This document shows, piece by piece, positions 1 through 64,000 of a stretch of 64,000 nucleotides of DNA. The notes beneath the pieces were generated by a model. That model worked only from the letters and a program-made list of their open reading frames with translations, did not search any database and had not been told where the DNA came from. The translations under genes were made by a program, and so were the position numbers. The DNA comes from Salibacter halophilus (GTDB lineage Bacteria > Bacteroidota > Bacteroidia > Flavobacteriales_G > Salibacteraceae), in contig NZ_WACR01000004.1 of the NCBI RefSeq assembly GCF_008806325.1, positions 1 through 64,000 on the forward strand, given 5' to 3'. Position 1 is the first letter of the stretch. Every line of letters begins with the position of its first letter.

Positions 1-96
1 GTTGCTGTTGTATTCTTTGATCACCTCAAGGTGCTGGCTGTAGCCTGTTAGAGCTGCAACCAACATCATGAAAACTAAAATTGTTGATCTTACCAT
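1..96 (-). CDS. N-terminus of a secreted protein (cut by window edge)
   Basis: An open frame reads leftwards off the window from an ATG at 96, giving 32 residues with no stop. It begins MVRSTILVFMMLVAALTGYS, a textbook signal peptide (basic start, hydrophobic core, small residues before the likely cleavage site). The ATG overlaps the last codon and stop of the upstream T9SS gene, so the two are probably translationally coupled and form one operon. Only the export signal is visible, so the function cannot be called. Its link to a T9SS-sorted neighbour suggests an envelope or extracellular role (inference). Confidence 0.6.
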   Translation of the reverse strand, partial: MVRSTILVFMMLVAALTGYSQHLEVIKEYNSN

Positions 97-2045
97 TTCA
101 CAACTTTTTTCGTGGTGATATTACCATCAATATCCTCAATTTGCATTAAATAGACGCCTGAATTTTTTAGACGTAATTGCTTTCTTCTTTCTGAAAGTTG
201 ATCTTGTTTGATCAATGAACCTCGTAGATCATAAATTTTGATCCCGGTTATCATTTTGTTTGATTCAATATTATAAAGGCCGTTGCTCGGATTCGGATAA
301 ACTTTAATATTATTTCCTTTATCTGTAAGAGTTTTACCGTCAGAACTGATAAAACTGTTATCCTGCAACAACCTCGATTTAAACCAGCAATACCCAAAGA
401 TATGACTATCACTGTTTCCGGCATGTGTGGCTGTATCAAAATCGTATTGTTCCTGGAAAATGTTTTCAACGTAGCTCAGGTACGGTTGATAGCCGTTATT
501 CTGCAAATCCAGGAGTGCTCTGCCAGTTCTTTCACTACAGTAGTCACAGGAGTCCTGGACATTGTCACAGCCCATGTTACCATCTCCGTAATAAACCGGG
601 CGGTTAGGATCATTCAGCAAGCTCTGATCGTGATACTTGGCCATGAAAACAGGTAATATAAATGACTCCCCGTAAGGTAGAGGGTTTCCAAAATCGTTAT
701 TCTTCAACAGGTTCACTTTGTAGTTAAAGTCATTATAAGTGCTGTTCGGGTTATTCGCTCTTCCCCAATAACAATCACAGGGGTTTTTGTGATAACTGTA
801 CAAATAAATGCGATGAGCGATGGAATCAACCAAATCTGCTCGTCTTTGTTCGGTGCGGTAAAGTCCTGTCCAACCATTATCACTGAAATTATCCTGCGTG
901 ACGTAATGTTCAGGATAACAAGGTTCAACGAGCTCTTTTAGTTTAGCAGAAAACTCAATTAGTCCCAATAACTTGTCGAGTTCCTGCTCGTGTTTGTCAT
1001 CTGCTACTACATTATTATTCCACCACTCCCATTCAAACAAATGACCGTCAAAAGCATTATCACATATATTTTCTCCTTCTCCTATTTCGTTACACTCTTC
1101 TCCTGTGGCGTTTGTAATGAATCCGTTTTTTACCCTGAATTCAAAAAGATGTAAATTGTAAGCATCAACAATTACTTTGTCGATATAGGAAATACGTCCC
1201 TGCGAATCTTTTGGCAAGAACAAGGTATCTTCCCCGTAATCGAGGTATTTCAGGTCTTCAGGATTGTTGAGCCAGGTATCTTCATAGCTGTCGATAAAAG
1301 CCTCATTAAAACCTTCGATCATTTCTGTGTAATCGTCATACCAATTCCTCGAATACTCATCGTAATAGCTGTAAAAGCGTCCGTAGTATTGCGGTTTTGT
1401 CAATCCGGGAACAGCACCCACAACTTTGAGGTTGTAATCGTTTTTTGCTTTGTAAATGAAGCGCGCCAGGTGCCATTCGAGTTTTTTCTCTTCTTTCATT
1501 ATATTATCGTAAGGTGTAAAAGGATTATTATTATTTACATCATAATCTTTGGCAGTTTGATCCCCGTCTTTTAGAATACCGGAAACATTGTAGAGGATGA
1601 TCTCATCAAAGTGATTGTCGACAAGAAAATCGAGTAGTTCATTTTCGCGTTCATAAACACAATCATTATCTTCATCAATTCCAAAAGTTGATCCTACATC
1701 ATTCGGGTCAAAATAGTATTTGGTTCCACTGGAGTTTGAATCGACAACCGCAAAACCGCCTACCCTGTTAATGCTCTGGTTGACAAAAACAGAACGATAG
1801 CGTTTCTTCATGGCAGCTTGCCCGCCAGTGTAATCATCATAGTCCTGTATGCGTTCACCCCACGTATCACCAAAACCACTCATAGTATCATACATGCATT
1901 TAAAACTTTCATTGAACGGAGGATTATTCGTTGGTGAAGTACAACTTTGACTTTTAGCATTTATTGCAAACAATGTTAATGCAATAGTAAAGATTCCTAT
2001 AAGGTGGATTTTGCCTTGAATAAATTTTAATTTTTCGGTATTCAT
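90..2045 (-). CDS. T9SS-sorted secreted protein of unknown function
   Basis: About 651 residues from the ATG at 2045. An in-frame TTG lies further upstream, but the ATG is followed directly by a signal peptide ending near NAKSQS, so the ATG is preferred. The C-terminus is a type A T9SS sorting domain: VYPNPSNGLYNIES, then IKIYDLRGSLI, then GVYLMQIEDIDG and a basic end (KKVVKW). The protein should therefore cross the outer membrane and be attached at the cell surface or released. The middle is acidic and aromatic-rich, with stretches such as FDEIILYNVSGIL and LKVVGAVPGLT that look like strands of a TIM-barrel fold, but I recognise no catalytic motif. It overlaps the start of the next secreted gene. 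Confidence 0.75.
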   Translation of the reverse strand: MNTEKLKFIQGKIHLIGIFTIALTLFAINAKSQSCTSPTNNPPFNESFKCMYDTMSGFGDTWGERIQDYDDYTGGQAAMKKRYRSVFVNQSINRVGGFAVVDSNSSGTKYYFDPNDVGSTFGIDEDNDCVYERENELLDFLVDNHFDEIILYNVSGILKDGDQTAKDYDVNNNNPFTPYDNIMKEEKKLEWHLARFIYKAKNDYNLKVVGAVPGLTKPQYYGRFYSYYDEYSRNWYDDYTEMIEGFNEAFIDSYEDTWLNNPEDLKYLDYGEDTLFLPKDSQGRISYIDKVIVDAYNLHLFEFRVKNGFITNATGEECNEIGEGENICDNAFDGHLFEWEWWNNNVVADDKHEQELDKLLGLIEFSAKLKELVEPCYPEHYVTQDNFSDNGWTGLYRTEQRRADLVDSIAHRIYLYSYHKNPCDCYWGRANNPNSTYNDFNYKVNLLKNNDFGNPLPYGESFILPVFMAKYHDQSLLNDPNRPVYYGDGNMGCDNVQDSCDYCSERTGRALLDLQNNGYQPYLSYVENIFQEQYDFDTATHAGNSDSHIFGYCWFKSRLLQDNSFISSDGKTLTDKGNNIKVYPNPSNGLYNIESNKMITGIKIYDLRGSLIKQDQLSERRKQLRLKNSGVYLMQIEDIDGNITTKKVVKW

Positions 2046-2297
2046 GGGTTTAAAATTTTTGATTAATTGTTCAAAGGTTATAAAAATAAAAACAACTAAC
2101 AAATTATAAGGGTTGATTAACTTGTTGTAAATGTGTTAGAAAAGGGTTTGTAGTGCTGTGTGATAGGAAGGATTAGCCAATAACTATATGGTCATTTGGT
2201 TTTGGATTTTATAAGTTCATGTTAGTGCCGGGAATGTCATTAGGGTAGGGAGCTTGTTGTAATGATTAGATGAGTGGAGAAGGAGAAAATTGGGTAT

Positions 2298-2324
2298 AAA
2301 AAAAGGGAACTCAATCGAGTTCCC
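2298..2324 (-). terminator. Intrinsic terminator after rplT
   Basis: Perfect 8-bp stem (GGGAACTC at 2305-2312, GAGTTCCC at 2317-2324) with a 4-base loop. On the minus strand it is followed by a run of T (A7 at 2298-2304 on the plus strand). It lies about 30 bp beyond the rplT stop and closes the thrS-infC-rpmI-rplT operon. The rest of 2046-2354 shows no gene. Confidence 0.8.
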
Positions 2325-2354
2325 TTCAAATAATTCAGATCAAAAATTCTTACT

Positions 2355-2699
2355 TTATTTTACTTTATTGACAACGGCTTTAAACGCTTCAGGATGGTTG
2401 AGCGCTAAGTCTGCAAGAACCTTGCGGTTCAACTCAACATTTGAATCCTTCAACTTGCCCATGAACTGTGAGTAAGACAATCCTTCCTGGCGAGCTGCTG
2501 CGTTGATACGCTGTATCCAAAGTTTTCTAAAGTTTCTTTTCTTTTGTTTGCGGCCGATGTAAGCATACTGCATTCCTTTTTCTACAGCATTCTTCGAAAC
2601 CGTCCAAACATTCTTTCTGCGGCCATAGTAACCTTTGGCCTGCTTCATTACCTTTTTTCTCCTCGCTCTACTTGCTACGGAGTTTGTTGATCTTGGCAT
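2355..2699 (-). CDS. rplT: 50S ribosomal protein L20
   Basis: 114 residues, the usual length for L20. The N-terminus [20 protein letters not shown] is strongly basic, as in the family's rRNA-binding extension, and is followed by the conserved [12 protein letters not shown] and [14 protein letters not shown] segments. L20 binds 23S rRNA early in large-subunit assembly. It is last in the classic thrS-infC-rpmI-rplT order, 93 bp after rpmI, with an intrinsic terminator just behind. In several bacteria L20 represses its own operon by binding the mRNA; I did not identify such a site here. Confidence 0.97.
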
Positions 2700-2792
2700 A
2701 TTAAATTTCGTTTTTTGGAATTAAGCGGCACGAGGCACTTTGTTCAATTTTGGCTCAATTCCGGGTTTAACATTTTTGAAACCTGACAACTC

Positions 2793-2990
2793 TTACTTGA
2801 GTGTCAACAGGCGCTTGATGTTTGCTTCATCAGATTTGTGTACCAAACCTGAGTGCGTAAGCGCACGTTTTCTTTTCTTCGATTTTTTGGTGAGGATGTG
2901 CGATTTAAACGCGTGCTTCCTTTTCACCTTTCCAGAACCTGTAAGCTTAAAGCGCTTCTTGGCACTGGAGTTTGTTTTCATCTTTGGCAT
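2793..2990 (-). CDS. rpmI: 50S ribosomal protein L35
   Basis: 65 residues, standard for L35. [20 protein letters not shown] is the family signature, followed by a highly basic body ([22 protein letters not shown]). It is a small structural protein of the large ribosomal subunit. It sits between infC (26 bp upstream) and rplT, the near-universal arrangement. Confidence 0.96.
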
Positions 2991-3016
2991 AAACTAACTA
3001 TTTATCTCGATCTGAA

Positions 3017-3562
3017 TTATTTCTTACTCTTCTTGGGCGCAAAGAACATCGTCATGCGTTTACCTTCCAGCTTGGGCATTTGTTCAACTGTACCGTATTC
3101 TTCAAGATCCTGAGCGAGTTGAAGTAAGAGCATTTTACCTTTATCCTTAAACAGGATTGAGCGTCCTTTAAAGAACACAAATGCTTTTAGCTTGGCACCG
3201 TCTTTCAAAAATTTGACAGCGTGATTTTTCTTAAACTCGTAATCGTGATCATCGGTGTTGGGCCCAAAACGAATTTCCTTCACAACAACTTTTTGCGTCT
3301 TTTGCTTGATCTCTTTCTGACGCTTCTTTTGTTCATAAAGGAACTTTTTGTAATCGATGATTTTACAGACAGGCGGATCGGCCTTTGGCGAAATTTCAAC
3401 GAGGTCTAGCCCCATATCATCAGCCATATTCAATGCCTCTTTCAAAGGCATAACATCTTGTCCAATATTGTCACCAACTACCCTTACAGGATCAGCTTTA
3501 ATGAAGCGGTTAATCCTGTGCGGATTCTCTTTCTTTCTGCGGATAGGTTTTTTTCTTCTTAT
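3017..3562 (-). CDS. infC: Translation initiation factor IF-3, apparent AUA start
   Basis: IF-3 binds the 30S subunit, keeps the ribosomal subunits apart and checks start-codon pairing. The first in-frame ATG (3451) is too late: it would remove about 37 residues that clearly belong to the family ([20 protein letters not shown] just before [12 protein letters not shown]). Reading back, the frame stays open to a TAG just beyond an AGGAGG Shine-Dalgarno at 3571-3576. Eight bases after that SD is ATA (3560-3562), then basic codons [18 protein letters not shown]. An ATA start gives 181 residues, normal for IF-3. Non-AUG starts on infC are established in E. coli (AUU), where IF-3 represses its own translation; the same autoregulation is inferred here. 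The C-terminal domain is intact ([20 protein letters not shown]). Confidence 0.93.
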
Positions 3563-3576
3563 GACTAAGTCCTCCT
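3560..3576 (-). promoter_or_regulatory. Ribosome binding site and AUA start of infC
   Basis: AGGAGG (plus-strand CCTCCT, 3571-3576) lies 8 bases before ATA (3560-3562). An in-frame TAG overlaps the start of the SD, so translation must begin between the SD and the conserved IF-3 sequence. That leaves only the codons GAG, GAC, TTA, GTC and ATA, of which ATA has ideal spacing and is the known type of near-cognate start. Confidence 0.75.
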
Positions 3577-3599
3577 ACTTTAATTAAACTTTGTGTTCA

Positions 3600-5552
3600 T
3601 TAACCATTAAAAGTGCCGGTTTGTTCCTGCACCTCATTTTGTACGTGCTCGATGAACTTATCTACCGGCATCGTACCAAGATCGCCCTCTCCATGCTTGC
3701 GCACTGCCAGCGACTGGCTTTCAATTTCTTTTTCTCCGTAGATGAGCATATACGGGATTTTCTTCAATTCGTTGTCCCGTATCTTTCTGCCTATCTTTTC
3801 ATTACGATCATCTACGAGGGCGCGAATATCGGAATTATTTAACTTTTTTGAAAGTTCCTCGGCTGCTTCGTTGTATTTTTCACTTACTGGAAGAATCGCA
3901 ACCTGCTCTGGTGTGAGCCACATCGGGAAGTTTCCGGCACAGTGCTCAGTCAATACAGCGACAAAACGCTCCATCGAACCAAAAGGCGCGCGGTGGATCA
4001 TTACCGGGCGGTGTTTTTGATTGTCGGATCCCGTAAACTCGAGCTCAAAACGCTCCGGTAGATTGTAATCTACCTGGATTGTTCCGAGTTGCCATTTTCT
4101 ACCGATTGCATCGCGAACCATGAAGTCGAGCTTTGGCCCGTAGAATGCAGCTTCGTCTTCTTCGATCACGTAGTTGAGTTCTTTTTCCTTAGCTGCTTCA
4201 ATAATTGATTGTTCTGCTTTTTCCCAGTTCTCTTCAGATCCGATATACTTACTGTGATCTTTAGGATCTCTCACTGATACCTGAGCCGTGAAGTCTTTAA
4301 AGTCGAGTGTTTTAAAGATGTAGAGAACGAGATCGATTACTTTTTTGAACTCGTCTTTTACCTGGTCAGGTGTGCAAAAGATGTGTGCATCATCTTGCGT
4401 AAATCCGCGAACACGTGTGAGTCCGTGGAGCTCTCCACTTTGCTCGTAACGATAAACAGTGCCAAACTCAGCGTAGCGAACCGGCAAGTCGCGGTACGAT
4501 TTCGGCTCTGACTTGTAAACCTCACAGTGATGCGGGCAGTTCATCGGCTTGAGCAAAAACTCTTCACCTTCATTAGGTGTATCGATGGGCTTAAATGAAT
4601 CTTCACCATATTTAGCGTAGTGACCACTCGTTACGTAAAGATCTTTGTGCCCGATGTGTGGTGTGATAACGGGTTCATAACCCGCTATTTTTTGAGCTCT
4701 TTTCAAAAACTGCTCAAGACGCTCGCGAAGTGCAGCACCTTTAGGTAACCACAACGGAAGTCCCTGACCAACTTTTTCAGAGAAAGTAAATAGGCCGAGC
4801 TCTTTTCCGATCTTTCTGTGGTCGCGTTTTTTCGCTTCTTCGAGTTGCTCGAGGTATTCTGTCAATTCCTTTTTCTTGGGAAATGTGATACCGTAAATGC
4901 GAGTGAGCATTTTGTTGTTCTCATCACCTCTCCAATATGCACCGGCAGTGCTCAAAAGCTTGGCAGCTTTGATAAAGCCGGTATTTGGAATGTGCGGACC
5001 TCTACACAAATCAGTGAAATTTCCCTGTGTGTAGAATGTTATTTCGCCATCGTTGAGGTCGTTTATGAGTTCCAGCTTGTACTCATCACCTTTTTTGTTG
5101 TAATAATCGAGTGCATCTTGTTTGGATATTTCCTGGCGCTGGTACTCATTTTTCTCTTTGGCCAGTTCGAGCATTTTTTGCTCGATTTTTTTGAAATCAT
5201 CACTCGAAAATTCGTGATCGCCAAAGTCAACATCGTAGTAAAAACCATTTTCAATTGGCGGACCAATACCCAGTTTTATACCCGGATAGAGTTCTTCGAG
5301 AGCTTCTGCCAGCAAGTGAGCTGATGAGTGCCACATGGTTGATTTTCCGTCATCATCATTCCAGGTGAGCAACTTGAGCGTTGCATCGTCATCAATAGGA
5401 CGTGTAGCATCGCGAACTTCACCGTTAACCTCTGCGGCTAACACGTTGCGTGCCAGTCCTTCACTAATACTTTTGGCAACATCCAGCGCTGAAGTTCCTT
5501 TTTCCACTTCGCGCTTTGAACCATCCGGTAATGTAATTGTAATCTTTTCCAT
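3600..5552 (-). CDS. thrS: Threonyl-tRNA synthetase
   Basis: 650 residues from ATG 5552, typical for ThrRS. It charges tRNA-Thr. The order is TGS domain ([20 protein letters not shown]), editing domain with [11 protein letters not shown], class II catalytic core ([10 protein letters not shown] with its zinc-binding Cys and His; [20 protein letters not shown] motif 2 region; [12 protein letters not shown] motif 3) and the anticodon-binding C-terminus ([14 protein letters not shown]). A longer reading starting at 5588 is unlikely because a promoter -7 word lies at 5569-5576, inside it. It is first in the operon with infC, rpmI and rplT. Confidence 0.97.
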
Positions 5553-5568
5553 AGCTATTCGAGGCCGG

Positions 5569-5576
5569 CAAAGATA
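5569..5576 (-). promoter_or_regulatory. Bacteroidota -7 element for thrS operon
   Basis: TATCTTTG on the minus strand matches the Bacteroidota sigma-A -7 consensus TAnnTTTG. It ends 16 bases before the thrS ATG, giving the short leader common in this phylum. I could not assign a -33 TTG at the expected distance. Confidence 0.5.
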
Positions 5577-5725
5577 GTAAGTTTCCAACGTTTGTAAAGG
5601 CCTCTTCTCATCTTTACACGATTGAGTTACGAGGTATTTTCGGTCAGAGCCTGAAAAATATCATTAACACAAACTCTAAAGTTTAGTGATATCGATTGGT
5701 TTTGATCGTAAAAGACACATTACTT

Positions 5726-7546
5726 TTATTCAAAAGCCTGCAAGTCAGTGAGTTTTTTGTAAACACCACCCTGAGCGATGAGATTATCGTGATTTCCGCG
5801 TTCTACGACTTCACCTTCCTGCATGACGATGATTTCATCAGCGTGTTGAATAGTCGACAATCGGTGTGCGATGACGATAGAGGTGCGGTTTTCCATCAAT
5901 TTGTACAGAGCGTCCTGTACAAGTTTTTCAGATTCTGTATCAAGGGCAGAGGTTGCTTCGTCCAGAATCATAATGGGTGGGTTTTTCAATACAGCTCTGG
6001 CTATGCTGATGCGTTGTTGTTGACCGCCTGATAACTTTCCTCCACCATCGCCAATGTTGGTGTCGTATCCGTTTGGAAGGTTCTCGATGAATTCGTGTGC
6101 ATTCGCAATTTTAGCCGCTTCAATCACAGCTTCGCGATCGGGGTTTTCAACTCCCAGAGCAATGTTATTGAACACGCTGTCATTGAACAGAATTGAACGC
6201 TGAGAAACAATTCCCATGAGGTTGCGCAGATCTTTGATCTTGTATTCCCTGATGTCTTTATCATCGATGAAAACTCCGCCCTCAATGGGATCGTAAAAAC
6301 GAGGAAGTAAATCTACCAGTGTGGATTTACCACCACCTGATTGGCCTACAAGTGCGACTGTTTTTCCCTTGGAAACTTTGATGTTGATGTTTTTCAGAAC
6401 CTTAGCTTCTTCATAAGCAAAACTCAAGTTTCTGTATTCGATTGAGTTTTCAAAACTCCTGATAGGAAGGGCATTTGGCTTGTCTTTGATTTTGTTCTCA
6501 GCCTGTAATATTTTTTCGATTCGCTCCGTTGAGGCAGCTCCTTTTTGAATGTTGTAATAAGCTGTTGAAAGCGATTTGGCCGGATTCAGCAACTGTGAGA
6601 ACATCGCGATGTAGCCGAGAAATTCTTCAGCACTAAAGTCGATTGATTCATCAACGACCATCTTTCCACCGTACCAAACCAAAATAACCATCACTAATGC
6701 TCCTAAAAATTCACTGGCCGGAGAGGCGAGATCGCGTTTGCGAAACATGCGCAACATGGTGTTGCGGTAAATGGTATTGATACCTGTGAATTTTTTATCA
6801 GCAGATTCTTCTGCATTAAAAGCCTTAAGAATACGCAATCCTCCCAGTGTTTCTTCAACGGTTGACAGTAATTCTCCCATTCTGATCTGGAGCTTGGATG
6901 AGGTGCGTTTAAGGCTTTTTCCAATTTTCCCGATTATGAGACCACTAATTGGTAAAAGGATGAAAGCGAAAAGTGTCAGTTCTGCATTTAGCGTCAACAT
7001 GAAAATGAGAGACATCACAATGCTGATGGGATCGCGAAAGACCATTTCCAGCGAGTTCATGATCGACCACTCGATTTCTTGTACGTCTCCCGTGATCCGA
7101 CTAATAATATCTCCTTTTTTCTCTTCAGAGTAGAATGAGAGCGGAAGTGCTAAAATCTTTTTGAAAACCTGGGCTCTTATATCTCTTACAACTCCACTCC
7201 GAATTGAAGCGAGAAAGAACTTCGCAAAGTAGCGGAAGAGGTTTTTGAGAAAGAATAAAATAGCGATCAATATACAGATGTAAAAGAGTGCTCCCTCAAC
7301 ACCAAAATCATCGATGTAAGGTGTGATTTGATAGCTGAACATCTCCTTTACATAATCAGAACTCAACTCAAATTTCGGACGTTCTGTAACACGATCTGCC
7401 CGGCCCATGATGATGGACAAAAACGGGATGAGCGCCAGAATTGAAAGCAGGTGAAAGATTACGTGTAATACATTCGAAAAAACACTTAAAAAAGCGAGTG
7501 TTTTGTAAGGTACTATGTACTTAACTATTTTGAGTAAGCTCTTCAT
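5726..7546 (-). CDS. MsbA-like ABC exporter (fused membrane and ATPase domains)
   Basis: 606 residues. The N-terminal half is an ABC type 1 exporter membrane domain with about six helices (YKTLAFLSVFSNVLHVIFHL; FYICILIAILFFLKNLF; ELTLFAFILLPISGLIIG; FLGALVMVILVWYGG). The C-terminal ATPase has Walker A GQSGGGKST, Q-loop VSQRSILF, signature LSGGQQQR, Walker B IMILDEAT and the H-loop in IVIAHRLST. Half-transporters of this type dimerise in the inner membrane and flip lipids such as lipid A precursors. The following gene, a glycosyltransferase only 9 bp away, supports a role in lipid or polysaccharide export. The substrate cannot be read from sequence. Confidence 0.88.
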   Translation of the reverse strand: MKSLLKIVKYIVPYKTLAFLSVFSNVLHVIFHLLSILALIPFLSIIMGRADRVTERPKFELSSDYVKEMFSYQITPYIDDFGVEGALFYICILIAILFFLKNLFRYFAKFFLASIRSGVVRDIRAQVFKKILALPLSFYSEEKKGDIISRITGDVQEIEWSIMNSLEMVFRDPISIVMSLIFMLTLNAELTLFAFILLPISGLIIGKIGKSLKRTSSKLQIRMGELLSTVEETLGGLRILKAFNAEESADKKFTGINTIYRNTMLRMFRKRDLASPASEFLGALVMVILVWYGGKMVVDESIDFSAEEFLGYIAMFSQLLNPAKSLSTAYYNIQKGAASTERIEKILQAENKIKDKPNALPIRSFENSIEYRNLSFAYEEAKVLKNINIKVSKGKTVALVGQSGGGKSTLVDLLPRFYDPIEGGVFIDDKDIREYKIKDLRNLMGIVSQRSILFNDSVFNNIALGVENPDREAVIEAAKIANAHEFIENLPNGYDTNIGDGGGKLSGGQQQRISIARAVLKNPPIMILDEATSALDTESEKLVQDALYKLMENRTSIVIAHRLSTIQHADEIIVMQEGEVVERGNHDNLIAQGGVYKKLTDLQAFE

Positions 7547-7555
7547 TCAGAGAAT

Positions 7556-8506
7556 TTAAACGTTGAGTAATTTCCAGTTCTTAAAAGGGAAAAAGTGTTT
7601 TCCGCCATTGATATTTCGCTCCAAGAACGAAAGAAAGCGGTATTTCGTCTTTTCGTGTTTGAACTTTGGCCGGTTTGGCAGTTTGTTGGTTGTGTAATTG
7701 AGGCTATCGGCCCAGTTGAAATCTTTCATTTTATCTTTCATCACAGCCGGGTGTGTCTCTTTGAATTTAGGCAGTCCTTTTAGCGGACCGTAATCAAATT
7801 CCTGTTCCCGATCTTTGTAGAGTGCTTCGGCCTTGCTGTCTCCTTTGTGAATGCTGTCGAGTGCTTTCTTTTTACTCTGCATGTATCTCGGTGGTCGTAC
7901 CCAGCCGTAGTGATAAATGTAGGCGTCAACCTTAGCTACATTCAACAGGTAAGAGCCTTTTTGCTGGCGGTAACTCTTACCATCAAAATTCGGAATTCTG
8001 CGAAATGATTGTGCTGATTCAAATGAGTGGATATCAGGTTTGTTACGCACAATTCTAATCTCATTTTGGTACCAACCGTGGTGATTGATGTAGTGGTCGT
8101 AATCGCCAAAAAAGTGACGGTATTTGAACAAAAGACCTTCAACCTTTTCATTGTTTAAAAGCTCTTCACATCTCGCTTTTATGACGGGTAAATATTTTTC
8201 GTGAACCACTTCATCAGCCTGTACATAAAACAACCAGTCACCGGTGCAGTGCTTCATCGCGATATCAGTTTGATGGGCGTTTTCCATTCCGTTTGGAAAA
8301 GCTTCCGTATCCCACTCAGTCTCGATGATTTTCAGTTTTGGCGAGTCAATACTCTCGAGAATCTCTTTCGTGTTGTCGTCTTCATCACCTTTGCCTAAAA
8401 CGAAAATAAACTCGTCACAAATCGGCAAGATAGAAAGGATGGATTCTTTAATCGGGTAATATAATTTCGATACGTTTCGCCCAAAGCTAAAACCGCTTAT
8501 CTTCAT
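7556..8506 (-). CDS. Family 2 glycosyltransferase
   Basis: 316 residues, cytoplasmic and without membrane spans. The N-terminus has the GT-A nucleotide-sugar fold (ISGFSFGRNVSKLYYPIKES; FIFVLGKGDEDDNTKEILES) and a DxD-like acidic site in GDWLFYVQADEVVHEK. The middle carries FEQ-type aromatic segments (YHYGWVRPPRYMQSK) often seen in GT2 enzymes of envelope glycan synthesis. It lies 9 bp upstream of the ABC exporter in the same direction, so the two are probably one transcript. The sugar donor and acceptor are unknown. Confidence 0.8.
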   Translation of the reverse strand: MKISGFSFGRNVSKLYYPIKESILSILPICDEFIFVLGKGDEDDNTKEILESIDSPKLKIIETEWDTEAFPNGMENAHQTDIAMKHCTGDWLFYVQADEVVHEKYLPVIKARCEELLNNEKVEGLLFKYRHFFGDYDHYINHHGWYQNEIRIVRNKPDIHSFESAQSFRRIPNFDGKSYRQQKGSYLLNVAKVDAYIYHYGWVRPPRYMQSKKKALDSIHKGDSKAEALYKDREQEFDYGPLKGLPKFKETHPAVMKDKMKDFNWADSLNYTTNKLPNRPKFKHEKTKYRFLSFLERNINGGKHFFPFKNWKLLNV

Positions 8507-8548
8507 GCATGAAAGATTTTGTGCGAAATTAGGTTTTTTGAAATTATA

Positions 8549-10624
8549 CTAATGCGTTATCAGTACTTTCTTGGTGTAGTTACGGTCAGAGCCGGAAATG
8601 CTGATTACGTAAACTCCGGGATTTAGGTCTGCGGGCAAACTGGTTCTGACCATTGAGCCGGCATAGAACGGTTTGCTGTAAACGAGCTGACCACTGAGGT
8701 TGTACATCGATAATTCAATTCCGGAGTCGAATGCTTTGTCAATCGTGATTTGTCCACCCGGTGAAGCCGGATTGGGATAAAAGTTGATTTCGTCAGATTC
8801 TTTTTTAACGATTTCATTTCCAACAGCAAAAGTTGGTTGGTAAACTAAAATATGATTTCTCGGGTGTACATTTTCTGAGGTAAAGTCGAGTACCTGTCCG
8901 CTCTCGCGTTTAACGATAACTTTTCCATTGTTTTCAGTTCCGTGTACTCCAAAGCTCAAAAATGGGTCGAGTGGAAACTGATCATCGGGAATTGTGATAA
9001 CTGTTGTGCCATCGCCTTGTGGTTCTGACCAAAAACGGAGTTGTTCTCTTTTCTTCCAAAAGTTGCCGTAAGTTTCCATGTCGAGAATCATGTTTTTCTC
9101 GCTCAGGTAGTCGAGGTAGAGTTTCATCGCATCAACTTTCCATATTCTGTTGGGGTGGATGAGCAGTGTGACAGGTGAATAGTTGTATTCGTATTGTTTT
9201 GTCGCCTTCACCCAGTCTGTTACACCTTCATGGTAATTGTAAGATTCAAATCCGTTTGCATTGTAAACATCGCTCAGTGTCATCGAGATTTCGTAAACGG
9301 ATGTTGTGCGTCCGCTGAAACTTCTGTTTTCTTTTAAAGGAAATGGAAAACTGTACATGAGGTCATTAGTACTCAGAGAGCTTTCAAACTGGTAATTTTG
9401 AGCTTCCAGCGCATTGGCGAGTTTATCGGGGAAGCGTAAATGTCCTGATCTAAATGTTTTGATGCTGACACCGTGATTTGCTTCCAGTATGTTTTTGGAA
9501 ACTTCAACTTCCGGCATTACATAGCCATTATTGGTGCTGTTGCCATCGTAAAATGGCGTGTAGTTGAATGGTGTTAATCCTGACGGACCCAATGGGAATT
9601 CGTGAAAATCATAAAAGTGACCAACGGAGTGGCTGCTGATGATTTGGTTGTAGGATAATAGTTGTTGAACTTCAGGATGGTTTTCCACGTAGAAGTCGCT
9701 CATAGCGCTATCGGCAAAGTAACGAGTAGTGATGTTGTAATTTGCTCTTATTCCTCTTTTTAGTTCTTCCATAGCGAAATACTTCATGGTGTCCATACCG
9801 GTTCGGCTGTCTACATCGTGAGTAACCATTACGGTGTTGTAGCTATTAGCCGGTGAAGTATGCTTCCAAACAAAGTTATCGATTTCTTTTGCTAGAATCG
9901 ATCTGATAAAGAGCGGGAAAACATCGGCTCCGGGCTCAAAACCGTTTGAAAAAGTGCGTTCAGCATTGTAGTCGTAATTCAGCATGCAGCGGAGTGAGAC
10001 ATCTCTCAGCGACAAACCAAAAGCATAGAGTTTTCCCTGTCCGTATTCATGGCGAATTACAGCTGGCTTTGACTGATCATTTTCAAAGTAGGCGAGAGGT
10101 GTTGCGCCATCTAAATCGTAATGGCGTGAGTAAATTACCTCGGGGTAATCGGTTCTACCGAGTTGAATTTCCTTTTCGAGGGGATCATCAAAATAAGTGA
10201 AAAGATCAGGATTTGAGTCAGTATCCCAATTGAGGAAGTAGTTGTTTTGAGTTGAGGTATAATCTGAAATTCCAAACAGGTCGTAGAAATCCGGGTCTTT
10301 GACATTGGAGGTGATCACTACACCACCGTTTGAAACATAGTTTGTAATGGAGTCGCGCTGTGAAGAATTAAAAGTTCCGTTTAAAATATCAGATGAGAAG
10401 AGAATTGCTCCGTACTGACTGGCATCTCCAATTGATTTTCGCACAACAAATGAAGCTCCTGTCGCGATTAAAATCTGCTTACAAGCGAAAAGGCGTGAAT
10501 CGTTGTTATTGTTGAGGTGAGTCATGTCGAGCAGGCAAACCATGCTCTGCTTTTGAATGCTATTTTGTGCCTGTAAACTGAAAGTCAGTAGCACAGTTAC
10601 GAAAGCCAGTAAAATACTTCTCAT
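8549..10624 (-). CDS. T9SS-sorted polysaccharide-deacetylase-like protein
   Basis: 691 residues with a clear signal peptide (MRSILLAFVTVLLTFSLQAQ). Residues about 30-130 resemble a flavodoxin-like or ThuA-like domain (YGAILFSSDILNG; ITNYVSNGGVVITSN). The middle has NodB-type deacetylase features: VMVTHDVDSRTG (paired Asp), SSHSVGHFYDFHEFP (His motif) and IKTFRSGHLRFP (Arg motif). The C-terminus is a T9SS type A sorting domain (INFYPNPASPGGQITID, ending GVYVISISGSDRN then KKVLITH). It is probably a surface enzyme acting on acetylated polysaccharide; whether the metal site is complete needs structural alignment. It carries three exact copies of the GGTCAGANCC DNA word. Confidence 0.75.
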   Translation of the reverse strand: MRSILLAFVTVLLTFSLQAQNSIQKQSMVCLLDMTHLNNNNDSRLFACKQILIATGASFVVRKSIGDASQYGAILFSSDILNGTFNSSQRDSITNYVSNGGVVITSNVKDPDFYDLFGISDYTSTQNNYFLNWDTDSNPDLFTYFDDPLEKEIQLGRTDYPEVIYSRHYDLDGATPLAYFENDQSKPAVIRHEYGQGKLYAFGLSLRDVSLRCMLNYDYNAERTFSNGFEPGADVFPLFIRSILAKEIDNFVWKHTSPANSYNTVMVTHDVDSRTGMDTMKYFAMEELKRGIRANYNITTRYFADSAMSDFYVENHPEVQQLLSYNQIISSHSVGHFYDFHEFPLGPSGLTPFNYTPFYDGNSTNNGYVMPEVEVSKNILEANHGVSIKTFRSGHLRFPDKLANALEAQNYQFESSLSTNDLMYSFPFPLKENRSFSGRTTSVYEISMTLSDVYNANGFESYNYHEGVTDWVKATKQYEYNYSPVTLLIHPNRIWKVDAMKLYLDYLSEKNMILDMETYGNFWKKREQLRFWSEPQGDGTTVITIPDDQFPLDPFLSFGVHGTENNGKVIVKRESGQVLDFTSENVHPRNHILVYQPTFAVGNEIVKKESDEINFYPNPASPGGQITIDKAFDSGIELSMYNLSGQLVYSKPFYAGSMVRTSLPADLNPGVYVISISGSDRNYTKKVLITH

Positions 10625-10749
10625 ACGTAATGGATTTAGAACTCAGGTATTGACACAAATACCAGGCCGACTAAAATACGCTTTTCTTCTAACTTACTGA
10701 AAGCTTGTGTTAACGGTATGAGCGAAGTTTTTTGGCTGTAAAACGGACT

Positions 10750-11388
10750 CTAAAGTTTTCTAATTATGGTAATGCCATCTCTAATTGGGAGAATGATCTC
10801 GCTTACACGATGATCTTCTTTGACATGTTTATTGAACTTGCGGAGCGCTACAGTATCCTCATCATTTGCTTTTTCATCGATTACTTTTCCGCTCCACAGT
10901 ACGTTATCAGCAACGATGAAGCTACCCGGTTTCATTTTAGGAATTACTTTTTCGTAGTAATTAAGATAATTTGATTTATCGGCATCGAGGAAAACCAGGT
11001 CCCAGTCTTTATCGAGTTCATCGATGATCTCGAGTGCGTTTCCCAGGTGAAAGTGAATAGGGTTATTGGGCTCGTCCAGTTTTAGGTATTTTTTGAGAAT
11101 GGGTTGTAATTCTTCGTTTTTATCAATGGTGTGAATTTCACCTCCATCTTTTAATCCTTCAAGCCAGCAAAGTGCTGAGTAGCCTGTATATGTGCCTATT
11201 TCCAGAATGTTTTCGGGTCTGACCATAAAGCTGATCATACTCAGGAGTCTGCCTTGATAATCACCGGCTAACATCCGTGGATTTAATACTTTAATGTGTG
11301 TTTCGCGATTGAGTTGTTGTAAAATTTCAGGTTCTGAGTCGCTGTGATTAATCGCGTAATCGAGAATATCGTGTTCGATGAAATCCAT
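10750..11388 (-). CDS. SAM-dependent O-methyltransferase (family 3)
   Basis: 212 residues, the normal size of the small bacterial catechol/caffeoyl-CoA-type O-methyltransferases. The SAM-binding motif is ENILEIGTYTGYSALCWLEG, followed by IHTIDKNEE (ribose-binding acidic residue) and the metal-binding DLVFLDADKSNYLNYYE and VADNVLWSGKV. It should transfer methyl groups to hydroxyl groups of small aromatic or polyol substrates; the substrate is unknown. It follows the M16 peptidase gene with a 3-bp gap, so it is part of the helicase-peptidase-methyltransferase operon. Confidence 0.9.
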   Translation of the reverse strand: MDFIEHDILDYAINHSDSEPEILQQLNRETHIKVLNPRMLAGDYQGRLLSMISFMVRPENILEIGTYTGYSALCWLEGLKDGGEIHTIDKNEELQPILKKYLKLDEPNNPIHFHLGNALEIIDELDKDWDLVFLDADKSNYLNYYEKVIPKMKPGSFIVADNVLWSGKVIDEKANDEDTVALRKFNKHVKEDHRVSEIILPIRDGITIIRKL

Positions 11389-11391
11389 AAA

Positions 11392-12618
11392 TCAATTGTT
11401 TGGCTCAAAGATAAGAGAGCTCATTTGATCGGGATTGAAAATGTCAGCTGCAACATCCTGTAATTGCTCGGCTGTGATGGATTCAATTTGGTCGAAAACA
11501 TCTTCTAATGTGTCAACCTCGTTGTAATTCAACAGACTTTTGCCCATTGCCAACATCGTGTTGAGTCCGCTTTCACGGGCGAGTGAGAGCTGACCTTTTA
11601 ATTGTTGCTTAGCCTGGTTGAGCTGGATTGGTCCCAGTTTTTTATTTGCTAACTTGTTCAGCTCTCTGTGAATCAGCTTGATTGATTTGTCGAGGTATTT
11701 TGGCTCAGTCCCCAAATAAACACTGAATAGACCTGTATCAGCGTAAGAGACAAATGCAGATTCGAGATGGTAAGCAAATCCGTATTTCTCGCTGATGTTG
11801 AGGTTTAGCCTGCTGTTCATAGCAGGTCCGCCCAAAATATTATTCAGCAAAACGAGCGCTCTCCTGTTTTCGTGATGCGAGTCATACGCGACATTTCCCA
11901 TCATGAGATGCGCCTGGTTGACATCGCGTTTACTGACGACTTGCTGTGGTTTGTAATTTAATTTTGAAGGAGACTTTATTGCGTTTCGGTCAGAGCCGGC
12001 TGGCGTGTATTTTTCCAGTAGCCGAACTATTTTATCGAGTGATTCAGGTCCGGAGTAAGAAAAAATGATGTTTGAAGGAGTGTAATTCCGCGAGTAGAAG
12101 TCGATCAAAGAAGAGCGATTGAAGCGCTTGATATTGTCGAGCGTACCCAAAATATTATGCCCTAGGGGATGATCAGCAAAAAGTTGATCCTCAAAGTCAT
12201 CGTAAATCTGCTCACCCGGGCTGTCCTGGTAGGCGTAGATTTCATCAATCACGATGAGTTTTTCTTTTGTTATTTCACGATCGGGGAAAATTGAGTTGAA
12301 AGTGATATCGCTCAACAACTCAACAGATCGCTGTGTGTGCTCAGCTAAAAAAGAGGCGTGAATAACGGTGTCTTCCTTTGAAGTGAAAGCGTTGAGCTCG
12401 CCACCTACATTATCAATTCTGCTGAGAACGTGAAATGCTTTTCTGTTGCTTGTTCCTTTGAAAAGGCAATGCTCGATGAAGTGAGCCATTCCAAATTCAT
12501 CCTGTTTTTCATCGCGCGTACCGCAATCGATAAAAAAGCCGGCATGTGAGGCAATGCTGTTGTGTTGTTCGTAAACAACGCGTAATCCGCTATTTAATTT
12601 GACAACTTCTGGATCCAT
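11392..12618 (-). CDS. M16 family zinc peptidase
   Basis: 408 residues, typical of single-chain processing-peptidase-like M16B enzymes. The inverted zinc motif HxxEH is HFIEH at residues 46-50, followed by the distal glutamate region in KLIVIDEIYAYQDSP. The C-terminal half has the family glycine-rich and Arg/Tyr segments (GGPAMNSRLNLNISEKYGFAY). There is no signal peptide, so it is probably cytoplasmic. These enzymes degrade peptides or processed precursors. Its ATG overlaps the stop of the helicase gene (TAATG), indicating translational coupling. Confidence 0.9.
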   Translation of the reverse strand: MDPEVVKLNSGLRVVYEQHNSIASHAGFFIDCGTRDEKQDEFGMAHFIEHCLFKGTSNRKAFHVLSRIDNVGGELNAFTSKEDTVIHASFLAEHTQRSVELLSDITFNSIFPDREITKEKLIVIDEIYAYQDSPGEQIYDDFEDQLFADHPLGHNILGTLDNIKRFNRSSLIDFYSRNYTPSNIIFSYSGPESLDKIVRLLEKYTPAGSDRNAIKSPSKLNYKPQQVVSKRDVNQAHLMMGNVAYDSHHENRRALVLLNNILGGPAMNSRLNLNISEKYGFAYHLESAFVSYADTGLFSVYLGTEPKYLDKSIKLIHRELNKLANKKLGPIQLNQAKQQLKGQLSLARESGLNTMLAMGKSLLNYNEVDTLEDVFDQIESITAEQLQDVAADIFNPDQMSSLIFEPNN

Positions 12619-13922
12619 TAATCTTGACCTTTATTCTTTGGTCGCGGGTTGTTGTGCTTATTTTTATTTTGGTTATGACCGTGATGCTTTTTGCCTTTGT
12701 GGTGGTGTTTGTGCTTCGGTTTTCCTTTTCCCTTAAACTTATTTCGGTTATTCCCCGATTTTCGTTTTGGGTCATAACCCGGGCTTTTACCAATCTCCTC
12801 AGGCGTTTGGAGCTTTTCAACGTCCTTTTCAATCAGTTTTTCAATATTGTAGTATTTGAATTGATCTTTAGGGTTGATGAATGAAATAGCCGCTCCTGAC
12901 TTTCCGGCTCTTGCTGTACGGCCAACACGGTGAACATAATCAGCAGGATCATCCGGGATATCATGATTGACAACATGACTCAAATCATCGATGTCGATTC
13001 CGCGAGAGAGAATATCAGTTGCAACAAGTACTTTGTAGTGACCAGCTTTGAACTTTCTCAAAATCTCATTTCGCTCACTTTGGTCTTTGCCTGAGTGAAT
13101 AGCTGCGATGGGGAAGTTGTATTTTTTGAGGCTATTCGCAATGCGATCTACATCGCTTTTTCGTGAAGCAAAAACGACCATTGTTTTCACATCCTGTGTT
13201 TTGACAATATGTTCGAGCAGGGCTACTTTATTGTCATCGTAAACAAGGTAAGCCAGTTGGTTGATATTTTCAGCCGGCTTATCAACAGATAGGTTTATTT
13301 GTGTTGGGTTGTGGAGAATTTTCTCTGCCAGTTTTCTAATGTTAGGAGCCATCGTGGCAGAGAACATTAAGGTTTGCTTTTTCTCAGGCAACTTACTGTT
13401 GAGCAGTTTGATGTCTTCAATAAAACCCATATCAAGCATGCGGTCTGCCTCGTCCAGAATAAAAAAGTCTAATTCGCTGAAATCAGCATAACCGAGACTG
13501 ATGTGCGATTTTAATCTCCCCGGTGTAGCGACAATAATATCGACACCGTTTTGGATAGATGCTTTTTGTTGTGAGAATTCAGCTCCTTCATTGCCACCGT
13601 ATACTGCCTGGCAGGAAACATGAGTCCCGTATATAAAACCGATGAGGTTTTGCTCTATTTGCTGAGCGAGTTCGCGTGTTGGCGATAGTATCACACAACG
13701 AACTTTACTGCTCTCTTTTTCCAGTAGCTTATTGACGAGTGGAATGAGAAAGGCTGCTGTTTTACCGGTTCCGGTTTGTGCACAGCCAATTATGTCTTGA
13801 CCTTTTAGTATTTCAGGAATTACCTGAGCCTGAATAGGAGTGGGTTTGTCAAAACCGAATGCGTCTATTGCTGAGAGTAAGTCCTGATTGAGATTGAAAT
13901 CTGAAAATGCTTTTATTTCCAT
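12618..13922 (-). CDS. DEAD-box ATP-dependent RNA helicase
   Basis: 434 residues from ATG 13922. An in-frame start at 13991 adds 23 unalignable residues, whereas MEIKAFSDFNLNQDLLSAID is a standard N-terminus. All helicase motifs are present: Q motif (FDKPTPIQAQVIPEIL), I (AQTGTGKT), Ia (PTRELAQQ), II (DEAD), III (SAT), V (ATDILSRGIDI) and VI (HRVGRTARAG). It unwinds RNA in ribosome assembly or mRNA decay, like RhlE. The C-terminus is a low-complexity tail very rich in Lys, His and Asn, likely disordered and RNA-binding. It heads the operon with the M16 peptidase and O-methyltransferase. Confidence 0.93.
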   Translation of the reverse strand: MEIKAFSDFNLNQDLLSAIDAFGFDKPTPIQAQVIPEILKGQDIIGCAQTGTGKTAAFLIPLVNKLLEKESSKVRCVILSPTRELAQQIEQNLIGFIYGTHVSCQAVYGGNEGAEFSQQKASIQNGVDIIVATPGRLKSHISLGYADFSELDFFILDEADRMLDMGFIEDIKLLNSKLPEKKQTLMFSATMAPNIRKLAEKILHNPTQINLSVDKPAENINQLAYLVYDDNKVALLEHIVKTQDVKTMVVFASRKSDVDRIANSLKKYNFPIAAIHSGKDQSERNEILRKFKAGHYKVLVATDILSRGIDIDDLSHVVNHDIPDDPADYVHRVGRTARAGKSGAAISFINPKDQFKYYNIEKLIEKDVEKLQTPEEIGKSPGYDPKRKSGNNRNKFKGKGKPKHKHHHKGKKHHGHNQNKNKHNNPRPKNKGQD

Positions 13923-14057
13923 ATTGTATTGATATGCGAAGCTGTATTGCTTCTCTTTTGAATAGTTGAGATTGATGGGATATTGACTCAACTCTTTAAT
14001 AACTGCTTCAAATGTAAAGAAGCTGTTTTAATTATTCATCAAATTACCAAAACGAAA

Positions 14058-14086
14058 AAAGGCTTTCTCAATTTGAGAAAGCCTTT
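14058..14086 (-). terminator. Intrinsic terminator after the DUF1573 gene
   Basis: A 13-bp perfect stem (AAAGGCTTTCTCA at 14058-14070 and its complement at 14074-14086) with a 3-base loop. On the minus strand it is followed by T-rich sequence (A run at 14055-14060). It separates the DUF1573 gene from the helicase operon. Confidence 0.8.
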
Positions 14087-14112
14087 GCATTATTGGGAAT
14101 AATTGTTGGTAT

Positions 14113-14553
14113 CTATTTTGAAACAGGAGCTCCGTCACTTTTGTTCACAGGCATTGTTTCTTCTTTTGGAGCTGGGTCGATGTGACCTTTAATTCTGATA
14201 ACTTTTGTTGGCTGATTAACAGCGTTAGAAGATATCGTTACACTCTTGTTGATCGGTCCAATTCTCTTTGAATCGTACTTCACTTTTATCGCTGCACTTT
14301 CACCCGGAGCGATAGGTTCTCTTGGCCATGATGGCACTGTACATCCACAAGAACCTCTTGCATTCGATATGATAAGTGGTTCAGAACCAGTATTGGTAAA
14401 CTTAAACTCCGTAGAGGCGTCACCGTACTGCTTCATCTTACCAAAGTCATGTACATTCTTTTCAAATTCGATTTCTGGTCCGCCAACATCCTGTGCGAAC
14501 AAAGTAGCTCCTGCAAACAATACAAGGCTCAATGATAATAGTAATTTCTTCAT
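14113..14553 (-). CDS. Exported DUF1573 protein
   Basis: 146 residues with a signal peptide (MKKLLLSLSLVLFAGATLFA). The rest is one DUF1573 domain, an Ig-like fold: the opening GPEIEFEKNVHDFGKM, then FKFTNTGSEPLIISNARGSCGCT with the conserved CGC, and IAPGESAAIKVKYDSK. Such small periplasmic or surface proteins are abundant in Bacteroidota, and no biochemical role is established. It has its own -7 promoter word (14583-14590) and terminator, so it is probably a single-gene transcript. Confidence 0.85.
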   Translation of the reverse strand: MKKLLLSLSLVLFAGATLFAQDVGGPEIEFEKNVHDFGKMKQYGDASTEFKFTNTGSEPLIISNARGSCGCTVPSWPREPIAPGESAAIKVKYDSKRIGPINKSVTISSNAVNQPTKVIRIKGHIDPAPKEETMPVNKSDGAPVSK

Positions 14554-14582
14554 AGCTATTTACTTTTTAAAATAGGTGAATA

Positions 14583-14590
14583 CAAACATA
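14583..14590 (-). promoter_or_regulatory. -7 promoter element of the DUF1573 gene
   Basis: TATGTTTG on the minus strand is an exact match to TAnnTTTG, about 30 bases before the ATG. Confidence 0.5.
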
Positions 14591-14690
14591 AAAACTTTTA
14601 CAAAACGCATATTATGCTTAACTAATAGTTAACAACGGAACGAGATTTGTAAAATATTCCTCAAATCTAATGATTGTTTTAAACAACAAG

Positions 14691-14698
14691 TAAATTTG
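14691..14698 (+). promoter_or_regulatory. -7 promoter element of the lipoprotein gene
   Basis: TAAATTTG, an exact match to the Bacteroidota TAnnTTTG word, 20 bases before the ATG at 14719. It is divergent from the DUF1573 promoter about 100 bp away. Confidence 0.5.
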
Positions 14699-14718
14699 TA
14701 ATCCTTAAACCCGGAAAA

Positions 14719-15078
14719 ATGAAACTGACATTTTCGTTTAACTATTTTCTCTTAATCATATTGACGGCTTTCTTATTGAATGGATGCTTCCCTAAAGAGG
14801 AAAGCGGAGATAGTAATCCATCCTCAACTAAAAAAATTGAACTGACAATAGAAGACATTAAAGGAAAAACTGTAACTTACGATTTTTATCAGGTTAATGG
14901 AGATGAGCTCGAGTATGTGTCAACTGAAATATCAGATAGAGATGGCAGTACAGTGGTACAGGTTGAAGTAGATCAAGAAGTAAATAACATAATTATTAAA
15001 AGAACTAAAGAAGGCGTTGAAAAACGCCAGGTTGTACCACTGAGGAGCAATAAAGAGAATGTTCAATTTGTGTTGTAA
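14719..15078 (+). CDS. Small lipoprotein of unknown function
   Basis: 119 residues. The N-terminal hydrophobic stretch ends in the lipobox LLNGC (Cys near residue 23), then an acidic-serine linker (FPKEESGDSNPSSTKK), so the mature protein should be lipid-anchored. The remaining ~85 residues are predicted beta-rich (IELTIEDIKGKTVTYDFYQV; TVVQVEVDQEVNNIIIKR) and resemble a single Ig or lipocalin-like sheet, but I recognise no family. Its stop overlaps the start of the next tiny gene (TAATG). Confidence 0.7.
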   Translation: MKLTFSFNYFLLIILTAFLLNGCFPKEESGDSNPSSTKKIELTIEDIKGKTVTYDFYQVNGDELEYVSTEISDRDGSTVVQVEVDQEVNNIIIKRTKEGVEKRQVVPLRSNKENVQFVL

Positions 15079-15185
15079 TGAATAAAAACATCGTAAGACT
15101 CGCGATAGTAATTATACTCTTAATACTGTTATTTGTCTTATTCTACGATTGGGGAGAGCCAGATTTACCATTCGGGTTTGATTAA
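15078..15185 (+). CDS. 35-residue single-pass membrane protein
   Basis: A short ORF beginning inside the stop of the lipoprotein gene (TAATG overlap, the coupling used elsewhere in this window). It reads MNKNIVRL, then a run of about 16 Ile/Leu/Val/Phe residues (AIVIILLILLFVLF), then a short tail YDWGEPDLPFGFD. The topology is one membrane helix with a short acidic, proline-containing end. The coupling and clean hydrophobic profile favour a real microprotein; the function is unknown, possibly an accessory to the lipoprotein. Confidence 0.5.
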   Translation: MNKNIVRLAIVIILLILLFVLFYDWGEPDLPFGFD

Positions 15186-15230
15186 TCGAATTTATTCTGC
15201 TGCCCCATTCCTGTCTTTGTACTAATTCAA

Positions 15231-15238
15231 TAAATTTG
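15231..15238 (+). promoter_or_regulatory. -7 promoter element of valS
   Basis: TAAATTTG, an exact TAnnTTTG match, 20 bases before the valS ATG. Same arrangement as at the lipoprotein gene. Confidence 0.5.
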
Positions 15239-15258
15239 CGCCCTTTAAACGGTGCAAA

Positions 15259-17892
15259 ATGACTGAAATTCCATCAAAATACAATCCGGCTGAAGCTGAA
15301 GGTAAGTGGTATGACTACTGGATGAAAAATAACTACTTTCATTCAGAACCAGATGACCGCGAACCCTTTACAATAGTAATTCCCCCGCCAAACGTTACCG
15401 GTGTCCTTCACATGGGGCACATGCTCAATAACACCATCCAGGATGTGTTGGTAAGAAGAGCGCGTATGCAGGGAAAAAACGCCTGCTGGGTTCCCGGTAC
15501 TGATCACGCTTCAATCGCTACAGAAGCTAAGGTTGTTCAAAAGCTAAAAGCTGAAGGAGTTGACAAGCGCGATCTTTCGCGTGAAGAATTCATGAAGCAC
15601 GCCTGGGAATGGACCGATAAACACGGTGGTATCATTCTCGATCAACTGAAACGCCTTGGAGCTTCCTGTGATTGGGATCGTACCGTTTTTACGATGGATG
15701 ATATCCGTTACGAATCAGTTCTTAAGTCGTTTGTTGATCTCTACAATGATGGATACATCTACCGCGGTTACCGAATGGTAAACTGGGATCCTGAAGCTCT
15801 TACGACAGTTTCTGATGAGGAGGTTATTCACAAAGATATTCAGTCAAAACTCTATCATGTTCGTTACCAGGTAGAAGGTGAAGATGAGTTTGTGACAATC
15901 GCTACAACTCGTCCCGAGACAATCCTCGGTGACTCTGCAGTTTGTATCAATCCAAATGATGAACGCTATTCTCACCTCAAAGGCAAACGCGTTATCGTTC
16001 CGATTGCAAATCGCTCGGTTCCGATTATTGAAGATGATTACGTGGATATGGAGTTTGGAACAGGATGTTTGAAGATTACTCCTGCTCACGACATCAATGA
16101 CAAGGAAATTGGAGAGCGTCACAAACTCGAAGTGATCGATATCCTCAATGACAATGGAACGCTCAACAAGGAAGGTCTTCACTACGAAGGAATAGATCGA
16201 TTTGAGGCGCGCAAACAAATTGTCATCGAACTTGATGAAAAAGACTTTTTGGTAAAATCTGAAGATTATCAAACTTCGGTCGGAACCAGTGAAAGAACAG
16301 GAGCGATTATCGAGCCCAAAGTTTCATTGCAGTGGTTCGTTGCCATGAAAAAGCTTGCCGGACCTGCACTCAAAGCAGTGATGGATGATGAGGTAAAATT
16401 GATCCCATCGAAATTTAAAAATACTTATCGCCACTGGATGGAGAATGTTCGCGATTGGTGTATCTCGCGCCAATTGTACTGGGGACATCAAATTCCGGCC
16501 TGGTATTACGGATCTGACCATGACGATTTTGTCGTGGCAATGACCGAAGATGAAGCGCTTGAAAAAGCGAAAGAAAAATCCGGTAATAAGAACCTAAGTG
16601 CCAAAGATCTGCATCAGGATGACGATGTTCTCGATACATGGTTCTCGAGTTGGCTGTGGCCGATGAGCGTTTTTGACGGAATTCGAAATCCTGACAATGA
16701 AGAGGTCAATTATTATTACAAAACGAATGACCTCGTTACTGCTCCTGAGATTTTATTCTTTTGGGTTGCGCGCATGATCATGGCAGGTTATTATTACCGC
16801 GATCAAAAGCCTTTTGACAATGTTTACCTAACCGGAATTGTTCGCGATAAAGAGGGCCGAAAAATGTCAAAATCGCTCGGTAACTCGCCTGATCCAATTG
16901 GGTTGATGGAGCGTTACGGAGCTGATGGTGTTCGCGTTGGAATGCTATTCACTTCACCGGCCGGCAACGATTTGCCGTTTGACGAACAACTCTGCGAGCA
17001 GGGACGAAATTTCGCCAATAAGATTTGGAACGCGTTGAGATTGCTCAAGTCGTGGAAAGTCGATGAAAAAATAGATCAGCCTGAGACTGCAGCTCTCGCT
17101 AACGAATGGTTCTCAAATCGTTTTACTTCAGTTTTTGCCCAAATTGAAAAAGACTTTTCCAATTACCGTATCAGTGATGCGTTGATGGGAATCTACAAAC
17201 TCATTTGGGATGACTACTGCAGTTGGTACCTCGAAATGATTAAGCCGGGTTATGGCGATCCTGTTGACGGAAAAACAATTGCTCAGGCTATTGAGCACTT
17301 TGAAAACCTGATCAAAGTATTGCATCCTTTCATGCCATTCCTCACTGAAGAATTGTGGCACCGAATTGAAGAACGCGATGCTGATTCTGCATTAATCGTT
17401 AGTCAGTGGCCGGTTATTGAGTACAAGGCGAATGACGAAATACTCAACGATTTTAAACGAGTGGAAAAAGTGATTGCGGGGATTCGTACTTTCAGAAAGC
17501 AAAATAACATTCCGCAAAAAGAATCACTAAAGCTCTTTGTGAAAACACATGAAGAGTCGAGTTCTCATTTTGACCCGATAGTCGCGAAACTCAATAACCT
17601 CGAGTCTATCGAAAAGACAGATGATAAAGTAGAAGGAGCTTACTCATTTGTTGTGGGAAGCAATGAATACTTTATTCCGCTCGAAGGAGCTGTCGATGTC
17701 GAGGAGCAAAAAGAAAAGATCAAGGAGGAGATCGACTACATGAAAGGGTTTTTGAAAAAGGTTGAGAAAAAGCTAAGCAACGAACGATTCGTTGAAAACG
17801 CACCTGAAAAAGTCGTGGAAATGGAACGCCAAAAACAGCACGATGCCGAATCAAAAATCAAAGTGCTTGAGGAACAACTAGCCGGACTTTAA
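15259..17892 (+). CDS. valS: Valyl-tRNA synthetase
   Basis: 877 residues, the expected length. Class I signatures are present: HIGH-type HMGHML (near residue 50) and KMSKS in [16 protein letters not shown]-like context. The editing (CP1) domain contains [19 protein letters not shown] and [15 protein letters not shown]. The zinc/anticodon region follows ([34 protein letters not shown]), and the C-terminus is the family's tRNA-binding coiled coil ([20 protein letters not shown]). It charges tRNA-Val and hydrolyses mischarged Thr-tRNA. It overlaps the convergent YdcF-like gene by 4 bp. One GGATCTGACC word lies at 16510. Confidence 0.97.
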
Positions 17893-18647
17893 ACATAACC
17901 GGCAGCCCAGTAAGCGAGATAGCCGATTACCTCGTGATTGAGTTTGTTCCATTTTGATAGAATCTCAACATTGGGAACAACCCAAAAAGCAAAATCGTAG
18001 CGCGGGTCTGATGATTCGCGATCTACCGAAAATTCATTAACAATAAGGCCTGTTTGATCGAAGCAGGCCTTTGCTCTTTTCATATGAGCTGCTGAAGTTA
18101 CGAGCAGTAGCTTCTTATCGGTCAGATCCAGTTGTTCTAAAACCTTTTTGGTAAGCTCCGCATTTTCGCGAGTATTGCGCGATTCACTCTCTGAAATGAT
18201 ATCATCTTCAGGAATTCCCGAATCGATGAGGAACTGCTTAATCAAATCGGAATAGGGATGGCCACGACCGATTAATTCTCCTGATCCTCCGCTCAATAGA
18301 ATTTTATCAATCTTGCCCTGGTTATAGAGCTTGAGGGGCATGAGAATTCTGTCAGAAGAATTATTGAATTCGATTCTGTCAAACTGCTCATCGTAGTAAG
18401 CAAACCCGCCCAAAACTATTGCGATGTCGTGATGCTCGAGGTTTTCGGTTCTGACCGTTTGCACTTCCCAGCTACTCAATACAAAGTTGTGCAGTGCTCT
18501 GTTTGAGAATATGTAAAAAACGATAATGCTGGCTAAGAGTAGTTTTTTTCTTTTCGCTCTCCAAAAGAAAGCAGCAACCAAAAGCCCGAAACCCCAAAAG
18601 TAAGGGGAGATGAGGAATGCCAGGACTTTTGATAAAAAGTAAAACAT
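17889..18647 (-). CDS. YdcF/SanA-like DUF218 membrane protein
   Basis: 252 residues. Two N-terminal membrane segments ([39 protein letters not shown]) lead into a DUF218 Rossmann-like domain: [50 protein letters not shown] and [18 protein letters not shown]. Family members are inner-membrane proteins linked to envelope barrier function; the biochemical activity is not settled. It overlaps the upstream T9SS propeller gene by one base and valS (convergent) by 4 bp. Confidence 0.85.
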
Positions 18648-21370
18648 TACTGCACAGTCATTATTTTTCCAATGTTGAACGATTCTCCCGTCAATTGTAC
18701 AAGATAGTTTCCTGAAGTCAAATTATTGACATTCAGTTGCTGGTTGTTCTTTCCGCTATTGAAGAGTTTTTTCTCAGTCAAAACTCGTTGACCGTTCATG
18801 TTGTAAACTTCGATTTTCACTCGCTCACTTTGCTGGAGTTCAAACGAAATGTTGACGTTTGTCTTAGCCGGATTGGGATAAAGCGTGTAATCGATTTCCT
18901 TCTCGTAAGCAGATTGATCAGCTAAACCAACATTTCCGCCCATATTCAATGTTGTGGAATAAACTCCATTTCCGTGAGTTCCCACCACAGTGTAGCCATC
19001 ACTCAATCGAACGTCAATCATATCTACCACGACATTTCCAATTGTTTGAGTACCCTGCTGAACCCAGCTTGTACTGTCGCCATCGAGCTCAGTAGCAGCA
19101 AAAAGACCGATACTCGTTCCAACCAGGTAGATTGAAGAATCACCATTTTGAGTTGGAACAATTTCAGCCCAGCGGCAAGAAGGTCCGTCACTCAAATGTT
19201 GGAGATTATCTGGAATACCAGGCTGGGCGGTACCCTTTAAATTTCCTTCAATATCAGTCCATGATTGTCCACCATCTTCAGTGTACCAAAGACTCACAAC
19301 ATTGTAGTTCGAGTAAACGACAATTGCTTTATTGGCATCACGCGGATCAACAGCAATGCTTGAAGTGTAATTGCCTGAAGAAATATTATTCGTGACTGAG
19401 GAGACAGTAGAGTTTGAATTTGCATTGTCAATTCTGTAAATCTGTTTTGCATCAGTACCCACGTAAACAACATCTTCATTATGAGCAACACCAATAGCCT
19501 TGATGTTTGCATTGATCGATAAGTCAGCAACCTGACTCCAATTGTTTTTGACAAACGGAGATGCCAGGTTTACATTTTTATACAGCTCGTTGAAAATTGG
19601 TAAGTACATCTTGTTTCTATCCTTTGGATCGAGCGTAAAAGGATGAACGAATGAATAGGAAGCCCACTGAAAATTGGGCATGATATTCTCTCTGTTGAGT
19701 ACATTTCCGGTTATTGGGTCCATATCGGTACGCTGAATATTTGCGTACTGAGTAGAAATAAAGGCTGTTGCACCACCATTGGTCAGAGCCGTATAAGCTC
19801 CGTCAGCACCTCTTGCTTTTTCCCAGTTGTTGCCCAGAGTTGAAGTGTTGGTGAACCAGGTTCCGTTATCCTGCGTACCACCGGCAGCGAGCGGAATTTC
19901 AGCATCGTGAACAGTTCCCACTGCATAAAATTGAGAGGTTATATAGCCATTATTCAAATCTTCCCAAATCACTTTGAAAGCAAGGCAGTCTTCTGTTTTG
20001 TGAATTCCACCGTCTGATGAAGCTAACATCACATCAGGATTGCCGGGCATGAATTTAACGTTGTGCTGATCGGGGTGTTGGCCATCTCTTATGTAGCGAT
20101 AATTATTGTATCCCTGAGCATCGTAACCACCTAACTGAGCTGTGTTTGATGAAGAAGCAAAACCATCAGTAGTTCTGAAAAGATTTGTACCGCCAATAAA
20201 AACAACATCTTCATTATCAGGCTTTACAGCAAGCGACATACAATAGTTGTTGAAGGTGTTGAGCTGGTTATCGCCCTCAGTAGATTGTGGTAAGTTAGAG
20301 GATCTGTCGAGCCATTCACCATTGCTACCGGTTCCGTCTCCGCTAAGGAAACGATAACGCCAAAATGAGTTACTCTCAGAATTTGGTTCGCTTGGATCGA
20401 TGTTTTGTCCTGCTCCAGGAGTGCGACAAAAGAAATACACGATGTTTTCATTAGATGGAGCAATTGCCAATCTACCGCGTTGTTGGTTATTGGGAAAATT
20501 TGAAGGTGAAATTTTCAACCAGTTCATACCATCAGTACTTCTGTAAATTCCTGCGCTATTGTCAGATCCTGAGATGTGAGCATAGAATATTCCGGATGAA
20601 GTACCCACGACTTCACTCCAGTCTGTTGTGAAGCCGCCACTCAAAACATTTTTCCATGAATCACCACCGTCATTACTGCGCATAATACCGCTTTCAGTTG
20701 AAGCCAGTACGATATCACTATCGTTGCGTGATGGGTCTGTCGTAATAGTAAAAACAGCACTCCAGGTTGAAAATGTTTGCGGTTCAGTTGAAGTGCTTGT
20801 GAGCTGAGTCCATGTTTGTCCGTTATCGGTAGATTTAAAAACTCCGTTCCCATTGTACGAAGCAGATGAAGATTTGCTGGCACTGTTACCGCGCGTTTCT
20901 CCAGTTCCGTAGTACCAAATATCAGTTTTTCCTGAGCGAACATCTTGCGTAACGCAGGAAACAGAAGAAATATCCATCGAGCTGGTTGTGCGGTTCCACG
21001 ACTGACCACCATCAGTTGAACGCCACATTCCGCCTGAAACACCACCTGCCAAAATGATATCAGGATTTTCCTGATCGAAAGCGAGCGCCCGGGTTCTCCC
21101 GCCTACATTGTAAGGGCCAATTGGTTCGTACACTTGTGCGCCACTTCTCTCTAGTCCACTCGATTGTGGAAGAGTGTGAGAAAAAGCCATTTCTCTGAAC
21201 TTGATCCCTTCAGGAATTTTCCCGGTTGCAGGATCTTTGAGCCTGTTCAATTCGTATTCAAATCTTCCTTCTGGACTCTCAGTGTTGGCTGAATCACGGT
21301 TCTGACCATTATCAATACTACACTGGAAGCTCAGCAGAGCTACCACAACAAAATAAAAAACTCTTTTCAT
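18647..21370 (-). CDS. T9SS-sorted BNR/sortilin-type beta-propeller protein
   Basis: 907 residues. The N-terminus is hydrophobic and ends near VVALLSFQCS, which could be a lipobox. Repeated Asp-box (BNR) motifs mark propeller blades: STDGGQSW, STDNGQTW, SNDGGDSW and TEDGGQSW, plus IYRSTDGMNWLK. Such propellers (VPS10/sialidase-like) commonly bind protein or glycan. The C-terminal sorting domain is YTLYPNPAKTNVNISFEL, VEVYNMNGQRVL-like and GNYLVQLTGES. With both an apparent lipobox and T9SS signal the exact anchoring is unclear. It is followed immediately by the YdcF-like gene and preceded by a lipoprotein gene ending one base away. Confidence 0.82.
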   Translation of the reverse strand: MKRVFYFVVVALLSFQCSIDNGQNRDSANTESPEGRFEYELNRLKDPATGKIPEGIKFREMAFSHTLPQSSGLERSGAQVYEPIGPYNVGGRTRALAFDQENPDIILAGGVSGGMWRSTDGGQSWNRTTSSMDISSVSCVTQDVRSGKTDIWYYGTGETRGNSASKSSSASYNGNGVFKSTDNGQTWTQLTSTSTEPQTFSTWSAVFTITTDPSRNDSDIVLASTESGIMRSNDGGDSWKNVLSGGFTTDWSEVVGTSSGIFYAHISGSDNSAGIYRSTDGMNWLKISPSNFPNNQQRGRLAIAPSNENIVYFFCRTPGAGQNIDPSEPNSESNSFWRYRFLSGDGTGSNGEWLDRSSNLPQSTEGDNQLNTFNNYCMSLAVKPDNEDVVFIGGTNLFRTTDGFASSSNTAQLGGYDAQGYNNYRYIRDGQHPDQHNVKFMPGNPDVMLASSDGGIHKTEDCLAFKVIWEDLNNGYITSQFYAVGTVHDAEIPLAAGGTQDNGTWFTNTSTLGNNWEKARGADGAYTALTNGGATAFISTQYANIQRTDMDPITGNVLNRENIMPNFQWASYSFVHPFTLDPKDRNKMYLPIFNELYKNVNLASPFVKNNWSQVADLSINANIKAIGVAHNEDVVYVGTDAKQIYRIDNANSNSTVSSVTNNISSGNYTSSIAVDPRDANKAIVVYSNYNVVSLWYTEDGGQSWTDIEGNLKGTAQPGIPDNLQHLSDGPSCRWAEIVPTQNGDSSIYLVGTSIGLFAATELDGDSTSWVQQGTQTIGNVVVDMIDVRLSDGYTVVGTHGNGVYSTTLNMGGNVGLADQSAYEKEIDYTLYPNPAKTNVNISFELQQSERVKIEVYNMNGQRVLTEKKLFNSGKNNQQLNVNNLTSGNYLVQLTGESFNIGKIMTVQ

Positions 21371-21820
21371 CTACCTCAACGTTTTATAAAACTCAATTGA
21401 AAATTGTGACCTCTTCTCAAAAATCTCGGCCTCAATTTTCATATTCTTCTCGAGCGAAGTTAGGGGGTGCTTTTTTAATAACGGATATTTTGCAGTATCG
21501 GGTTGGTGAGAAAATATGAAATGGACATTTAGGGTGTCGTTTTCACGAATCTGACCGTGGTAATCAAATCCTTGTTTTACAAGTTTTTCAACAGTTACCA
21601 AAGCATCGCAATTTTGGCAATTACAATCATGATAACCTTTATATTGAGCATTTTGTTCCAGCTCGAGTATTCTCAACTGAACAACAGTATTTGTTATCTT
21701 GTTTTGCTCACCAACCTGTTCTTCATGTTCATTTTTTGAGTTCGATGAAGTACTTTTGGATGATGTTGAGCAACTCATCATAAAAGCGCTCAGGATGATA
21801 ATGTATAGAGATTGCTGCAT
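21371..21820 (-). CDS. Small lipoprotein of unknown function
   Basis: 149 residues from ATG 21820; a start at 21841 would add only seven residues before the signal sequence. MQQSLYIIILSAFMMSC is a lipoprotein signal with Cys at the cleavage site, followed by a Ser/Lys/Asn-rich linker. The body has CNCQNCDALVTVEKLVKQGF, a cysteine-rich segment that might be a metal or disulfide site, and FHYHGQ-type residues. No family recognised. It is adjacent to the T9SS propeller gene and divergent from the subtilase, with only 41 bp for both promoters. Confidence 0.65.
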   Translation of the reverse strand: MQQSLYIIILSAFMMSCSTSSKSTSSNSKNEHEEQVGEQNKITNTVVQLRILELEQNAQYKGYHDCNCQNCDALVTVEKLVKQGFDYHGQIRENDTLNVHFIFSHQPDTAKYPLLKKHPLTSLEKNMKIEAEIFEKRSQFSIEFYKTLR

Positions 21821-21861
21821 TTGGGTGCGCAATTTAATCAATTATTAAAAACAGAATAAGG

Positions 21862-24480
21862 ATGTGTAAATTTTGGATGAAGCTTTGTGGAGTAGTGCTA
21901 TTCTCACTTTTAGCGAATAGTGCGTTTTCACAGGATTGGAAGTTGAGCAAAGCGATGCAGCAGGAATTAGCTGAAAGAAACAGTGATGAACACCATATTT
22001 TAGTTGTTGGCCCAAACTGGGCAAATTGGGATTCTCTAAATTTATCGGTCAGATCCAAAGGTATTACCCGCAAGGAGCGGGCGAAGTATGTAATGACTTA
22101 CCTGAAAGAAATCTATAAAAAGTCTCAGGATAAAATTATCAACGAAGGAGATATTAGTCGTGACGATATCGAGCACACCTTTTGGATTGCCAATGTCATT
22201 GAGTTAAAGGCTTCAACACAAAAAGTTTACGAGTTGATGACTGTAGGCGAGGTACAATCTATCCAACTCGCTGATGAAATCAAAATCGCTCCGGTTGAGT
22301 TTGAAAAGAGTGAATCGGTTCAATCGCGATCCATTGGCGGAATTGAACCGGGAATAGAAGCCGTTAATGCTCGTTTTTTATGGAACCTCGGTTACACCGG
22401 AAAAGGACAAAAAGTTCTCAACTTCGATACTGGTGTTTGGCCAGATCACCCAGCGATAAGCGAGAATTATCTCGGTAACCACAAACCGCTCGATGAAGTC
22501 TGGTTTCCGTACGATAAAATTATTCCGGGTGATAAAGAAAGTAGTCACGGGACACATACTAACGGAACGTGTATCGGACTTGATCGCAGTACGAATGACA
22601 CAATTGGAATCGCATATGAGTCGATGTTCATCGCAACTGACCCAATTGTGAGTAATGCGGCTGATATCCGCACTTTTCCTAATATCATGCGCGGTTACGA
22701 GTGGGCTTTGAATCCTGATGGCGATTCTACAACAACTGATGATATACCGGATGTGATCAACAATTCATGGGGACGCACTTTTGACTCTATTTTCCTGCCT
22801 GAAGTTTGTGGCGGAATTGTGGAAAATACGTTGATAGCAATTGAAAATGCCGGGATTGTGAGTATTCACAGTGCCGGGAATAGCGGTCCGGGTAGTGGTA
22901 CGGTTGGCCTGCCTTCCGGTTCAAATCCATCGTTGGTCAACAACTTTGCAGTTGGAGCAGTAAACGCTGATAATCCCTCTTATCCGATTGCGGGTTTTTC
23001 CTCACGCGGACCTTCATATTGCCCGTCATCAGGTGCTTTGGAGATAAAGCCTGAAGTTGTAGCACCCGGAGTTAACGTACGTTCGGCTGTGCGAAATGGA
23101 TCTGACTATACCTATGATAATTATCAGGGAACTTCGATGGCTGCTCCGCATGTTTCGGGAGTGTCATTGCTGCTCACTGAAGCTTTTCCAAATGCAACAG
23201 CCGAGGAAATAAAAGAAGCACTTTATTATACGGCAGTGGATCTCGGTGATCCAGGGGAAGACAATACTTACGGAAGGGGAATGATCGATGCTGAGGCGGC
23301 TTACAACTATTTAGCTCAAAATTATACACCTTCAACTCCGCAAACCAACAGCTTTGATATTTCAATCAATAAGATTACTCCATCAAATGAATTATCGCTT
23401 TGCGGAGATTCATTTACGCCCGTGATTCATTTTGACAACACAAATACTGTCGATAAAAGTGATCTCAGTGTCACTTACGGTTTTTACGGTTCTGCTGAAA
23501 TGACGCAATCAATAGGGACGGGGACTTTACAGCAACAGGATTCAATCGTTTTAGATCCCGTTCAAATTCCATCATCGGGCTATTTGGAGTTTTATGCTGA
23601 AGTTGAATATAGTGGCTCTAACCAGGAACTGAATTCCGTGAACAACACACGTTTTATCCGATTCAAAAAGAACGGAAACAGCCAGTTACCTTATTTGGAG
23701 ACTTTTGAAAATATTGATGAATTTCTTTATTCGAGCTGGATTAAAAATGATGAAGAAGCCAACCAATCCTGGGAAATCGACTCAGCATTGAGTTCAAACG
23801 GAACAGAAAATAGTGTGGCAACTATGCAGCTTTCGAGCTATTTAACGGGTAGCGGAGATCGTGATTTCCTATACAGCCCTGCTTTGAGAGTTGATGGTCA
23901 GAACCAGCTTCACCTCGCGTTTGATTACAGCTATCAGCTCAAGTTTTCCGGTTTTCAGGATTCGCTTATTGTAGCGTTATCAACAGATTGCGGAAATACC
24001 TTTCAGCGCGTTTTTGAACAGGGAGCTGAAGAGTTAAACTCGACAGATAAAACATTGCAAAGCGACTGGACTCCTCAAGACACTTCAGATTGGGAACACG
24101 TAAATATTTCATTGCCACAAGTTGCTGATGGAAATGATGTGATCGTGAGGTTTGAAACATACAACGAGCGCGGGAATAACCTCTATCTCGACAATGTTGA
24201 GGTCTTTGATCCAGCTCAGGGATCTGTTGGTCACAACGCAATTGTCAATAAACCAGAGTTGGAAATTTTCCCAAACCCTGTTGAAAAAACACTGAACTGG
24301 AAGAGTGATGAAAATGTTTACGTAGTTGAGGTTTTTGATATTACCGGCCGATCGGTTCTGACCAAAACAGTGAAAGGCGAACAAAGCATATCAGTGAGTA
24401 GCCTGAATTCAGGAGCTTACATCGTTTCGTTTGAGATGCAAAACGGAGAATCTGTTCGTGAGCGAATTGTTGTTCGTTAG
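21862..24480 (+). CDS. T9SS-sorted subtilisin-family (S8) serine protease
   Basis: 872 residues. A signal peptide (LCGVVLFSLLANSAFSQ) is followed by a propeptide-like region to about residue 155. The catalytic domain shows Asp in LNFDTGVWPDHP, His in SSHGTHTNGTC, the oxyanion Asn in HSAGNSGPGSG and Ser in GTSMAAPHVSG. A beta-rich middle (CARDB- or MAM-like, with LRVDGQNQLHLAFDYSYQL) leads to a T9SS type A domain (LEIFPNPVEKTLNWKS, ending GAYIVSFEMQNG). It is a surface or extracellular protease; the substrate is unknown. It contains three GGTCAGANCC words in three different frames or orientations. Confidence 0.9.
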   Translation: MCKFWMKLCGVVLFSLLANSAFSQDWKLSKAMQQELAERNSDEHHILVVGPNWANWDSLNLSVRSKGITRKERAKYVMTYLKEIYKKSQDKIINEGDISRDDIEHTFWIANVIELKASTQKVYELMTVGEVQSIQLADEIKIAPVEFEKSESVQSRSIGGIEPGIEAVNARFLWNLGYTGKGQKVLNFDTGVWPDHPAISENYLGNHKPLDEVWFPYDKIIPGDKESSHGTHTNGTCIGLDRSTNDTIGIAYESMFIATDPIVSNAADIRTFPNIMRGYEWALNPDGDSTTTDDIPDVINNSWGRTFDSIFLPEVCGGIVENTLIAIENAGIVSIHSAGNSGPGSGTVGLPSGSNPSLVNNFAVGAVNADNPSYPIAGFSSRGPSYCPSSGALEIKPEVVAPGVNVRSAVRNGSDYTYDNYQGTSMAAPHVSGVSLLLTEAFPNATAEEIKEALYYTAVDLGDPGEDNTYGRGMIDAEAAYNYLAQNYTPSTPQTNSFDISINKITPSNELSLCGDSFTPVIHFDNTNTVDKSDLSVTYGFYGSAEMTQSIGTGTLQQQDSIVLDPVQIPSSGYLEFYAEVEYSGSNQELNSVNNTRFIRFKKNGNSQLPYLETFENIDEFLYSSWIKNDEEANQSWEIDSALSSNGTENSVATMQLSSYLTGSGDRDFLYSPALRVDGQNQLHLAFDYSYQLKFSGFQDSLIVALSTDCGNTFQRVFEQGAEELNSTDKTLQSDWTPQDTSDWEHVNISLPQVADGNDVIVRFETYNERGNNLYLDNVEVFDPAQGSVGHNAIVNKPELEIFPNPVEKTLNWKSDENVYVVEVFDITGRSVLTKTVKGEQSISVSSLNSGAYIVSFEMQNGESVRERIVVR

Positions 24481-24507
24481 TTTTGCTGAACTTCATTACA
24501 TCGCAAC

Positions 24508-24521
24508 ATGACAAGAGTCAT
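24508..24521. promoter_or_regulatory. Candidate FNR/CRP-type operator before ccoI
   Basis: Perfect inverted repeat ATGAC-N4-GTCAT, about 37 bp before the ccoI start. Length and spacing match FNR/FixK half-sites (5-N4-5). A near copy lies before ccoS. A -7-like GAAATTTG follows at 24544-24551. The regulator is not identified. Confidence 0.5.
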
Positions 24522-24558
24522 TTTCTGGGATGAATTGTTGTGAGAAATTTGCAGCGCA

Positions 24559-26955
24559 ATGTCCAATCCAAATCCTCATACCAAAGCGACTTGTTACCAT
24601 TGTGGTGGCCCATGTGATACCGGAGTTATCCACGCTCACGACAAAACTTTTTGTTGTGAGGGTTGCAAGATGGTTTTTGAACTTCTCGATGAAAACGAGA
24701 TGTGCGCTTATTACGATTTGGAAGAAAATCCGGGTATTCGCATCAATTCAGATTTAGGGGAGAAGTATAAATTTCTCGACAACGAAGAAGTTGCTGAGAG
24801 CTTGCTCGATTTTCACGAAGAGGATGTAGCGAAAGTCACATTCTACGTTCCCAAGATTCATTGTAGTTCGTGTATTTGGTTACTCGAACACTTAAACCGT
24901 CTCGATTCTTCAGTTATTCGGTCTCAGGTTAACTTTTTAAAGAAAGAAGTTTACGTCACGTTTAACGCTGAAGAAGGATCACTTAGAAGTTTGGTTGAAT
25001 TGTTGGCTACGATAGGTTATGAGCCGGCTATCAATTTGGGATCTGACAAAAAGAAGAAAAAGACAATAGGGAAACCTTTTTACTACAAGTTGGGCGTTGC
25101 TGGATTTGCTTTTGGAAATATCATGCTGCTCAGCTTTCCCGAGTATTTATCGATCAATGATATCGTTGATGATCAGTATCAGAAGCTATTCGGGTATTTG
25201 AATTTAGCGCTCGCATTGCCGGTCTTTTTGTACAGTGCATCAGATTATTACAAATCTGCATACAAAGCGCTCAAAGGAAAGTTCGTCAACATTGATTTAC
25301 CGATCAGCATCGGGATAATAGCGTTGTTCTTGAGGAGCACAACCGAGATTGTGACAGGAACAGGAGTGGGGTTCATGGATTCATTTGCCATGTTCGTTTT
25401 CCTGCTTTTGGTAGGGAAATGGTACCAGGAATACACTTATCAGGCACTTTCATTTGAGCGCGATTACAAGAGTTATTTTCCCATTGCTGTTTCCAAAATC
25501 GTAGATGGAGCTAAGGAAATTATTCCACTTAAAAATGTGGTAGTTGGAGACATACTGGAAATCAAAAACAAAGAATTGATTCCGGCTGATTCCGTTTTAA
25601 CGAGTGATGAGGCACGAATCGATTACAGCTTTGTAACAGGAGAATCTCAACCTGTTCACAAACACAAAGGCGATAAACTGTTTGCCGGTGGTAGGCAAAT
25701 GGGAGCTTCTATCGAAGTTGAGACGATTAAGCCCGTTTCGCAAAGTTATCTGACCAATTTGTGGAATCAGGAGGCATTTCAAAAAGCCGAAACACCTATC
25801 AACAGCATCGTCAACCGGATGAGTCGTTACTTTACGATTGGCGTACTCATTTTGGCTACGATCACTTTTGTCATTTGGCTGTTCCTGGATTCGTCAAGCG
25901 CGGTGCAGGTATTTACTTCAGTGCTTATTGTGGCGTGTCCGTGTGCTTTGGCTCTGACCGTCCCTTTTACATTTGGAAACGCAATGCGCATTTTGGGAAA
26001 GAACGGACTATTCCTCAAAAACACTGATGCGATTGAGAAAATGGCTTACTCTGATACGCTCATTTTTGATAAAACCGGAACCATCACGCTCAGTAAAAAT
26101 GCCACAGTCGTTTACGATGGTGAGGCGCTCAACGATGAGGTTAAAAGATGGGTTTACTCACTCACGAATCAATCGAATCATCCCGTGAGCAAAGCAATAG
26201 CAAATTCTTTACAGTCAGATCCCGTTCCAATCCAGTATTTTGAGGAGTACGAGGGTAAAGGGATAGAAGCCAAAATAGATGGTCATCATTTATTACTCGG
26301 CAAGTCGAGCTGGGTTCAACAGTCAGATCCGATAAAAGCATTGTCGACAGAAAGCTATCTCGCAGTTGATGGAAAAGTGCTGGGGAAATTCACGCTTCAA
26401 AAAGAGTTTAGACCGGGTTTAAATTCTCTGCTTACCAGATTGAAAGAAAAGTTTGAAATGTTCTTGTTATCAGGTGATAACGAAGCTGAAATGGAGAGAG
26501 TACAGCCGTATTTTGAAGACCGAAAACACATGCAGTTCAACCAGTCACCTGAAGATAAACTCGAGTTTGTATCAGCACTTCAAAAGCACGGGCACAAAGC
26601 AGTCATGGTAGGAGATGGACTCAACGATGCCGGAGCGCTCAAGAAAGCAGATGTAGGCATAGCAGTTGCTGAGGATGTGTATCAGTTTTCACCGGCTTGT
26701 GACGGAATTTTAGATGCTTCTTCTTTTAGTTATTTAGACACCTATTTAGACTTCAGTAAAAAAGCACTGCGAATCGTTAAAATCAGTTTTGGGATCTCGA
26801 TTGCTTACAACACGATCGGGATGTTTTTCGCTGTCCAGGGCTTGTTGACACCTATACTCGCAGCTATTTTGATGCCGCTCAGTTCTATAACTGTAGTAGC
26901 TTTCACGACAATTGCCACAAGATGGGCGGGAAGGCTTATTGGATCTGACCAATAA
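24559..26955 (+). CDS. ccoI: Copper-transporting P-type ATPase for cbb3 oxidase assembly
   Basis: 798 residues. The N-terminus has the Cys-rich CcoI/FixI metal-binding domain (CYHCGGPCDTG; CCEGCKMVF) followed by a second ferredoxin-like HMA domain (IHCSSCIWLLEHLNR). The P1B ATPase core has the ion-channel CPC motif (ACPCALAL), the phosphorylation site DKTGT, the TGES motif and the hinge GDGLNDAGALKKADVG. It exports Cu(I) across the inner membrane for insertion into the CuB centre. It is first in the locus ahead of ccoS and ccoNO. A GGATCTGACC word covers its last codons. Confidence 0.92.
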   Translation: MSNPNPHTKATCYHCGGPCDTGVIHAHDKTFCCEGCKMVFELLDENEMCAYYDLEENPGIRINSDLGEKYKFLDNEEVAESLLDFHEEDVAKVTFYVPKIHCSSCIWLLEHLNRLDSSVIRSQVNFLKKEVYVTFNAEEGSLRSLVELLATIGYEPAINLGSDKKKKKTIGKPFYYKLGVAGFAFGNIMLLSFPEYLSINDIVDDQYQKLFGYLNLALALPVFLYSASDYYKSAYKALKGKFVNIDLPISIGIIALFLRSTTEIVTGTGVGFMDSFAMFVFLLLVGKWYQEYTYQALSFERDYKSYFPIAVSKIVDGAKEIIPLKNVVVGDILEIKNKELIPADSVLTSDEARIDYSFVTGESQPVHKHKGDKLFAGGRQMGASIEVETIKPVSQSYLTNLWNQEAFQKAETPINSIVNRMSRYFTIGVLILATITFVIWLFLDSSSAVQVFTSVLIVACPCALALTVPFTFGNAMRILGKNGLFLKNTDAIEKMAYSDTLIFDKTGTITLSKNATVVYDGEALNDEVKRWVYSLTNQSNHPVSKAIANSLQSDPVPIQYFEEYEGKGIEAKIDGHHLLLGKSSWVQQSDPIKALSTESYLAVDGKVLGKFTLQKEFRPGLNSLLTRLKEKFEMFLLSGDNEAEMERVQPYFEDRKHMQFNQSPEDKLEFVSALQKHGHKAVMVGDGLNDAGALKKADVGIAVAEDVYQFSPACDGILDASSFSYLDTYLDFSKKALRIVKISFGISIAYNTIGMFFAVQGLLTPILAAILMPLSSITVVAFTTIATRWAGRLIGSDQ

Positions 26956-26982
26956 CAGTTTGCAATTCACATAAATTTAAAA

Positions 26983-26996
26983 CTGACGAAAGTCAT
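26983..26996. promoter_or_regulatory. Candidate FNR/CRP-type operator before ccoS-ccoNO
   Basis: CTGACGAAAGTCAT, core TGAC-N4-GTCA, the same core and spacing as the site before ccoI. A weak -7 match, TACCTTTC, follows at 27025-27032, placing the site near the position used by activators of this family. Confidence 0.5.
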
Positions 26997-27072
26997 ATTT
27001 TGCTGTGATTGCACTCATTTTTTTTACCTTTCGAGAACTTCACTTTTGTTAAGTAATCTTAAAATAGAAGAA

Positions 27073-27240
27073 ATGAGTGTAATTTATATTTTGATAGGGA
27101 TCAGTTTGCTGGCCGCATTGGGCTTTTTAGCCGCATTCCTGTGGAGTATAAAAACGGGTCAATACGAAGACGATTACACACCGGGTGTACGCATTTTATT
27201 TGACGATATAAACAACGAGAAAAAATCTAAAAACAAATAA
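27073..27240 (+). CDS. ccoS: cbb3 oxidase maturation protein CcoS
   Basis: 55 residues from ATG 27073 (an earlier TTG at 27046 is less likely). One membrane helix (MSVIYILIGISLLAALGFLA) is followed by the conserved short tail with WSIKTGQYEDDYTPGVRILFDD, diagnostic of CcoS. Required in other bacteria for cofactor loading of the cbb3 oxidase. It lies 15 bp before ccoNO. Confidence 0.88.
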   Translation: MSVIYILIGISLLAALGFLAAFLWSIKTGQYEDDYTPGVRILFDDINNEKKSKNK

Positions 27241-27255
27241 TCAAATCATTATCCG

Positions 27256-29478
27256 ATGGCCGAAGACAATGTAAATAAAGCAGCTGAGGACAAAAAAGAA
27301 GTCAGTACTGATGCTGCCGATGTTAAGCGCAAGGTGGAAGGGAGTTCTGCCAAATTGGAAACGTTTGAGTACGATAATGAAATCGTAAGAAAATTTGCTA
27401 TCGCTACTCTAGTTTTTGGTATTGTGGGAATGTTAGTTGGTTTGACAGCAGCTCTGGAATTTGTGTTTCCGGAGATCAATGCTGGTATACCGTACATAAC
27501 ATTTGGTCGAATTAGACCACTCCACACGAATGCAATTATTTTTGCTTTTGTGGGGAACTCCATTTTTACAGGAGTTTATTACTCCATGCCTCGATTGCTC
27601 AAAACCCCGATGTGGAGTAAAAAGCTATCGAATTTTAACTTTTGGGGATGGCAGGCAATTATTTTAGCTGCTGCTATCACGCTCCCATTAGGTTTTAACT
27701 CAAGTAAAGAGTACGCTGAACTCGAATGGCCAATCGACATTGCAATTGCAGTTGTTTGGGTAGTGTTTGGGATCAACATGTTTATGACAATCCTCAACAG
27801 GAGAGAGCGTCACCTCTACGTTGCTATTTGGTTTTACATCTCTACGTTCCTCACAGTTGCAATGCTTCATATTGTCAACAACCTCGAACTTCCTGTTAGC
27901 CTATTTAAGTCTTACAGTATTTTTGCAGGTGTGCAGGATGCCCTGGTTCAGTGGTGGTACGGTCACAATGCCGTGGCCTTCTTCCTCACTACACCAATTT
28001 TGGGATTGATGTACTACTTTGTTCCAAAAGCGGCTAACCGTCCTGTTTACTCTTATCGATTATCGATTATTCACTTTTGGGCGCTCATCTTCATTTATAT
28101 ATGGGCTGGTCCTCACCACTTGTTGTACACAGCACTTCCAGATTGGGCTCAATCATTGGGCACTGTATTTAGTATAATGCTCATCTTCCCATCTTGGGGT
28201 GGTATGCTCAACGGATTGCTCACACTTCGCGGTGCATGGGACCGAGTGAGAGAAGATCCGGTTTTGAAATTCTTTGTCGTAGCGATCACGGCTTACGGTA
28301 TGAGTACATTTGAAGGCCCAATGCTTTCAACTCGTTCATTGAACGCAATTGCTCACTATACAGACTGGATTCCGGCTCACGTTCACATCGGAGGTCTCGG
28401 ATGGAATGGTTTCATGGCGTTCGGTATGCTTTACTGGTTGTTCCCTAAAATGTGGGGCGGCAAACTGTGGAGTACTAAAATGGCGAATGCTCACTTCTGG
28501 ATCGGAACATTGGGTATTCTGTTTTGGGCACTGCCAATGTACTGGGCAGGTTGGACTCAGGCTTCTATGTGGAAGCAGTTTACTGATGAAGGAATTTTGG
28601 CCTATCCGAACTTCCTCGAAACAGTTACTCAGCTCGCACCGATGTACGGCCTCAGAGCAATTGGTGGAGCGTTGTACTTAACGGGAGCTATCTTAGGTGT
28701 TATCAACCTTTGGAAAACTGCCCAAAAAGGCTCTTTTGTGAAAACTGAAACAGCTCAGGCTCCTGCACTACCTAAGAAATACAAAAAGCCAAAAGGAGAA
28801 TACTGGCACAGATGGATTGAAAGACGTCCAGTTCAATTTTTCATCCTTTCACTTGTAGCTGTTGTAATTGGAGGTGTAATTGAAATGGTTCCTACTTTCC
28901 TTGTGAAAAGTAACGTTCCAACAATTGCCAGCGTAAAACCTTACACACCACTCGAATTAGAAGGTCGTGATATTTACATCAGAGAAGGCTGTAATAACTG
29001 CCACTCTCAAATGGTTCGTCCGTTTAGATCTGAAGTTGTTCGTTATGGTGATTATTCCAAGGCAGGAGAATATGTTTACGATCACCCACACCTTTGGGGC
29101 TCAAAACGAACTGGTCCTGATGTTCACAGGTTGGGTAACAAGTACCCTGATTCATGGCACTATCGCCACATGCTGGATCCGGAGTTAACTTCTCCCGGCT
29201 CAATTATGCCACCATATCCATGGTTGTTTGAGAATGACCTGGATGTAAGCAATACTCCTGATAAGATTGAAGCGATGCAAACTCTTGGAGTTCCTTATGA
29301 AGAAGGTTACTCTCAGGAAGCACTCAAAGATCTCAACAGTCAGGCTGAAGAGATTGCCAGCGGATTGACTGAAGAAGGTTATGAAGTATCACCTGATAAA
29401 GAAATTGTGGCGTTGATTGCTTACTTACAGAGACTGGGAACTGATATTAAAGCTCAGGATCAACAAAACGAAGAATAA
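27256..29478 (+). CDS. ccoN: cbb3-type cytochrome oxidase, fused CcoN-CcoO subunit
   Basis: 740 residues, far longer than CcoN alone (~480). Residues ~50-480 are the 12-helix CcoN core: haem- and CuB-ligand regions VQWWYGHNAVAFF, GPHHLLYTALPDW and IPAHVHIGGLGWNG. From about residue 515 there is a new membrane helix (FFILSLVAVVIGGVIEMVPT) and a CcoO cytochrome c domain: CNNCH haem site in REGCNNCHSQMVRPF, and the Met ligand region in PGSIMPPYPWLF. The product reduces O2 to water with high affinity while pumping protons. The CcoN-CcoO fusion is a known Bacteroidota variant. No separate ccoO is present, supporting a true fusion. Confidence 0.93.
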   Translation: MAEDNVNKAAEDKKEVSTDAADVKRKVEGSSAKLETFEYDNEIVRKFAIATLVFGIVGMLVGLTAALEFVFPEINAGIPYITFGRIRPLHTNAIIFAFVGNSIFTGVYYSMPRLLKTPMWSKKLSNFNFWGWQAIILAAAITLPLGFNSSKEYAELEWPIDIAIAVVWVVFGINMFMTILNRRERHLYVAIWFYISTFLTVAMLHIVNNLELPVSLFKSYSIFAGVQDALVQWWYGHNAVAFFLTTPILGLMYYFVPKAANRPVYSYRLSIIHFWALIFIYIWAGPHHLLYTALPDWAQSLGTVFSIMLIFPSWGGMLNGLLTLRGAWDRVREDPVLKFFVVAITAYGMSTFEGPMLSTRSLNAIAHYTDWIPAHVHIGGLGWNGFMAFGMLYWLFPKMWGGKLWSTKMANAHFWIGTLGILFWALPMYWAGWTQASMWKQFTDEGILAYPNFLETVTQLAPMYGLRAIGGALYLTGAILGVINLWKTAQKGSFVKTETAQAPALPKKYKKPKGEYWHRWIERRPVQFFILSLVAVVIGGVIEMVPTFLVKSNVPTIASVKPYTPLELEGRDIYIREGCNNCHSQMVRPFRSEVVRYGDYSKAGEYVYDHPHLWGSKRTGPDVHRLGNKYPDSWHYRHMLDPELTSPGSIMPPYPWLFENDLDVSNTPDKIEAMQTLGVPYEEGYSQEALKDLNSQAEEIASGLTEEGYEVSPDKEIVALIAYLQRLGTDIKAQDQQNEE

Positions 29479-29503
29479 GATATTGGTTTGTGAAATAGGA
29501 TTT

Positions 29504-29521
29504 GGAGGCTATTTGGCCTCC
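29504..29521 (+). other. Short intercistronic hairpin between ccoNO and ccoQ
   Basis: 6-bp GC-rich stem GGAGGC/GCCTCC with a 6-base loop and no T run, so not a classic terminator. It could protect or punctuate the ccoNO message. Confidence 0.3.
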
Positions 29522-29541
29522 TCTTCCAAAACAAAAAGATT

Positions 29542-29721
29542 ATGCTAAAATTCATCAAACATCACATGTCATCAATCACAGATATTGAGATTTTTCCTTT
29601 GATCTCGTTTTTGATCTTTTTCTCAGTATTTGTGGGATTCATAATTTATGTGATTACAATGCGTAAAAGCACAGCAGAGGAATGTGCAAATATCCCGATC
29701 AACGATGAACCTAATCAATAA
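29542..29721 (+). CDS. ccoQ: CcoQ-like small subunit of cbb3 oxidase
   Basis: 59 residues from ATG 29542. An N-terminal MLKFIKHHMSSITDIEIFP is followed by one membrane helix (LISFLIFFSVFVGFIIYVI) and a polar tail TMRKSTAEECANIPINDE. Position between ccoNO and ccoP, size and topology fit CcoQ, which stabilises the complex. Sequence identity in this family is low, so the call leans on context. Confidence 0.75.
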   Translation: MLKFIKHHMSSITDIEIFPLISFLIFFSVFVGFIIYVITMRKSTAEECANIPINDEPNQ

Positions 29722-29744
29722 CTCCTGAAAAACATTGAATTAAA

Positions 29745-30944
29745 ATGAAAAGTCAACGAATAAATACGGTATTGAAAAAAGCCCTTTTTGCAGGTAGCTT
29801 TTTATTACCTCTTGCTACGATTGCCCAGGAAGCAGAGCAAAAAGTTGAGTCTGCCGGGATGTCTGATACATGGAAATTGTACATCTTACTGGGAATGATC
29901 GCTTTTCAAATTATCTTAATTTTCACAATTGGGAATATTATCCGCAACCTTACAGGAAGTAAAAAACTGTGGACTTCAGCTCTCACAAGCAAAAAGGCGG
30001 CAGGTGTTGTAACAGTTGGTTTTGTCCTTTCATCTTTCTCTGCTTTTGCACAGGATAGTGGTCAGAGCCCGTTTCACCTCGACAGTGGGTTGGAAAACCT
30101 CTTGCTTTCGCTCAATGGTGTTTTATTGCTCTGTATTCTAATTCTTTTAGGAATGTTGAGATCATTGATCAGAACACTCACTACAGCAAAAGAAGGTGTT
30201 GAGGCAATTGCTGAGAAAGAGAGTGCATGGAGCAAATTGATGCAAAAGCTTACTGACAGTGTTCCGGTTGAAGAGGAAGAAGAAGTAATGACGGATCACG
30301 AATACGATGGAATTGTTGAGCTTGATAACAACCTTCCACCATGGTGGCTTGCAGGTTTTTACATTACAATTGTAGCTGCTGTTGTCTACATTGGCTATTA
30401 CCACGTTTACCTGGATGGAAATATGCAGGAACGCGAGTTCAAAGCTGAAATGGCTGAAGCTGCAAAACAGAAAGAAGCTTATTTAGCAAGTCTTGAAAAT
30501 CAGGTTGATGAGTCTAATGTGACGATGCTCGAAGACAAATCTGCATTGGCTGAAGGAAAATCAATCTACGATGCAAACTGCGTTGCCTGTCACGGTAATC
30601 AGGGACAGGGAGGTGTAGGACCAAACCTCACAGATAAGTACTGGTTACACGGTGGTAGCATTAAGGATGTTTTTAAAACCATTAAATACGGTGTTACTTC
30701 AAAAGGAATGATTGCCTGGGAAGATCAATTGACACCACCTCAAATGCAAAAAGTTGCCAGCTACGTGAAAACATTTGTAGGTACAAATCCTCCTAACCAA
30801 AAGGAACCACAAGGTGAGATTTGGGAACCGGAGGTTGAAGATTCAGGATCTGACAGTGAAACTGACACCGAAACTGAAAAAGGTGACGAAAACACTGAGG
30901 AAGAGTCTGGATCTGACCAAAAAGATGATGTAGCTGCGCTATAG
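29745..30944 (+). CDS. ccoP: cbb3 oxidase cytochrome c subunit CcoP, single haem
   Basis: 399 residues. It begins with a signal-like segment (LLPLATIAQ), two or more extra helices (YILLGMIAFQIILIFTIGNI; AGVVTVGFVLSSFSAFAQ; LLSLNGVLLLCILILLGML), then the family region DHEYDGIVELDNNLPPWWLAGFY and a membrane helix. The periplasmic part has one CxxCH (NCVACHGNQGQGG) with the likely Met ligand in SKGMIAWEDQL. Classical CcoP has two haem sites; only one is visible here, as often in Bacteroidota. The C-terminus is a long acidic Glu/Asp/Ser/Thr tail. It delivers electrons to CcoO and CcoN. Two GGTCAGANCC words lie inside. Confidence 0.9.
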   Translation: MKSQRINTVLKKALFAGSFLLPLATIAQEAEQKVESAGMSDTWKLYILLGMIAFQIILIFTIGNIIRNLTGSKKLWTSALTSKKAAGVVTVGFVLSSFSAFAQDSGQSPFHLDSGLENLLLSLNGVLLLCILILLGMLRSLIRTLTTAKEGVEAIAEKESAWSKLMQKLTDSVPVEEEEEVMTDHEYDGIVELDNNLPPWWLAGFYITIVAAVVYIGYYHVYLDGNMQEREFKAEMAEAAKQKEAYLASLENQVDESNVTMLEDKSALAEGKSIYDANCVACHGNQGQGGVGPNLTDKYWLHGGSIKDVFKTIKYGVTSKGMIAWEDQLTPPQMQKVASYVKTFVGTNPPNQKEPQGEIWEPEVEDSGSDSETDTETEKGDENTEEESGSDQKDDVAAL

Positions 30945-30953
30945 AATACGATT

Positions 30954-32363
30954 ATGGGATTAGCTGAAGAAGTGAATAGAGATGCTTTTAGAGATAGCAT
31001 CGCTACGGTAGATGAAGAAGGAAAAAGGAATTGGATTTATCCCAAAAAGCCTCAGGGCAGATATTACAAATGGAGAAGTTATGTGAGCTATGTATTGCTC
31101 GCATTCTTCTTTTCTGCACCCTTCATTAAAATTGGTGGGGAACCTCTCATCATGCTGAATGTCATCGACCGAAAGTTTGTCTTTTTTGGACAGATTTTTT
31201 GGCCACAGGATTTTTATCTTTTCGTGATAGGGATGATAACCATGATTGTGTTTATCATCCTTTTCACCGTTATTTACGGCCGACTTTTTTGTGGGTGGGT
31301 TTGCCCGCAAACTATTTTTATGGAGATGGTATTCCGCAAGATCGAGTACTGGATTGAGGGCGATTTTCGCAAACAGCGCAAGCTCGATCAAATGAAGTGG
31401 AACGGTGAAAAGATCAGGAAAAAAACGCTCAAGCACGCTATTTTCTTTGGGCTGTCCTTTATCATTTCAAATCTGTTTTTGATTTATATTATCGGTGATC
31501 ACGACTGGTTTAGTTTGGTAAGTGATCATCCAAGAGAACACGTTGGCGGACTCACATCTATGGTGATTTTCACGGGTGTTTTCTACGGGGTTTTCTCCAA
31601 ATTCAGGGAACAGGTTTGTACAGTTGTTTGTCCGTACGGAAGGCTGCAGGGCGTGCTGCTCGACAGCAAGTCAATTGTTGTGGCTTACGACTTTGTTCGC
31701 GGTGAAAAACGCGGCAGATTCAAAAGAAGAGAAGATCGGGAAGAGCAGGGCAAAGGAGATTGCATCGATTGTCATGCCTGCGTGGATGTTTGTCCAACAG
31801 GGATCGATATCAGGAACGGTACTCAGCTCGAATGTATCAACTGCACCGCTTGTATAGATGCTTGTGATGCGATAATGGATAAAGTAGGTTTTGACCGCGG
31901 ACTCATCCGTTACGCATCTGAAGAAAACATTCGCGAGAAAAAAGAATTCACTTTTACGAGCAGAATGTTCGCTTATACCGGAGTTCTGGGAGTTTTAGTA
32001 GGAGTGCTGTTAATGCTTTTCGCTTTCAGAACCGATGCCGAAGCCACAATACTCCGTGCACCTGGTACCATTTATCAAAAAACTGAAGATGGCAGATTGA
32101 GCAACCTGTACCAGTACAAAGTCATCAACAAAACGAACGAAGAATTACCTATTCATTTTCAAATAGAATCAGAACACGGGGAAATTAAGATGGTAGGTAA
32201 AGATCTGGTTGTCAAAAAGGGAGAGTACATTGAGGGAGCTTTTTTCATCATACTCGATGAAAGCGAACTCGATGGAATGAAAACAAAAGTTGAAGTTGGC
32301 GTATATGGCGGTGACCGCAGGTTAGATGTCAACACAACATCATTTATTGGTCCAATTAAATAA
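30954..32363 (+). CDS. ccoG: cbb3 oxidase accessory protein CcoG (ferredoxin type)
   Basis: 469 residues. Five membrane helices with the family motifs CGWVCPQTIFMEMVFRKIEY and CTVVCPYGRLQGVLLD. Two 4Fe-4S cluster motifs are seen: CIDCHACVDVCPTGIDIR and CINCTACIDACDAIMDK. The periplasmic C-terminal domain is Ig-like (YQYKVINKTNEELPIHFQIE). CcoG is linked to copper reduction and delivery for cbb3 assembly. It starts 9 bp after ccoP and is followed by ccoH after 6 bp, clearly the same operon. Confidence 0.93.
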   Translation: MGLAEEVNRDAFRDSIATVDEEGKRNWIYPKKPQGRYYKWRSYVSYVLLAFFFSAPFIKIGGEPLIMLNVIDRKFVFFGQIFWPQDFYLFVIGMITMIVFIILFTVIYGRLFCGWVCPQTIFMEMVFRKIEYWIEGDFRKQRKLDQMKWNGEKIRKKTLKHAIFFGLSFIISNLFLIYIIGDHDWFSLVSDHPREHVGGLTSMVIFTGVFYGVFSKFREQVCTVVCPYGRLQGVLLDSKSIVVAYDFVRGEKRGRFKRREDREEQGKGDCIDCHACVDVCPTGIDIRNGTQLECINCTACIDACDAIMDKVGFDRGLIRYASEENIREKKEFTFTSRMFAYTGVLGVLVGVLLMLFAFRTDAEATILRAPGTIYQKTEDGRLSNLYQYKVINKTNEELPIHFQIESEHGEIKMVGKDLVVKKGEYIEGAFFIILDESELDGMKTKVEVGVYGGDRRLDVNTTSFIGPIK

Positions 32364-32369
32364 TCGAAT

Positions 32370-32813
32370 ATGAAAAAGTTCAACTGGGGACATGGAATTA
32401 CGATCGTTTTAGTGATGATCATCGTTGGTTTTTCCTATGTTCTTTTCATGAGCTTTAACAGAGAGTATGATCTCGTTGCCGAGGACTACTACGCCAAAGA
32501 GTTGACATTCCAGGATGAAATCGATAAGCGCGAAAATGCACTTCGAGCTGATAAACGAATCGCGACAACTTTTGACAAAGAGCACCTCATTCTAGAATTT
32601 ATGGGAGTTGATAACACTCCCGATTCTGGAACAGTAAAGCTTTTTAGACCATCGAGCAAAGCGTTGGACATGACTTTTGAGATGAAACTCGATACAGCTC
32701 AACGCTTATTCATTCCGTTTGAAAAATTGCGCAAAGGAAAATACATCGTACAGGCCGATTGGACTGAAAACCAAACAGGTTTTTACGTTGAAGAAACTGT
32801 ATTTGTACCGTGA
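32370..32813 (+). CDS. ccoH: FixH/CcoH family assembly protein
   Basis: 147 residues. One N-terminal membrane helix (ITIVLVMIIVGFSYVLFMSF) followed by the typical YDLVAEDYYAKELTFQDEID segment and a beta-rich periplasmic domain (GTVKLFRPSSKALDMTFEMK). CcoH interacts with CcoN during complex assembly. Its TGA stop overlaps the GTG start of the next gene (GTGA). Confidence 0.88.
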   Translation: MKKFNWGHGITIVLVMIIVGFSYVLFMSFNREYDLVAEDYYAKELTFQDEIDKRENALRADKRIATTFDKEHLILEFMGVDNTPDSGTVKLFRPSSKALDMTFEMKLDTAQRLFIPFEKLRKGKYIVQADWTENQTGFYVEETVFVP

Positions 32814-33514
32814 TTCCGTATTGGACCGCCATATCGCTAGGGCTAATCAGTAGCCTACACTGCATGGGAATGTGCGGACCAATCGCTATGGCGATACCTG
32901 TAAAACGACAATCAAAACTACAGGTAGCAACCGGAGCCGCTATTTACAACGCAGGCAGAATTTCAACCTACATGATCCTCGGTTTGCTATTTGGTTTGCT
33001 TGGAAAAACCTTTTTCACGGCAGGTGTTCAACGTGGAGTTTCCATCGGGTTGGGAATTGTTTTCTTATTGGCGGTGATCATTCCTCGCCTCACAAATGCT
33101 AAAATTCCGCTGGAAAAGACAGCTTACAAAGTCGTTGGCCGACTCATGGGACGCTTTAAAAAACTCTTTAAAACGCACTCTGCCGAGTCTGTTTACTCGA
33201 TTGGTGTTCTCAACGGACTTTTACCTTGCGGAATGGTTTACCTGGCACTTGCCGGAGCAATCTCAACCGGTGGTTGGTCTGAAGGTGCAATTTACATGCT
33301 GTTTTTTGGCATGGGAACGCTTCCGCTGATGTTATCGGCAACGATGGCCGGCAGTTTGTTTTCTGCATCGGTAAGAACCAAATTCCGCAAGGCCATTCCG
33401 GTTCTGATCGGAGTAATGGGCGTTTTGCTTATTTTGCGTGGGATGAACCTCGGGATTCCCTATGTAAGTCCTGAAATTGAGTTTGTTAACCCGGCAATCA
33501 CCGAGTGTGATTGA
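32810..33514 (+). CDS. SafE/TauE-like membrane protein of the cbb3 locus
   Basis: 234 residues, GTG start overlapping the ccoH stop. Six hydrophobic segments; conserved SLHCMGMCGPIAMAIPVK near the N-terminus and LNGLLPCGMVYLALAGAIS in the second half. The pairs MGMCGP and LPCGM are characteristic of the UreH/DsbD-like cytochrome-biogenesis branch found beside cbb3 genes, where a role in copper or thiol transfer is suspected. Last gene of the operon. A GGCTCTGACC word starts 9 bp after its stop. Confidence 0.8.
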   Translation: MIPYWTAISLGLISSLHCMGMCGPIAMAIPVKRQSKLQVATGAAIYNAGRISTYMILGLLFGLLGKTFFTAGVQRGVSIGLGIVFLLAVIIPRLTNAKIPLEKTAYKVVGRLMGRFKKLFKTHSAESVYSIGVLNGLLPCGMVYLALAGAISTGGWSEGAIYMLFFGMGTLPLMLSATMAGSLFSASVRTKFRKAIPVLIGVMGVLLILRGMNLGIPYVSPEIEFVNPAITECD

Positions 33515-33545
33515 CAGATTTTGGCTCTGACCATCACTACCAACT

Positions 33546-33587
33546 TTTAGGTATTTTTTAGTTAAATTCAGTCTAAATAAAGCTAAA
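33546..33587. promoter_or_regulatory. Paired TTTAG / CTAAA repeats upstream of feoA
   Basis: Two TTTAG words (33546, 33557; 11 bp apart) face two CTAAA words (33573, 33583; 10 bp apart) just upstream of the feoA -7 element. Helical-turn spacing and inverted symmetry suggest a dimeric repressor site, plausibly iron-responsive (inference). Confidence 0.35.
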
Positions 33588-33602
33588 TTAATCTCACCTA
33601 CG

Positions 33603-33610
33603 TATATTTG
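33603..33610 (+). promoter_or_regulatory. -7 promoter element of feoA
   Basis: TATATTTG, an exact TAnnTTTG match, 7 bases before ATG 33617. The TTG inside it is therefore promoter and not the start codon. Confidence 0.55.
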
Positions 33611-33616
33611 AATGCA

Positions 33617-33856
33617 ATGAAACTTTCAGATTTAAAACAAGGTCAGGAAGCGATTATCACAGAAATCGAAGATAGCTCAGTAACGGAGCAACTCATGGAA
33701 ATGGGATGTTTACCCGGTGAATTGGTTGTCATTGAAAATGTTGCACCAATGGGTGATCCAATTGCTATTTCTGTAGTTGGATACAAATTCAGTCTTCGTA
33801 AAGCTGATGCCGCTAAGGTTGAGGTGAAAATTCCGGCAGGTTATACCAACGCCTGA
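33617..33856 (+). CDS. feoA: Ferrous iron transport protein FeoA
   Basis: 79 residues, a single SH3-like FeoA domain: MKLSDLKQGQEAIITEIED, LMEMGCLPGELVVIENVAP, and IAISVVGYKFSLRKADAAKV. FeoA is a small cytoplasmic partner of FeoB. The ATG at 33617 is chosen over an upstream TTG at 33608 that lies in the -7 element. Unusually, feoB is not downstream in the same direction but convergent, overlapping the feoA end by 16 bp. Confidence 0.92.
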   Translation: MKLSDLKQGQEAIITEIEDSSVTEQLMEMGCLPGELVVIENVAPMGDPIAISVVGYKFSLRKADAAKVEVKIPAGYTNA

Positions 33857-35955
33857 TAAGTGATAAAACTCGCTATGTAAGCCAGTGCAGTTAGGTATGA
33901 AAACTGCAGAATTGGCCATTTCCAACTATTGGTTTCCCGTTTCGTAATCGCCAGTGTGCTCATACACTGCATCGCAATCACATAGAAAATCAACAGTGAT
34001 GAAGCTGTTGGAATACTCATGTATGCTTCGCCCGTTCTGGGGTTGACACTGTTCTTCATCTTTTCTTTCAGAGCCTGTATGTTATCCGCTTCTCCTTCTA
34101 CGCTGTAGAGAATAGACATGGTTCCTACGAATACTTCGCGGGCAGCGAATGAAGTGACAACAGCAATACCTATTCGCCAGTCAAAGCCCAATGGCTGAAT
34201 AGCAGGCTCAATCGCTCTTCCCATGATTCCGGCATAAGAGTTTTCGAGTTTCTCTGTGTTGCGCATCGTTTCTATTCGTTGAGGTGTATGCTGTTCGGTT
34301 TGAGCCATTTTATCGTATTTCTCATCAACCTTTTGCATAGCATCTCCGGGTCCGAAAGAGGAGAGTCCCCACAACAAAATCGAAATAATGAGAATCACTT
34401 TTCCGGCTTCAGTAACAAATGTGTAGCCTTTGTTGATCATGCTCGTCCATACATTTCCCCAGCGAGGAGCACGATAGGTAGGCAATTCTAGAATAAACGA
34501 GCTCTGGACTTTATTCTGCAACACGAGATTGAAAACCCATGCCACACCAATTCCCAGGAGTAATCCCAGCAAGTAAAGCCCGAGCATGAACAATCCCTGT
34601 AAGCTGATAAAGCCAAAGTAATATTCCTCCGGAACGATAAAGCCCACTAAAAATACGTAAACCGGTAAGCGTGCTGAGCAACTCATGAGCGGAGTAACCA
34701 TAATCGTGATCATGCGCTCTTTCCAGTTATCGATGTTGCGGGCAGCCATAATAGCTGGGATTGCACACGCAAATCCACTCACTAGCGGAACGACTGATCG
34801 TCCGTTCATTCCCACACTTCGCAAAAAGCGATCGTTCATGAAGCTGACGCGTGCCATGTAGCCGGTATCTTCCAGCAATGTCACGAGTCCGAACAGAATC
34901 ATAATTTGAGGCACAAAAATGACAATACCGCCAATCCCGGCCACGATACCATTAGCGAGGAAATCAGTAAACATGTTTGTGGGTAGCGCATCCATCACAG
35001 CACCCGACAACCAACCAAATGCATAGTCGATCATATCCATCGGGTAGGCTGCGAAGCTGAAAACTGCCTGGAACAACAAGAAAAAGACCGCTACGAAAAT
35101 GATAAATCCGTAAACGGGATGTGTCAGATATTTATCGAGCTTGGCTGTGATAGCTTTTGGTCCGTCATCCGGTTCCACTTCAGCCATTACGAAAGGAAGG
35201 ATCTTTCCGATTTTCCTGTAGCGTTCTGATATCTCGAGGATTTCCTCTTTTTTGGGGTTGATCTCGAGATCTGAAAAAGCCCTGTTTAAAGCGTCCTTTT
35301 TCTCACTTAGCCAACTGTAGCGATTGATACTTACCGAGAGCTTAAAAGCACGGTAATCGTGATCGACATTGAGTATATCCTTGAGCAAATCATTGCCCAG
35401 TTTTTTCATCTTATCAGACGGGCGAAAGAAAGTTACTTTGCCCGGCTGTAATTCGTCAATTCTATCTTTGAGCTCGCTGACGCCCTCTTTCGATTTAGCG
35501 TTGATCGCCAGAACAGGAACGCCCATTTTTTCTTCCAGCGCTTTATTGTCGATCGAGACACCACTTTTTTCAGCAATGTCACTCATGTTGAGCGCTACGA
35601 TAGCCGGAATTCCTAAATCGATTACCTGGGTGGCGAGAAATAAGTTTCGCTTGAGGTTTGAAGCATCGATCACGATGATCACGCCATCGGGATGTTCTTG
35701 TGCCTCAGGTTGAAAAAGAACTTTACAGGCAACTTCTTCATCGAGTGATTTTGGCGATAAGCTGTAGATGCCGGGCAAGTCGATAACACGATACCCGTTG
35801 CCCGAGCTGTCTTTAAATCCGCCAACTTTCTTGTCTACCGTAACGCCCGGGAAATTCCCCACTTTTTGGTTCATTCCCGTAAGGGCATTGAACAGTGATG
35901 TTTTTCCGGAATTCGGATTACCGACAAGCGCTATTTTCTTCTTCCCCTCACTCAT
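33841..35955 (-). CDS. feoB: Ferrous iron transporter FeoB
   Basis: 704 residues. The N-terminal G domain shows G1 GNPNSGKTSLFN, the switch region GNFPGVTVDKK, G3 DLPGIYSLSP and G4 ALNMSD. The membrane part has the Gate motifs (LEDTGYMARVSFMNDR; MVTPLMSCSARLPVYVFL) with the conserved Cys. It imports Fe(II) across the inner membrane. It is transcribed opposite to feoA and ends inside it. A perfect palindrome sits directly before its ATG. Confidence 0.95.
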   Translation of the reverse strand: MSEGKKKIALVGNPNSGKTSLFNALTGMNQKVGNFPGVTVDKKVGGFKDSSGNGYRVIDLPGIYSLSPKSLDEEVACKVLFQPEAQEHPDGVIIVIDASNLKRNLFLATQVIDLGIPAIVALNMSDIAEKSGVSIDNKALEEKMGVPVLAINAKSKEGVSELKDRIDELQPGKVTFFRPSDKMKKLGNDLLKDILNVDHDYRAFKLSVSINRYSWLSEKKDALNRAFSDLEINPKKEEILEISERYRKIGKILPFVMAEVEPDDGPKAITAKLDKYLTHPVYGFIIFVAVFFLLFQAVFSFAAYPMDMIDYAFGWLSGAVMDALPTNMFTDFLANGIVAGIGGIVIFVPQIMILFGLVTLLEDTGYMARVSFMNDRFLRSVGMNGRSVVPLVSGFACAIPAIMAARNIDNWKERMITIMVTPLMSCSARLPVYVFLVGFIVPEEYYFGFISLQGLFMLGLYLLGLLLGIGVAWVFNLVLQNKVQSSFILELPTYRAPRWGNVWTSMINKGYTFVTEAGKVILIISILLWGLSSFGPGDAMQKVDEKYDKMAQTEQHTPQRIETMRNTEKLENSYAGIMGRAIEPAIQPLGFDWRIGIAVVTSFAAREVFVGTMSILYSVEGEADNIQALKEKMKNSVNPRTGEAYMSIPTASSLLIFYVIAMQCMSTLAITKRETNSWKWPILQFSYLTALAYIASFITYQALV

Positions 35956-35969
35956 TTTGCAATTGCAAA
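35956..35969. promoter_or_regulatory. 14-bp palindrome abutting the feoB start
   Basis: TTTGCAATTGCAAA, perfect, immediately upstream of the feoB ATG. On the minus strand its first bases complete CACCTTTG, a near match to the -7 word. It may act as an operator or 5' mRNA hairpin. Confidence 0.35.
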
Positions 35970-36031
35970 GGTGGTTTTTCCGAGTTATTCCTACAATACC
36001 TATTTGTAGTTATTCTAAATAAGAATCACTC

Positions 36032-36496
36032 TTATTTTAAAAGCTCAAATTGCTCAAAGTGATGCTTGAAGTGCTTGTTATGAAACACAATCCATTCAGA
36101 ATGGTTGAGGTTACCCATAATCGGGTGCATGGGCTTTGAGTTGGGATTATTGATGAAATAATCGTCAAATGCTTCCAGTCCTTTTTCCAACTTATCAATC
36201 GCTTCTTTGAGAGACTTAAAGCGCAACTCTTTTAATTTTCGGTCAGAGCCGGGCTGAACGACACCTTTCGGGATTGGTGCTTCACCGTCAATGATTTTTT
36301 CCTTTGTAGCACGGGCATTGCTTTCTTCAACCATTAGCGGTAGCTCCACTTTACCATTTGACATGATAATAGTTTCGCCAAGGTGCTCAATCATGTGTTG
36401 TGGGGTCATTATTCCGAACACAGGCTTTGCTGATTCGCTCAATGATCGCAATTGATCAATAGCTTTCTTTCTCTTATTGTGAATATCAACGGTCAT
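36032..36496 (-). CDS. DinB-like / DUF1569 family protein
   Basis: 154 residues, all-alpha. Histidine-rich positions spaced as in the DinB four-helix bundle: MTPQHMIEHLGETI near the start, then NHSEWIVFHNKHFKHHFEQ at the end, which could form a metal site. No signal peptide. Its ATG lies within the 3' end of the exported acetolactate-decarboxylase-like gene (11-bp overlap), so they are co-translated. Its biochemical role is unknown. It contains one GGTCAGAGCC word. Confidence 0.6.
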   Translation of the reverse strand: MTVDIHNKRKKAIDQLRSLSESAKPVFGIMTPQHMIEHLGETIIMSNGKVELPLMVEESNARATKEKIIDGEAPIPKGVVQPGSDRKLKELRFKSLKEAIDKLEKGLEAFDDYFINNPNSKPMHPIMGNLNHSEWIVFHNKHFKHHFEQFELLK

Positions 36497-37187
36497 AGTT
36501 TGGTATTTTTAAAACAGCATTGGATAAAGTTACATCATCAGCATGAGCTGCAAAAGAGTGTTTGCTATCCGATATATGCATGTGAATGTTTGTCGTGTGG
36601 TGTGTAAAAACTCCCTTGTGGTGATCGCTGTAGAAGCCTAATATAGTTCCGTTTAAGTCGTTTTTGGTTCCGTGCGGACCTGAAGTCCGATGTTTATGGT
36701 GATTGTGTTCTTTATCGTTTTCATCCCAGTTGACAACGTGCCAGTCTACAGAGCTAAATTCCCCTTCAACCAAAAACGGAAAAGCAGTAGAGGAGGAGAT
36801 GCCATTTTCTAAAGCGGTCTTATGAATGAAGTTTTCAAGTTCTTTTTTGGATCTGACCGAAGCGGGAATTTGAATTTCTTTCCATTCTTCTACCTGAGCC
36901 CAAACCAGCATGCTCGCTTTGTGGTTAAATGAGCTCTCAACAACTGCTTTTTGATCTTTTTCAAATCCGATAAGCGGTTTGCTGTCTAGTATCATGATTT
37001 CCCCTTTAAGTCCTTCGAGCGGACCCAAGGCATAGAGATTCTTTTTGGTTTTGAGGGAGTCTAAACTGAGGTGTGCTGAGAGATCACCTTTTTTCATGAC
37101 GTTTTTCAGAGCACCGGATGTGTGAACTTCCTGACTGAAGCCGATAATTGAAATCGAGAACAGAAAAATAATGGTTAAAAATCTCAT
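36486..37187 (-). CDS. Exported acetolactate-decarboxylase-like protein
   Basis: 233 residues with a signal peptide (MRFLTIIFLFSISIIGFS). The body resembles alpha-acetolactate decarboxylase: LYALGPLEGLKGEIMILDSK near the N-terminus and HHTTNIHMHISDSKHSFAAH near the end, where the enzyme's zinc-binding His residues lie. The canonical enzyme converts acetolactate to acetoin. Here an additional His-rich stretch (DKEHNHHKHRTSGPHGTK) is unusual, and the cellular location is extracytoplasmic, so a different substrate is possible. It overlaps the DinB-like gene. Confidence 0.6.
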   Translation of the reverse strand: MRFLTIIFLFSISIIGFSQEVHTSGALKNVMKKGDLSAHLSLDSLKTKKNLYALGPLEGLKGEIMILDSKPLIGFEKDQKAVVESSFNHKASMLVWAQVEEWKEIQIPASVRSKKELENFIHKTALENGISSSTAFPFLVEGEFSSVDWHVVNWDENDKEHNHHKHRTSGPHGTKNDLNGTILGFYSDHHKGVFTHHTTNIHMHISDSKHSFAAHADDVTLSNAVLKIPNYDR

Positions 37188-37201
37188 TTCTGCAAATTAA
37201 A

Positions 37202-37229
37202 AAACTCCCGCTCAAAAGAACGGGAGTTT
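37202..37229 (-). terminator. Intrinsic terminator after the katA-ankyrin operon
   Basis: 9-bp stem AAACTCCCG/CGGGAGTTT with a 10-base loop, followed on the minus strand by a T run. Confidence 0.8.
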
Positions 37230-37257
37230 GGTCAAATGTAAAACGAAAAAAGCAGAT

Positions 37258-37740
37258 TTAATCGGTTTTTAACGTATCAACCCATTTCAAACCCTGCATC
37301 TTTCCCTGGTCGATGGCTGTATTTCCTCGCGCATCTTTGATCATGGGATCGCCACCGTTTTTAATTAGGATGTCAGCTATCTCAGGCTGATTAAAAGTGC
37401 AGGCATAGCTCAGGGCTGTTGCACCATTGAGGTTTTGCGCATTCACATCAGCGCCATTCTCAATCAGCGTTTTTACCGTTTTTTCAAATCCTTTAAAACA
37501 GGCACCCATCAGAGCCGTATTACCCGATCTATCTCTAGCGTCCAAAGGAGCTCCCAGATCGATCAGTTTTTCCACAGCCTTTTCATTGTCGTAATACGCG
37601 GCCATGATCAGAGCCGGATAGCCGGCTTCGTTCGGTTCTGACAGTAGCGATTCATCTTGATGAACTAGATTTCCAATTGTCTCGATATCTCCTTCGCGCA
37701 GCGCCTGGTCAAATTCGTGTTGTCGTGTTGCAGTTTCCAT
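37258..37740 (-). CDS. Ankyrin-repeat protein paired with catalase
   Basis: 160 residues of four or five ankyrin repeats: EAGYPALIMAAYYDNEKAVE, RSGNTALMGACFKGFEKTVK, LNGATALSYACTFNQPEIAD and RGNTAIDQGKMQGLK. No signal peptide, so cytoplasmic. Its ATG overlaps the catalase stop (TAATG). Ankyrin partners encoded beside catalases are known in Pseudomonas (AnkB) and Campylobacter and are needed for full catalase activity or haem loading, so the same partnership is inferred. Confidence 0.88.
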   Translation of the reverse strand: METATRQHEFDQALREGDIETIGNLVHQDESLLSEPNEAGYPALIMAAYYDNEKAVEKLIDLGAPLDARDRSGNTALMGACFKGFEKTVKTLIENGADVNAQNLNGATALSYACTFNQPEIADILIKNGGDPMIKDARGNTAIDQGKMQGLKWVDTLKTD

Positions 37741-39194
37741 TATCCGTAATGTTTTTTGAGTGCTTCACGAACGCCTTTTCCGTAATCCGGATCAGCTTTG
37801 TCAAAGTGTTGCAACTGACGATCAATGATTTCCTGCGGAACGCCTTCCATTGCGCGAGCAATGTTGTTGAACAAACGCTCTTTTTGTGCATCGTCAAACA
37901 ACCTGAAGAGATTTCCCGGTTGTTCAAAATCGCTCAATTCATCATTGTCTTCATAACGAGAAATATCTCCACTTACTTTTAATGGCGGCTCCTGAGCTGT
38001 TGGATCTTCAACCGGGCCATCAAATGAATTTGGCTCGTAATATGCATCGGGATTATCGCTGTTATTGTCGAAGAAACGCATTGAGCCGTCTTTGTGATAG
38101 TGATTTACCTCTGCATTTTTTGGTGCATTTACAGGTAGTGCCTCGTAATGTGTTCCTAGTCTGTAGCGGTGAGCATCAGCGTAAGAGAAGATACGTGCTT
38201 GCAACATTTTATCGGGAGAGAACGCAATTCCCGGAACTATATTAGATGGCGAGTAAGCCGCATTTTCGATGTACTGGAAGTAATTATCAGGATTTTTGTT
38301 GAGTTCCAGTTCCCCCACTTCAATTAACGGATAATCATCATGTGGCCAAACACGTGTTAAATCGAACGGATTGTAAGGAACTTTTTCCGCATCTTTCTCA
38401 GGCATTATTTGAACCTTGAGCTTCCATTTTGGATAGTTCCTTTTTTCAATGGAGTTGAATAATTCTTCCTGGTATTTTTCTCGTGTTTTACCTGTTATTT
38501 TTTCAGCTTCCTCATCCGTGTAAAAATCGTGACCCTGTTCCGTTTTAAAGTGAAATTTCACCCAATAACGCTCACCCTCATCATTCCAAAAAGAAAATGT
38601 GTGTGAACCATAACCGTTCATGTGCATAGGGGTTTGGGGTAATCCGCGGTCACTCATGAGAATTGTTACCTGGTGGAGCGACTCTGGAACCTGCGACCAA
38701 AAATCCCACATAGCTGTTGGGTTACGTAAATTCGTTTTTGGATGACGCTTTTGTGTTCTGATGAAATCTGGGAATTTGTAGCCGTCTCTGATGAAAAATA
38801 CCGGAGTGTTATTTCCTACCATGTCCCAGTTTCCTTCCTCAGTGTAGAATTTGAGAGAGAATCCGCGGACATCGCGCTCCGTATCTGCAGCACCTTTTTC
38901 CCCTGCTACCGTAGAGAAACGAGCCAGTACTTCAGTCTTTTTACCTACTTCACTAAAAAGTTTCGCTTTCGTGTATTTAGAAATATCGTTAGTTACAGTG
39001 AAAGTACCCTGAGCACCCCAGCCTTTGGCGTGTACCACGCGTTCAGGGATGCGTTCGCGGTTTTGGTGAGCCAGTTTTTCTACCAGTTGATAATCCTGCA
39101 ACTGTACCGGGCCTCTTTTTCCGGCAGTGAGTGACTTTTGATTATTCGGAACCGGAGAACCGGCTGATGTAGTGAGTTTTTTCTTTTTTGCCAT
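37740..39194 (-). CDS. katA: Monofunctional haem catalase (clade 3 type)
   Basis: 484 residues, small-subunit size. Start at ATG 39194; the frame extends to a TTG at 39203 that is unlikely. The active-site His is in [14 protein letters not shown], the distal Asn in [15 protein letters not shown] and the proximal haem Tyr in [14 protein letters not shown]. It disproportionates hydrogen peroxide in the cytoplasm. The C-terminus [13 protein letters not shown] is normal. Co-translated with the ankyrin gene. Confidence 0.95.
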
Positions 39195-39689
39195 AGTTGT
39201 CAAAATTTATTTCTCCGAAATTAGCTACTCGGAAGCGCTTATTACGAAGATCTGGTTTTTTACTTCTAATCGATGTATAAAAATAAATTATATTGATTGA
39301 AAACAGGATAACTTTACTGAATTTAATGGTCAGAGCCGGAAGTTGAGGCCGGGGCCGAAGAAGAGCGACAGTGAGAATGAGAGTGAGGTGGAGGAGATAT
39401 GTTCTTTCGCAAACTCAAGAACGAAATAGGAAATGTGTTTTAAACCTTCAGACCCGGATGCTGAGCGCAGTCTTTGCGGAGTCGAAGTAGTAGGGAGTTA
39501 GAATGCTGAGGTTAAGTTTTCAGCTACAAACCCACCAGGAAATAACTTTGAGCCTTTGCGACTTTGTGGCCATTCTAAACGCTTAAACCTCGTGACTAAA
39601 AACAATCCCAGTGAATCAAAAACACTGATAGTAATTGTGGAAAAGTGAAAAGATGGGTATACTTGTTATATTATATTTTATCATTATAG
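39195..39689. other. Intergenic stretch with a GGTCAGAGCC word and an intergenic repeat
   Basis: No gene seen. It holds one GGTCAGAGCC copy (39328-39337). At 39453-39570 there is a region resembling 49166-49292: a CCCGGAT...GAGCG...AGTCGA box, then about 80-100 bp later CTTTGTGGC. The last 100 bp become very AT-rich, marking entry into the accessory region. Confidence 0.5.
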
Positions 39690-40670
39690 ATGATACAAGA
39701 AAAGACAGTATTTGTATTAGGGGCAGGAGCAAGTAAACCATTTGGTTTTCCTTTAGGAAGTGAACTTGTTGACTTAATTTATTCAAGTTTAGAGTATAAG
39801 CCATTATTGAAGAAAGAGTTAATAGGTTCTAGTCTTATGAAAGGCGCACCTTACAAAGAAACTCCAGTTGAGGATGATTCTAAATCAGCTAATCCATTGT
39901 TTCAGATGTTACTAGATTTGGGTCACACTAAAAATGAAATACTTAGCTTCAGAAATGACTTAGTAGTTTCTCAACTAAATTCAGTAGATGCATTTCTTGA
40001 GCATAGAGTTGAGTATATTCCAATTGGAAAAGCCGCTATTGCCTATAATCTATTACAATTTGAATCAAGTCAATATTTGTACGATAATCCTGATTGGTAT
40101 AAATATTTGCGAAACATTATGAATTCAACTTATGATAGCTTCGCAGATAATCAAATATCTTTTATTACATTCAATTATGATCGTTCTCTTGAGTATTATT
40201 TAATAAATTCATTACGTGCTACTTATGGTAAGTCGATAGTTGAAAGTTATGAGTTGTTGAAAACTACTCCAATAATTCATCTTCACGGAAAACTGGGTCC
40301 ATTACCCTGGGAGACTCAAGATATGGATATTCCTTTTGGTTACCAACCAAAAAATCATGGTGAGTTAAAGTATGTTGCTGATTCAATTAAGATTATTCAT
40401 GAAGATATTGATTCTGATAAAGAATTTACTTCAGCGAAAAAGCTATTAAGTAAAGCTAATAAAATATATATATTAGGATTTGGTTTTAGTCCCACTAACA
40501 TATTAAGATTAGGACTTAATGAACTTGATACAGAGTCTATTTGTTCTGCGTATAAATTAACTAAATTAGAAATCAATCTCATAAGAAGATCTAACCCTAA
40601 AATGAAACCTACTCTATTTCCAGCTTACGATTGTTTAGATTTTTTAAGAAATGAGGTACCGTTAAAATAA
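39690..40670 (+). CDS. SIR2-like protein, probable defence NADase
   Basis: 326 residues with a SIR2 Rossmann-type fold. N-terminal VFVLGAGASKPFGFPLG is the NAD-binding glycine loop, SFITFNYDRSLEYYL carries the Asn-Asp pair, IIHLHGKLGPLPWE has the catalytic His and IYILGFGFSPTNILRLG is the C-terminal nucleotide loop. There are no zinc Cys residues, so it is not a classical protein deacetylase. Proteins of this SIR2_2 class act as NAD-degrading effectors in phage defence (for example in Thoeris and DSR systems). No obvious partner gene is adjacent. AT-rich codon use differs from the flanking core genes. Confidence 0.75.
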   Translation: MIQEKTVFVLGAGASKPFGFPLGSELVDLIYSSLEYKPLLKKELIGSSLMKGAPYKETPVEDDSKSANPLFQMLLDLGHTKNEILSFRNDLVVSQLNSVDAFLEHRVEYIPIGKAAIAYNLLQFESSQYLYDNPDWYKYLRNIMNSTYDSFADNQISFITFNYDRSLEYYLINSLRATYGKSIVESYELLKTTPIIHLHGKLGPLPWETQDMDIPFGYQPKNHGELKYVADSIKIIHEDIDSDKEFTSAKKLLSKANKIYILGFGFSPTNILRLGLNELDTESICSAYKLTKLEINLIRRSNPKMKPTLFPAYDCLDFLRNEVPLK

Positions 40671-40715
40671 TTCAAACATTGGAAATAAATATTTCTTACA
40701 CTCAGTTAACTCAAA

Positions 40716-41495
40716 ATGATCAAACACCTAAGCATTTTCATAATACTTGCGCTTGCTTCCTGTAAGAACAATGACTCTATTATAGATAAACACGTAAAAA
40801 TCGCTGTTCACACTTATGAGAAGGAAGGGAAGATTAAAGCATCCGCTATGCCTGAGCTTCGATCACAAAGTGAATTGCAACCTTACAAACGCAGGTTTGA
40901 ATATTTGCTCATCAATGTTTCAGAGATTCATCTTCCTGAACGATCGGAGAGAAGAAAAGAGATTTGGAGTTTATACCCGGATACGACAAAACTCAAACGC
41001 CTCTATTTGAAAGAATATGTGCGGGACAAGAAACTGAAAAATTACTTTGAAACAACGAGTGATGCTATAACTGGATCTGACTATGAATCAACCATTTCTT
41101 ACAGTAAAGAAGAATTGATGGAAGTGGCATCGAAGTTTTTCTATTGTGATAAAGTCTTTCCTGATACTTCTGTTCAGACTCATATTTGCGTGGGATTGAA
41201 CGGTGTGGATGAAGCAAATTGGGAGAAGGATTACACGTTACTGGAAGCATTCTGCTACGAGGGAATTTTCAATGATTTGGTTAAGGATTCCTCACAAATA
41301 GATGAATCGTACAGCGTTGAAAAGACTCAAGCTTGTAAAAAGTACAGAGATTCAATCACATCCCTGGATGAGTATTTGAAAGACGTGAGAAGCGAATTGT
41401 TCAGCAGAATGAAGAATGATGCTATTTTAGAAAGAGCTTTACTGGATTATTACGGAGAGAATGAAGATAACTTGGCGTTTAGGATAAGTGAGTAG
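40716..41495 (+). CDS. Lipoprotein of unknown function
   Basis: 259 residues. MIKHLSIFIILALASC is a short lipoprotein signal ending at Cys16. The mature part is charged and mostly helical (RRFEYLLINVSEIHLPERSE; KRLYLKEYVRDKKLKNYFE), with paired cysteines (FFYCDKVF, HICVGLNG, EAFCYEG, TQACKKY) that might form disulfides. No family recognised. It follows the SIR2 gene by 45 bp, but its export signal argues against a shared complex. Confidence 0.6.
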   Translation: MIKHLSIFIILALASCKNNDSIIDKHVKIAVHTYEKEGKIKASAMPELRSQSELQPYKRRFEYLLINVSEIHLPERSERRKEIWSLYPDTTKLKRLYLKEYVRDKKLKNYFETTSDAITGSDYESTISYSKEELMEVASKFFYCDKVFPDTSVQTHICVGLNGVDEANWEKDYTLLEAFCYEGIFNDLVKDSSQIDESYSVEKTQACKKYRDSITSLDEYLKDVRSELFSRMKNDAILERALLDYYGENEDNLAFRISE

Positions 41496-41567
41496 GTTTG
41501 GACTCATTGTTGTTTGGAATGAATTTGTTCAGAACCGATATCAGAACTTCTAATACAGGAGTATTAA

Positions 41568-42134
41568 GTGGATGAATTGAGAGCATATTTAGAAAAATTA
41601 ATACACTTTACAGAAAATGAATGTGAGGTGTTTACCAGCTTGTTTTATGAGGTTAAGCTCGAAAAGTACGATTACATTGCAAGGGAGGGTGAATATTCTT
41701 CGAAGCTAGCATTTCTCTCAAACGGGGTGATGCGTGCATTTTTCAGAAATGACTCTGGAGATGAATACAACAAAACGTTTTTTACACCTCCAAGTTTTGT
41801 TGCTGCCTACTCCTCGATAACCACCAAACAGAAAAACCTGATAAACATACAGTGTCTGACCGACTGTACACTTCTTGTAGCGGATTTTACTAAAATTACT
41901 TCTCTGTATAGAGATTATCCCAGGATTGAAAGTCTTGCCAGGATATTAGCAGAATATAAGTTCGCAATAAAGGAAAAGAGAGAGATAGAACTTGTCACGC
42001 TTGAAGCCAGACAACGTTATGAGATATTTAAAAGAGAACATCCCAATTTAGAGAATCAAATTAGCCAATACCATATCGCTTCATATTTAGGTATTTCGCC
42101 AACTCAGTTGAGTCGTATCAGGGCTAAAAAGTGA
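41568..42134 (+). CDS. Crp/Fnr-family transcription regulator
   Basis: 188 residues, GTG start (the nearby ATG is out of frame). A cyclic-nucleotide-binding-like barrel (IAREGEYSSKLAFLSNGVMR; YNKTFFTPPSFVAAYSS) lacks the Arg-Ala of true cAMP sites. A long helix leads to a winged helix-turn-helix, ISQYHIASYLGISPTQLSRI. No Fe-S cysteine cluster is visible at the N-terminus, so it is not an Fnr-type oxygen sensor. It sits 66 bp before a DJ-1/PfpI gene that it may control. Confidence 0.82.
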   Translation: MDELRAYLEKLIHFTENECEVFTSLFYEVKLEKYDYIAREGEYSSKLAFLSNGVMRAFFRNDSGDEYNKTFFTPPSFVAAYSSITTKQKNLINIQCLTDCTLLVADFTKITSLYRDYPRIESLARILAEYKFAIKEKREIELVTLEARQRYEIFKREHPNLENQISQYHIASYLGISPTQLSRIRAKK

Positions 42135-42200
42135 AATCTTTACATATGTAAATGCATTAAATTTTTCTACTCATGAGTTTTGTCAGCAAATATCATAAGT

Positions 42201-42983
42201 ATGAAAAATTTAATATTAGTAGCGTTTGTGCTAATAACCAATGTGGTTTTCGCACAAAACAAAGTTTTATTTGTAATGAGTTCTGCAGACACCTTAGAGC
42301 TCAATAATGGAGAAAAATTACGGCAGACAGGTGTTTTCTTAAATGAATTTTATCTGGCTTACAAATCTGTCACTGAGAATGGTTATTCTGTAGATTTTGC
42401 TACACCAAATGGAGTAACGGCAACCATAGATAAAGAAAGTATTGATGATAAGTACTGGAACAATTTAGAAATAAAGGAAAAAGCGTTGTCATTTGTCAGA
42501 AGTGACAGCTTATTTAATAATCCTAAAACTCTTAAAGCTGCAATCGAAAACAAACCTGATTACATCGGGTTGATAATTCCGGGTGGACAGGGATTAATGA
42601 TAGACTTACAATGTAATCCCAATATTCCCAAGCTGCTAAAGTATTTTGCAGGAGAAGAAAAGCCCACAGGCTTAATCTGTCATGCACCAAGCCTCATTCT
42701 CACAATTCCAAAAGAGGAAAACCCTTACATCGGTTTTAAAGTCAATTCCGTTTCACCTCTTGAGGAGTTTGTTATTGAGCACTTTATTATGAAGGGAAAG
42801 CCTCAAAACAGAAAAATAGCGAAGAGATTAAAAAAGTTGGGATTAAAGTACAGGCATGGCTTACCTAAAGCAAACTATGCAATAAGAGATAGAAATTTGA
42901 TTACCAGTCAAAATCCTTACTCTGGAGAGGCTTTTAATAAACTTTATTTAAAAGCATTAATTGAATATCCTGGAAAAGAGTAA
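42201..42983 (+). CDS. Exported DJ-1/PfpI (Hsp31-like) family protein
   Basis: 260 residues from ATG 42201; an upstream TTG would hide the signal peptide NLILVAFVLITNVVFA. The fold is class I amidotransferase-like: KVLFVMSSADTLEL, GYSVDFATPNGV, YIGLIIPGGQGLMIDL, and the nucleophile elbow GLICHAPSLIL with the reactive Cys. Relatives are chaperones, glyoxalases or deglycases. Periplasmic location is unusual. It is directly downstream of the Crp-like regulator. Confidence 0.78.
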   Translation: MKNLILVAFVLITNVVFAQNKVLFVMSSADTLELNNGEKLRQTGVFLNEFYLAYKSVTENGYSVDFATPNGVTATIDKESIDDKYWNNLEIKEKALSFVRSDSLFNNPKTLKAAIENKPDYIGLIIPGGQGLMIDLQCNPNIPKLLKYFAGEEKPTGLICHAPSLILTIPKEENPYIGFKVNSVSPLEEFVIEHFIMKGKPQNRKIAKRLKKLGLKYRHGLPKANYAIRDRNLITSQNPYSGEAFNKLYLKALIEYPGKE

Positions 42984-43159
42984 GCCTAAAAAAGACTCAT
43001 AGGCGAGTTATGGATTAGAGTGATTGTTGATGAGAATTCATTTAGTAACCGTTCCTGTTTGTTATGGGGCTGATTAAAAAATACAATTAATGTAGTTAAA
43101 CCACATAATAAATCATATAACGAACTAGCTGGGCTTACACGACAACTTCAATTTTGTTC

Positions 43160-43167
43160 TAAGTTTG
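43160..43167 (+). promoter_or_regulatory. -7 promoter element of the TPR-HTH gene
   Basis: TAAGTTTG matches TAnnTTTG and lies 8 bases before ATG 43176, implying a very short leader. Confidence 0.45.
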
Positions 43168-43175
43168 CCGGCTAA

Positions 43176-44876
43176 ATGGTAAAACAGATTTCTATTTTCC
43201 TGCTGTTTTTATTGTCTCTTTCTTTAAGAGCTGAAAAACGATCAGATAGTCTTCTTGCTGAACTAAATGAAGCACAATCTGATACACAAAAAGTAAATAT
43301 CTATCTCAAGCTTTCTAGGCGAAGTGTCACACCTGAACTTTCGGTAGCTCTTAAATGGGTACAAAGAGCTGAAGCAAAAAGTATACAAAGTCATTATGAT
43401 AAAGGGCTATTACAAAGCTTAGTTCGCAAAGGGTACTTGTTTCAAATACATGGATTATCAGATTCTTCTATTGTTTATTTCAAAAAGGCTTTGCAGAAAA
43501 GGCTACTAAAATCTACTAAAGATAGTGCGGACCTATTCAACAAAATGGGGGTTTATTTCCTATCAGTTGAAAAGCCTGATAGTGCTTTACACTATTTAAA
43601 CTTAGCCTATGAGAAGAATAGTAGAATAGATCATAAAAAAGGGTTGGTTGAAGTGTTGGTTAATATGGGTAATGCCTTTTATGCAAAAGGAGAATTAGAG
43701 CAAACACTGCATTCATTTGAAGAAGCTTACCTAAAAGCTACTTCCATTGAAAATTATAAACCCATGGCTGTAGTTCTTTCTAATTACATGGGGATAAAGT
43801 TGTTGCTTAGAAATGATACCGCAAATGTTTTAGAGTCTTTATCGATGATCCTAAACCATTCTTATGTGAAAAATAACGCTGATATGGAGGCGAATGTTTA
43901 TACGAACATGGGGAATTTTTACATGCATAATGTAAAGGATAGCAGTGAGGCAGAGAATATGTTTTTAAAAGCATTAAATATATATGAACAATCAGACTTT
44001 AAGGTTGACCCGCTTATTTATAGTGGTTTGGGTAAAATCTATATGGGTAAAAAGCAATTTAAAAAAGCGATCTCTTTTTTCCACTTATCGCTTGACTTAA
44101 AAGGAAATATACAAAACCGTAGAACCGCTTATGAAAACATAGCCCAATCGTATACTGAACTAGGAATGATGGATAGTGCGGTATATTATTTAAATGAAGT
44201 AATTGGCTGGATGGAAGAGAGTCAGAAGAGGAAGTCCGATGAATTGTTACTAAAAGCTAAAACAAATTTAGACTTGGTAAAGAAAGAAGCTGAAATTTCT
44301 AAACTTGAAGACCAGCATCAAATTGATGTTTTGAATCAAACAAGGAGTCGGACGATTCTGATTGCCTTAGGTGTTGTCCTAATCTTATCAATAACTATTT
44401 TTCTATTACTTCTTAAGCAAAAGAAAAGGCAGAGCGTTTTACAGGAAGCAGAACTTAAATTAAAGAATCAGAACCTGGTAAACCTATCACTACAAATTAA
44501 CGAGAAAAACCAAATTTTGAAGTCCTTTGAAAGAAAAGTGGTTAAGGGGAAAGATGCTGCTCCTTCGCTTTTATACAAGGATGTAAAGTCAACACTTAAA
44601 AAATCACTAAAAATTGATGATGACTGGAAAAAATTTGAAGTTTACTTAAATGATCTTCATGGAGGGTTTTATGATACTTTAAAGAAAGAGTATCCTAACT
44701 TAACTAATAGTGAATTACGAGTTTGTTCTTTGAGTAAGTTGAGGTATTCACTTAAAGAAACCGCTCACACACTTTCTGTTTCAACTGACTCTGTTAAGTC
44801 GGCTCGATACAGAATCAAGAAAAAAATGAGCTTAGGTGCTGAACAGGATTTAGCTGATTTCTTAAACAGTTTGTAA
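43176..44876 (+). CDS. TPR sensor protein with membrane helix and LuxR-like HTH
   Basis: 566 residues. Signal peptide (ISIFLLFLLSLSLRA), then about six TPR units over residues 40-350 (ADLFNKMGVYFLSVEKPDSA; KGLVEVLVNMGNAFYAKGEL; PLIYSGLGKIYMGKKQFKKA), a membrane helix (TILIALGVVLILSITIFLLL), a coiled coil, and a C-terminal helix-turn-helix (NSELRVCSLSKLRYSLKETA; LSVSTDSVKSARYRIKKKM). This periplasmic-TPR, cytoplasmic-HTH design is common in Bacteroidota, where it acts as a one-component membrane regulator. The target is unknown. Confidence 0.82.
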   Translation: MVKQISIFLLFLLSLSLRAEKRSDSLLAELNEAQSDTQKVNIYLKLSRRSVTPELSVALKWVQRAEAKSIQSHYDKGLLQSLVRKGYLFQIHGLSDSSIVYFKKALQKRLLKSTKDSADLFNKMGVYFLSVEKPDSALHYLNLAYEKNSRIDHKKGLVEVLVNMGNAFYAKGELEQTLHSFEEAYLKATSIENYKPMAVVLSNYMGIKLLLRNDTANVLESLSMILNHSYVKNNADMEANVYTNMGNFYMHNVKDSSEAENMFLKALNIYEQSDFKVDPLIYSGLGKIYMGKKQFKKAISFFHLSLDLKGNIQNRRTAYENIAQSYTELGMMDSAVYYLNEVIGWMEESQKRKSDELLLKAKTNLDLVKKEAEISKLEDQHQIDVLNQTRSRTILIALGVVLILSITIFLLLLKQKKRQSVLQEAELKLKNQNLVNLSLQINEKNQILKSFERKVVKGKDAAPSLLYKDVKSTLKKSLKIDDDWKKFEVYLNDLHGGFYDTLKKEYPNLTNSELRVCSLSKLRYSLKETAHTLSVSTDSVKSARYRIKKKMSLGAEQDLADFLNSL

Positions 44877-45031
44877 TTACGATATATTCTTTTCTAATTA
44901 TCAGGATAATTATAACTTGCTGTTAATGAGAGCGTTTGTTGCTTTGACGCCTTTTGCATACCTCGTTTTCTTCATTTGGTGATGCTTTAAAAGTTTATTT
45001 GAACTTTCATTTAACTTAAAAACTATTCTCC

Positions 45032-46627
45032 ATGAAAAAAGCAAGTATTCAACTTCTTTTACTATTACAAGTGTTTAGTGCTGTAGCACAAATCAGAGTT
45101 ACAGATATTGACACAGCGGGCAGTAGTGCCCCAGCTTATTTAAGAGCTATCGGGAATCAGCTATTCTTTAGTGCAAATAGTGCTAGTTTAGGAATAGAAC
45201 CCTATGTATTGGACACTGCAGGTAATGTTCAACTTATAGGGGATATCAGACCTTCGGGCAATTCGCGGGCGTTTGGGTTTACAAAATTGAATTCTGTAGT
45301 TTGTTTTTTGGCTTCTCCCAGCAATGGAAATACTGAGTTGTATCGCTATAATTCAGGTACCTTGCATAAGGTTAATGCGTTTGGGGCTCAAAATACCTAT
45401 CGGACCAATGATGATGAACAATTAACCAATTACAATAATCAATTAGTGTTTGCCTACGATGATAATTCAGTAACTTTTGGAGAGGAACTCTTTAAATATG
45501 ATGGGTTTAGTTCATCCATTGTGGGTATTCAAAATATCAATACCGGTTTTTTTGGCTCATTTCCCAGTGATTTCATTGAAATGAATAATGTCCTTTATTT
45601 TTCAGCACTTACTCAGTCAAATGGACTAGAAATTTGGAGTTACAATGGGGGAACAGCCAGTCGTAGAACGGATATAGTACCAGGTTCTGCAAACGGACTA
45701 CCCTCTACTTCTGGTATTTTAACTCCTCGGTTTAAACTTTTTCAGAATGAGTTGTATTTTGCCGGTAATACAGGCACAAATGGATTGGTGGCTTTACACA
45801 GGTACAATGGCTCAGGTGCAGCGCAATTAATACCCATAAACAATAAGAAATTTAAACAGCTGCATAGTTTCTATGAAGTGAATAATAAACTTGTATTCAC
45901 CGGGCTAGATAGTAACTTTCATCAACAATTATATACTTATGATGGTGTTAACCCGGTTGTAGCAGTCTCAGATACAACAATAGGTCAAGCGATCAAATTT
46001 AAGGACAGGTTACTTTTTATTAGGACAGATTCAATAAACGGATATGAATTATGGGAATATGATGGAATTACCAGACCCGAACTGGTTTCAGATATAAACC
46101 CGGGGGCAGCTTCCTCAATAAGCCGCAGTAGTTTTATGAAGAAAAAAAGATATGCCGTATTAGATGGCCTGTTCTATTTTACTGCAGACAATGGCTTTGA
46201 TGGACCAGAGTTATATGCGTATGATGGAACTTCGACCCCATGGTTGGTTAGTGATGTTAATCCAGGTTCAGAAGGCAGTAACCCTTCTGATTTTGAGGTT
46301 TTTAATAATAAGTTGTATTTCGCTGCTGATGATGGTATTCACGGAGCTGAAATCTGGAAATTAAATCCGATTCAGGTATCTGTAGAAGAACAAACTGCTG
46401 TGCAGTTTAAAATGTACCCAAACCCAGCACAAAACATAATTCAAATAGACTCATATCAAGAGATAGATAAACTTGAAATTGTAGATATTATGGGGAGAAG
46501 CTTTTTACAGATTGAAAATCCAGGCAGGAAAGTGGATATAAGCCATGTTAAAAATGGGAGCTATTATTTATCAGTATATTCAAAAGGAAGGAGAAAAGGT
46601 TCCAAGCTTTTGATAATCAATAAATAA
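45032..46627 (+). CDS. T9SS-sorted protein with ELW-DGT type repeats
   Basis: 531 residues with a signal peptide (IQLLLLLQVFSAVAQ). The body is a series of about 50-residue repeats with the pattern NG-ELW-YDG...LVSDINPG...F...NKLYF-ADDG: NGYELWEYDGITRPELVSDI, GPELYAYDGTSTPWLVSDVN and IHGAEIWKLNP. This is the ELWxxDGT beta-propeller repeat of secreted Bacteroidota proteins. The C-terminal sorting domain begins FKMYPNPAQNIIQID and ends GSYYLSVYSKGR then KLLIINK. Function unknown, probably surface binding. It lacks the GGTCAGANCC word, like the whole AT-rich segment around it. Confidence 0.82.
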   Translation: MKKASIQLLLLLQVFSAVAQIRVTDIDTAGSSAPAYLRAIGNQLFFSANSASLGIEPYVLDTAGNVQLIGDIRPSGNSRAFGFTKLNSVVCFLASPSNGNTELYRYNSGTLHKVNAFGAQNTYRTNDDEQLTNYNNQLVFAYDDNSVTFGEELFKYDGFSSSIVGIQNINTGFFGSFPSDFIEMNNVLYFSALTQSNGLEIWSYNGGTASRRTDIVPGSANGLPSTSGILTPRFKLFQNELYFAGNTGTNGLVALHRYNGSGAAQLIPINNKKFKQLHSFYEVNNKLVFTGLDSNFHQQLYTYDGVNPVVAVSDTTIGQAIKFKDRLLFIRTDSINGYELWEYDGITRPELVSDINPGAASSISRSSFMKKKRYAVLDGLFYFTADNGFDGPELYAYDGTSTPWLVSDVNPGSEGSNPSDFEVFNNKLYFAADDGIHGAEIWKLNPIQVSVEEQTAVQFKMYPNPAQNIIQIDSYQEIDKLEIVDIMGRSFLQIENPGRKVDISHVKNGSYYLSVYSKGRRKGSKLLIINK

Positions 46628-46738
46628 ACTGGGGCTTATACAGGGGGCTTTTTCAAGAAAAAGCATTACAGTATAGTTGTTTTAAATTCTTCTTTAAGTA
46701 ATAGTAGAAATTTGACGACCATTATACCTAACATTTAA

Positions 46739-46766
46739 TGAGAGCTTGCCGAAAGGCAGGCTCTCA
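46739..46766. other. Stem-loop in intergenic DNA
   Basis: 12-bp stem with one G-T pair and a GAAA loop (TGAGAGCTTGCC / GGCAGGCTCTCA). No T run follows, so terminator function is doubtful. A second hairpin, GCTTTTTC/GAAAAAGC, lies at 46647-46664. Confidence 0.4.
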
Positions 46767-46886
46767 TCGTATCAAGTATGTCTCATAAATCAAAATTCCT
46801 CATTTACCTTTCAAAAACCAACCAGTTTTAAAAACAAGTTTCCATTAATATGGTTACTTTGCCAGTAACTCAAGCAGGAATAGTAC

Positions 46887-49139
46887 ATGTATAAAAATAC
46901 TGCTCGCGCAGCTCTTGTCATAATCGCCACGTTGTCAATCGTTGCAGCATTTTTGTTGCCACGTGTGAAGTTTGACTACGACTTTGAGAGTTTTTTCCCA
47001 ATTGATGATCCCGATCTCGCTTTTTACAAAGATTATCGCGAAAAATTTTACCCGGATAACGAGTTCGTGCTCATCGCGTTGGAAAAAGAGGATGGTATTT
47101 TCGACACTGAGTTTTTGTTGAAAGTGGATTCGTTGACAGGGGATCTGAAAGAAATCGATCTCGTTGAACGCGTACAATCTCCCACAAGTATTAGTCAGGT
47201 TGTGATGGGACCTTTTGGTCCTATCAACGTGCCGTATTTACATCCTGATAAACCGGAAAAATACAAGTCAGATTCAACCAGGATCTATCGCAGCGAACAT
47301 CTCATTGGATCATTCTTCAGTGAGGATGGAAAATCGGTGAGTATTTCGCTACAAGCTGAGCCGTACCTCTCAAAAGCGAAGAGCGATTCACTCGTCACAG
47401 ACATCGACAACGCAATCGCGCAATACAACTTTGAAGATGTCCACATTGCCGGTCGCATACACGGACAAAAATATTACATCCAAAAAATGAAAGAGGAAAC
47501 GGCCCTGTTCATCTCGGCCGGTATTGTTTTGCTCATCATCTTTTTAATCATTTCGTTCAGATCCTTTTGGGGTGTGTGGGTTCCGCTATCGGTGGTGTTG
47601 CTTTCCGTTATTTGGGTTGTGGCACTTATGGTTCTGACCGATAAACCGCTCGACATCATGGCGGTATTATTGCCAACAATTCTCTTTGTTGTGGGGGTGA
47701 GCGATGTGGTTCACATCATCACGCGATATCTGGAAGAGTTGAGGCTGGGTAGGACAAAACTCGAAGCGCTAAAAGTGTCGTTTAAGCAAGTAGGACTGGC
47801 GACTTTTCTCACTTCACTCACTACGGCTGTTGGTTTCCTGACCTTGCTCACTGCTAACATCCAACCGATTAGGGATTTTGGTGTTTACACAGCAATTGGG
47901 GTGTTTATCGCGTTCATTCTTGCCTTTACGCTTTTACCGTCAATCTTGATTTTACGTAAAAAGCCGACTCTGCCGTCTACGCTCAAGTCTAACTTTTGGA
48001 GAAAATACATGCACATGGCTTTCGGTTGGATGCTGGGCCACCAAAAGCTGATTGTAGGAGTATCAATTGTTGTCTTAGTGCTCACTGGAGTAGGAATCTC
48101 CCAAATGCGAGTAGATAATTACCTGCTCGAAGATCTAGCTGAAGACGATCCACACAGACAGGATTTTGAGTTTTTCGAAAAGCATTACAGCGGTGTGCGT
48201 CCGTTTGAGATGGCGCTCTTTGTTACTGATTCATCCAAAACAGTTTTCGATTACGAAGCAGTTGTGGAGTTTCAAAAAGTTGAGAATTACCTGAAAGACC
48301 AATATGGAATAGGCTTTTCATTTTCTCCGCTCACCTATGTTAAAATGGCGAACCAGGCTTTGAATGGCGGTAATCCGGATGCTTATAAGGTTCCGACCGA
48401 AAAAGAATATCCCAGAGTAAAACAGTTGATCGATAAGTTTAAAGACCGCGAGCAGTTCAACTATTTTGTGACTGAGGATTTGAAAGAAGCCAGGTTCAGC
48501 GCAAAAATACGCGATTTGGGCGGACATGTACTCCTCCAAAAAAATGCTGAAATGCGCGAAGAGTTACCGGCTAAAATCGATACGTCTGTTGTCGATTTCA
48601 GGCTCACAGGAATGGGATTGTTAGTTGACAAGAGCAACAAAACGCTGGCGTCAAATATGCTTTACGGTTTGTTGATCGCGTTTGGAGTTATTGCACTCAT
48701 TATGGGTGTTTTGTTCAGATCCGTTCCCGTTATCATTGCGACATTGATTCCCAACGTTATGCCGTTGCTCATCATAGCCGGAATCATGGGATTTGCCGAT
48801 ATAGACCTCAAGGTGACGACAAGCATCATTTTTACAATTGCTTTTGGAATTGCTGTGGATGATACCATTCACTACATGAGCAAAGTAAACCTGGAATTGC
48901 GGAACGGGAAATCGATTTTGTACGCACTAAAATCTGCTTCTATCACTACCGGAAAGGCTATTACAGTAACATCACTTATCCTCATCAGCGGATTCATCAG
49001 TTTGATCCTGAGTACTTTTGCGAGTACATACTACGTGGGTTTACTCGTTAGTATCACGCTTTTCTTTGCAGTTATCGCTGATCTTTTCTTGCTCCCTGTT
49101 TTATTGATGATTGTTTACAAGTGGAAGAGGAAGAAATAG
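46887..49139 (+). CDS. MMPL/RND-superfamily membrane transporter
   Basis: 750 residues. Two halves, each with a large extracytoplasmic loop and a five- or six-helix bundle, as in MMPL/HAE3 hydrophobe exporters. First half bundle: LFISAGIVLLIIFLIISFRS and GVSDVVHIITRYLEEL; second half: MLYGLLIAFGVIALIMGVLF and FGIAVDDTIHYMSKVNLEL, with the conserved Asp pair (AVDDT) used for proton coupling. Probably exports lipids or hydrophobic molecules. A standalone gene, returning to core-like codon use, with one GGTTCTGACC word at 47630. Confidence 0.88.
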   Translation: MYKNTARAALVIIATLSIVAAFLLPRVKFDYDFESFFPIDDPDLAFYKDYREKFYPDNEFVLIALEKEDGIFDTEFLLKVDSLTGDLKEIDLVERVQSPTSISQVVMGPFGPINVPYLHPDKPEKYKSDSTRIYRSEHLIGSFFSEDGKSVSISLQAEPYLSKAKSDSLVTDIDNAIAQYNFEDVHIAGRIHGQKYYIQKMKEETALFISAGIVLLIIFLIISFRSFWGVWVPLSVVLLSVIWVVALMVLTDKPLDIMAVLLPTILFVVGVSDVVHIITRYLEELRLGRTKLEALKVSFKQVGLATFLTSLTTAVGFLTLLTANIQPIRDFGVYTAIGVFIAFILAFTLLPSILILRKKPTLPSTLKSNFWRKYMHMAFGWMLGHQKLIVGVSIVVLVLTGVGISQMRVDNYLLEDLAEDDPHRQDFEFFEKHYSGVRPFEMALFVTDSSKTVFDYEAVVEFQKVENYLKDQYGIGFSFSPLTYVKMANQALNGGNPDAYKVPTEKEYPRVKQLIDKFKDREQFNYFVTEDLKEARFSAKIRDLGGHVLLQKNAEMREELPAKIDTSVVDFRLTGMGLLVDKSNKTLASNMLYGLLIAFGVIALIMGVLFRSVPVIIATLIPNVMPLLIIAGIMGFADIDLKVTTSIIFTIAFGIAVDDTIHYMSKVNLELRNGKSILYALKSASITTGKAITVTSLILISGFISLILSTFASTYYVGLLVSITLFFAVIADLFLLPVLLMIVYKWKRKK

Positions 49140-49165
49140 ACTTGAAGTAAGTATAAATTTTAAAG

Positions 49166-49292
49166 CCCGGATATCGAGCGTAGTCGAGATAGTATTGTTA
49201 CAGGAATGCCAATTGCAGTTCGAAACCTAAAATTAGCTACTAAGTCACAAAGAGCACTAAGAATAGATTTTGTGTCCTGGTGCCTTTGTGGC
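49166..49292. repeat. Intergenic repeat related to 39453-39570
   Basis: Starts CCCGGATATCGAGCGTAGTC and ends TGCCTTTGTGGC. Inside, CACAAAGAGCACTAAG is roughly an inverted version of the TTTGTG-rich right end. The same two boxes with similar spacing occur after the catalase gene. Non-coding; a family of dispersed intergenic repeats is inferred. Confidence 0.4.
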
Positions 49293-49316
49293 AGCTTTTG
49301 ATAAGTGATCAGGTTT

Positions 49317-50027
49317 CTACATCTCTTTTTCAGTAACAACACCATTGTTCACATACTCCTTCTTCACAGTAGCTTCTCCTTGTTCGTTGTAATACGTCCA
49401 CCAGTTGATTTTCATGTAAACGCGGGTAGCCTCGTTGAACTTCATTTCACCTTCAGCTTTTAACGTCCCGTCTTCATAGTATTCTTTTTTGGAGTAAAGC
49501 ATTTTCCGCTTTTTCTCCAGTTCCAGAACAAATTGGTGCTGGCCGTTTTTGTAAAATGATTCCTGCAGTTCGTAATACTGGTAATTTCGGTCATATTCTT
49601 CATTGAATTCAACCTGTCCACTCGGGTAGTAGTCTGTCCACTCGATCGGGTTTCCATTGAAGTATGTCACTTCAGATTTCGGTTTACCATCTGGGTAATA
49701 CTTGGCGATCTTGCATTTTACCGGACTAACTCGCTTAAAGTCTCTTTCAACTGTTCCATCAGGATAGTAGTTTTTGAAAGTCACGAGCTGCCCTTCAGTA
49801 TAGTATCCTTTGTGAAGGAGCTTGCCGTTTTTGTACTGATCTTCAATTTGTTCGTTGCATGGCGATCCGTTGCACATGCGTTGTTCTTCACCACCCAAAA
49901 AGCTGTTGTAGCGTTTGTAGTATTCTATTCCGTATTCAGAATCAATGCTATCGGCAGTGAAATTTTGGGGTTGAGCGATCACACCACACGAAAATGCGAT
50001 GAAGATCATCGTGATTATTTTTCTCAT
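49317..50027 (-). CDS. Exported MORN-variant repeat protein
   Basis: 236 residues with a signal peptide (KIITMIFIAFSCGVIAQ). The body repeats the MORN-2 type unit Y-pdGk-: KGYYTEGQLVTFKNYYPDGT, AKYYPDGKPKSEVTYFNGNP, WTDYYPSGQVEFNEEYD and KEYYEDGTLKAEGEMKF. These Bacteroidota proteins are periplasmic or surface-attached; the function is not established. Monocistronic, between a repeat element and intergenic DNA. Confidence 0.8.
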   Translation of the reverse strand: MRKIITMIFIAFSCGVIAQPQNFTADSIDSEYGIEYYKRYNSFLGGEEQRMCNGSPCNEQIEDQYKNGKLLHKGYYTEGQLVTFKNYYPDGTVERDFKRVSPVKCKIAKYYPDGKPKSEVTYFNGNPIEWTDYYPSGQVEFNEEYDRNYQYYELQESFYKNGQHQFVLELEKKRKMLYSKKEYYEDGTLKAEGEMKFNEATRVYMKINWWTYYNEQGEATVKKEYVNNGVVTEKEM

Positions 50028-50254
50028 AATTAATAGGATTTAACACATCCGAAAACTACAAGAAATTTCGGTTTTGTGAAAGGATGTTTTTTAAATCAAC
50101 TTTGACATTGGTGCATCAAGGCAAAAGGACAAACCCAATTACATCACTAACTGATGAGACGAGACTTACGAATCGAGATTCGGATTGATTGTTTAGTAAA
50201 GGATCGCCCGTATTTAAGTTTAAATCAATAAGCTTTTTGGATTAGAATAAACAA

Positions 50255-51121
50255 CTACTTCCTAATCGCAATCGTATCAGATACATCAATATCTGCAGCG
50301 TAGAAATAACCTAAAGCTCTTTGTCCATCAGTGTTTTCTTTGATGATGTTTCCAACAATTTGTGCCGGTGGAGCTGCAAACGGACCACCACTTGAGCTCT
50401 GCTGAGAAAGTTGAAATAGGAAATCGTAATAAGATGGAGTAATACCAAGTTGTTCAATATAAACTTCAACTTCATTGTTGGCATTAGCCCTTTGATTGAA
50501 CTCATCCTCATCTAATACATACATCAATGCTTCCTCTATATATTCATCATCAACGAAGTCGTCATTGAAAAATGTAAGATCATCCGGTTGGTTTTGATAA
50601 GCACCATTCAGATATACTTTCCACTGGTAATTATCTCCTTCACCTGGCAGTTCCTGAGCATTGATATAGACACTGTAAGTGGAATCGAAGAAATCGGTTA
50701 GTTGTTCCTTTTTGTAATAGATGGAATCGACATCGCTGACTTCCCGAATTGTTTCCGGTTCTGACCGATAACTTTCACCACTCTCTGTTTCAATTTCTAT
50801 ATGATAGCTGTTACCAACAAAAGCAGGATGCGCAATCTCAAAGCGGTTTGTGGAGTCGTTGAAAACGAAATTTCCTATGTAAGTTTCATTTTCGTAAAAT
50901 CTTATAGTCGCATTTTTCTCTGCTTCGTAATCGGGAAACTGCGGATTGAAATAATCAGTTGTTCTGCTAAGTCGAATTGTTTGAACGCTGTCTGATGTGA
51001 GAACACGACCATCAACCACCAGGGCATCTTCTTTTTCATCGATATCTAGATCCACGACATCTGTACAGGATGTAAAACCAATGGTCAGAACCGCAAATAT
51101 GATACTCAAGTTTTTCATCAT
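50255..51121 (-). CDS. DUF4249 lipoprotein, partner of TonB receptor
   Basis: 288 residues. MMKNLSIIFAVLTIGFTSC is a lipoprotein signal. The mature N-terminus (VVDLDIDEKEDALVVDGRVL) and the strands that follow (VQTIRLSRTTDYFN; GNSYHIEIETESGESY) are typical of DUF4249, which is regularly encoded beside TonB receptors carrying a CarboxypepD_reg domain. It begins 3 bp after the receptor's stop, so the two form an operon and likely one outer-membrane complex. Substrate unknown. Two GGTCAGANCC words. Confidence 0.85.
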   Translation of the reverse strand: MMKNLSIIFAVLTIGFTSCTDVVDLDIDEKEDALVVDGRVLTSDSVQTIRLSRTTDYFNPQFPDYEAEKNATIRFYENETYIGNFVFNDSTNRFEIAHPAFVGNSYHIEIETESGESYRSEPETIREVSDVDSIYYKKEQLTDFFDSTYSVYINAQELPGEGDNYQWKVYLNGAYQNQPDDLTFFNDDFVDDEYIEEALMYVLDEDEFNQRANANNEVEVYIEQLGITPSYYDFLFQLSQQSSSGGPFAAPPAQIVGNIIKENTDGQRALGYFYAADIDVSDTIAIRK

Positions 51122-51124
51122 GAC

Positions 51125-53494
51125 TTAAAATTCAAAGTTAAAGGTTACGGCAGGCACCGGAATACCGATAATTGCTAAGCGTACTGCTTCGCTCTGCAAT
51201 GGGTTACTTTCGCTTTGCTGGAAATAGATGGAGTAGGGGTTTTTCCTGCCATAAGTATTGTAAACACCAAAGGTTAAGCTGTAACTGAATTTATCAGATA
51301 TTGACTCTGGGTTAAGCGTAGCCGATAAATCTAACCTGTGATAGGCAGGAAGTCGCTCATTGTTACGATCCTTGAAGTTTGGAATAAGCTTTCCATCGTA
51401 ATAGTATTTTCCCATCGGATAGGTGATAGGTCTTCCCGTTTGAAAGGTGAAGTTAGCAGCGACACTCCACTTTTTTGAAATATCGTAATTGGCGACAACT
51501 GTTACATCGTGTGTTTTATCCCAGTTCGATGAATACCATTCGCCATTGTTAATCCCATTTTTGGCTTCAGTGTAATCGCCAACCTGGTAGCCTTCAACTT
51601 TTTGTTGAGTGCGTGACAGTGTGTAGCTGACCCACCCGGTAAAGTCCCCTTTTTTCTTTTCCACCATAAACTCGAGTCCGAACGATCTTCCTCTACCGGT
51701 TAAAAATTCATTTTCAACATTTTCATTCAAAATCAGCTCTGCCCCGTTTTTGTAATCGAGCAGGTCGTACATCCATTTTCCGTAGACTTCAGTACTCACT
51801 TCATACGTGTTGCTTTTGAAATTCCTGAAATATCCTGCTACAACCTGATCGGCTTTGGCCGGCTTTACGTATTCTCCTGCCGGTTTCCACACATCTAGCG
51901 GAGTAGCTGCCGTGGTATTGGAAACCAAATGCAGGTATTGCCTTGTGCGCATGTAGCTCGCTTTGACAGAACTCACCGGTGATACGAGGATGTTTGCTCC
52001 AAACCTGGGTTCCAAACCACCGTAGTCGGCAATGACTTCGTTTTGATCGTAACTTTCAGATCCGATTATATCCGCATCATTTGTTGGTCTGCCGTAGCGG
52101 TAAACGTTGACATCTCGCTGACCGAGGTTGAAAAAGTGCGAATAACGCAAACCGTATTTTAATGTCACGATTTCACCTACTTTTTGTTCGTTACTCGCAT
52201 AAATTGCCGGTTCTAGAGCGTATTCGGTCGGAACCACAATTTCACTGGTAAAGGATTCACCACTTGCCTCAGCTCTTCCCGGTTCAAAGATGTAGTACAT
52301 TCCGTTTACACCAAACTTAACCGTGTTCTTAGGGTTGAGGTAATAAGTGAAATCTGCTTTGAAATTGGTGTTTTGAATGTTCGATTGCCAGTCAAAACCC
52401 TGTCCGCCCTGGTCAGCACCAAGCGCATAAGAGTAATTGCTGTAAAAGGCTGTGAAATTTGAAAAGAGTTTTTCAGAAAAGAGGTGATTCCATCGAGCCG
52501 TAAACGAAGAGTTTCCCCAACTGGCTCTGAAGAAATCGCCAAAACTGAAAATGTCTCTACCAAAATATCCCGATAAAAATATACGGTTGTTTTCGTTGAT
52601 TTTCCAGTTGACTTTGGCGTTGAGGTCGTAGAAGTAAGCTGTGTTATCGGCCAGTTCGTCATCCAGTTTGAGGAAGAGATCGGCATAGGAACGCCTTCCA
52701 GATACGAGGAAGCTGACTTTGTCTTTCGCGATGGGACCTTCTAAAGTGAGTCTTGAAAATAGCGCTCCAATTCCGCCTTTTCCTTTGAACTCACGCATGT
52801 TTCCTTCACGCTGGCGCACATCCAAAACACTTGAGAGTCGGCCACCGTAACGGGCCGGAATTCCACCTTTGTAAAGTGTTGCGTCTTTAATTGCATCTGG
52901 GTTGAAAGTGGAGAAGAACCCAAAGAGGTGAGAGGAGTTGAAAATGGGCGCTTCATCGAGTAGGATGAGGTTCTGATCGATATTTCCTCCTCGCACATTG
53001 AATCCGGTTGCACCTTCACCCACGGTAGAAACTCCGGGTCTTAGTTGAATACTTTTCACGACATCGGCCTCACCGAGAAGTTGCGGAATCTTTTGGATTT
53101 TATCCATGGTGAGCTTTTCAACGCTCATCTGTACATCCTTCACGTTTTGATCTTGTCGCTCCGCCTCAATGACAACTTCCTGTAACTGCTGACTATTACT
53201 CTGCAGTTCCACATCGCGTTTGGTATCTTCAGTGAGATCAATTTCAATGGTTTTCTTTTGATAGCCGAGGTAGGAGTACTCGATGTTGTATTTCCCTTTT
53301 GGGAGGGTGAGCGAGTAAAAGCCGTACATGTTAGTTGTGGCTCCGTTTTTGAGCTGGGTTACATAGACTGTAGCTCCTAGCAGTTCACTACCGCTGGAAG
53401 CGTCTTTCACGTATCCTGAGAGGGTGAATTTTTCCTGCGCAAAGGCGAAGAATGGCAACAGTAAAAGAAGCGCCAGGTTAATCGATTTTTGCAT
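51125..53494 (-). CDS. TonB-dependent outer-membrane receptor
   Basis: 789 residues. A signal peptide (LALLLLLPFFAFAQ) leads to a CarboxypepD_reg-like Ig domain (FTLSGYVKDASSGSELLGAT; GFYSLTLPKGKYNIEYSYLG), a plug domain (KIPQLLGEADVVKSIQLRPG; GFNVRGGNIDQNLILLDEAP) and a 22-stranded barrel ending VPAVTFNFEF, with the terminal Phe expected for outer-membrane insertion. It imports a ligand with TonB energy. Paired with the DUF4249 lipoprotein gene; no SusD-like protein is present, so glycan import of the SusCD type is less likely. Confidence 0.92.
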   Translation of the reverse strand: MQKSINLALLLLLPFFAFAQEKFTLSGYVKDASSGSELLGATVYVTQLKNGATTNMYGFYSLTLPKGKYNIEYSYLGYQKKTIEIDLTEDTKRDVELQSNSQQLQEVVIEAERQDQNVKDVQMSVEKLTMDKIQKIPQLLGEADVVKSIQLRPGVSTVGEGATGFNVRGGNIDQNLILLDEAPIFNSSHLFGFFSTFNPDAIKDATLYKGGIPARYGGRLSSVLDVRQREGNMREFKGKGGIGALFSRLTLEGPIAKDKVSFLVSGRRSYADLFLKLDDELADNTAYFYDLNAKVNWKINENNRIFLSGYFGRDIFSFGDFFRASWGNSSFTARWNHLFSEKLFSNFTAFYSNYSYALGADQGGQGFDWQSNIQNTNFKADFTYYLNPKNTVKFGVNGMYYIFEPGRAEASGESFTSEIVVPTEYALEPAIYASNEQKVGEIVTLKYGLRYSHFFNLGQRDVNVYRYGRPTNDADIIGSESYDQNEVIADYGGLEPRFGANILVSPVSSVKASYMRTRQYLHLVSNTTAATPLDVWKPAGEYVKPAKADQVVAGYFRNFKSNTYEVSTEVYGKWMYDLLDYKNGAELILNENVENEFLTGRGRSFGLEFMVEKKKGDFTGWVSYTLSRTQQKVEGYQVGDYTEAKNGINNGEWYSSNWDKTHDVTVVANYDISKKWSVAANFTFQTGRPITYPMGKYYYDGKLIPNFKDRNNERLPAYHRLDLSATLNPESISDKFSYSLTFGVYNTYGRKNPYSIYFQQSESNPLQSEAVRLAIIGIPVPAVTFNFEF

Positions 53495-53645
53495 GGTTTA
53501 ATTTTTCCGGTGCAAGGTGAACAATTGTTTGGGCGCAAAGTTCTTAAAAACCACGTTACGAGCAACAAAAATCAATGATCGGTTTATGGGGATGATGTGT
53601 GGTTGGGGAGGTGAGTTTATTAAACGCTTTATGCATTAATTGTTT

Positions 53646-54461
53646 TTATGAAATAGAACTCTTTATGGAATTCTTAAATGCTTCATTAATATATTTTTCA
53701 GTAGAATCAATTAAGTTGTCATAATGCTTGATACTAATATTATTTACGCCTTTTCTTCTCAGTCTATAAGTTTCTGGGGTGTAATGCTTTCTTTTTCCAG
53801 CAATGACTAAATAATGTATTCTTGTTTTGTCTAGTTCGAAAAATTCGATAGGTAATTCTTTTCGGGGACTTTTATGTTTTTTAAAAACATTTTTCAAAGA
53901 CGAAAAATTAGAATCAATCCAAAAATCCCAATCTTCTATTTGTTTTATCCCTTTTCTATATGACTCACCAAGTCTTCCATCTTTTAAGGTAATGGACTGA
54001 TTTGGGCTTTCTAATTCAATAAAAAGAAATTCATATCCTCCAGAGTTTTTACCAACTAAAAGATAATCAACTGAGTAATTAGGGGGGAAGGGAAACTCAT
54101 AAAATAAATATGCATCATGATGGCCAAAATCATAAAATGTGAATAAACTTTCGATTATGAAATAGGCTTCTTTTTCCTTAATAAAACGCTGAATATCCCT
54201 TTCAAGAGTTGTTTTTGTATTTAATAAAGATCTAAATTCATCAAATAGTTTGTGAACCTTCTTGTGCTTAATGTAATTAAAGAAAATGTAATTGTTTGGA
54301 AAGAGAGAGTCATAGTGATGGCCGGCTTCAGAAAGTAATTCGTGAATTTCATCTATGTGGGTAGCAGATACACCTTTAGGATTTTTTAATATTTCCTTAG
54401 CTTTGTTATAATCAGCCTGTTCTTTAGTTGTTAGCTTTGAATAGTTTCTTTCATATAGCAT
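53646..54461 (-). CDS. Shedu-like (DUF4263) PD-(D/E)xK nuclease-family protein
   Basis: 271 residues, AT-rich. The C-terminal half has Shedu-type features: TTLERDIQRFIKEKEAYFII leading into the core; Asp132 in SVDYLLVG; Glu149 in FLFIELESP; then GIKQIEDWDFWIDSNF around Gln174 and Trp178, matching the conserved Gln-helix. Where a Lys is expected two positions after Glu149 there is Glu151, a variant I recall in other DUF4263 members, so activity is uncertain. Shedu is an established anti-phage nuclease family. Third gene of a tight operon, 30 bp after the HEPN-like gene. Confidence 0.65.
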   Translation of the reverse strand: MLYERNYSKLTTKEQADYNKAKEILKNPKGVSATHIDEIHELLSEAGHHYDSLFPNNYIFFNYIKHKKVHKLFDEFRSLLNTKTTLERDIQRFIKEKEAYFIIESLFTFYDFGHHDAYLFYEFPFPPNYSVDYLLVGKNSGGYEFLFIELESPNQSITLKDGRLGESYRKGIKQIEDWDFWIDSNFSSLKNVFKKHKSPRKELPIEFFELDKTRIHYLVIAGKRKHYTPETYRLRRKGVNNISIKHYDNLIDSTEKYINEAFKNSIKSSIS

Positions 54462-54491
54462 TACTGGTACTGTTAGCTTAAATATCCTTAT

Positions 54492-55274
54492 TTATGATGG
54501 AATAACAACATATCGAAACTGGATAAAGTCATCAAAGTCACCATAAGCATGGTAGTCTTTTTTACTTTTTATTTTTATTTGAATATCACAGGTTTTTCCA
54601 ATATCATCGTGTTTAAATGTTAATTTTCTTTTATTTGATTCTGACCAGTTTTCTTCACCTATCCTTTCTATGCTAAATTCAATTTTATCACCAAGTGGAT
54701 CCGTTGAATAGGCCTTTAACTCAATTTCTTCTCCTACTCTTACAGTACCATCATTGACTATGATCTGTGAATAAGTAGGGTTACTTATTGAGTTTCCAAG
54801 ACTATCATTAGCAGCCTCTATTCTTGGAAAAAAATCTTCTGAATCTTCTTTTTTACCTCTATATTGCATTATTGTTGTCCTTATTTCTCCGCTTATTCCT
54901 TTTATTAAATACTTTTGATAATCAAATAACTCCCTTCTATGAGCATGGGCGTCTCGATATTTTTCAATTAGGCTTAGTAAAGCTGTTATCAATTTTTTAT
55001 CTCTGAAAACAGAATCTAAGCCATCGTCCCAGTGTTTTATTATTATGCCTTTTAAGTCGTAGAAATCAGAATAATAAATTAGTCTATTATCAAGAAAAGT
55101 GCTTCTTAACCTTTTTTCTTCTATTACCTGTCTTTCCTTCCATTTTCCAATTCTAGATTCAGAAATTTTTAGGTTACTTACCCAGTTATCTCCAAGTGAT
55201 TTTTTTAATACAAAGGTGATTATATCTCTGACAGAGTTTTCTAGAATTTTTAACTCTTCTTCTACATCTACCAT
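54492..55274 (-). CDS. HEPN-motif protein with C-terminal Ig-like domain
   Basis: 260 residues. Residues 1-140 are helical (VRDIITFVLKKSLGDNWVSN; LIYYSDFYDLKGIIIKHWDD; LITALLSLIEKYRDAHAHRR) and end with R107-x4-H112, the R-X4-6-H RNase motif of HEPN domains, in a layout like Swt1-type HEPN proteins. After a linker, residues ~165-260 look like an Ig/PKD sandwich (IIVNDGTVRVGEEIELKAYS; KTCDIQIKIKSKKDYHAYG). No signal peptide, so a cytoplasmic Ig-like domain, perhaps for recognition. Middle gene of the operon. RNase activity is an inference from the motif. Confidence 0.55.
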   Translation of the reverse strand: MVDVEEELKILENSVRDIITFVLKKSLGDNWVSNLKISESRIGKWKERQVIEEKRLRSTFLDNRLIYYSDFYDLKGIIIKHWDDGLDSVFRDKKLITALLSLIEKYRDAHAHRRELFDYQKYLIKGISGEIRTTIMQYRGKKEDSEDFFPRIEAANDSLGNSISNPTYSQIIVNDGTVRVGEEIELKAYSTDPLGDKIEFSIERIGEENWSESNKRKLTFKHDDIGKTCDIQIKIKSKKDYHAYGDFDDFIQFRYVVIPS

Positions 55275-55302
55275 AAATTAAGTAGTCATTAGTAAGTTAA
55301 AA

Positions 55303-55683
55303 TTATTTACTTTTTAGTTTCATTGAAGCTGCTTCAACCTTGTCAATAAAAGACTCTAAAAAATTTCGCTTCATTCCCTTCGTTTCAAAAATTATAGGCT
55401 TTCCTCCATCTGGTGTGATAGAGACAACATGTCTTTTTGATTTATAGTAGATGATGATTAACACAATCCCTATCAATACTGGTATTGTTATAATCCCAAT
55501 TATCAGTAGCCATACATTGCTTTTGTAATAAGTCAATTCAATTGAGCTTATTTTATCAAGCATTATTGATGTGAAATTTGAATTTCTTTTAGGAGTTTCG
55601 TGGTAACGTAGTCTATGAGTGGTTAGTCTTATTTGTTTATTATTTGATTCAGTGATGAGCTTTTCGTTATCTAATCCTTCCAT
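55303..55683 (-). CDS. Small membrane protein with PH-like fold
   Basis: 126 residues. LITESNNKQIRLTTHRLRYH and MLDKISSIELTYYKSNVWL are the strands of a bacterial PH-like domain. A hydrophobic hairpin follows (LLIIGIITIPVLIGIVLIII), then another strand region (RHVVSITPDGGKPIIFETKG) and a C-terminal helix. No signal peptide; probably an inner-membrane protein facing the cytoplasm. First gene of the operon, 28 bp before the HEPN-like gene. It could tether the HEPN and Shedu-like proteins to the membrane (speculative). Confidence 0.55.
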   Translation of the reverse strand: MEGLDNEKLITESNNKQIRLTTHRLRYHETPKRNSNFTSIMLDKISSIELTYYKSNVWLLIIGIITIPVLIGIVLIIIYYKSKRHVVSITPDGGKPIIFETKGMKRNFLESFIDKVEAASMKLKSK

Positions 55684-56509
55684 TTTATTTCGGTTTGGCT
55701 AATATAATAACTGCAATGGAAACCAGTTTTTAATTCTTCCTCCTGATGCACAGTGATTGAAAGAGAGTTGGAATTATTATGCAGGGTTAAATTAAGTTTA
55801 ATTTATATCTCAAAACTAACGCTTTGTGCTCCCTTTTACAAATAATGTTTTATTGAATTTTGATTGAGTATGAGATTAGTTTGAACTTCTTAGGTGTTCT
55901 TAGAGAAGCTACAAATAACTTAATGGGTCAGTAGGATGGTATATTATTAATATCTGCTAAGTTTTACGCATAAGTTACTGAGTCCGTAAAGCTCGTAATT
56001 GTGTTTTCTGTGTAAGAAGGTAAATTAGCTTGTCCTCTATGATGGTTTAAACCATTAAAACAGGCGATACTTAATTCAACAATTAACCAGAATCTTAATT
56101 CGTGGATTACGTCTCATCAGTCAGCGATATGTAGCGGATGTGCGTAGTCGCGTCTTTGAGTTTCTTGCCTGTGACAGAAGCGTCAGAGGCTTAGAAAGTC
56201 ATAGACCCACGCACTTGCTGCGGGGTCTCAAACTACGAAAAAGACAAAGCACGAAGCACACAATCCGACTACGGTTTTCGCAGCGGACGCGGAGAAAAAT
56301 CGCCTCTGATGAGACTTGACTTTTACGTCCTTTGTGTCAAGACAAAGGACAAAAAATACTGGAATACTCAAAACAGCTGGTCAGCATTAAATTTGAAGTC
56401 TTAACTCCCTATGCTTCGATCACGCATTTCGGCTTCGCTCAATGCACCGCTCAGCAGCCGGGTATTATGACTCAAAACCAAACCAACAAACCTCCAAACT
56501 TGTTCAACC
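55684..56509. other. 826-bp non-coding region with palindromes and repeats
   Basis: No credible gene. It contains a 14-bp perfect palindrome ATGGTTTAAACCAT (56042-56055), two facing copies of GTCTCATCAG (56111-56120 and complement 56306-56315), and a 9-bp hairpin GTCCTTTGT/ACAAAGGAC (56327-56350). The GC-richer middle (56100-56330) differs sharply from the AT-rich operon next to it and may mark an insertion boundary. Confidence 0.5.
56098..56131 (+). repeat. Dispersed repeat unit, second copy at 50141-50173
   Basis: ATTCGT-N6-CGTCTCATCAGT-N-AG-N-GAT is found here on the plus strand and at 50141-50173 on the minus strand. A partial copy (GTCTCATCAG...GGCGAT) is at 56301-56315, inverted. All three are intergenic. 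Confidence 0.45.
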
Positions 56510-57118
56510 TCACTTCACCCTCGTAGTCAGCATTTTTTCATCGCCCAGGTATGCCTCCAGTGTGTCGCCAATTTCTACTTTTCCTACGCCTTTTGGTGTA
56601 CCCGTGTAGATGAGGTCGCCAATCTTGAGTGTGAAATATTTAGAAACGTGGCTGATGATGCTGTCGATCGAGAATATCATGTCTTTTGATGTTCCCTGCT
56701 GTACAACTTCCCCGTTTTTTTCGAGTCGGAATTGAATGTCGTTCAGATCCAGAGTTTCTTTTTTTACAAACTTACCGAGTGGGGCAGAGCCGTCAAATCC
56801 TTTTGCTTTTTCCCAGGGTAGTCCTTTTTCCTTGCATTCTTTTTGGATATCGCGAGCAGTAAAATCTATTCCAATCCCGATTTCATCATAATATTTGTGA
56901 GCGAATTCTTCATCGATGTGTTTGCCCACTTTGTTGATGCGAACAACGAGTTCAACTTCGTGGTGAACGTCACTGGTAAATTCCGGAATAAAAAACGGCT
57001 TTCCCGATTGCAGGATAGCAGAATCGGGTTTGCAAAAAACGACCGGTTCTTTGGGAACCGGGTTGTTCAGTTCTTTGGCGTGATCACGGTAGTTGCGACC
57101 TATACAAATGATTTTCAT
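56510..57118 (-). CDS. Fumarylacetoacetate-hydrolase (FAH) family protein
   Basis: 202 residues, short single-domain FAH form. MKIICIGRNYRDHAKELNNP is the typical start, EVELVVRINKVGKHIDEE carries the metal-binding Glu pair, GIGIDFTARDIQKECKEKGL and GLPWEKAKGFDGSAPLG follow, and DLIYTGTPKGVGKVEIGD closes the fold. Members hydrolyse or decarboxylate acylpyruvates and oxaloacetate using Mg2+. It overlaps no gene, and lies 7 bp after the exonuclease gene in the same direction. Confidence 0.9.
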   Translation of the reverse strand: MKIICIGRNYRDHAKELNNPVPKEPVVFCKPDSAILQSGKPFFIPEFTSDVHHEVELVVRINKVGKHIDEEFAHKYYDEIGIGIDFTARDIQKECKEKGLPWEKAKGFDGSAPLGKFVKKETLDLNDIQFRLEKNGEVVQQGTSKDMIFSIDSIISHVSKYFTLKIGDLIYTGTPKGVGKVEIGDTLEAYLGDEKMLTTRVK

Positions 57119-57125
57119 CGCTATC

Positions 57126-57899
57126 CTATTTGTTTTCTTTATCGAGTTCGAGTTTGACTTTTTTCAAAATGGTTTTTGTGCTCTGCGGGAAATCGCCTTT
57201 CATCATCCACGAATAGTAAGACGGTTCTGACCTAAATACATCTTTGACGAGCTTGTTGCGGTGCTTCCCGAAGTTGAAAACAATTTCCTTTTTCTTGTTG
57301 TAGGCGAGTCGGCCCATGAGATCAGCAAAGTTACCGCGCTTTGAGAATTCGTGAAGGAACTCCATGTCGTTTTTGAGCGTGTCGTAGCGATCGAGCTGAG
57401 CCAAAAAAACCTCGTATGTTGCCATCGTATCAGCATCGGCACTGTGGGCGTCATCGAGTGATTTGTCGCAATAGAATTTGTAAGCTGCAGCCAGTGTGCG
57501 CTGTTCCATTTTGTGAAAGATGTTTTGTACATCGATCAACCTGCGATCGGTTAAGTCAAAATCCAAACCGGCACGGTAAAACTCTTCTACTAGGAGCGGA
57601 ACATCAAATTTGTTGGAGTTGAATCCGCCCAAATCGCAATCTTTGAAAAACAGGAACAGGGCAGGAGCCAGGTCCTCAAAACTGGGTTCATTTTCCACGT
57701 CTTTATCCCAAATGCCGTGAATATTACTCGTTTCTTCGGGAATGGGCATTTGCGGATTCACCAGGTGTCGTTTTTCTTCTTTTTTACCGTTTGGCCACAA
57801 TTTTAGAATTGCGATTTCTACTATTCGATCAGAGCCGACATTGACACCGGTTGTTTCCAAATCAAAAAAGGCTAGCGGACGATCTAAGGACAAATTCAT
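57126..57899 (-). CDS. DnaQ-like 3'-5' exonuclease
   Basis: 257 residues from ATG 57899; a start at 57947 would run through a terminator hairpin. DEDDh motifs: ExoI LAFFDLETTGV with the Asp-Glu pair, ExoII LGGFNSNKFDVPLL, ExoIII AHSADADTMATYEV with His-x4-Asp. The C-terminal part (KKEIVFNFGKHRNKLVKDVF; EPSYYSWMMKGDFPQST) is a DUF3820-like domain often fused to these exonucleases. Probably a DNA repair or proofreading nuclease. Likely co-transcribed with the FAH-family gene. Confidence 0.9.
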   Translation of the reverse strand: MNLSLDRPLAFFDLETTGVNVGSDRIVEIAILKLWPNGKKEEKRHLVNPQMPIPEETSNIHGIWDKDVENEPSFEDLAPALFLFFKDCDLGGFNSNKFDVPLLVEEFYRAGLDFDLTDRRLIDVQNIFHKMEQRTLAAAYKFYCDKSLDDAHSADADTMATYEVFLAQLDRYDTLKNDMEFLHEFSKRGNFADLMGRLAYNKKKEIVFNFGKHRNKLVKDVFRSEPSYYSWMMKGDFPQSTKTILKKVKLELDKENK

Positions 57900-57923
57900 A
57901 TAGATGATTTTAATTCTTAAAAG

Positions 57924-57958
57924 AAAAGCCGGTGATTGACTGAGCAATACCGGCTTTT
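57924..57958 (-). terminator. Intrinsic terminator after the OmpA-family gene
   Basis: 10-bp perfect stem AAAAGCCGGT/ACCGGCTTTT with a 15-base loop, 20 bp past the OmpA-family stop, T-rich beyond on the minus strand. Confidence 0.7.
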
Positions 57959-57977
57959 GTTGTGATATTTAGTTTGT

Positions 57978-60131
57978 TTATTTCTCTTTTGTTTCGTTTG
58001 ACTTTTCAGTTTTATCCTCTTTCATTTCTTTTTCTTCAGGGATAATCACTTCAATGTCAACACGTCTGTTTTTAGCAGCGGCTTCTTCGATGTAGTTACC
58101 TTCTTCATCGTAATCCTCAACGATAGGTTGTTCTTCACCTTTGAAGTCGATCGTGATGCGGTCGTCACTGATGCCCATTTCTTCAAGCGCGCTCGATACA
58201 GACTTAGCACGTCTTTTCGATAGCATTTTGTTGTACCATGACGGACCTTTAGTATCGGTGTGACCTGTGAGTTTCACTGTTACTTTATCGTGATCGTTGA
58301 GGTAGTTACCTACTTTCTCTACAATCGCTTTAGCCGTACCGTTGATCTCGTCACTGTCAAATCCAAATCTCACGTCCTTAAACTGAGCTGCAGCGAGTAG
58401 AATTGGCTCGTCAAGCTCGATGCTCGATGTTTTGACATCAGGCTGTAATCTGTGGCCATCAGGCAACGAAGCAAAGAATTCTTCAGGGCTCTGATCATCA
58501 CGATACTTTTCGATGTCGTAAAGCGCATTCGTCACAGTTGTGTTTTGAGCGATTACATTACCATCCTGATCTTTTTGTAGTGAAAGCTCGATCTTTTGGT
58601 AGAGATCGTACTCAACACACTGCTCAGGAATTGAGAATGCAATTGTATCGTTGAGGTAGTTTTCAGCAGTTGTCACGAGTGAGTAAGCTTTACCCGGTTC
58701 AACATTGATGCTGTAATCTCCTGTTTTGTTATCAACTTCAATCGTCTCGATTTTTTCACCGTCAACATTGGCGAGTGTCAGGTTAGCTGAAAGCGGCTTG
58801 CCTTCTGCGAGAAGTTTTCCGTTGATCGTAGATTCTTCGATTGGCTTGCAAGTCCAAAGACGATAAATATCCATGTTTCCATATCCGCCCTTACGGTCTG
58901 AGGCGAGGTAGAAAATTTCGCCTTTATCGTCAGCCGGTACGAGGTGAATATCGTTTCCAGTACTGTTGATCGGAACCCCTAAGTTTTCGACTTTCCACGT
59001 GCCATTTTCCTCTGTTGCTTTAAACAGATCGTGGCCTCCCATCGAGTTGTGGCCTTTTGACGAAAAGTAGAATGTGCCGTCCTCAGCTAGGTATGGAGAA
59101 TCTTCATCGTAAGGAGTGTTGATGCCGTCCATCGGTTTCCAGTTACTCCATGTACCACCTTCATTTTTCGAGATGAAAATGTCGAGTCCGCCACTTCCTG
59201 ATTCCGGAAGATAAGCGACCATGAAACGTTGATCAGCATCTTTGTTGGTGTAAATTGCTGTCATGTCTGCATCGGTCAGATCTCCAACTTCAACCTTTTG
59301 CGCTACTGGTGAACCACCGTTTTCTGATGCGTAAAGATCAGTGTTGCGGTAGAAATAGAAAGTTCTTTTATCTGAGCTGAAGTTAATTCCAGATTCGCTT
59401 TGCGGAGTGTTCACGCTTTGCGGAATGTGAAGTCCTTCTGGTCTTGTACGCTCTTTCCAATTATCATTGAGAAGTTCGTATCCCGATGTGTAAATATCAT
59501 CATCAGCTTCTTTTTCAACTTCGAATTCACCTTTGAAATCTGAACTCGATTTTGTTGCAGAGAAAACGAGAAACTTTTGATCCTGGTAAAGAACCGGTGC
59601 GTACTCAGTCAATTCAGTGTTGATTCCTTCGCCCAGGTTATCGACACGCATTTGATCGTTAACTTGTTTACTGATGACCTTGCCGTCTTCAGCCTGGCGA
59701 ATCATGTTGTTGACTTCAGCTCTCAGCTTTACACCGTCTTTGTTGTCGCCAATGAGCGGTTTGAATTCTTTGAAAGTTGAAATCGCCTGATCGAACTGTC
59801 CGTCATAGAGAAGAGCCTGACCGTAAAAATAGCCACTTTCTTCAATGATTTTATGGTTGACTTTTTTGAGGTAGTCAACTGCTTTTTCGCGTTCAATTCC
59901 CGATTTGAAAATTGAGAGTCCGAGTAGGAAGTTGTACTCGTTATTTTCTGGATAGGCTTTCACGAGTTCTTTGTAAGTATCGCGAGCGTCAATCCATTGG
60001 CCGTTGTCGATCTGTTCTTCGCCTTTATTCTCGAGCTCTTTTACGTTGATTTGGTCTTGGCTCTGACCGAGAGAAGGGCTAATTGAAGAAACGATCAGTG
60101 TTGTAGTAATTAGGATTTCTCTAAGGTTCAT
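57978..60131 (-). CDS. OmpA-family protein with TPR and PD40 propeller
   Basis: 717 residues. Signal peptide, then TPR-like helices (DARDTYKELVKAYPENNEYN), PD40 beta-propeller blades (SGINFSSDKRTFYFYRNTDL; YDEDSPYLAEDGTFYFSSKG; IFYLASDRKGGYGNMDIY), a carboxypeptidase-regulatory Ig domain (STINGKLLAEGKPLSANLTL) and an OmpA peptidoglycan-binding domain (FGFDSDEINGTAKAIVEKVG; LTGHTDTKGPSWYNKMLSKR; NRRVDIEVI). This architecture matches PorE-like proteins linked to T9SS in Bacteroidota, so a role anchoring that machinery is possible. It has its own terminator. Confidence 0.85.
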   Translation of the reverse strand: MNLREILITTTLIVSSISPSLGQSQDQINVKELENKGEEQIDNGQWIDARDTYKELVKAYPENNEYNFLLGLSIFKSGIEREKAVDYLKKVNHKIIEESGYFYGQALLYDGQFDQAISTFKEFKPLIGDNKDGVKLRAEVNNMIRQAEDGKVISKQVNDQMRVDNLGEGINTELTEYAPVLYQDQKFLVFSATKSSSDFKGEFEVEKEADDDIYTSGYELLNDNWKERTRPEGLHIPQSVNTPQSESGINFSSDKRTFYFYRNTDLYASENGGSPVAQKVEVGDLTDADMTAIYTNKDADQRFMVAYLPESGSGGLDIFISKNEGGTWSNWKPMDGINTPYDEDSPYLAEDGTFYFSSKGHNSMGGHDLFKATEENGTWKVENLGVPINSTGNDIHLVPADDKGEIFYLASDRKGGYGNMDIYRLWTCKPIEESTINGKLLAEGKPLSANLTLANVDGEKIETIEVDNKTGDYSINVEPGKAYSLVTTAENYLNDTIAFSIPEQCVEYDLYQKIELSLQKDQDGNVIAQNTTVTNALYDIEKYRDDQSPEEFFASLPDGHRLQPDVKTSSIELDEPILLAAAQFKDVRFGFDSDEINGTAKAIVEKVGNYLNDHDKVTVKLTGHTDTKGPSWYNKMLSKRRAKSVSSALEEMGISDDRITIDFKGEEQPIVEDYDEEGNYIEEAAAKNRRVDIEVIIPEEKEMKEDKTEKSNETKEK

Positions 60132-60197
60132 AAATCTATTAATTATACGGTTTGGTGTGTTGTTATGCGTTCAAAGATAGGATTTTAACTGATAAAA

Positions 60198-60232
60198 AAA
60201 CCCTTGTTCAAATGAATTTTAAACAAGGGTTT
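60198..60232 (-). terminator. Intrinsic terminator after the E2 gene
   Basis: 11-bp perfect stem AAACCCTTGTT/AACAAGGGTTT, loop of 13 bases, followed on the minus strand by a T7 run. Confidence 0.85.
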
Positions 60233-60258
60233 TAAGGTCTTTTGTTAATAACGTGATT

Positions 60259-61596
60259 TTAGATGTCGCGAGACACGTCAAAGCTTTCGAGGTAATCGGC
60301 AACTTTTCTCACGAACATTCCACCAAGTGCACCGTCAACCACGCGGTGGTCATAACTGTGCGATAAATACATCATGTGGCGAATACCCAGCGTATCTCCC
60401 GCTTCAGTTTCGATGACGGCCGGTTTCTTTTGAATTGAACCAACTGCCATGATCGCAACTTGCGGCTGCGGAATGATAGGCGTACCCATCACGTTTCCGA
60501 ATGAACCTACATTAGAGATGCTGTAAGTTCCTCCGTCAATTTCTTCAGGTTTGAGCTTGTTGTTTCTCGCTCTGTTTGCGAGATCGTTCACTTTCTTACT
60601 CAATCCTACAAGGTTGTATTGATCAGCATCGTGAATAACAGGAACAATGAGGTTTCCTGATGGAGTAGCTGCCGCCATTCCGATGTTGATGCGTTTTTTT
60701 CTTACAATGTTGTCGCCATCCACTGACACGTTGATGAGTGGGAAATCTTTAATGGCTTTGACAATTGCTTCGATGAAGATAGGCGTGAAGGTGATTTTTT
60801 CTCCTTCGCGTTTTTGGAATTCGTTCTTCACCTTGTTTCTCCAGTTCACGATGTTGGTCACATCGGCTTCTACGAATGAAGTTACGTGTGGAGAAATCTG
60901 CTTTGACTCGCGCATGTTTTTGGCAATGATCTTGCGCATGCGGTCCATTTCGATTATTTCGACATCGTCACCGTAAGATTTAGCTGGCTTAACCTGTTCA
61001 GGCTGCGATGCAGCTTTTGGTTGTGAAGCTGATGCAGGAGCGCTCTTCTGTTGAGGAGCTGCTTTTTGAGCACCGGCATTTTCTATAAATCCGAGGATAT
61101 CAGCTTTTGTTACTCGACCGTTTTGGCCAGTGCCATCGATTTGATCGAGCTGTTCAACTGAAATACCTTCTTCTTTCGCAATATTTTTAACGAGTGGAGA
61201 GTAGAATCTATCAGATTTTGAGAAATCGTGACCCTGAGCAGCTGGAGCTGTTGCTGAGCCGTTGTTTGAAGATGCTGCTGCCGGAGCGGGAGCTGCTGTT
61301 TCTTCTTGTGTCGTTTCTTCCTGGTCAGAACCGGAAGCTTCTTCAGCGCCTTCGCCTTCAGCTTCGATCACTGCAATGACATCGCCAACTTGCGCAACGT
61401 CACCTTCGTTGACCTTGATTTCTTTGATAACGCCATCAGCGGGTGCAGGGACCTCGCTGTCCACTTTATCTGTTGCTATTTCAACTATCGATTCTTCTGC
61501 TTCAACTGTGTCGCCTTCGCTTTTCAACCATGTTGTAATGGTCGCTTCGGCTACACTTTCACCCATCTTGGGTAATGTCACTTCAACCTGTGCCAT
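60259..61596 (-). CDS. 2-oxoacid dehydrogenase E2 acyltransferase
   Basis: 445 residues. Lipoyl domain at the N-terminus with the lipoylated Lys in EIATDKVDSEVPAPADG, a Pro/Ala-rich acidic linker, peripheral subunit-binding domain (YSPLVKNIAKEEGISVEQLD; GRVTKADILGFIE) and catalytic domain ending in SHSYDHRVVDGALGGMF, whose His and Asp are catalytic. It transfers acyl groups to CoA in a pyruvate, branched-chain or 2-oxoglutarate complex; which cannot be fixed because no E1 or E3 gene is nearby. A GGTCAGAACC word lies in the linker. Confidence 0.92.
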   Translation of the reverse strand: MAQVEVTLPKMGESVAEATITTWLKSEGDTVEAEESIVEIATDKVDSEVPAPADGVIKEIKVNEGDVAQVGDVIAVIEAEGEGAEEASGSDQEETTQEETAAPAPAAASSNNGSATAPAAQGHDFSKSDRFYSPLVKNIAKEEGISVEQLDQIDGTGQNGRVTKADILGFIENAGAQKAAPQQKSAPASASQPKAASQPEQVKPAKSYGDDVEIIEMDRMRKIIAKNMRESKQISPHVTSFVEADVTNIVNWRNKVKNEFQKREGEKITFTPIFIEAIVKAIKDFPLINVSVDGDNIVRKKRINIGMAAATPSGNLIVPVIHDADQYNLVGLSKKVNDLANRARNNKLKPEEIDGGTYSISNVGSFGNVMGTPIIPQPQVAIMAVGSIQKKPAVIETEAGDTLGIRHMMYLSHSYDHRVVDGALGGMFVRKVADYLESFDVSRDI

Positions 61597-61683
61597 ACGA
61601 GAATTGTAATTTTTAGGAATTGCAAAAATAACTGAAATATTCAGTATTACAATTAATGTACAAAGGTTGTAATTGTTGAGAGA

Positions 61684-63642
61684 CTACACGCTTTTTTTAG
61701 AGCCAAATAGGAAATTCCAAATTATTCGAAGGTCTTTTTGCCAATGGTAATTGTTGGAATAATTTAAAATGGCTTTATCGGTGTGTTTCAGAATTATATT
61801 TTGGTTATTTATTTGACCATCTAGGTAAATAACCGATTTTTTAATTTTTGGTAAAATTATTTTTTGGCGAATTGTATTGCTGTATCCTACTAGCGTTTTG
61901 CTTCCAAAAAGGACGGAGAAAAGCTGAGGAAATATTCTTCTGAAAGGGTTGTTGATAATGGCCAAAACAGGAGAAAGAACTACAGCGATCAACGAGATGA
62001 GAATATCGAGCAATCGCTTGTTACGTTTACTTGACGGTGAGTCGATACTGTTTAAATCGACCAGTGAGTAAAGTTCTCCGGTTGAATTGACAGAATTACT
62101 CCCGATAATGAAAACTGATTCGGGTGGAGCGATTTTATATTCGAGGTCGTAACTGCTCAATCTGCTCATTTGGTTGATGATGGCTTCAGGCTCAATATCT
62201 CTGCTGCAAAAAATGACTTCGTTGAGTTTAAACCCTTCAATGATCTCTGGTAGTTGGTGGAGTTTCCCCACGAAATGGTCGTTCGGTTCTGACTGTGAAT
62301 TGGGGTTGATCTCAGCGATTACTGCAGTGTTGAGATTGATGTTGTGCAGCATTTTGGTAACACGCTCTATTTCATCTGGCTTGCCGATTACCGCAATGCG
62401 TTTAGCAGTTGTTTGACTGAGGCTGTAACCCGGAATTTGAAGGAGGTGATACAGCGATCTGACCAACAGAACAATTCCCAAAGAAGCGAGTCCTCCCATC
62501 AGGATGATGGCACGTGAAAAACGGTACGATTCTCCTAAAAGTGAATAGGCGATGAGCACGATTATAGCTCCTGTGGCGACTCCTTTTGCGTTGTTTTTGA
62601 GTTTTACGGGTTTGTCGTAACCTCCCGAAAAGTAGTTGCTCACCATCATGATAATGCTAAAAGCAATTGTGGTTGGTAGCACGAGGTCATCGGGATATTG
62701 AAAGCCTTTTACATCTTCGTAAAATTGGGTGATGATGTGCAGACTGAGAAAAATCAAAATACCGTCAATAAACGGGACGGTAATGCTGGTCAGGAATCTG
62801 CGCAACAGTGAAAGTGCTGCGCGCAGGTAAATCGCGATGTTGATAAAAAAGCTGTAAACTCCGGCAAGCGAGGAAGAGAAATGCTTCTTGGCGAAAATGA
62901 TCATCGCTTTGTAAAACACGAAAACGTAATTCAGGCTCCCTTTTTTTGTGCTTTCACCTTTGTAGTGGATAATGCGCGTTTTGGGGTAGTAGTAGTTTTC
63001 GTATCCGCCTAACTTGATACGCCATGAGAGGTCGATGTCTTCACCGTACATGAAGAAAGTTTCGTCCAAAAGCCCCACTTCATCAAGTGTTTTTTTCCTC
63101 ATCAACATGAAAGCCCCGGCCAACACATCAATTTTATGGATCTCATCTTTATCTAAAAAACCGAGGTGGTACCGACCGAACTTCTTCGACTTTGGAAATA
63201 GCGATGACAGTCCAAACATTTTATAAAAAGCGACTTGCGGAGTTGGTAATCCGCGTTTTGATTCCGGTAAAAATCGCCCTTTTCCATCCACCATTTTAAC
63301 GCCCAGTCCACCTGCGTCAGGATGTTCATCCATGAATTGCACCGTTTTGGTGAAAGTGTCTTCTTCTACGAGCGTATCGGGATTTAACAGGAGAACATAT
63401 TCGCCTTTGCTTTCGCGGATAGCTTGATTATTAGCTTTTGAGAACCCTACGTTATCCTTATTGGCGATAAGCTTTATTTCTGGAAATCGCTCTTTCACCA
63501 TTTCTACTGATCCGTCAACCGAATTGTTGTCAACGACAAAAATCTCTGTCTCAATATCTTTTGAAGCCTGAAGCACCGAGATAAGGCACTGCTCCAAAAA
63601 ATACTTGACATTGTAGTTGACGATGATGACGCTCAGCTTCAC
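61684..63642 (-). CDS. GT2 glycosyltransferase fused to a degenerate sugar-transferase-like membrane half
   Basis: 652 residues, GTG start 3 bp after recR. Residues 1-~260 are a rhamnosyl-type GT2 domain: LSVIIVNYNVKYFLEQCL, FVVDNNSVDGSVEMV, LLLNPDTLVEEDTF and FFMYGEDIDLSWRIKLGG. Then four or five membrane helices, a nucleotide-binding-like domain (KRIAVIGKPDEIERVTKMLH) and a segment resembling the start of polyprenyl sugar-phosphate transferases (KRNKRLLDILISLIAVVLSP), but their usual GP-x-x-QxRxG motif is absent. Probably an envelope glycan enzyme; the second half may be non-catalytic. Confidence 0.75.
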   Translation of the reverse strand: MKLSVIIVNYNVKYFLEQCLISVLQASKDIETEIFVVDNNSVDGSVEMVKERFPEIKLIANKDNVGFSKANNQAIRESKGEYVLLLNPDTLVEEDTFTKTVQFMDEHPDAGGLGVKMVDGKGRFLPESKRGLPTPQVAFYKMFGLSSLFPKSKKFGRYHLGFLDKDEIHKIDVLAGAFMLMRKKTLDEVGLLDETFFMYGEDIDLSWRIKLGGYENYYYPKTRIIHYKGESTKKGSLNYVFVFYKAMIIFAKKHFSSSLAGVYSFFINIAIYLRAALSLLRRFLTSITVPFIDGILIFLSLHIITQFYEDVKGFQYPDDLVLPTTIAFSIIMMVSNYFSGGYDKPVKLKNNAKGVATGAIIVLIAYSLLGESYRFSRAIILMGGLASLGIVLLVRSLYHLLQIPGYSLSQTTAKRIAVIGKPDEIERVTKMLHNINLNTAVIAEINPNSQSEPNDHFVGKLHQLPEIIEGFKLNEVIFCSRDIEPEAIINQMSRLSSYDLEYKIAPPESVFIIGSNSVNSTGELYSLVDLNSIDSPSSKRNKRLLDILISLIAVVLSPVLAIINNPFRRIFPQLFSVLFGSKTLVGYSNTIRQKIILPKIKKSVIYLDGQINNQNIILKHTDKAILNYSNNYHWQKDLRIIWNFLFGSKKSV

Positions 63643-63645
63643 AGG

Positions 63646-64000
63646 CTATTCTTTTCGGGAGATTGAGGATTCGTAAGGCATTCGGTTTACAATCGAGCGG
63701 CCTAGCGTCACTTCATCAGTGTACTCGAGCTCGTCACCGATGGCCACACCACGTGCAATTGTGGAAACATTAACGCTAAAAGGCTGCAGTTTCTTGTACA
63801 GGTAAAAATTGGTTGAATCACCTTCCATCGTGGTGCTCAAAGCCAGCACGATTTCTTCGGTTTCACCGTTTTGTGCTCTCGTGAGTAAATTGTCAATATT
63901 CAGATCACCCGGACCAATTCCATCCATCGGAGAGATGTGTCCGCCCAGTACATGATAGAGTCCATCGTATTGCTGTGTATTTTCAATCGCCAGTACATCG
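63646..64000 (-). CDS. recR: Recombination mediator RecR, C-terminal part (cut by window edge)
   Basis: 118 residues to the right edge, continuing beyond the window. The reading frame enters with [20 protein letters not shown] then [16 protein letters not shown], the RecR Toprim signature, followed by [20 protein letters not shown] and [20 protein letters not shown]. RecR loads RecA at gaps together with RecO. The zinc finger and helix-hairpin-helix lie off the window. An internal ATG at 63927 is not the start. Confidence 0.95.

What the first reader, a model, noticed from the sequence alone, without database searches (positions are those of the whole stretch)
5642..61332. Highly over-represented DNA word WYGGTCAGANCC
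28 exact GGTCAGANCC copies are seen on the two strands of 64 kb. Under a simple base-composition model I calculate 0.25-0.5 expected. In genes the copies fall in all five stop-free frames (Gly-Ser-Asp, x-Leu-Thr, Gly-Gln, Val-Arg, Ser-Glu), and three are intergenic, so the protein sequence cannot explain it. Both orientations occur (12 and 16), which argues against a strand-biased Chi or KOPS element. The asymmetric core with a pyrimidine and A/T flank resembles DNA uptake sequences of Neisseria and Pasteurellaceae. A nucleoid-protein or methylase site is an alternative. I know of no such word described for Bacteroidota.
Basis: partly seen in the sequence, partly recalled or inferred. Interest (0 to 1): 0.87.

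Follow-up and report, generated by a model that had tools for sequence, protein, structure and literature searches.

The report
Genus-wide repeated DNA word in Bacteroidota
A short DNA word is scattered about once per kilobase or two through the genomes of one bacterial genus and is rare in its sister genera, in the way Neisseria and Haemophilus mark their own DNA for uptake, but here in a phylum where my searches found no such word described.

Summary
GGTCAGANCC occurs 28 times in 64 kb (0.32 expected) and 1482 times in the 3.12 Mb genome, against 4 for the word read backwards. Two other species of the genus carry it 486 and 824 times. The other 39 genomes of the order searched have at most 28, and 394 other genomes drawn from the class at most 65.
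The true site is broader: T-N-W-Y-(GG)-TCAGANCC, near-strict in TCAGA.C and loose in GG. The other two species use a dialect, TTTTGGTCAGAACC.
Sites show no replication-strand bias, use five reading frames, change place between species (small sample) and mostly arose by substitution. Neighbours alternate in orientation (620 of 949).
Best reading: a DNA-uptake (self-recognition) sequence kept by transformation. Uptake itself is not shown.

The parts
338..62464 (.). 76 weight-matrix sites of the word (39 on +), of which 28 are the exact copies below
   Evidence: matrix, threshold 10 bits (reversed-matrix control about 5%)
5642..5651 (+). exact word, intergenic, upstream of a threonyl-tRNA-synthetase-like ORF
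8584..8593 (+). exact word, left half of a facing pair with 8642
8642..8651 (-). exact word, right half of a facing pair
9021..9030 (-). exact word
11215..11224 (-). exact word, the only N=C copy in the window
11988..11997 (+). exact word
16510..16519 (-). exact word inside a valyl-tRNA-synthetase-like ORF
18120..18129 (+). exact word
18447..18456 (-). exact word
19781..19790 (+). exact word
21298..21307 (-). exact word
22047..22056 (+). exact word
23896..23905 (+). exact word
24354..24363 (-). exact word
25950..25959 (-). exact word inside a P-type ATPase ORF
26941..26950 (-). exact word at the end of the P-type ATPase ORF
30060..30069 (+). exact word inside a cbb3 oxidase FixP-like ORF
30909..30918 (-). 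exact word inside a cbb3 oxidase FixP-like ORF
33523..33532 (-). exact word, intergenic
36241..36250 (+). exact word
36849..36858 (-). exact word
39328..39337 (+). exact word, intergenic
47630..47639 (-). exact word inside an MMPL-family ORF
50757..50766 (-). exact word
51083..51092 (+). exact word
57223..57232 (-). exact word
60059..60068 (-). exact word inside an OmpA-family ORF
61323..61332 (+). exact word

Best explanation
The word is a DNA uptake (self-recognition) sequence. A surface DNA receptor of this genus binds T-N-W-Y-GG-TCAGA-N-CC on free DNA. Such DNA enters the cell through ComEC and is recombined in. Because DNA carrying the word is taken up more often, alleles that create or improve the word spread by transformation, so the word accumulates to about one copy per one or two kilobases wherever a point mutation can make it. 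Shown here: genome-wide accumulation, genus restriction with a species dialect, lack of replication-strand bias, strong consensus, origin mostly by substitution, change of positions between species (small sample), and presence of ComEC, DprA and a multi-HHH protein in the window's genome and in G002. Inferred: the receptor, preferential uptake, and the drive.
For: 1482 copies against 4 reversed; 486 and 824 in the two other species of the genus, at most 28 in the other 39 genomes of the order, at most 65 in 394 other genomes of a draw from the class. Dialect: position +7 is A, G or T in G000 but A in 110 of 137 sites in G002, with an upstream T tract in G001 and G002. Per-contig + and - counts balanced, e.g. 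206/204 over 400 kb in which all twenty 20 kb GC skews are negative or about zero. Gene sense 455, antisense 452 among matrix sites. Perfect words outnumber the real one-off variants: 399 perfect; 383 one-off found where 104 are expected. 60 of 66 testable sites align without a gap to homologues from outside the genus. Positions not kept: 0 of 13 exact G000 sites shared with G002. Regular same-strand spacing and inverted pairs, features listed for USS and DUS in PMC1626085 (passages). ComEC, DprA, HHH. A Bacteroidota species, Riemerella columbina, prefers its own DNA (PMC7965970, section 16 read); the eight genes named essential for transformation in R. anatipestifer include no pilus ATPase or secretin (PMC8459023, abstract, two sections and passages).
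Against: No uptake assay exists. The competence genes found are equally present in sister genera without the word, so they explain nothing specific. A pilus-like cluster is in G000, but its ATPase and secretin are not found in G001 or G002 (these assemblies are 83% and 94% complete). DUF5689, seen in a Riemerella competence protein, shows the opposite pattern: G001 and G002 yes, G000 no. So no candidate receptor tracks the word. G000 lacks the intergenic preference usual for USS/DUS: 907 of 955 sites are in ORFs where 91.6% is coding. Exact words alone show a slight antisense excess, 163 against 204. Gaps are, if anything, commoner at sites than in control windows (9% against 4%). The orientation alternation over hundreds of bases is not predicted by an orientation-independent receptor.
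Confidence: 0.6

Rival explanations
1. An intracellular chromosome site: the word is bound by a genus-specific nucleoid, loop-organising or recombination protein (Chi-like in the broad sense), and is selected for regular placement and for facing pairs.
For: Same-strand spacing is more even than permuted (gap CV 0.868 against 1.049, sd 0.028) and facing (+ then -) pairs within 500 bp number 223 against 126.5 expected, sd 9.5. Such geometry suggests that orientation is read. Genus restriction fits a new binding protein.
Against: No replication-strand bias in any of six contig stretches, whereas Chi and KOPS are co-oriented with replication (recalled). Positions were not conserved between species in a small sample. 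Enrichment of about 120-fold (399 against 3.3) is larger than usual for Chi (recalled).
Confidence: 0.2
2. A methylation or defence self-label: the word is the target of a modification or self/non-self system and is over-represented because unmarked DNA is attacked.
For: An asymmetric core with a degenerate base and genus-level variation would suit such a system; nothing here excludes a methylase.
Against: Restriction targets are usually avoided, not enriched (recalled). A graded 17-21 bit site with tolerant GG and AT-rich flank is unlike a methylase target. No methylation data are available.
Confidence: 0.08
3. Transcription terminators or another RNA-level signal.
For: Some close inverted pairs form a 10-base stem; one in G002 (C2:21589) lies 15 bases after the stop codon of a called ORF and reads into TTTTT on the transcribed strand.
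Against: 907 of 955 G000 sites are inside ORFs, in both gene senses (455/452), and 11 of the 14 G000 pairs closer than 120 bp are inside one ORF.
Confidence: 0.03
4. A mobile repeat, a protein-coding repeat, or an assembly or contamination artefact.
For: None beyond repetition.
Against: Flanks beyond the site carry almost no shared sequence in G000; five frames used; 60 of 66 sites align without gaps to homologues from outside the genus; same word in three separate assemblies.
Confidence: 0.01

Closest known systems
DUS of Neisseriaceae (GCCGTCTGAA and dialects)
   Same: Near one copy per kb, no orientation bias, some close inverted pairs, strong consensus (PMC1626085, passages) and dialects by clade (PMC3630211, passages). 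The core TCAGA reads TCTGA on the other strand, which also occurs in the DUS; a five-letter overlap that chance could give.
   Different: Different phylum and word; T-rich upstream flank; pilus ATPase and secretin not found in two of three species; in G000 no preference for intergenic DNA.
USS of Pasteurellaceae (AAGTGCGGT with AT-rich flanks)
   Same: Core plus AT-rich flank on one side, both orientations, position bias within genes, more regular than random, sites not insertions (PMC1626085 and PMC2346458, passages).
   Different: The AT-rich part lies 5' of the core as written and is shorter; orientation alternation of neighbours over hundreds of bases was measured here and could not be measured in a USS genome.
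Chi / KOPS
   Same: Hundreds to thousands of short asymmetric sites (recalled).
   Different: No replication-strand bias; larger enrichment; graded, longer site.
HIP1 of cyanobacteria
   Same: Strong over-representation in one clade.
   Different: HIP1 is a palindrome (GCGATCGC; PMC4390886, abstract start in the listing); this word is asymmetric.

Membership tests
DUS/USS-type uptake sequence | Enrichment of the order of 100-fold, near one copy per kb | tested here: met
   399 found, 3.3 expected in 854 kb; 1118 matrix sites per Mb in G000, 592 in G002, 461 in G001, about 5% of them at control level
[quoted passage not shown]
   all six G000 stretches p>=0.21; all 18 G002 stretches p>=0.07; the sample is 27% of G000
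DUS/USS-type uptake sequence | More regular than random, with some close oppositely oriented pairs | tested here: met
DUS/USS-type uptake sequence | Preference for non-coding DNA with many coding copies | tested here: inconclusive
   G002 met: 91 of 293 sites outside ORFs, 12% non-coding; G000 not met: 48 of 955 outside ORFs, 8.4% non-coding
DUS/USS-type uptake sequence | Strong consensus, perfect copies outnumber the real one-off copies | tested here: met
   G000 399 perfect, 383 one-off with 104 expected; G002 137 perfect, 83 one-off with 49 expected
DUS/USS-type uptake sequence | Arises by substitution, not insertion | tested here: met
   60 of 66 sites ungapped against homologues from outside the genus; gaps 9% at sites, 4% in control windows
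DUS/USS-type uptake sequence | Shared by related species, with dialects | tested here: met
   3 of 3 genomes of the genus, two dialects; at background in the 13 other genera of the family
DUS/USS-type uptake sequence | Competence core genes present | tested here: met
   ComEC, DprA, HHH in G000 and G002; in G001 (83% complete) only a partial DprA of these three; also present in word-free sisters; ComF and RecA not searched
DUS/USS-type uptake sequence | Read by a type IV pilus with a DNA-binding minor pilin | tested here: not met
   ATPase and secretin in G000 but not in G001 or G002; pilin-like proteins seen by eye in G000; no DNA binding tested
DUS/USS-type uptake sequence | Raises uptake or transformation of DNA | not testable with these tools
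   needs an assay
Chi / KOPS | Co-orientation with replication (recalled) | tested here: not met
   206/204 over 400 kb in which all twenty 20 kb GC skews are negative or about zero; origin not located
HIP1-like palindrome | Palindromic site | tested here: not met
   core TCAGANCC is asymmetric; no clear covariation of -1 with +10 (counts)
Methylase target | Site is modified | not testable with these tools
   no methylation data

The most novel reading that the evidence does not exclude
The word is read directionally. Neighbouring sites alternate in orientation; same-orientation pairs are at 57% of expectation within 500 bp and stay below it to about 0.9 kb; facing pairs (3' ends towards each other) are in excess to about 0.8 kb in G000 while back-to-back pairs are not. 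If the word is an uptake sequence, this is a genomic footprint of polar DNA uptake by a receptor that is not a ComP-type pilus system, since pilus ATPase and secretin were not found in two of the three species. It would be a first self-DNA word of Bacteroidota and a second, independent way of reading one.
Probability: 0.25. Interest if true: 0.92.

Novelty: new variant of a known kind. Interest (0 to 1): 0.8.

Why it matters
Uptake words are described for Pasteurellaceae and Neisseriaceae, both with type IV pilus machinery (PMC7811141 and PMC12616744, passages). A word of the same strength in a Bacteroidota genus, with a dialect and with two species in which pilus ATPase and secretin were not found, would mean that self-DNA preference evolved again with other hardware. 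It gives a handle for finding the unknown outer-membrane DNA receptor of Bacteroidota, whose transformation in Riemerella is reported to need several proteins of unknown function (PMC8459023). It could also help to make such bacteria transformable in the laboratory. The alternation of orientation makes polar uptake testable from sequence and by experiment.

Tried and rejected
Rejected: simple chance; protein repeat (five frames); mobile repeat (no shared flank); replication-oriented site; a hairpin shown by covariation of -1 and +10 (no clear covariation); gene-position bias as the cause of the pair geometry (simulated 1000 times: neighbours inverted 474.5, sd 15.4, maximum 522; observed 620).

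The orthologue test is small because the species are far apart (64.5% nucleotide identity). The paper searches that turned up no Bacteroidota uptake word were made, in a library without preprints from bioRxiv and without most subscription journals; a search for the letters GGTCAGA returned 4,614 papers, of which I saw only the 20 listed. For the alternation of neighbours the searches were made; regular spacing and close inverted pairs are known for USS/DUS, the range of hundreds of bases I did not find described in the passages seen.

Full report
The observation. GGTCAGANCC occurs 28 times in the window, 12 on + and 16 on -, where shuffles give 0.32; 25 copies fit WYGGTCAGANCC. The whole genome (3,122,189 bases, 32 contigs) holds 1482 against 4 for the reversed control. 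The ten most over-represented 8-mers and 9-mers of the window (each with its complement) are parts of this word.

Who has it. In 42 genomes of the order only the three of the window's genus are high (1482, 486, 824); the other 39 have at most 28. In 395 genomes drawn from the class, which included only G000 of the genus, the next highest is 65, in two genomes of 7.0 and 7.7 Mb. A few genomes of one other family there (f11) are at 40-64 with reversed controls of 4-7; I did not follow them up. The looser pattern TNWYNNTCAGANCC gives 1479, 642 and 1104 in the genus (reversed controls 14, 3 and 5) and 16-51 in 13 sister genomes, one per genus, whose reversed controls are 6-21, so sisters lie somewhat above that control. 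Unbiased word counts in 40-60 kb of seven sister genera show no other comparable word.

The real site. In 854 kb of the genome, replacing each base shows that GG and the last C tolerate change, while in TCAGA.C only two changes are seen clearly above expectation (A to G at the third base, 21 against 2.0; C to T at the second, 11 against 2.7). A weight matrix refined on the genome gives T at -4 (67%), A/T at -2 (84%), C/T at -1 (94%), GG (67-68%), TCAGA, not-C, CC, then weak RRAA; 955 sites against 45 for the reversed matrix. G001 and G002 share the core but prefer T at -4, -3, -2 and -1 and A in the N position: a dialect. By the G000 matrix the window has 76 sites.

Distribution. On each contig the two orientations balance, for example 206 and 204 over 400 kb in which all twenty 20 kb GC skews are negative or about zero, so the word is not oriented to replication. 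Matrix sites are not oriented to genes (455 same, 452 opposite); exact words alone lean slightly antisense (163 against 204). Sense copies are commoner than antisense in the first tenth of ORFs over 600 bases (60 against 20). In G000 95.0% of sites are in ORFs (91.6% coding); in G002 only 68.9% (88.0% coding). ORFs are from a simple longest-ORF caller, so coding fractions are rough. All eight gaps listed for G000 exceed the 6.1 kb expected maximum; the two longest are 13.4 kb (cut by the end of the stretch) and 11.1 kb.

Origin and turnover. Aligned with homologues from outside the genus, 60 of 66 testable matrix sites show no gap (9% gapped; control windows 4%), and in 37 of the 60 the homologue has 3-5 of the 9 letters. 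Between G000 and G002, 0 of 13 exact G000 sites and 0 of 1 G002 site are at the same place in 46 orthologues; between G000 and G001, 0 of 3 in 8; between G001 and G002, in 22, one site is shared (1 of 1 and 1 of 3). A nucleotide-level alignment gave 0 of 5. So the word seems kept as a property of the genome while its positions change, as expected if transformation spreads it, and not if each site has its own job. The samples are small.

Orientation alternation. Neighbouring sites point in opposite directions in 620 of 949 cases in G000 and 185 of 275 in G002; the exact word alone gives 268 of 393 and 80 of 120; in the small G001 sample 17 of 22 exact, but only 29 of 50 by matrix, not significant. 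In G000 same-orientation pairs within 500 bp number 152 where 267 are expected from density, and stay below expectation to about 0.9 kb. Facing pairs (+ then -) within 500 bp number 223 and back-to-back pairs 126, where a model that keeps positions and gene-position bias gives 126.5 (sd 9.5) and 123.1. The effect holds inside single ORFs (318 of 474 inverted) and between neighbouring ORFs (246 of 389), and is slightly stronger for stronger sites (65% rising to 69%). In G002 the excess of facing pairs is limited to the first 200 bp. USS and DUS are described as somewhat more regular than random with some close inverted pairs (PMC1626085, passages); for H. influenzae orientation is reported not to affect uptake (PMC1939737, passages). 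I could not measure the alternation in those genomes. My tentative reading is that a second site of the same orientation adds nothing while one of the opposite orientation does, as if uptake were polar.

Machinery. G000 has a pilus/type II secretion-like cluster at C13:5.3-15.9 kb: pilin, prepilin peptidase, GspE, secretin, GspF and two pilin-like proteins (ATPase and secretin by Pfam profile, the others by eye). Eight sister genera without the word also have ATPase and secretin, and neither is found in G001 (83% complete) or G002 (94%). ComEC is in G000 and G002, not found in G001; DprA in all 16 genomes tested, partial in G001; HHH proteins in 15 of 16, G001 the exception. DUF5689 is in G001, G002 and one sister, not in G000.

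Interpretation. The set of features is that of a DUS/USS, and I commit to an uptake sequence at 0.6. By the membership test it is not filed as a pilus-read DUS: the pilus feature was tested and not met for the genus. It works like one. The main rival is an intracellular chromosome site, which the pair geometry keeps alive at about 0.2.

Literature. No Bacteroidota uptake word turned up. The nearest work counted words in Riemerella and Flavobacterium and lists only A/T-rich words (PMC7965970, section 16 read), while showing that R. columbina prefers its own DNA in competition.

Noticed in passing
   Followed up: yes
G000:C13:5339-15880 (L179): Pilus/type II secretion-like cluster with pilin, peptidase, ATPase, secretin, GspF and pilin-like proteins; patchy in the family and not tied to the word.
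   Followed up: partly
G000:C3:45892-56997 and C3:86623-100000: Word-free stretches longer than expected (the second is cut by the end of the stretch); their genes were listed but not searched against families; possibly recent arrivals.
   Followed up: no
window 39456-47140: No exact copy and only two non-exact sites (41073, 41527) in about 7.7 kb between two well-marked parts of the window; the genes there may be newer to the genome.
   Followed up: no
G002:C2:21589-21622 (locus L123): Inverted word pair with a 10-base stem followed by TTTTT, 15 bases after the stop codon of a called ORF; looks like an intrinsic terminator made of two words.
   Followed up: partly
word core: TCAGA reads TCTGA on the other strand, which is also inside the Neisseria DUS; possibly chance.
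   Followed up: no
genomes of family f11 (G093, G161, G272): GGTCAGANCC at 64, 59 and 40 copies with reversed controls of 5, 7 and 4, a mild excess in another family.
   Followed up: no
DUF5689, seen in a Riemerella competence protein, is found in G001, G002 and G012 but not in G000.
   Followed up: partly
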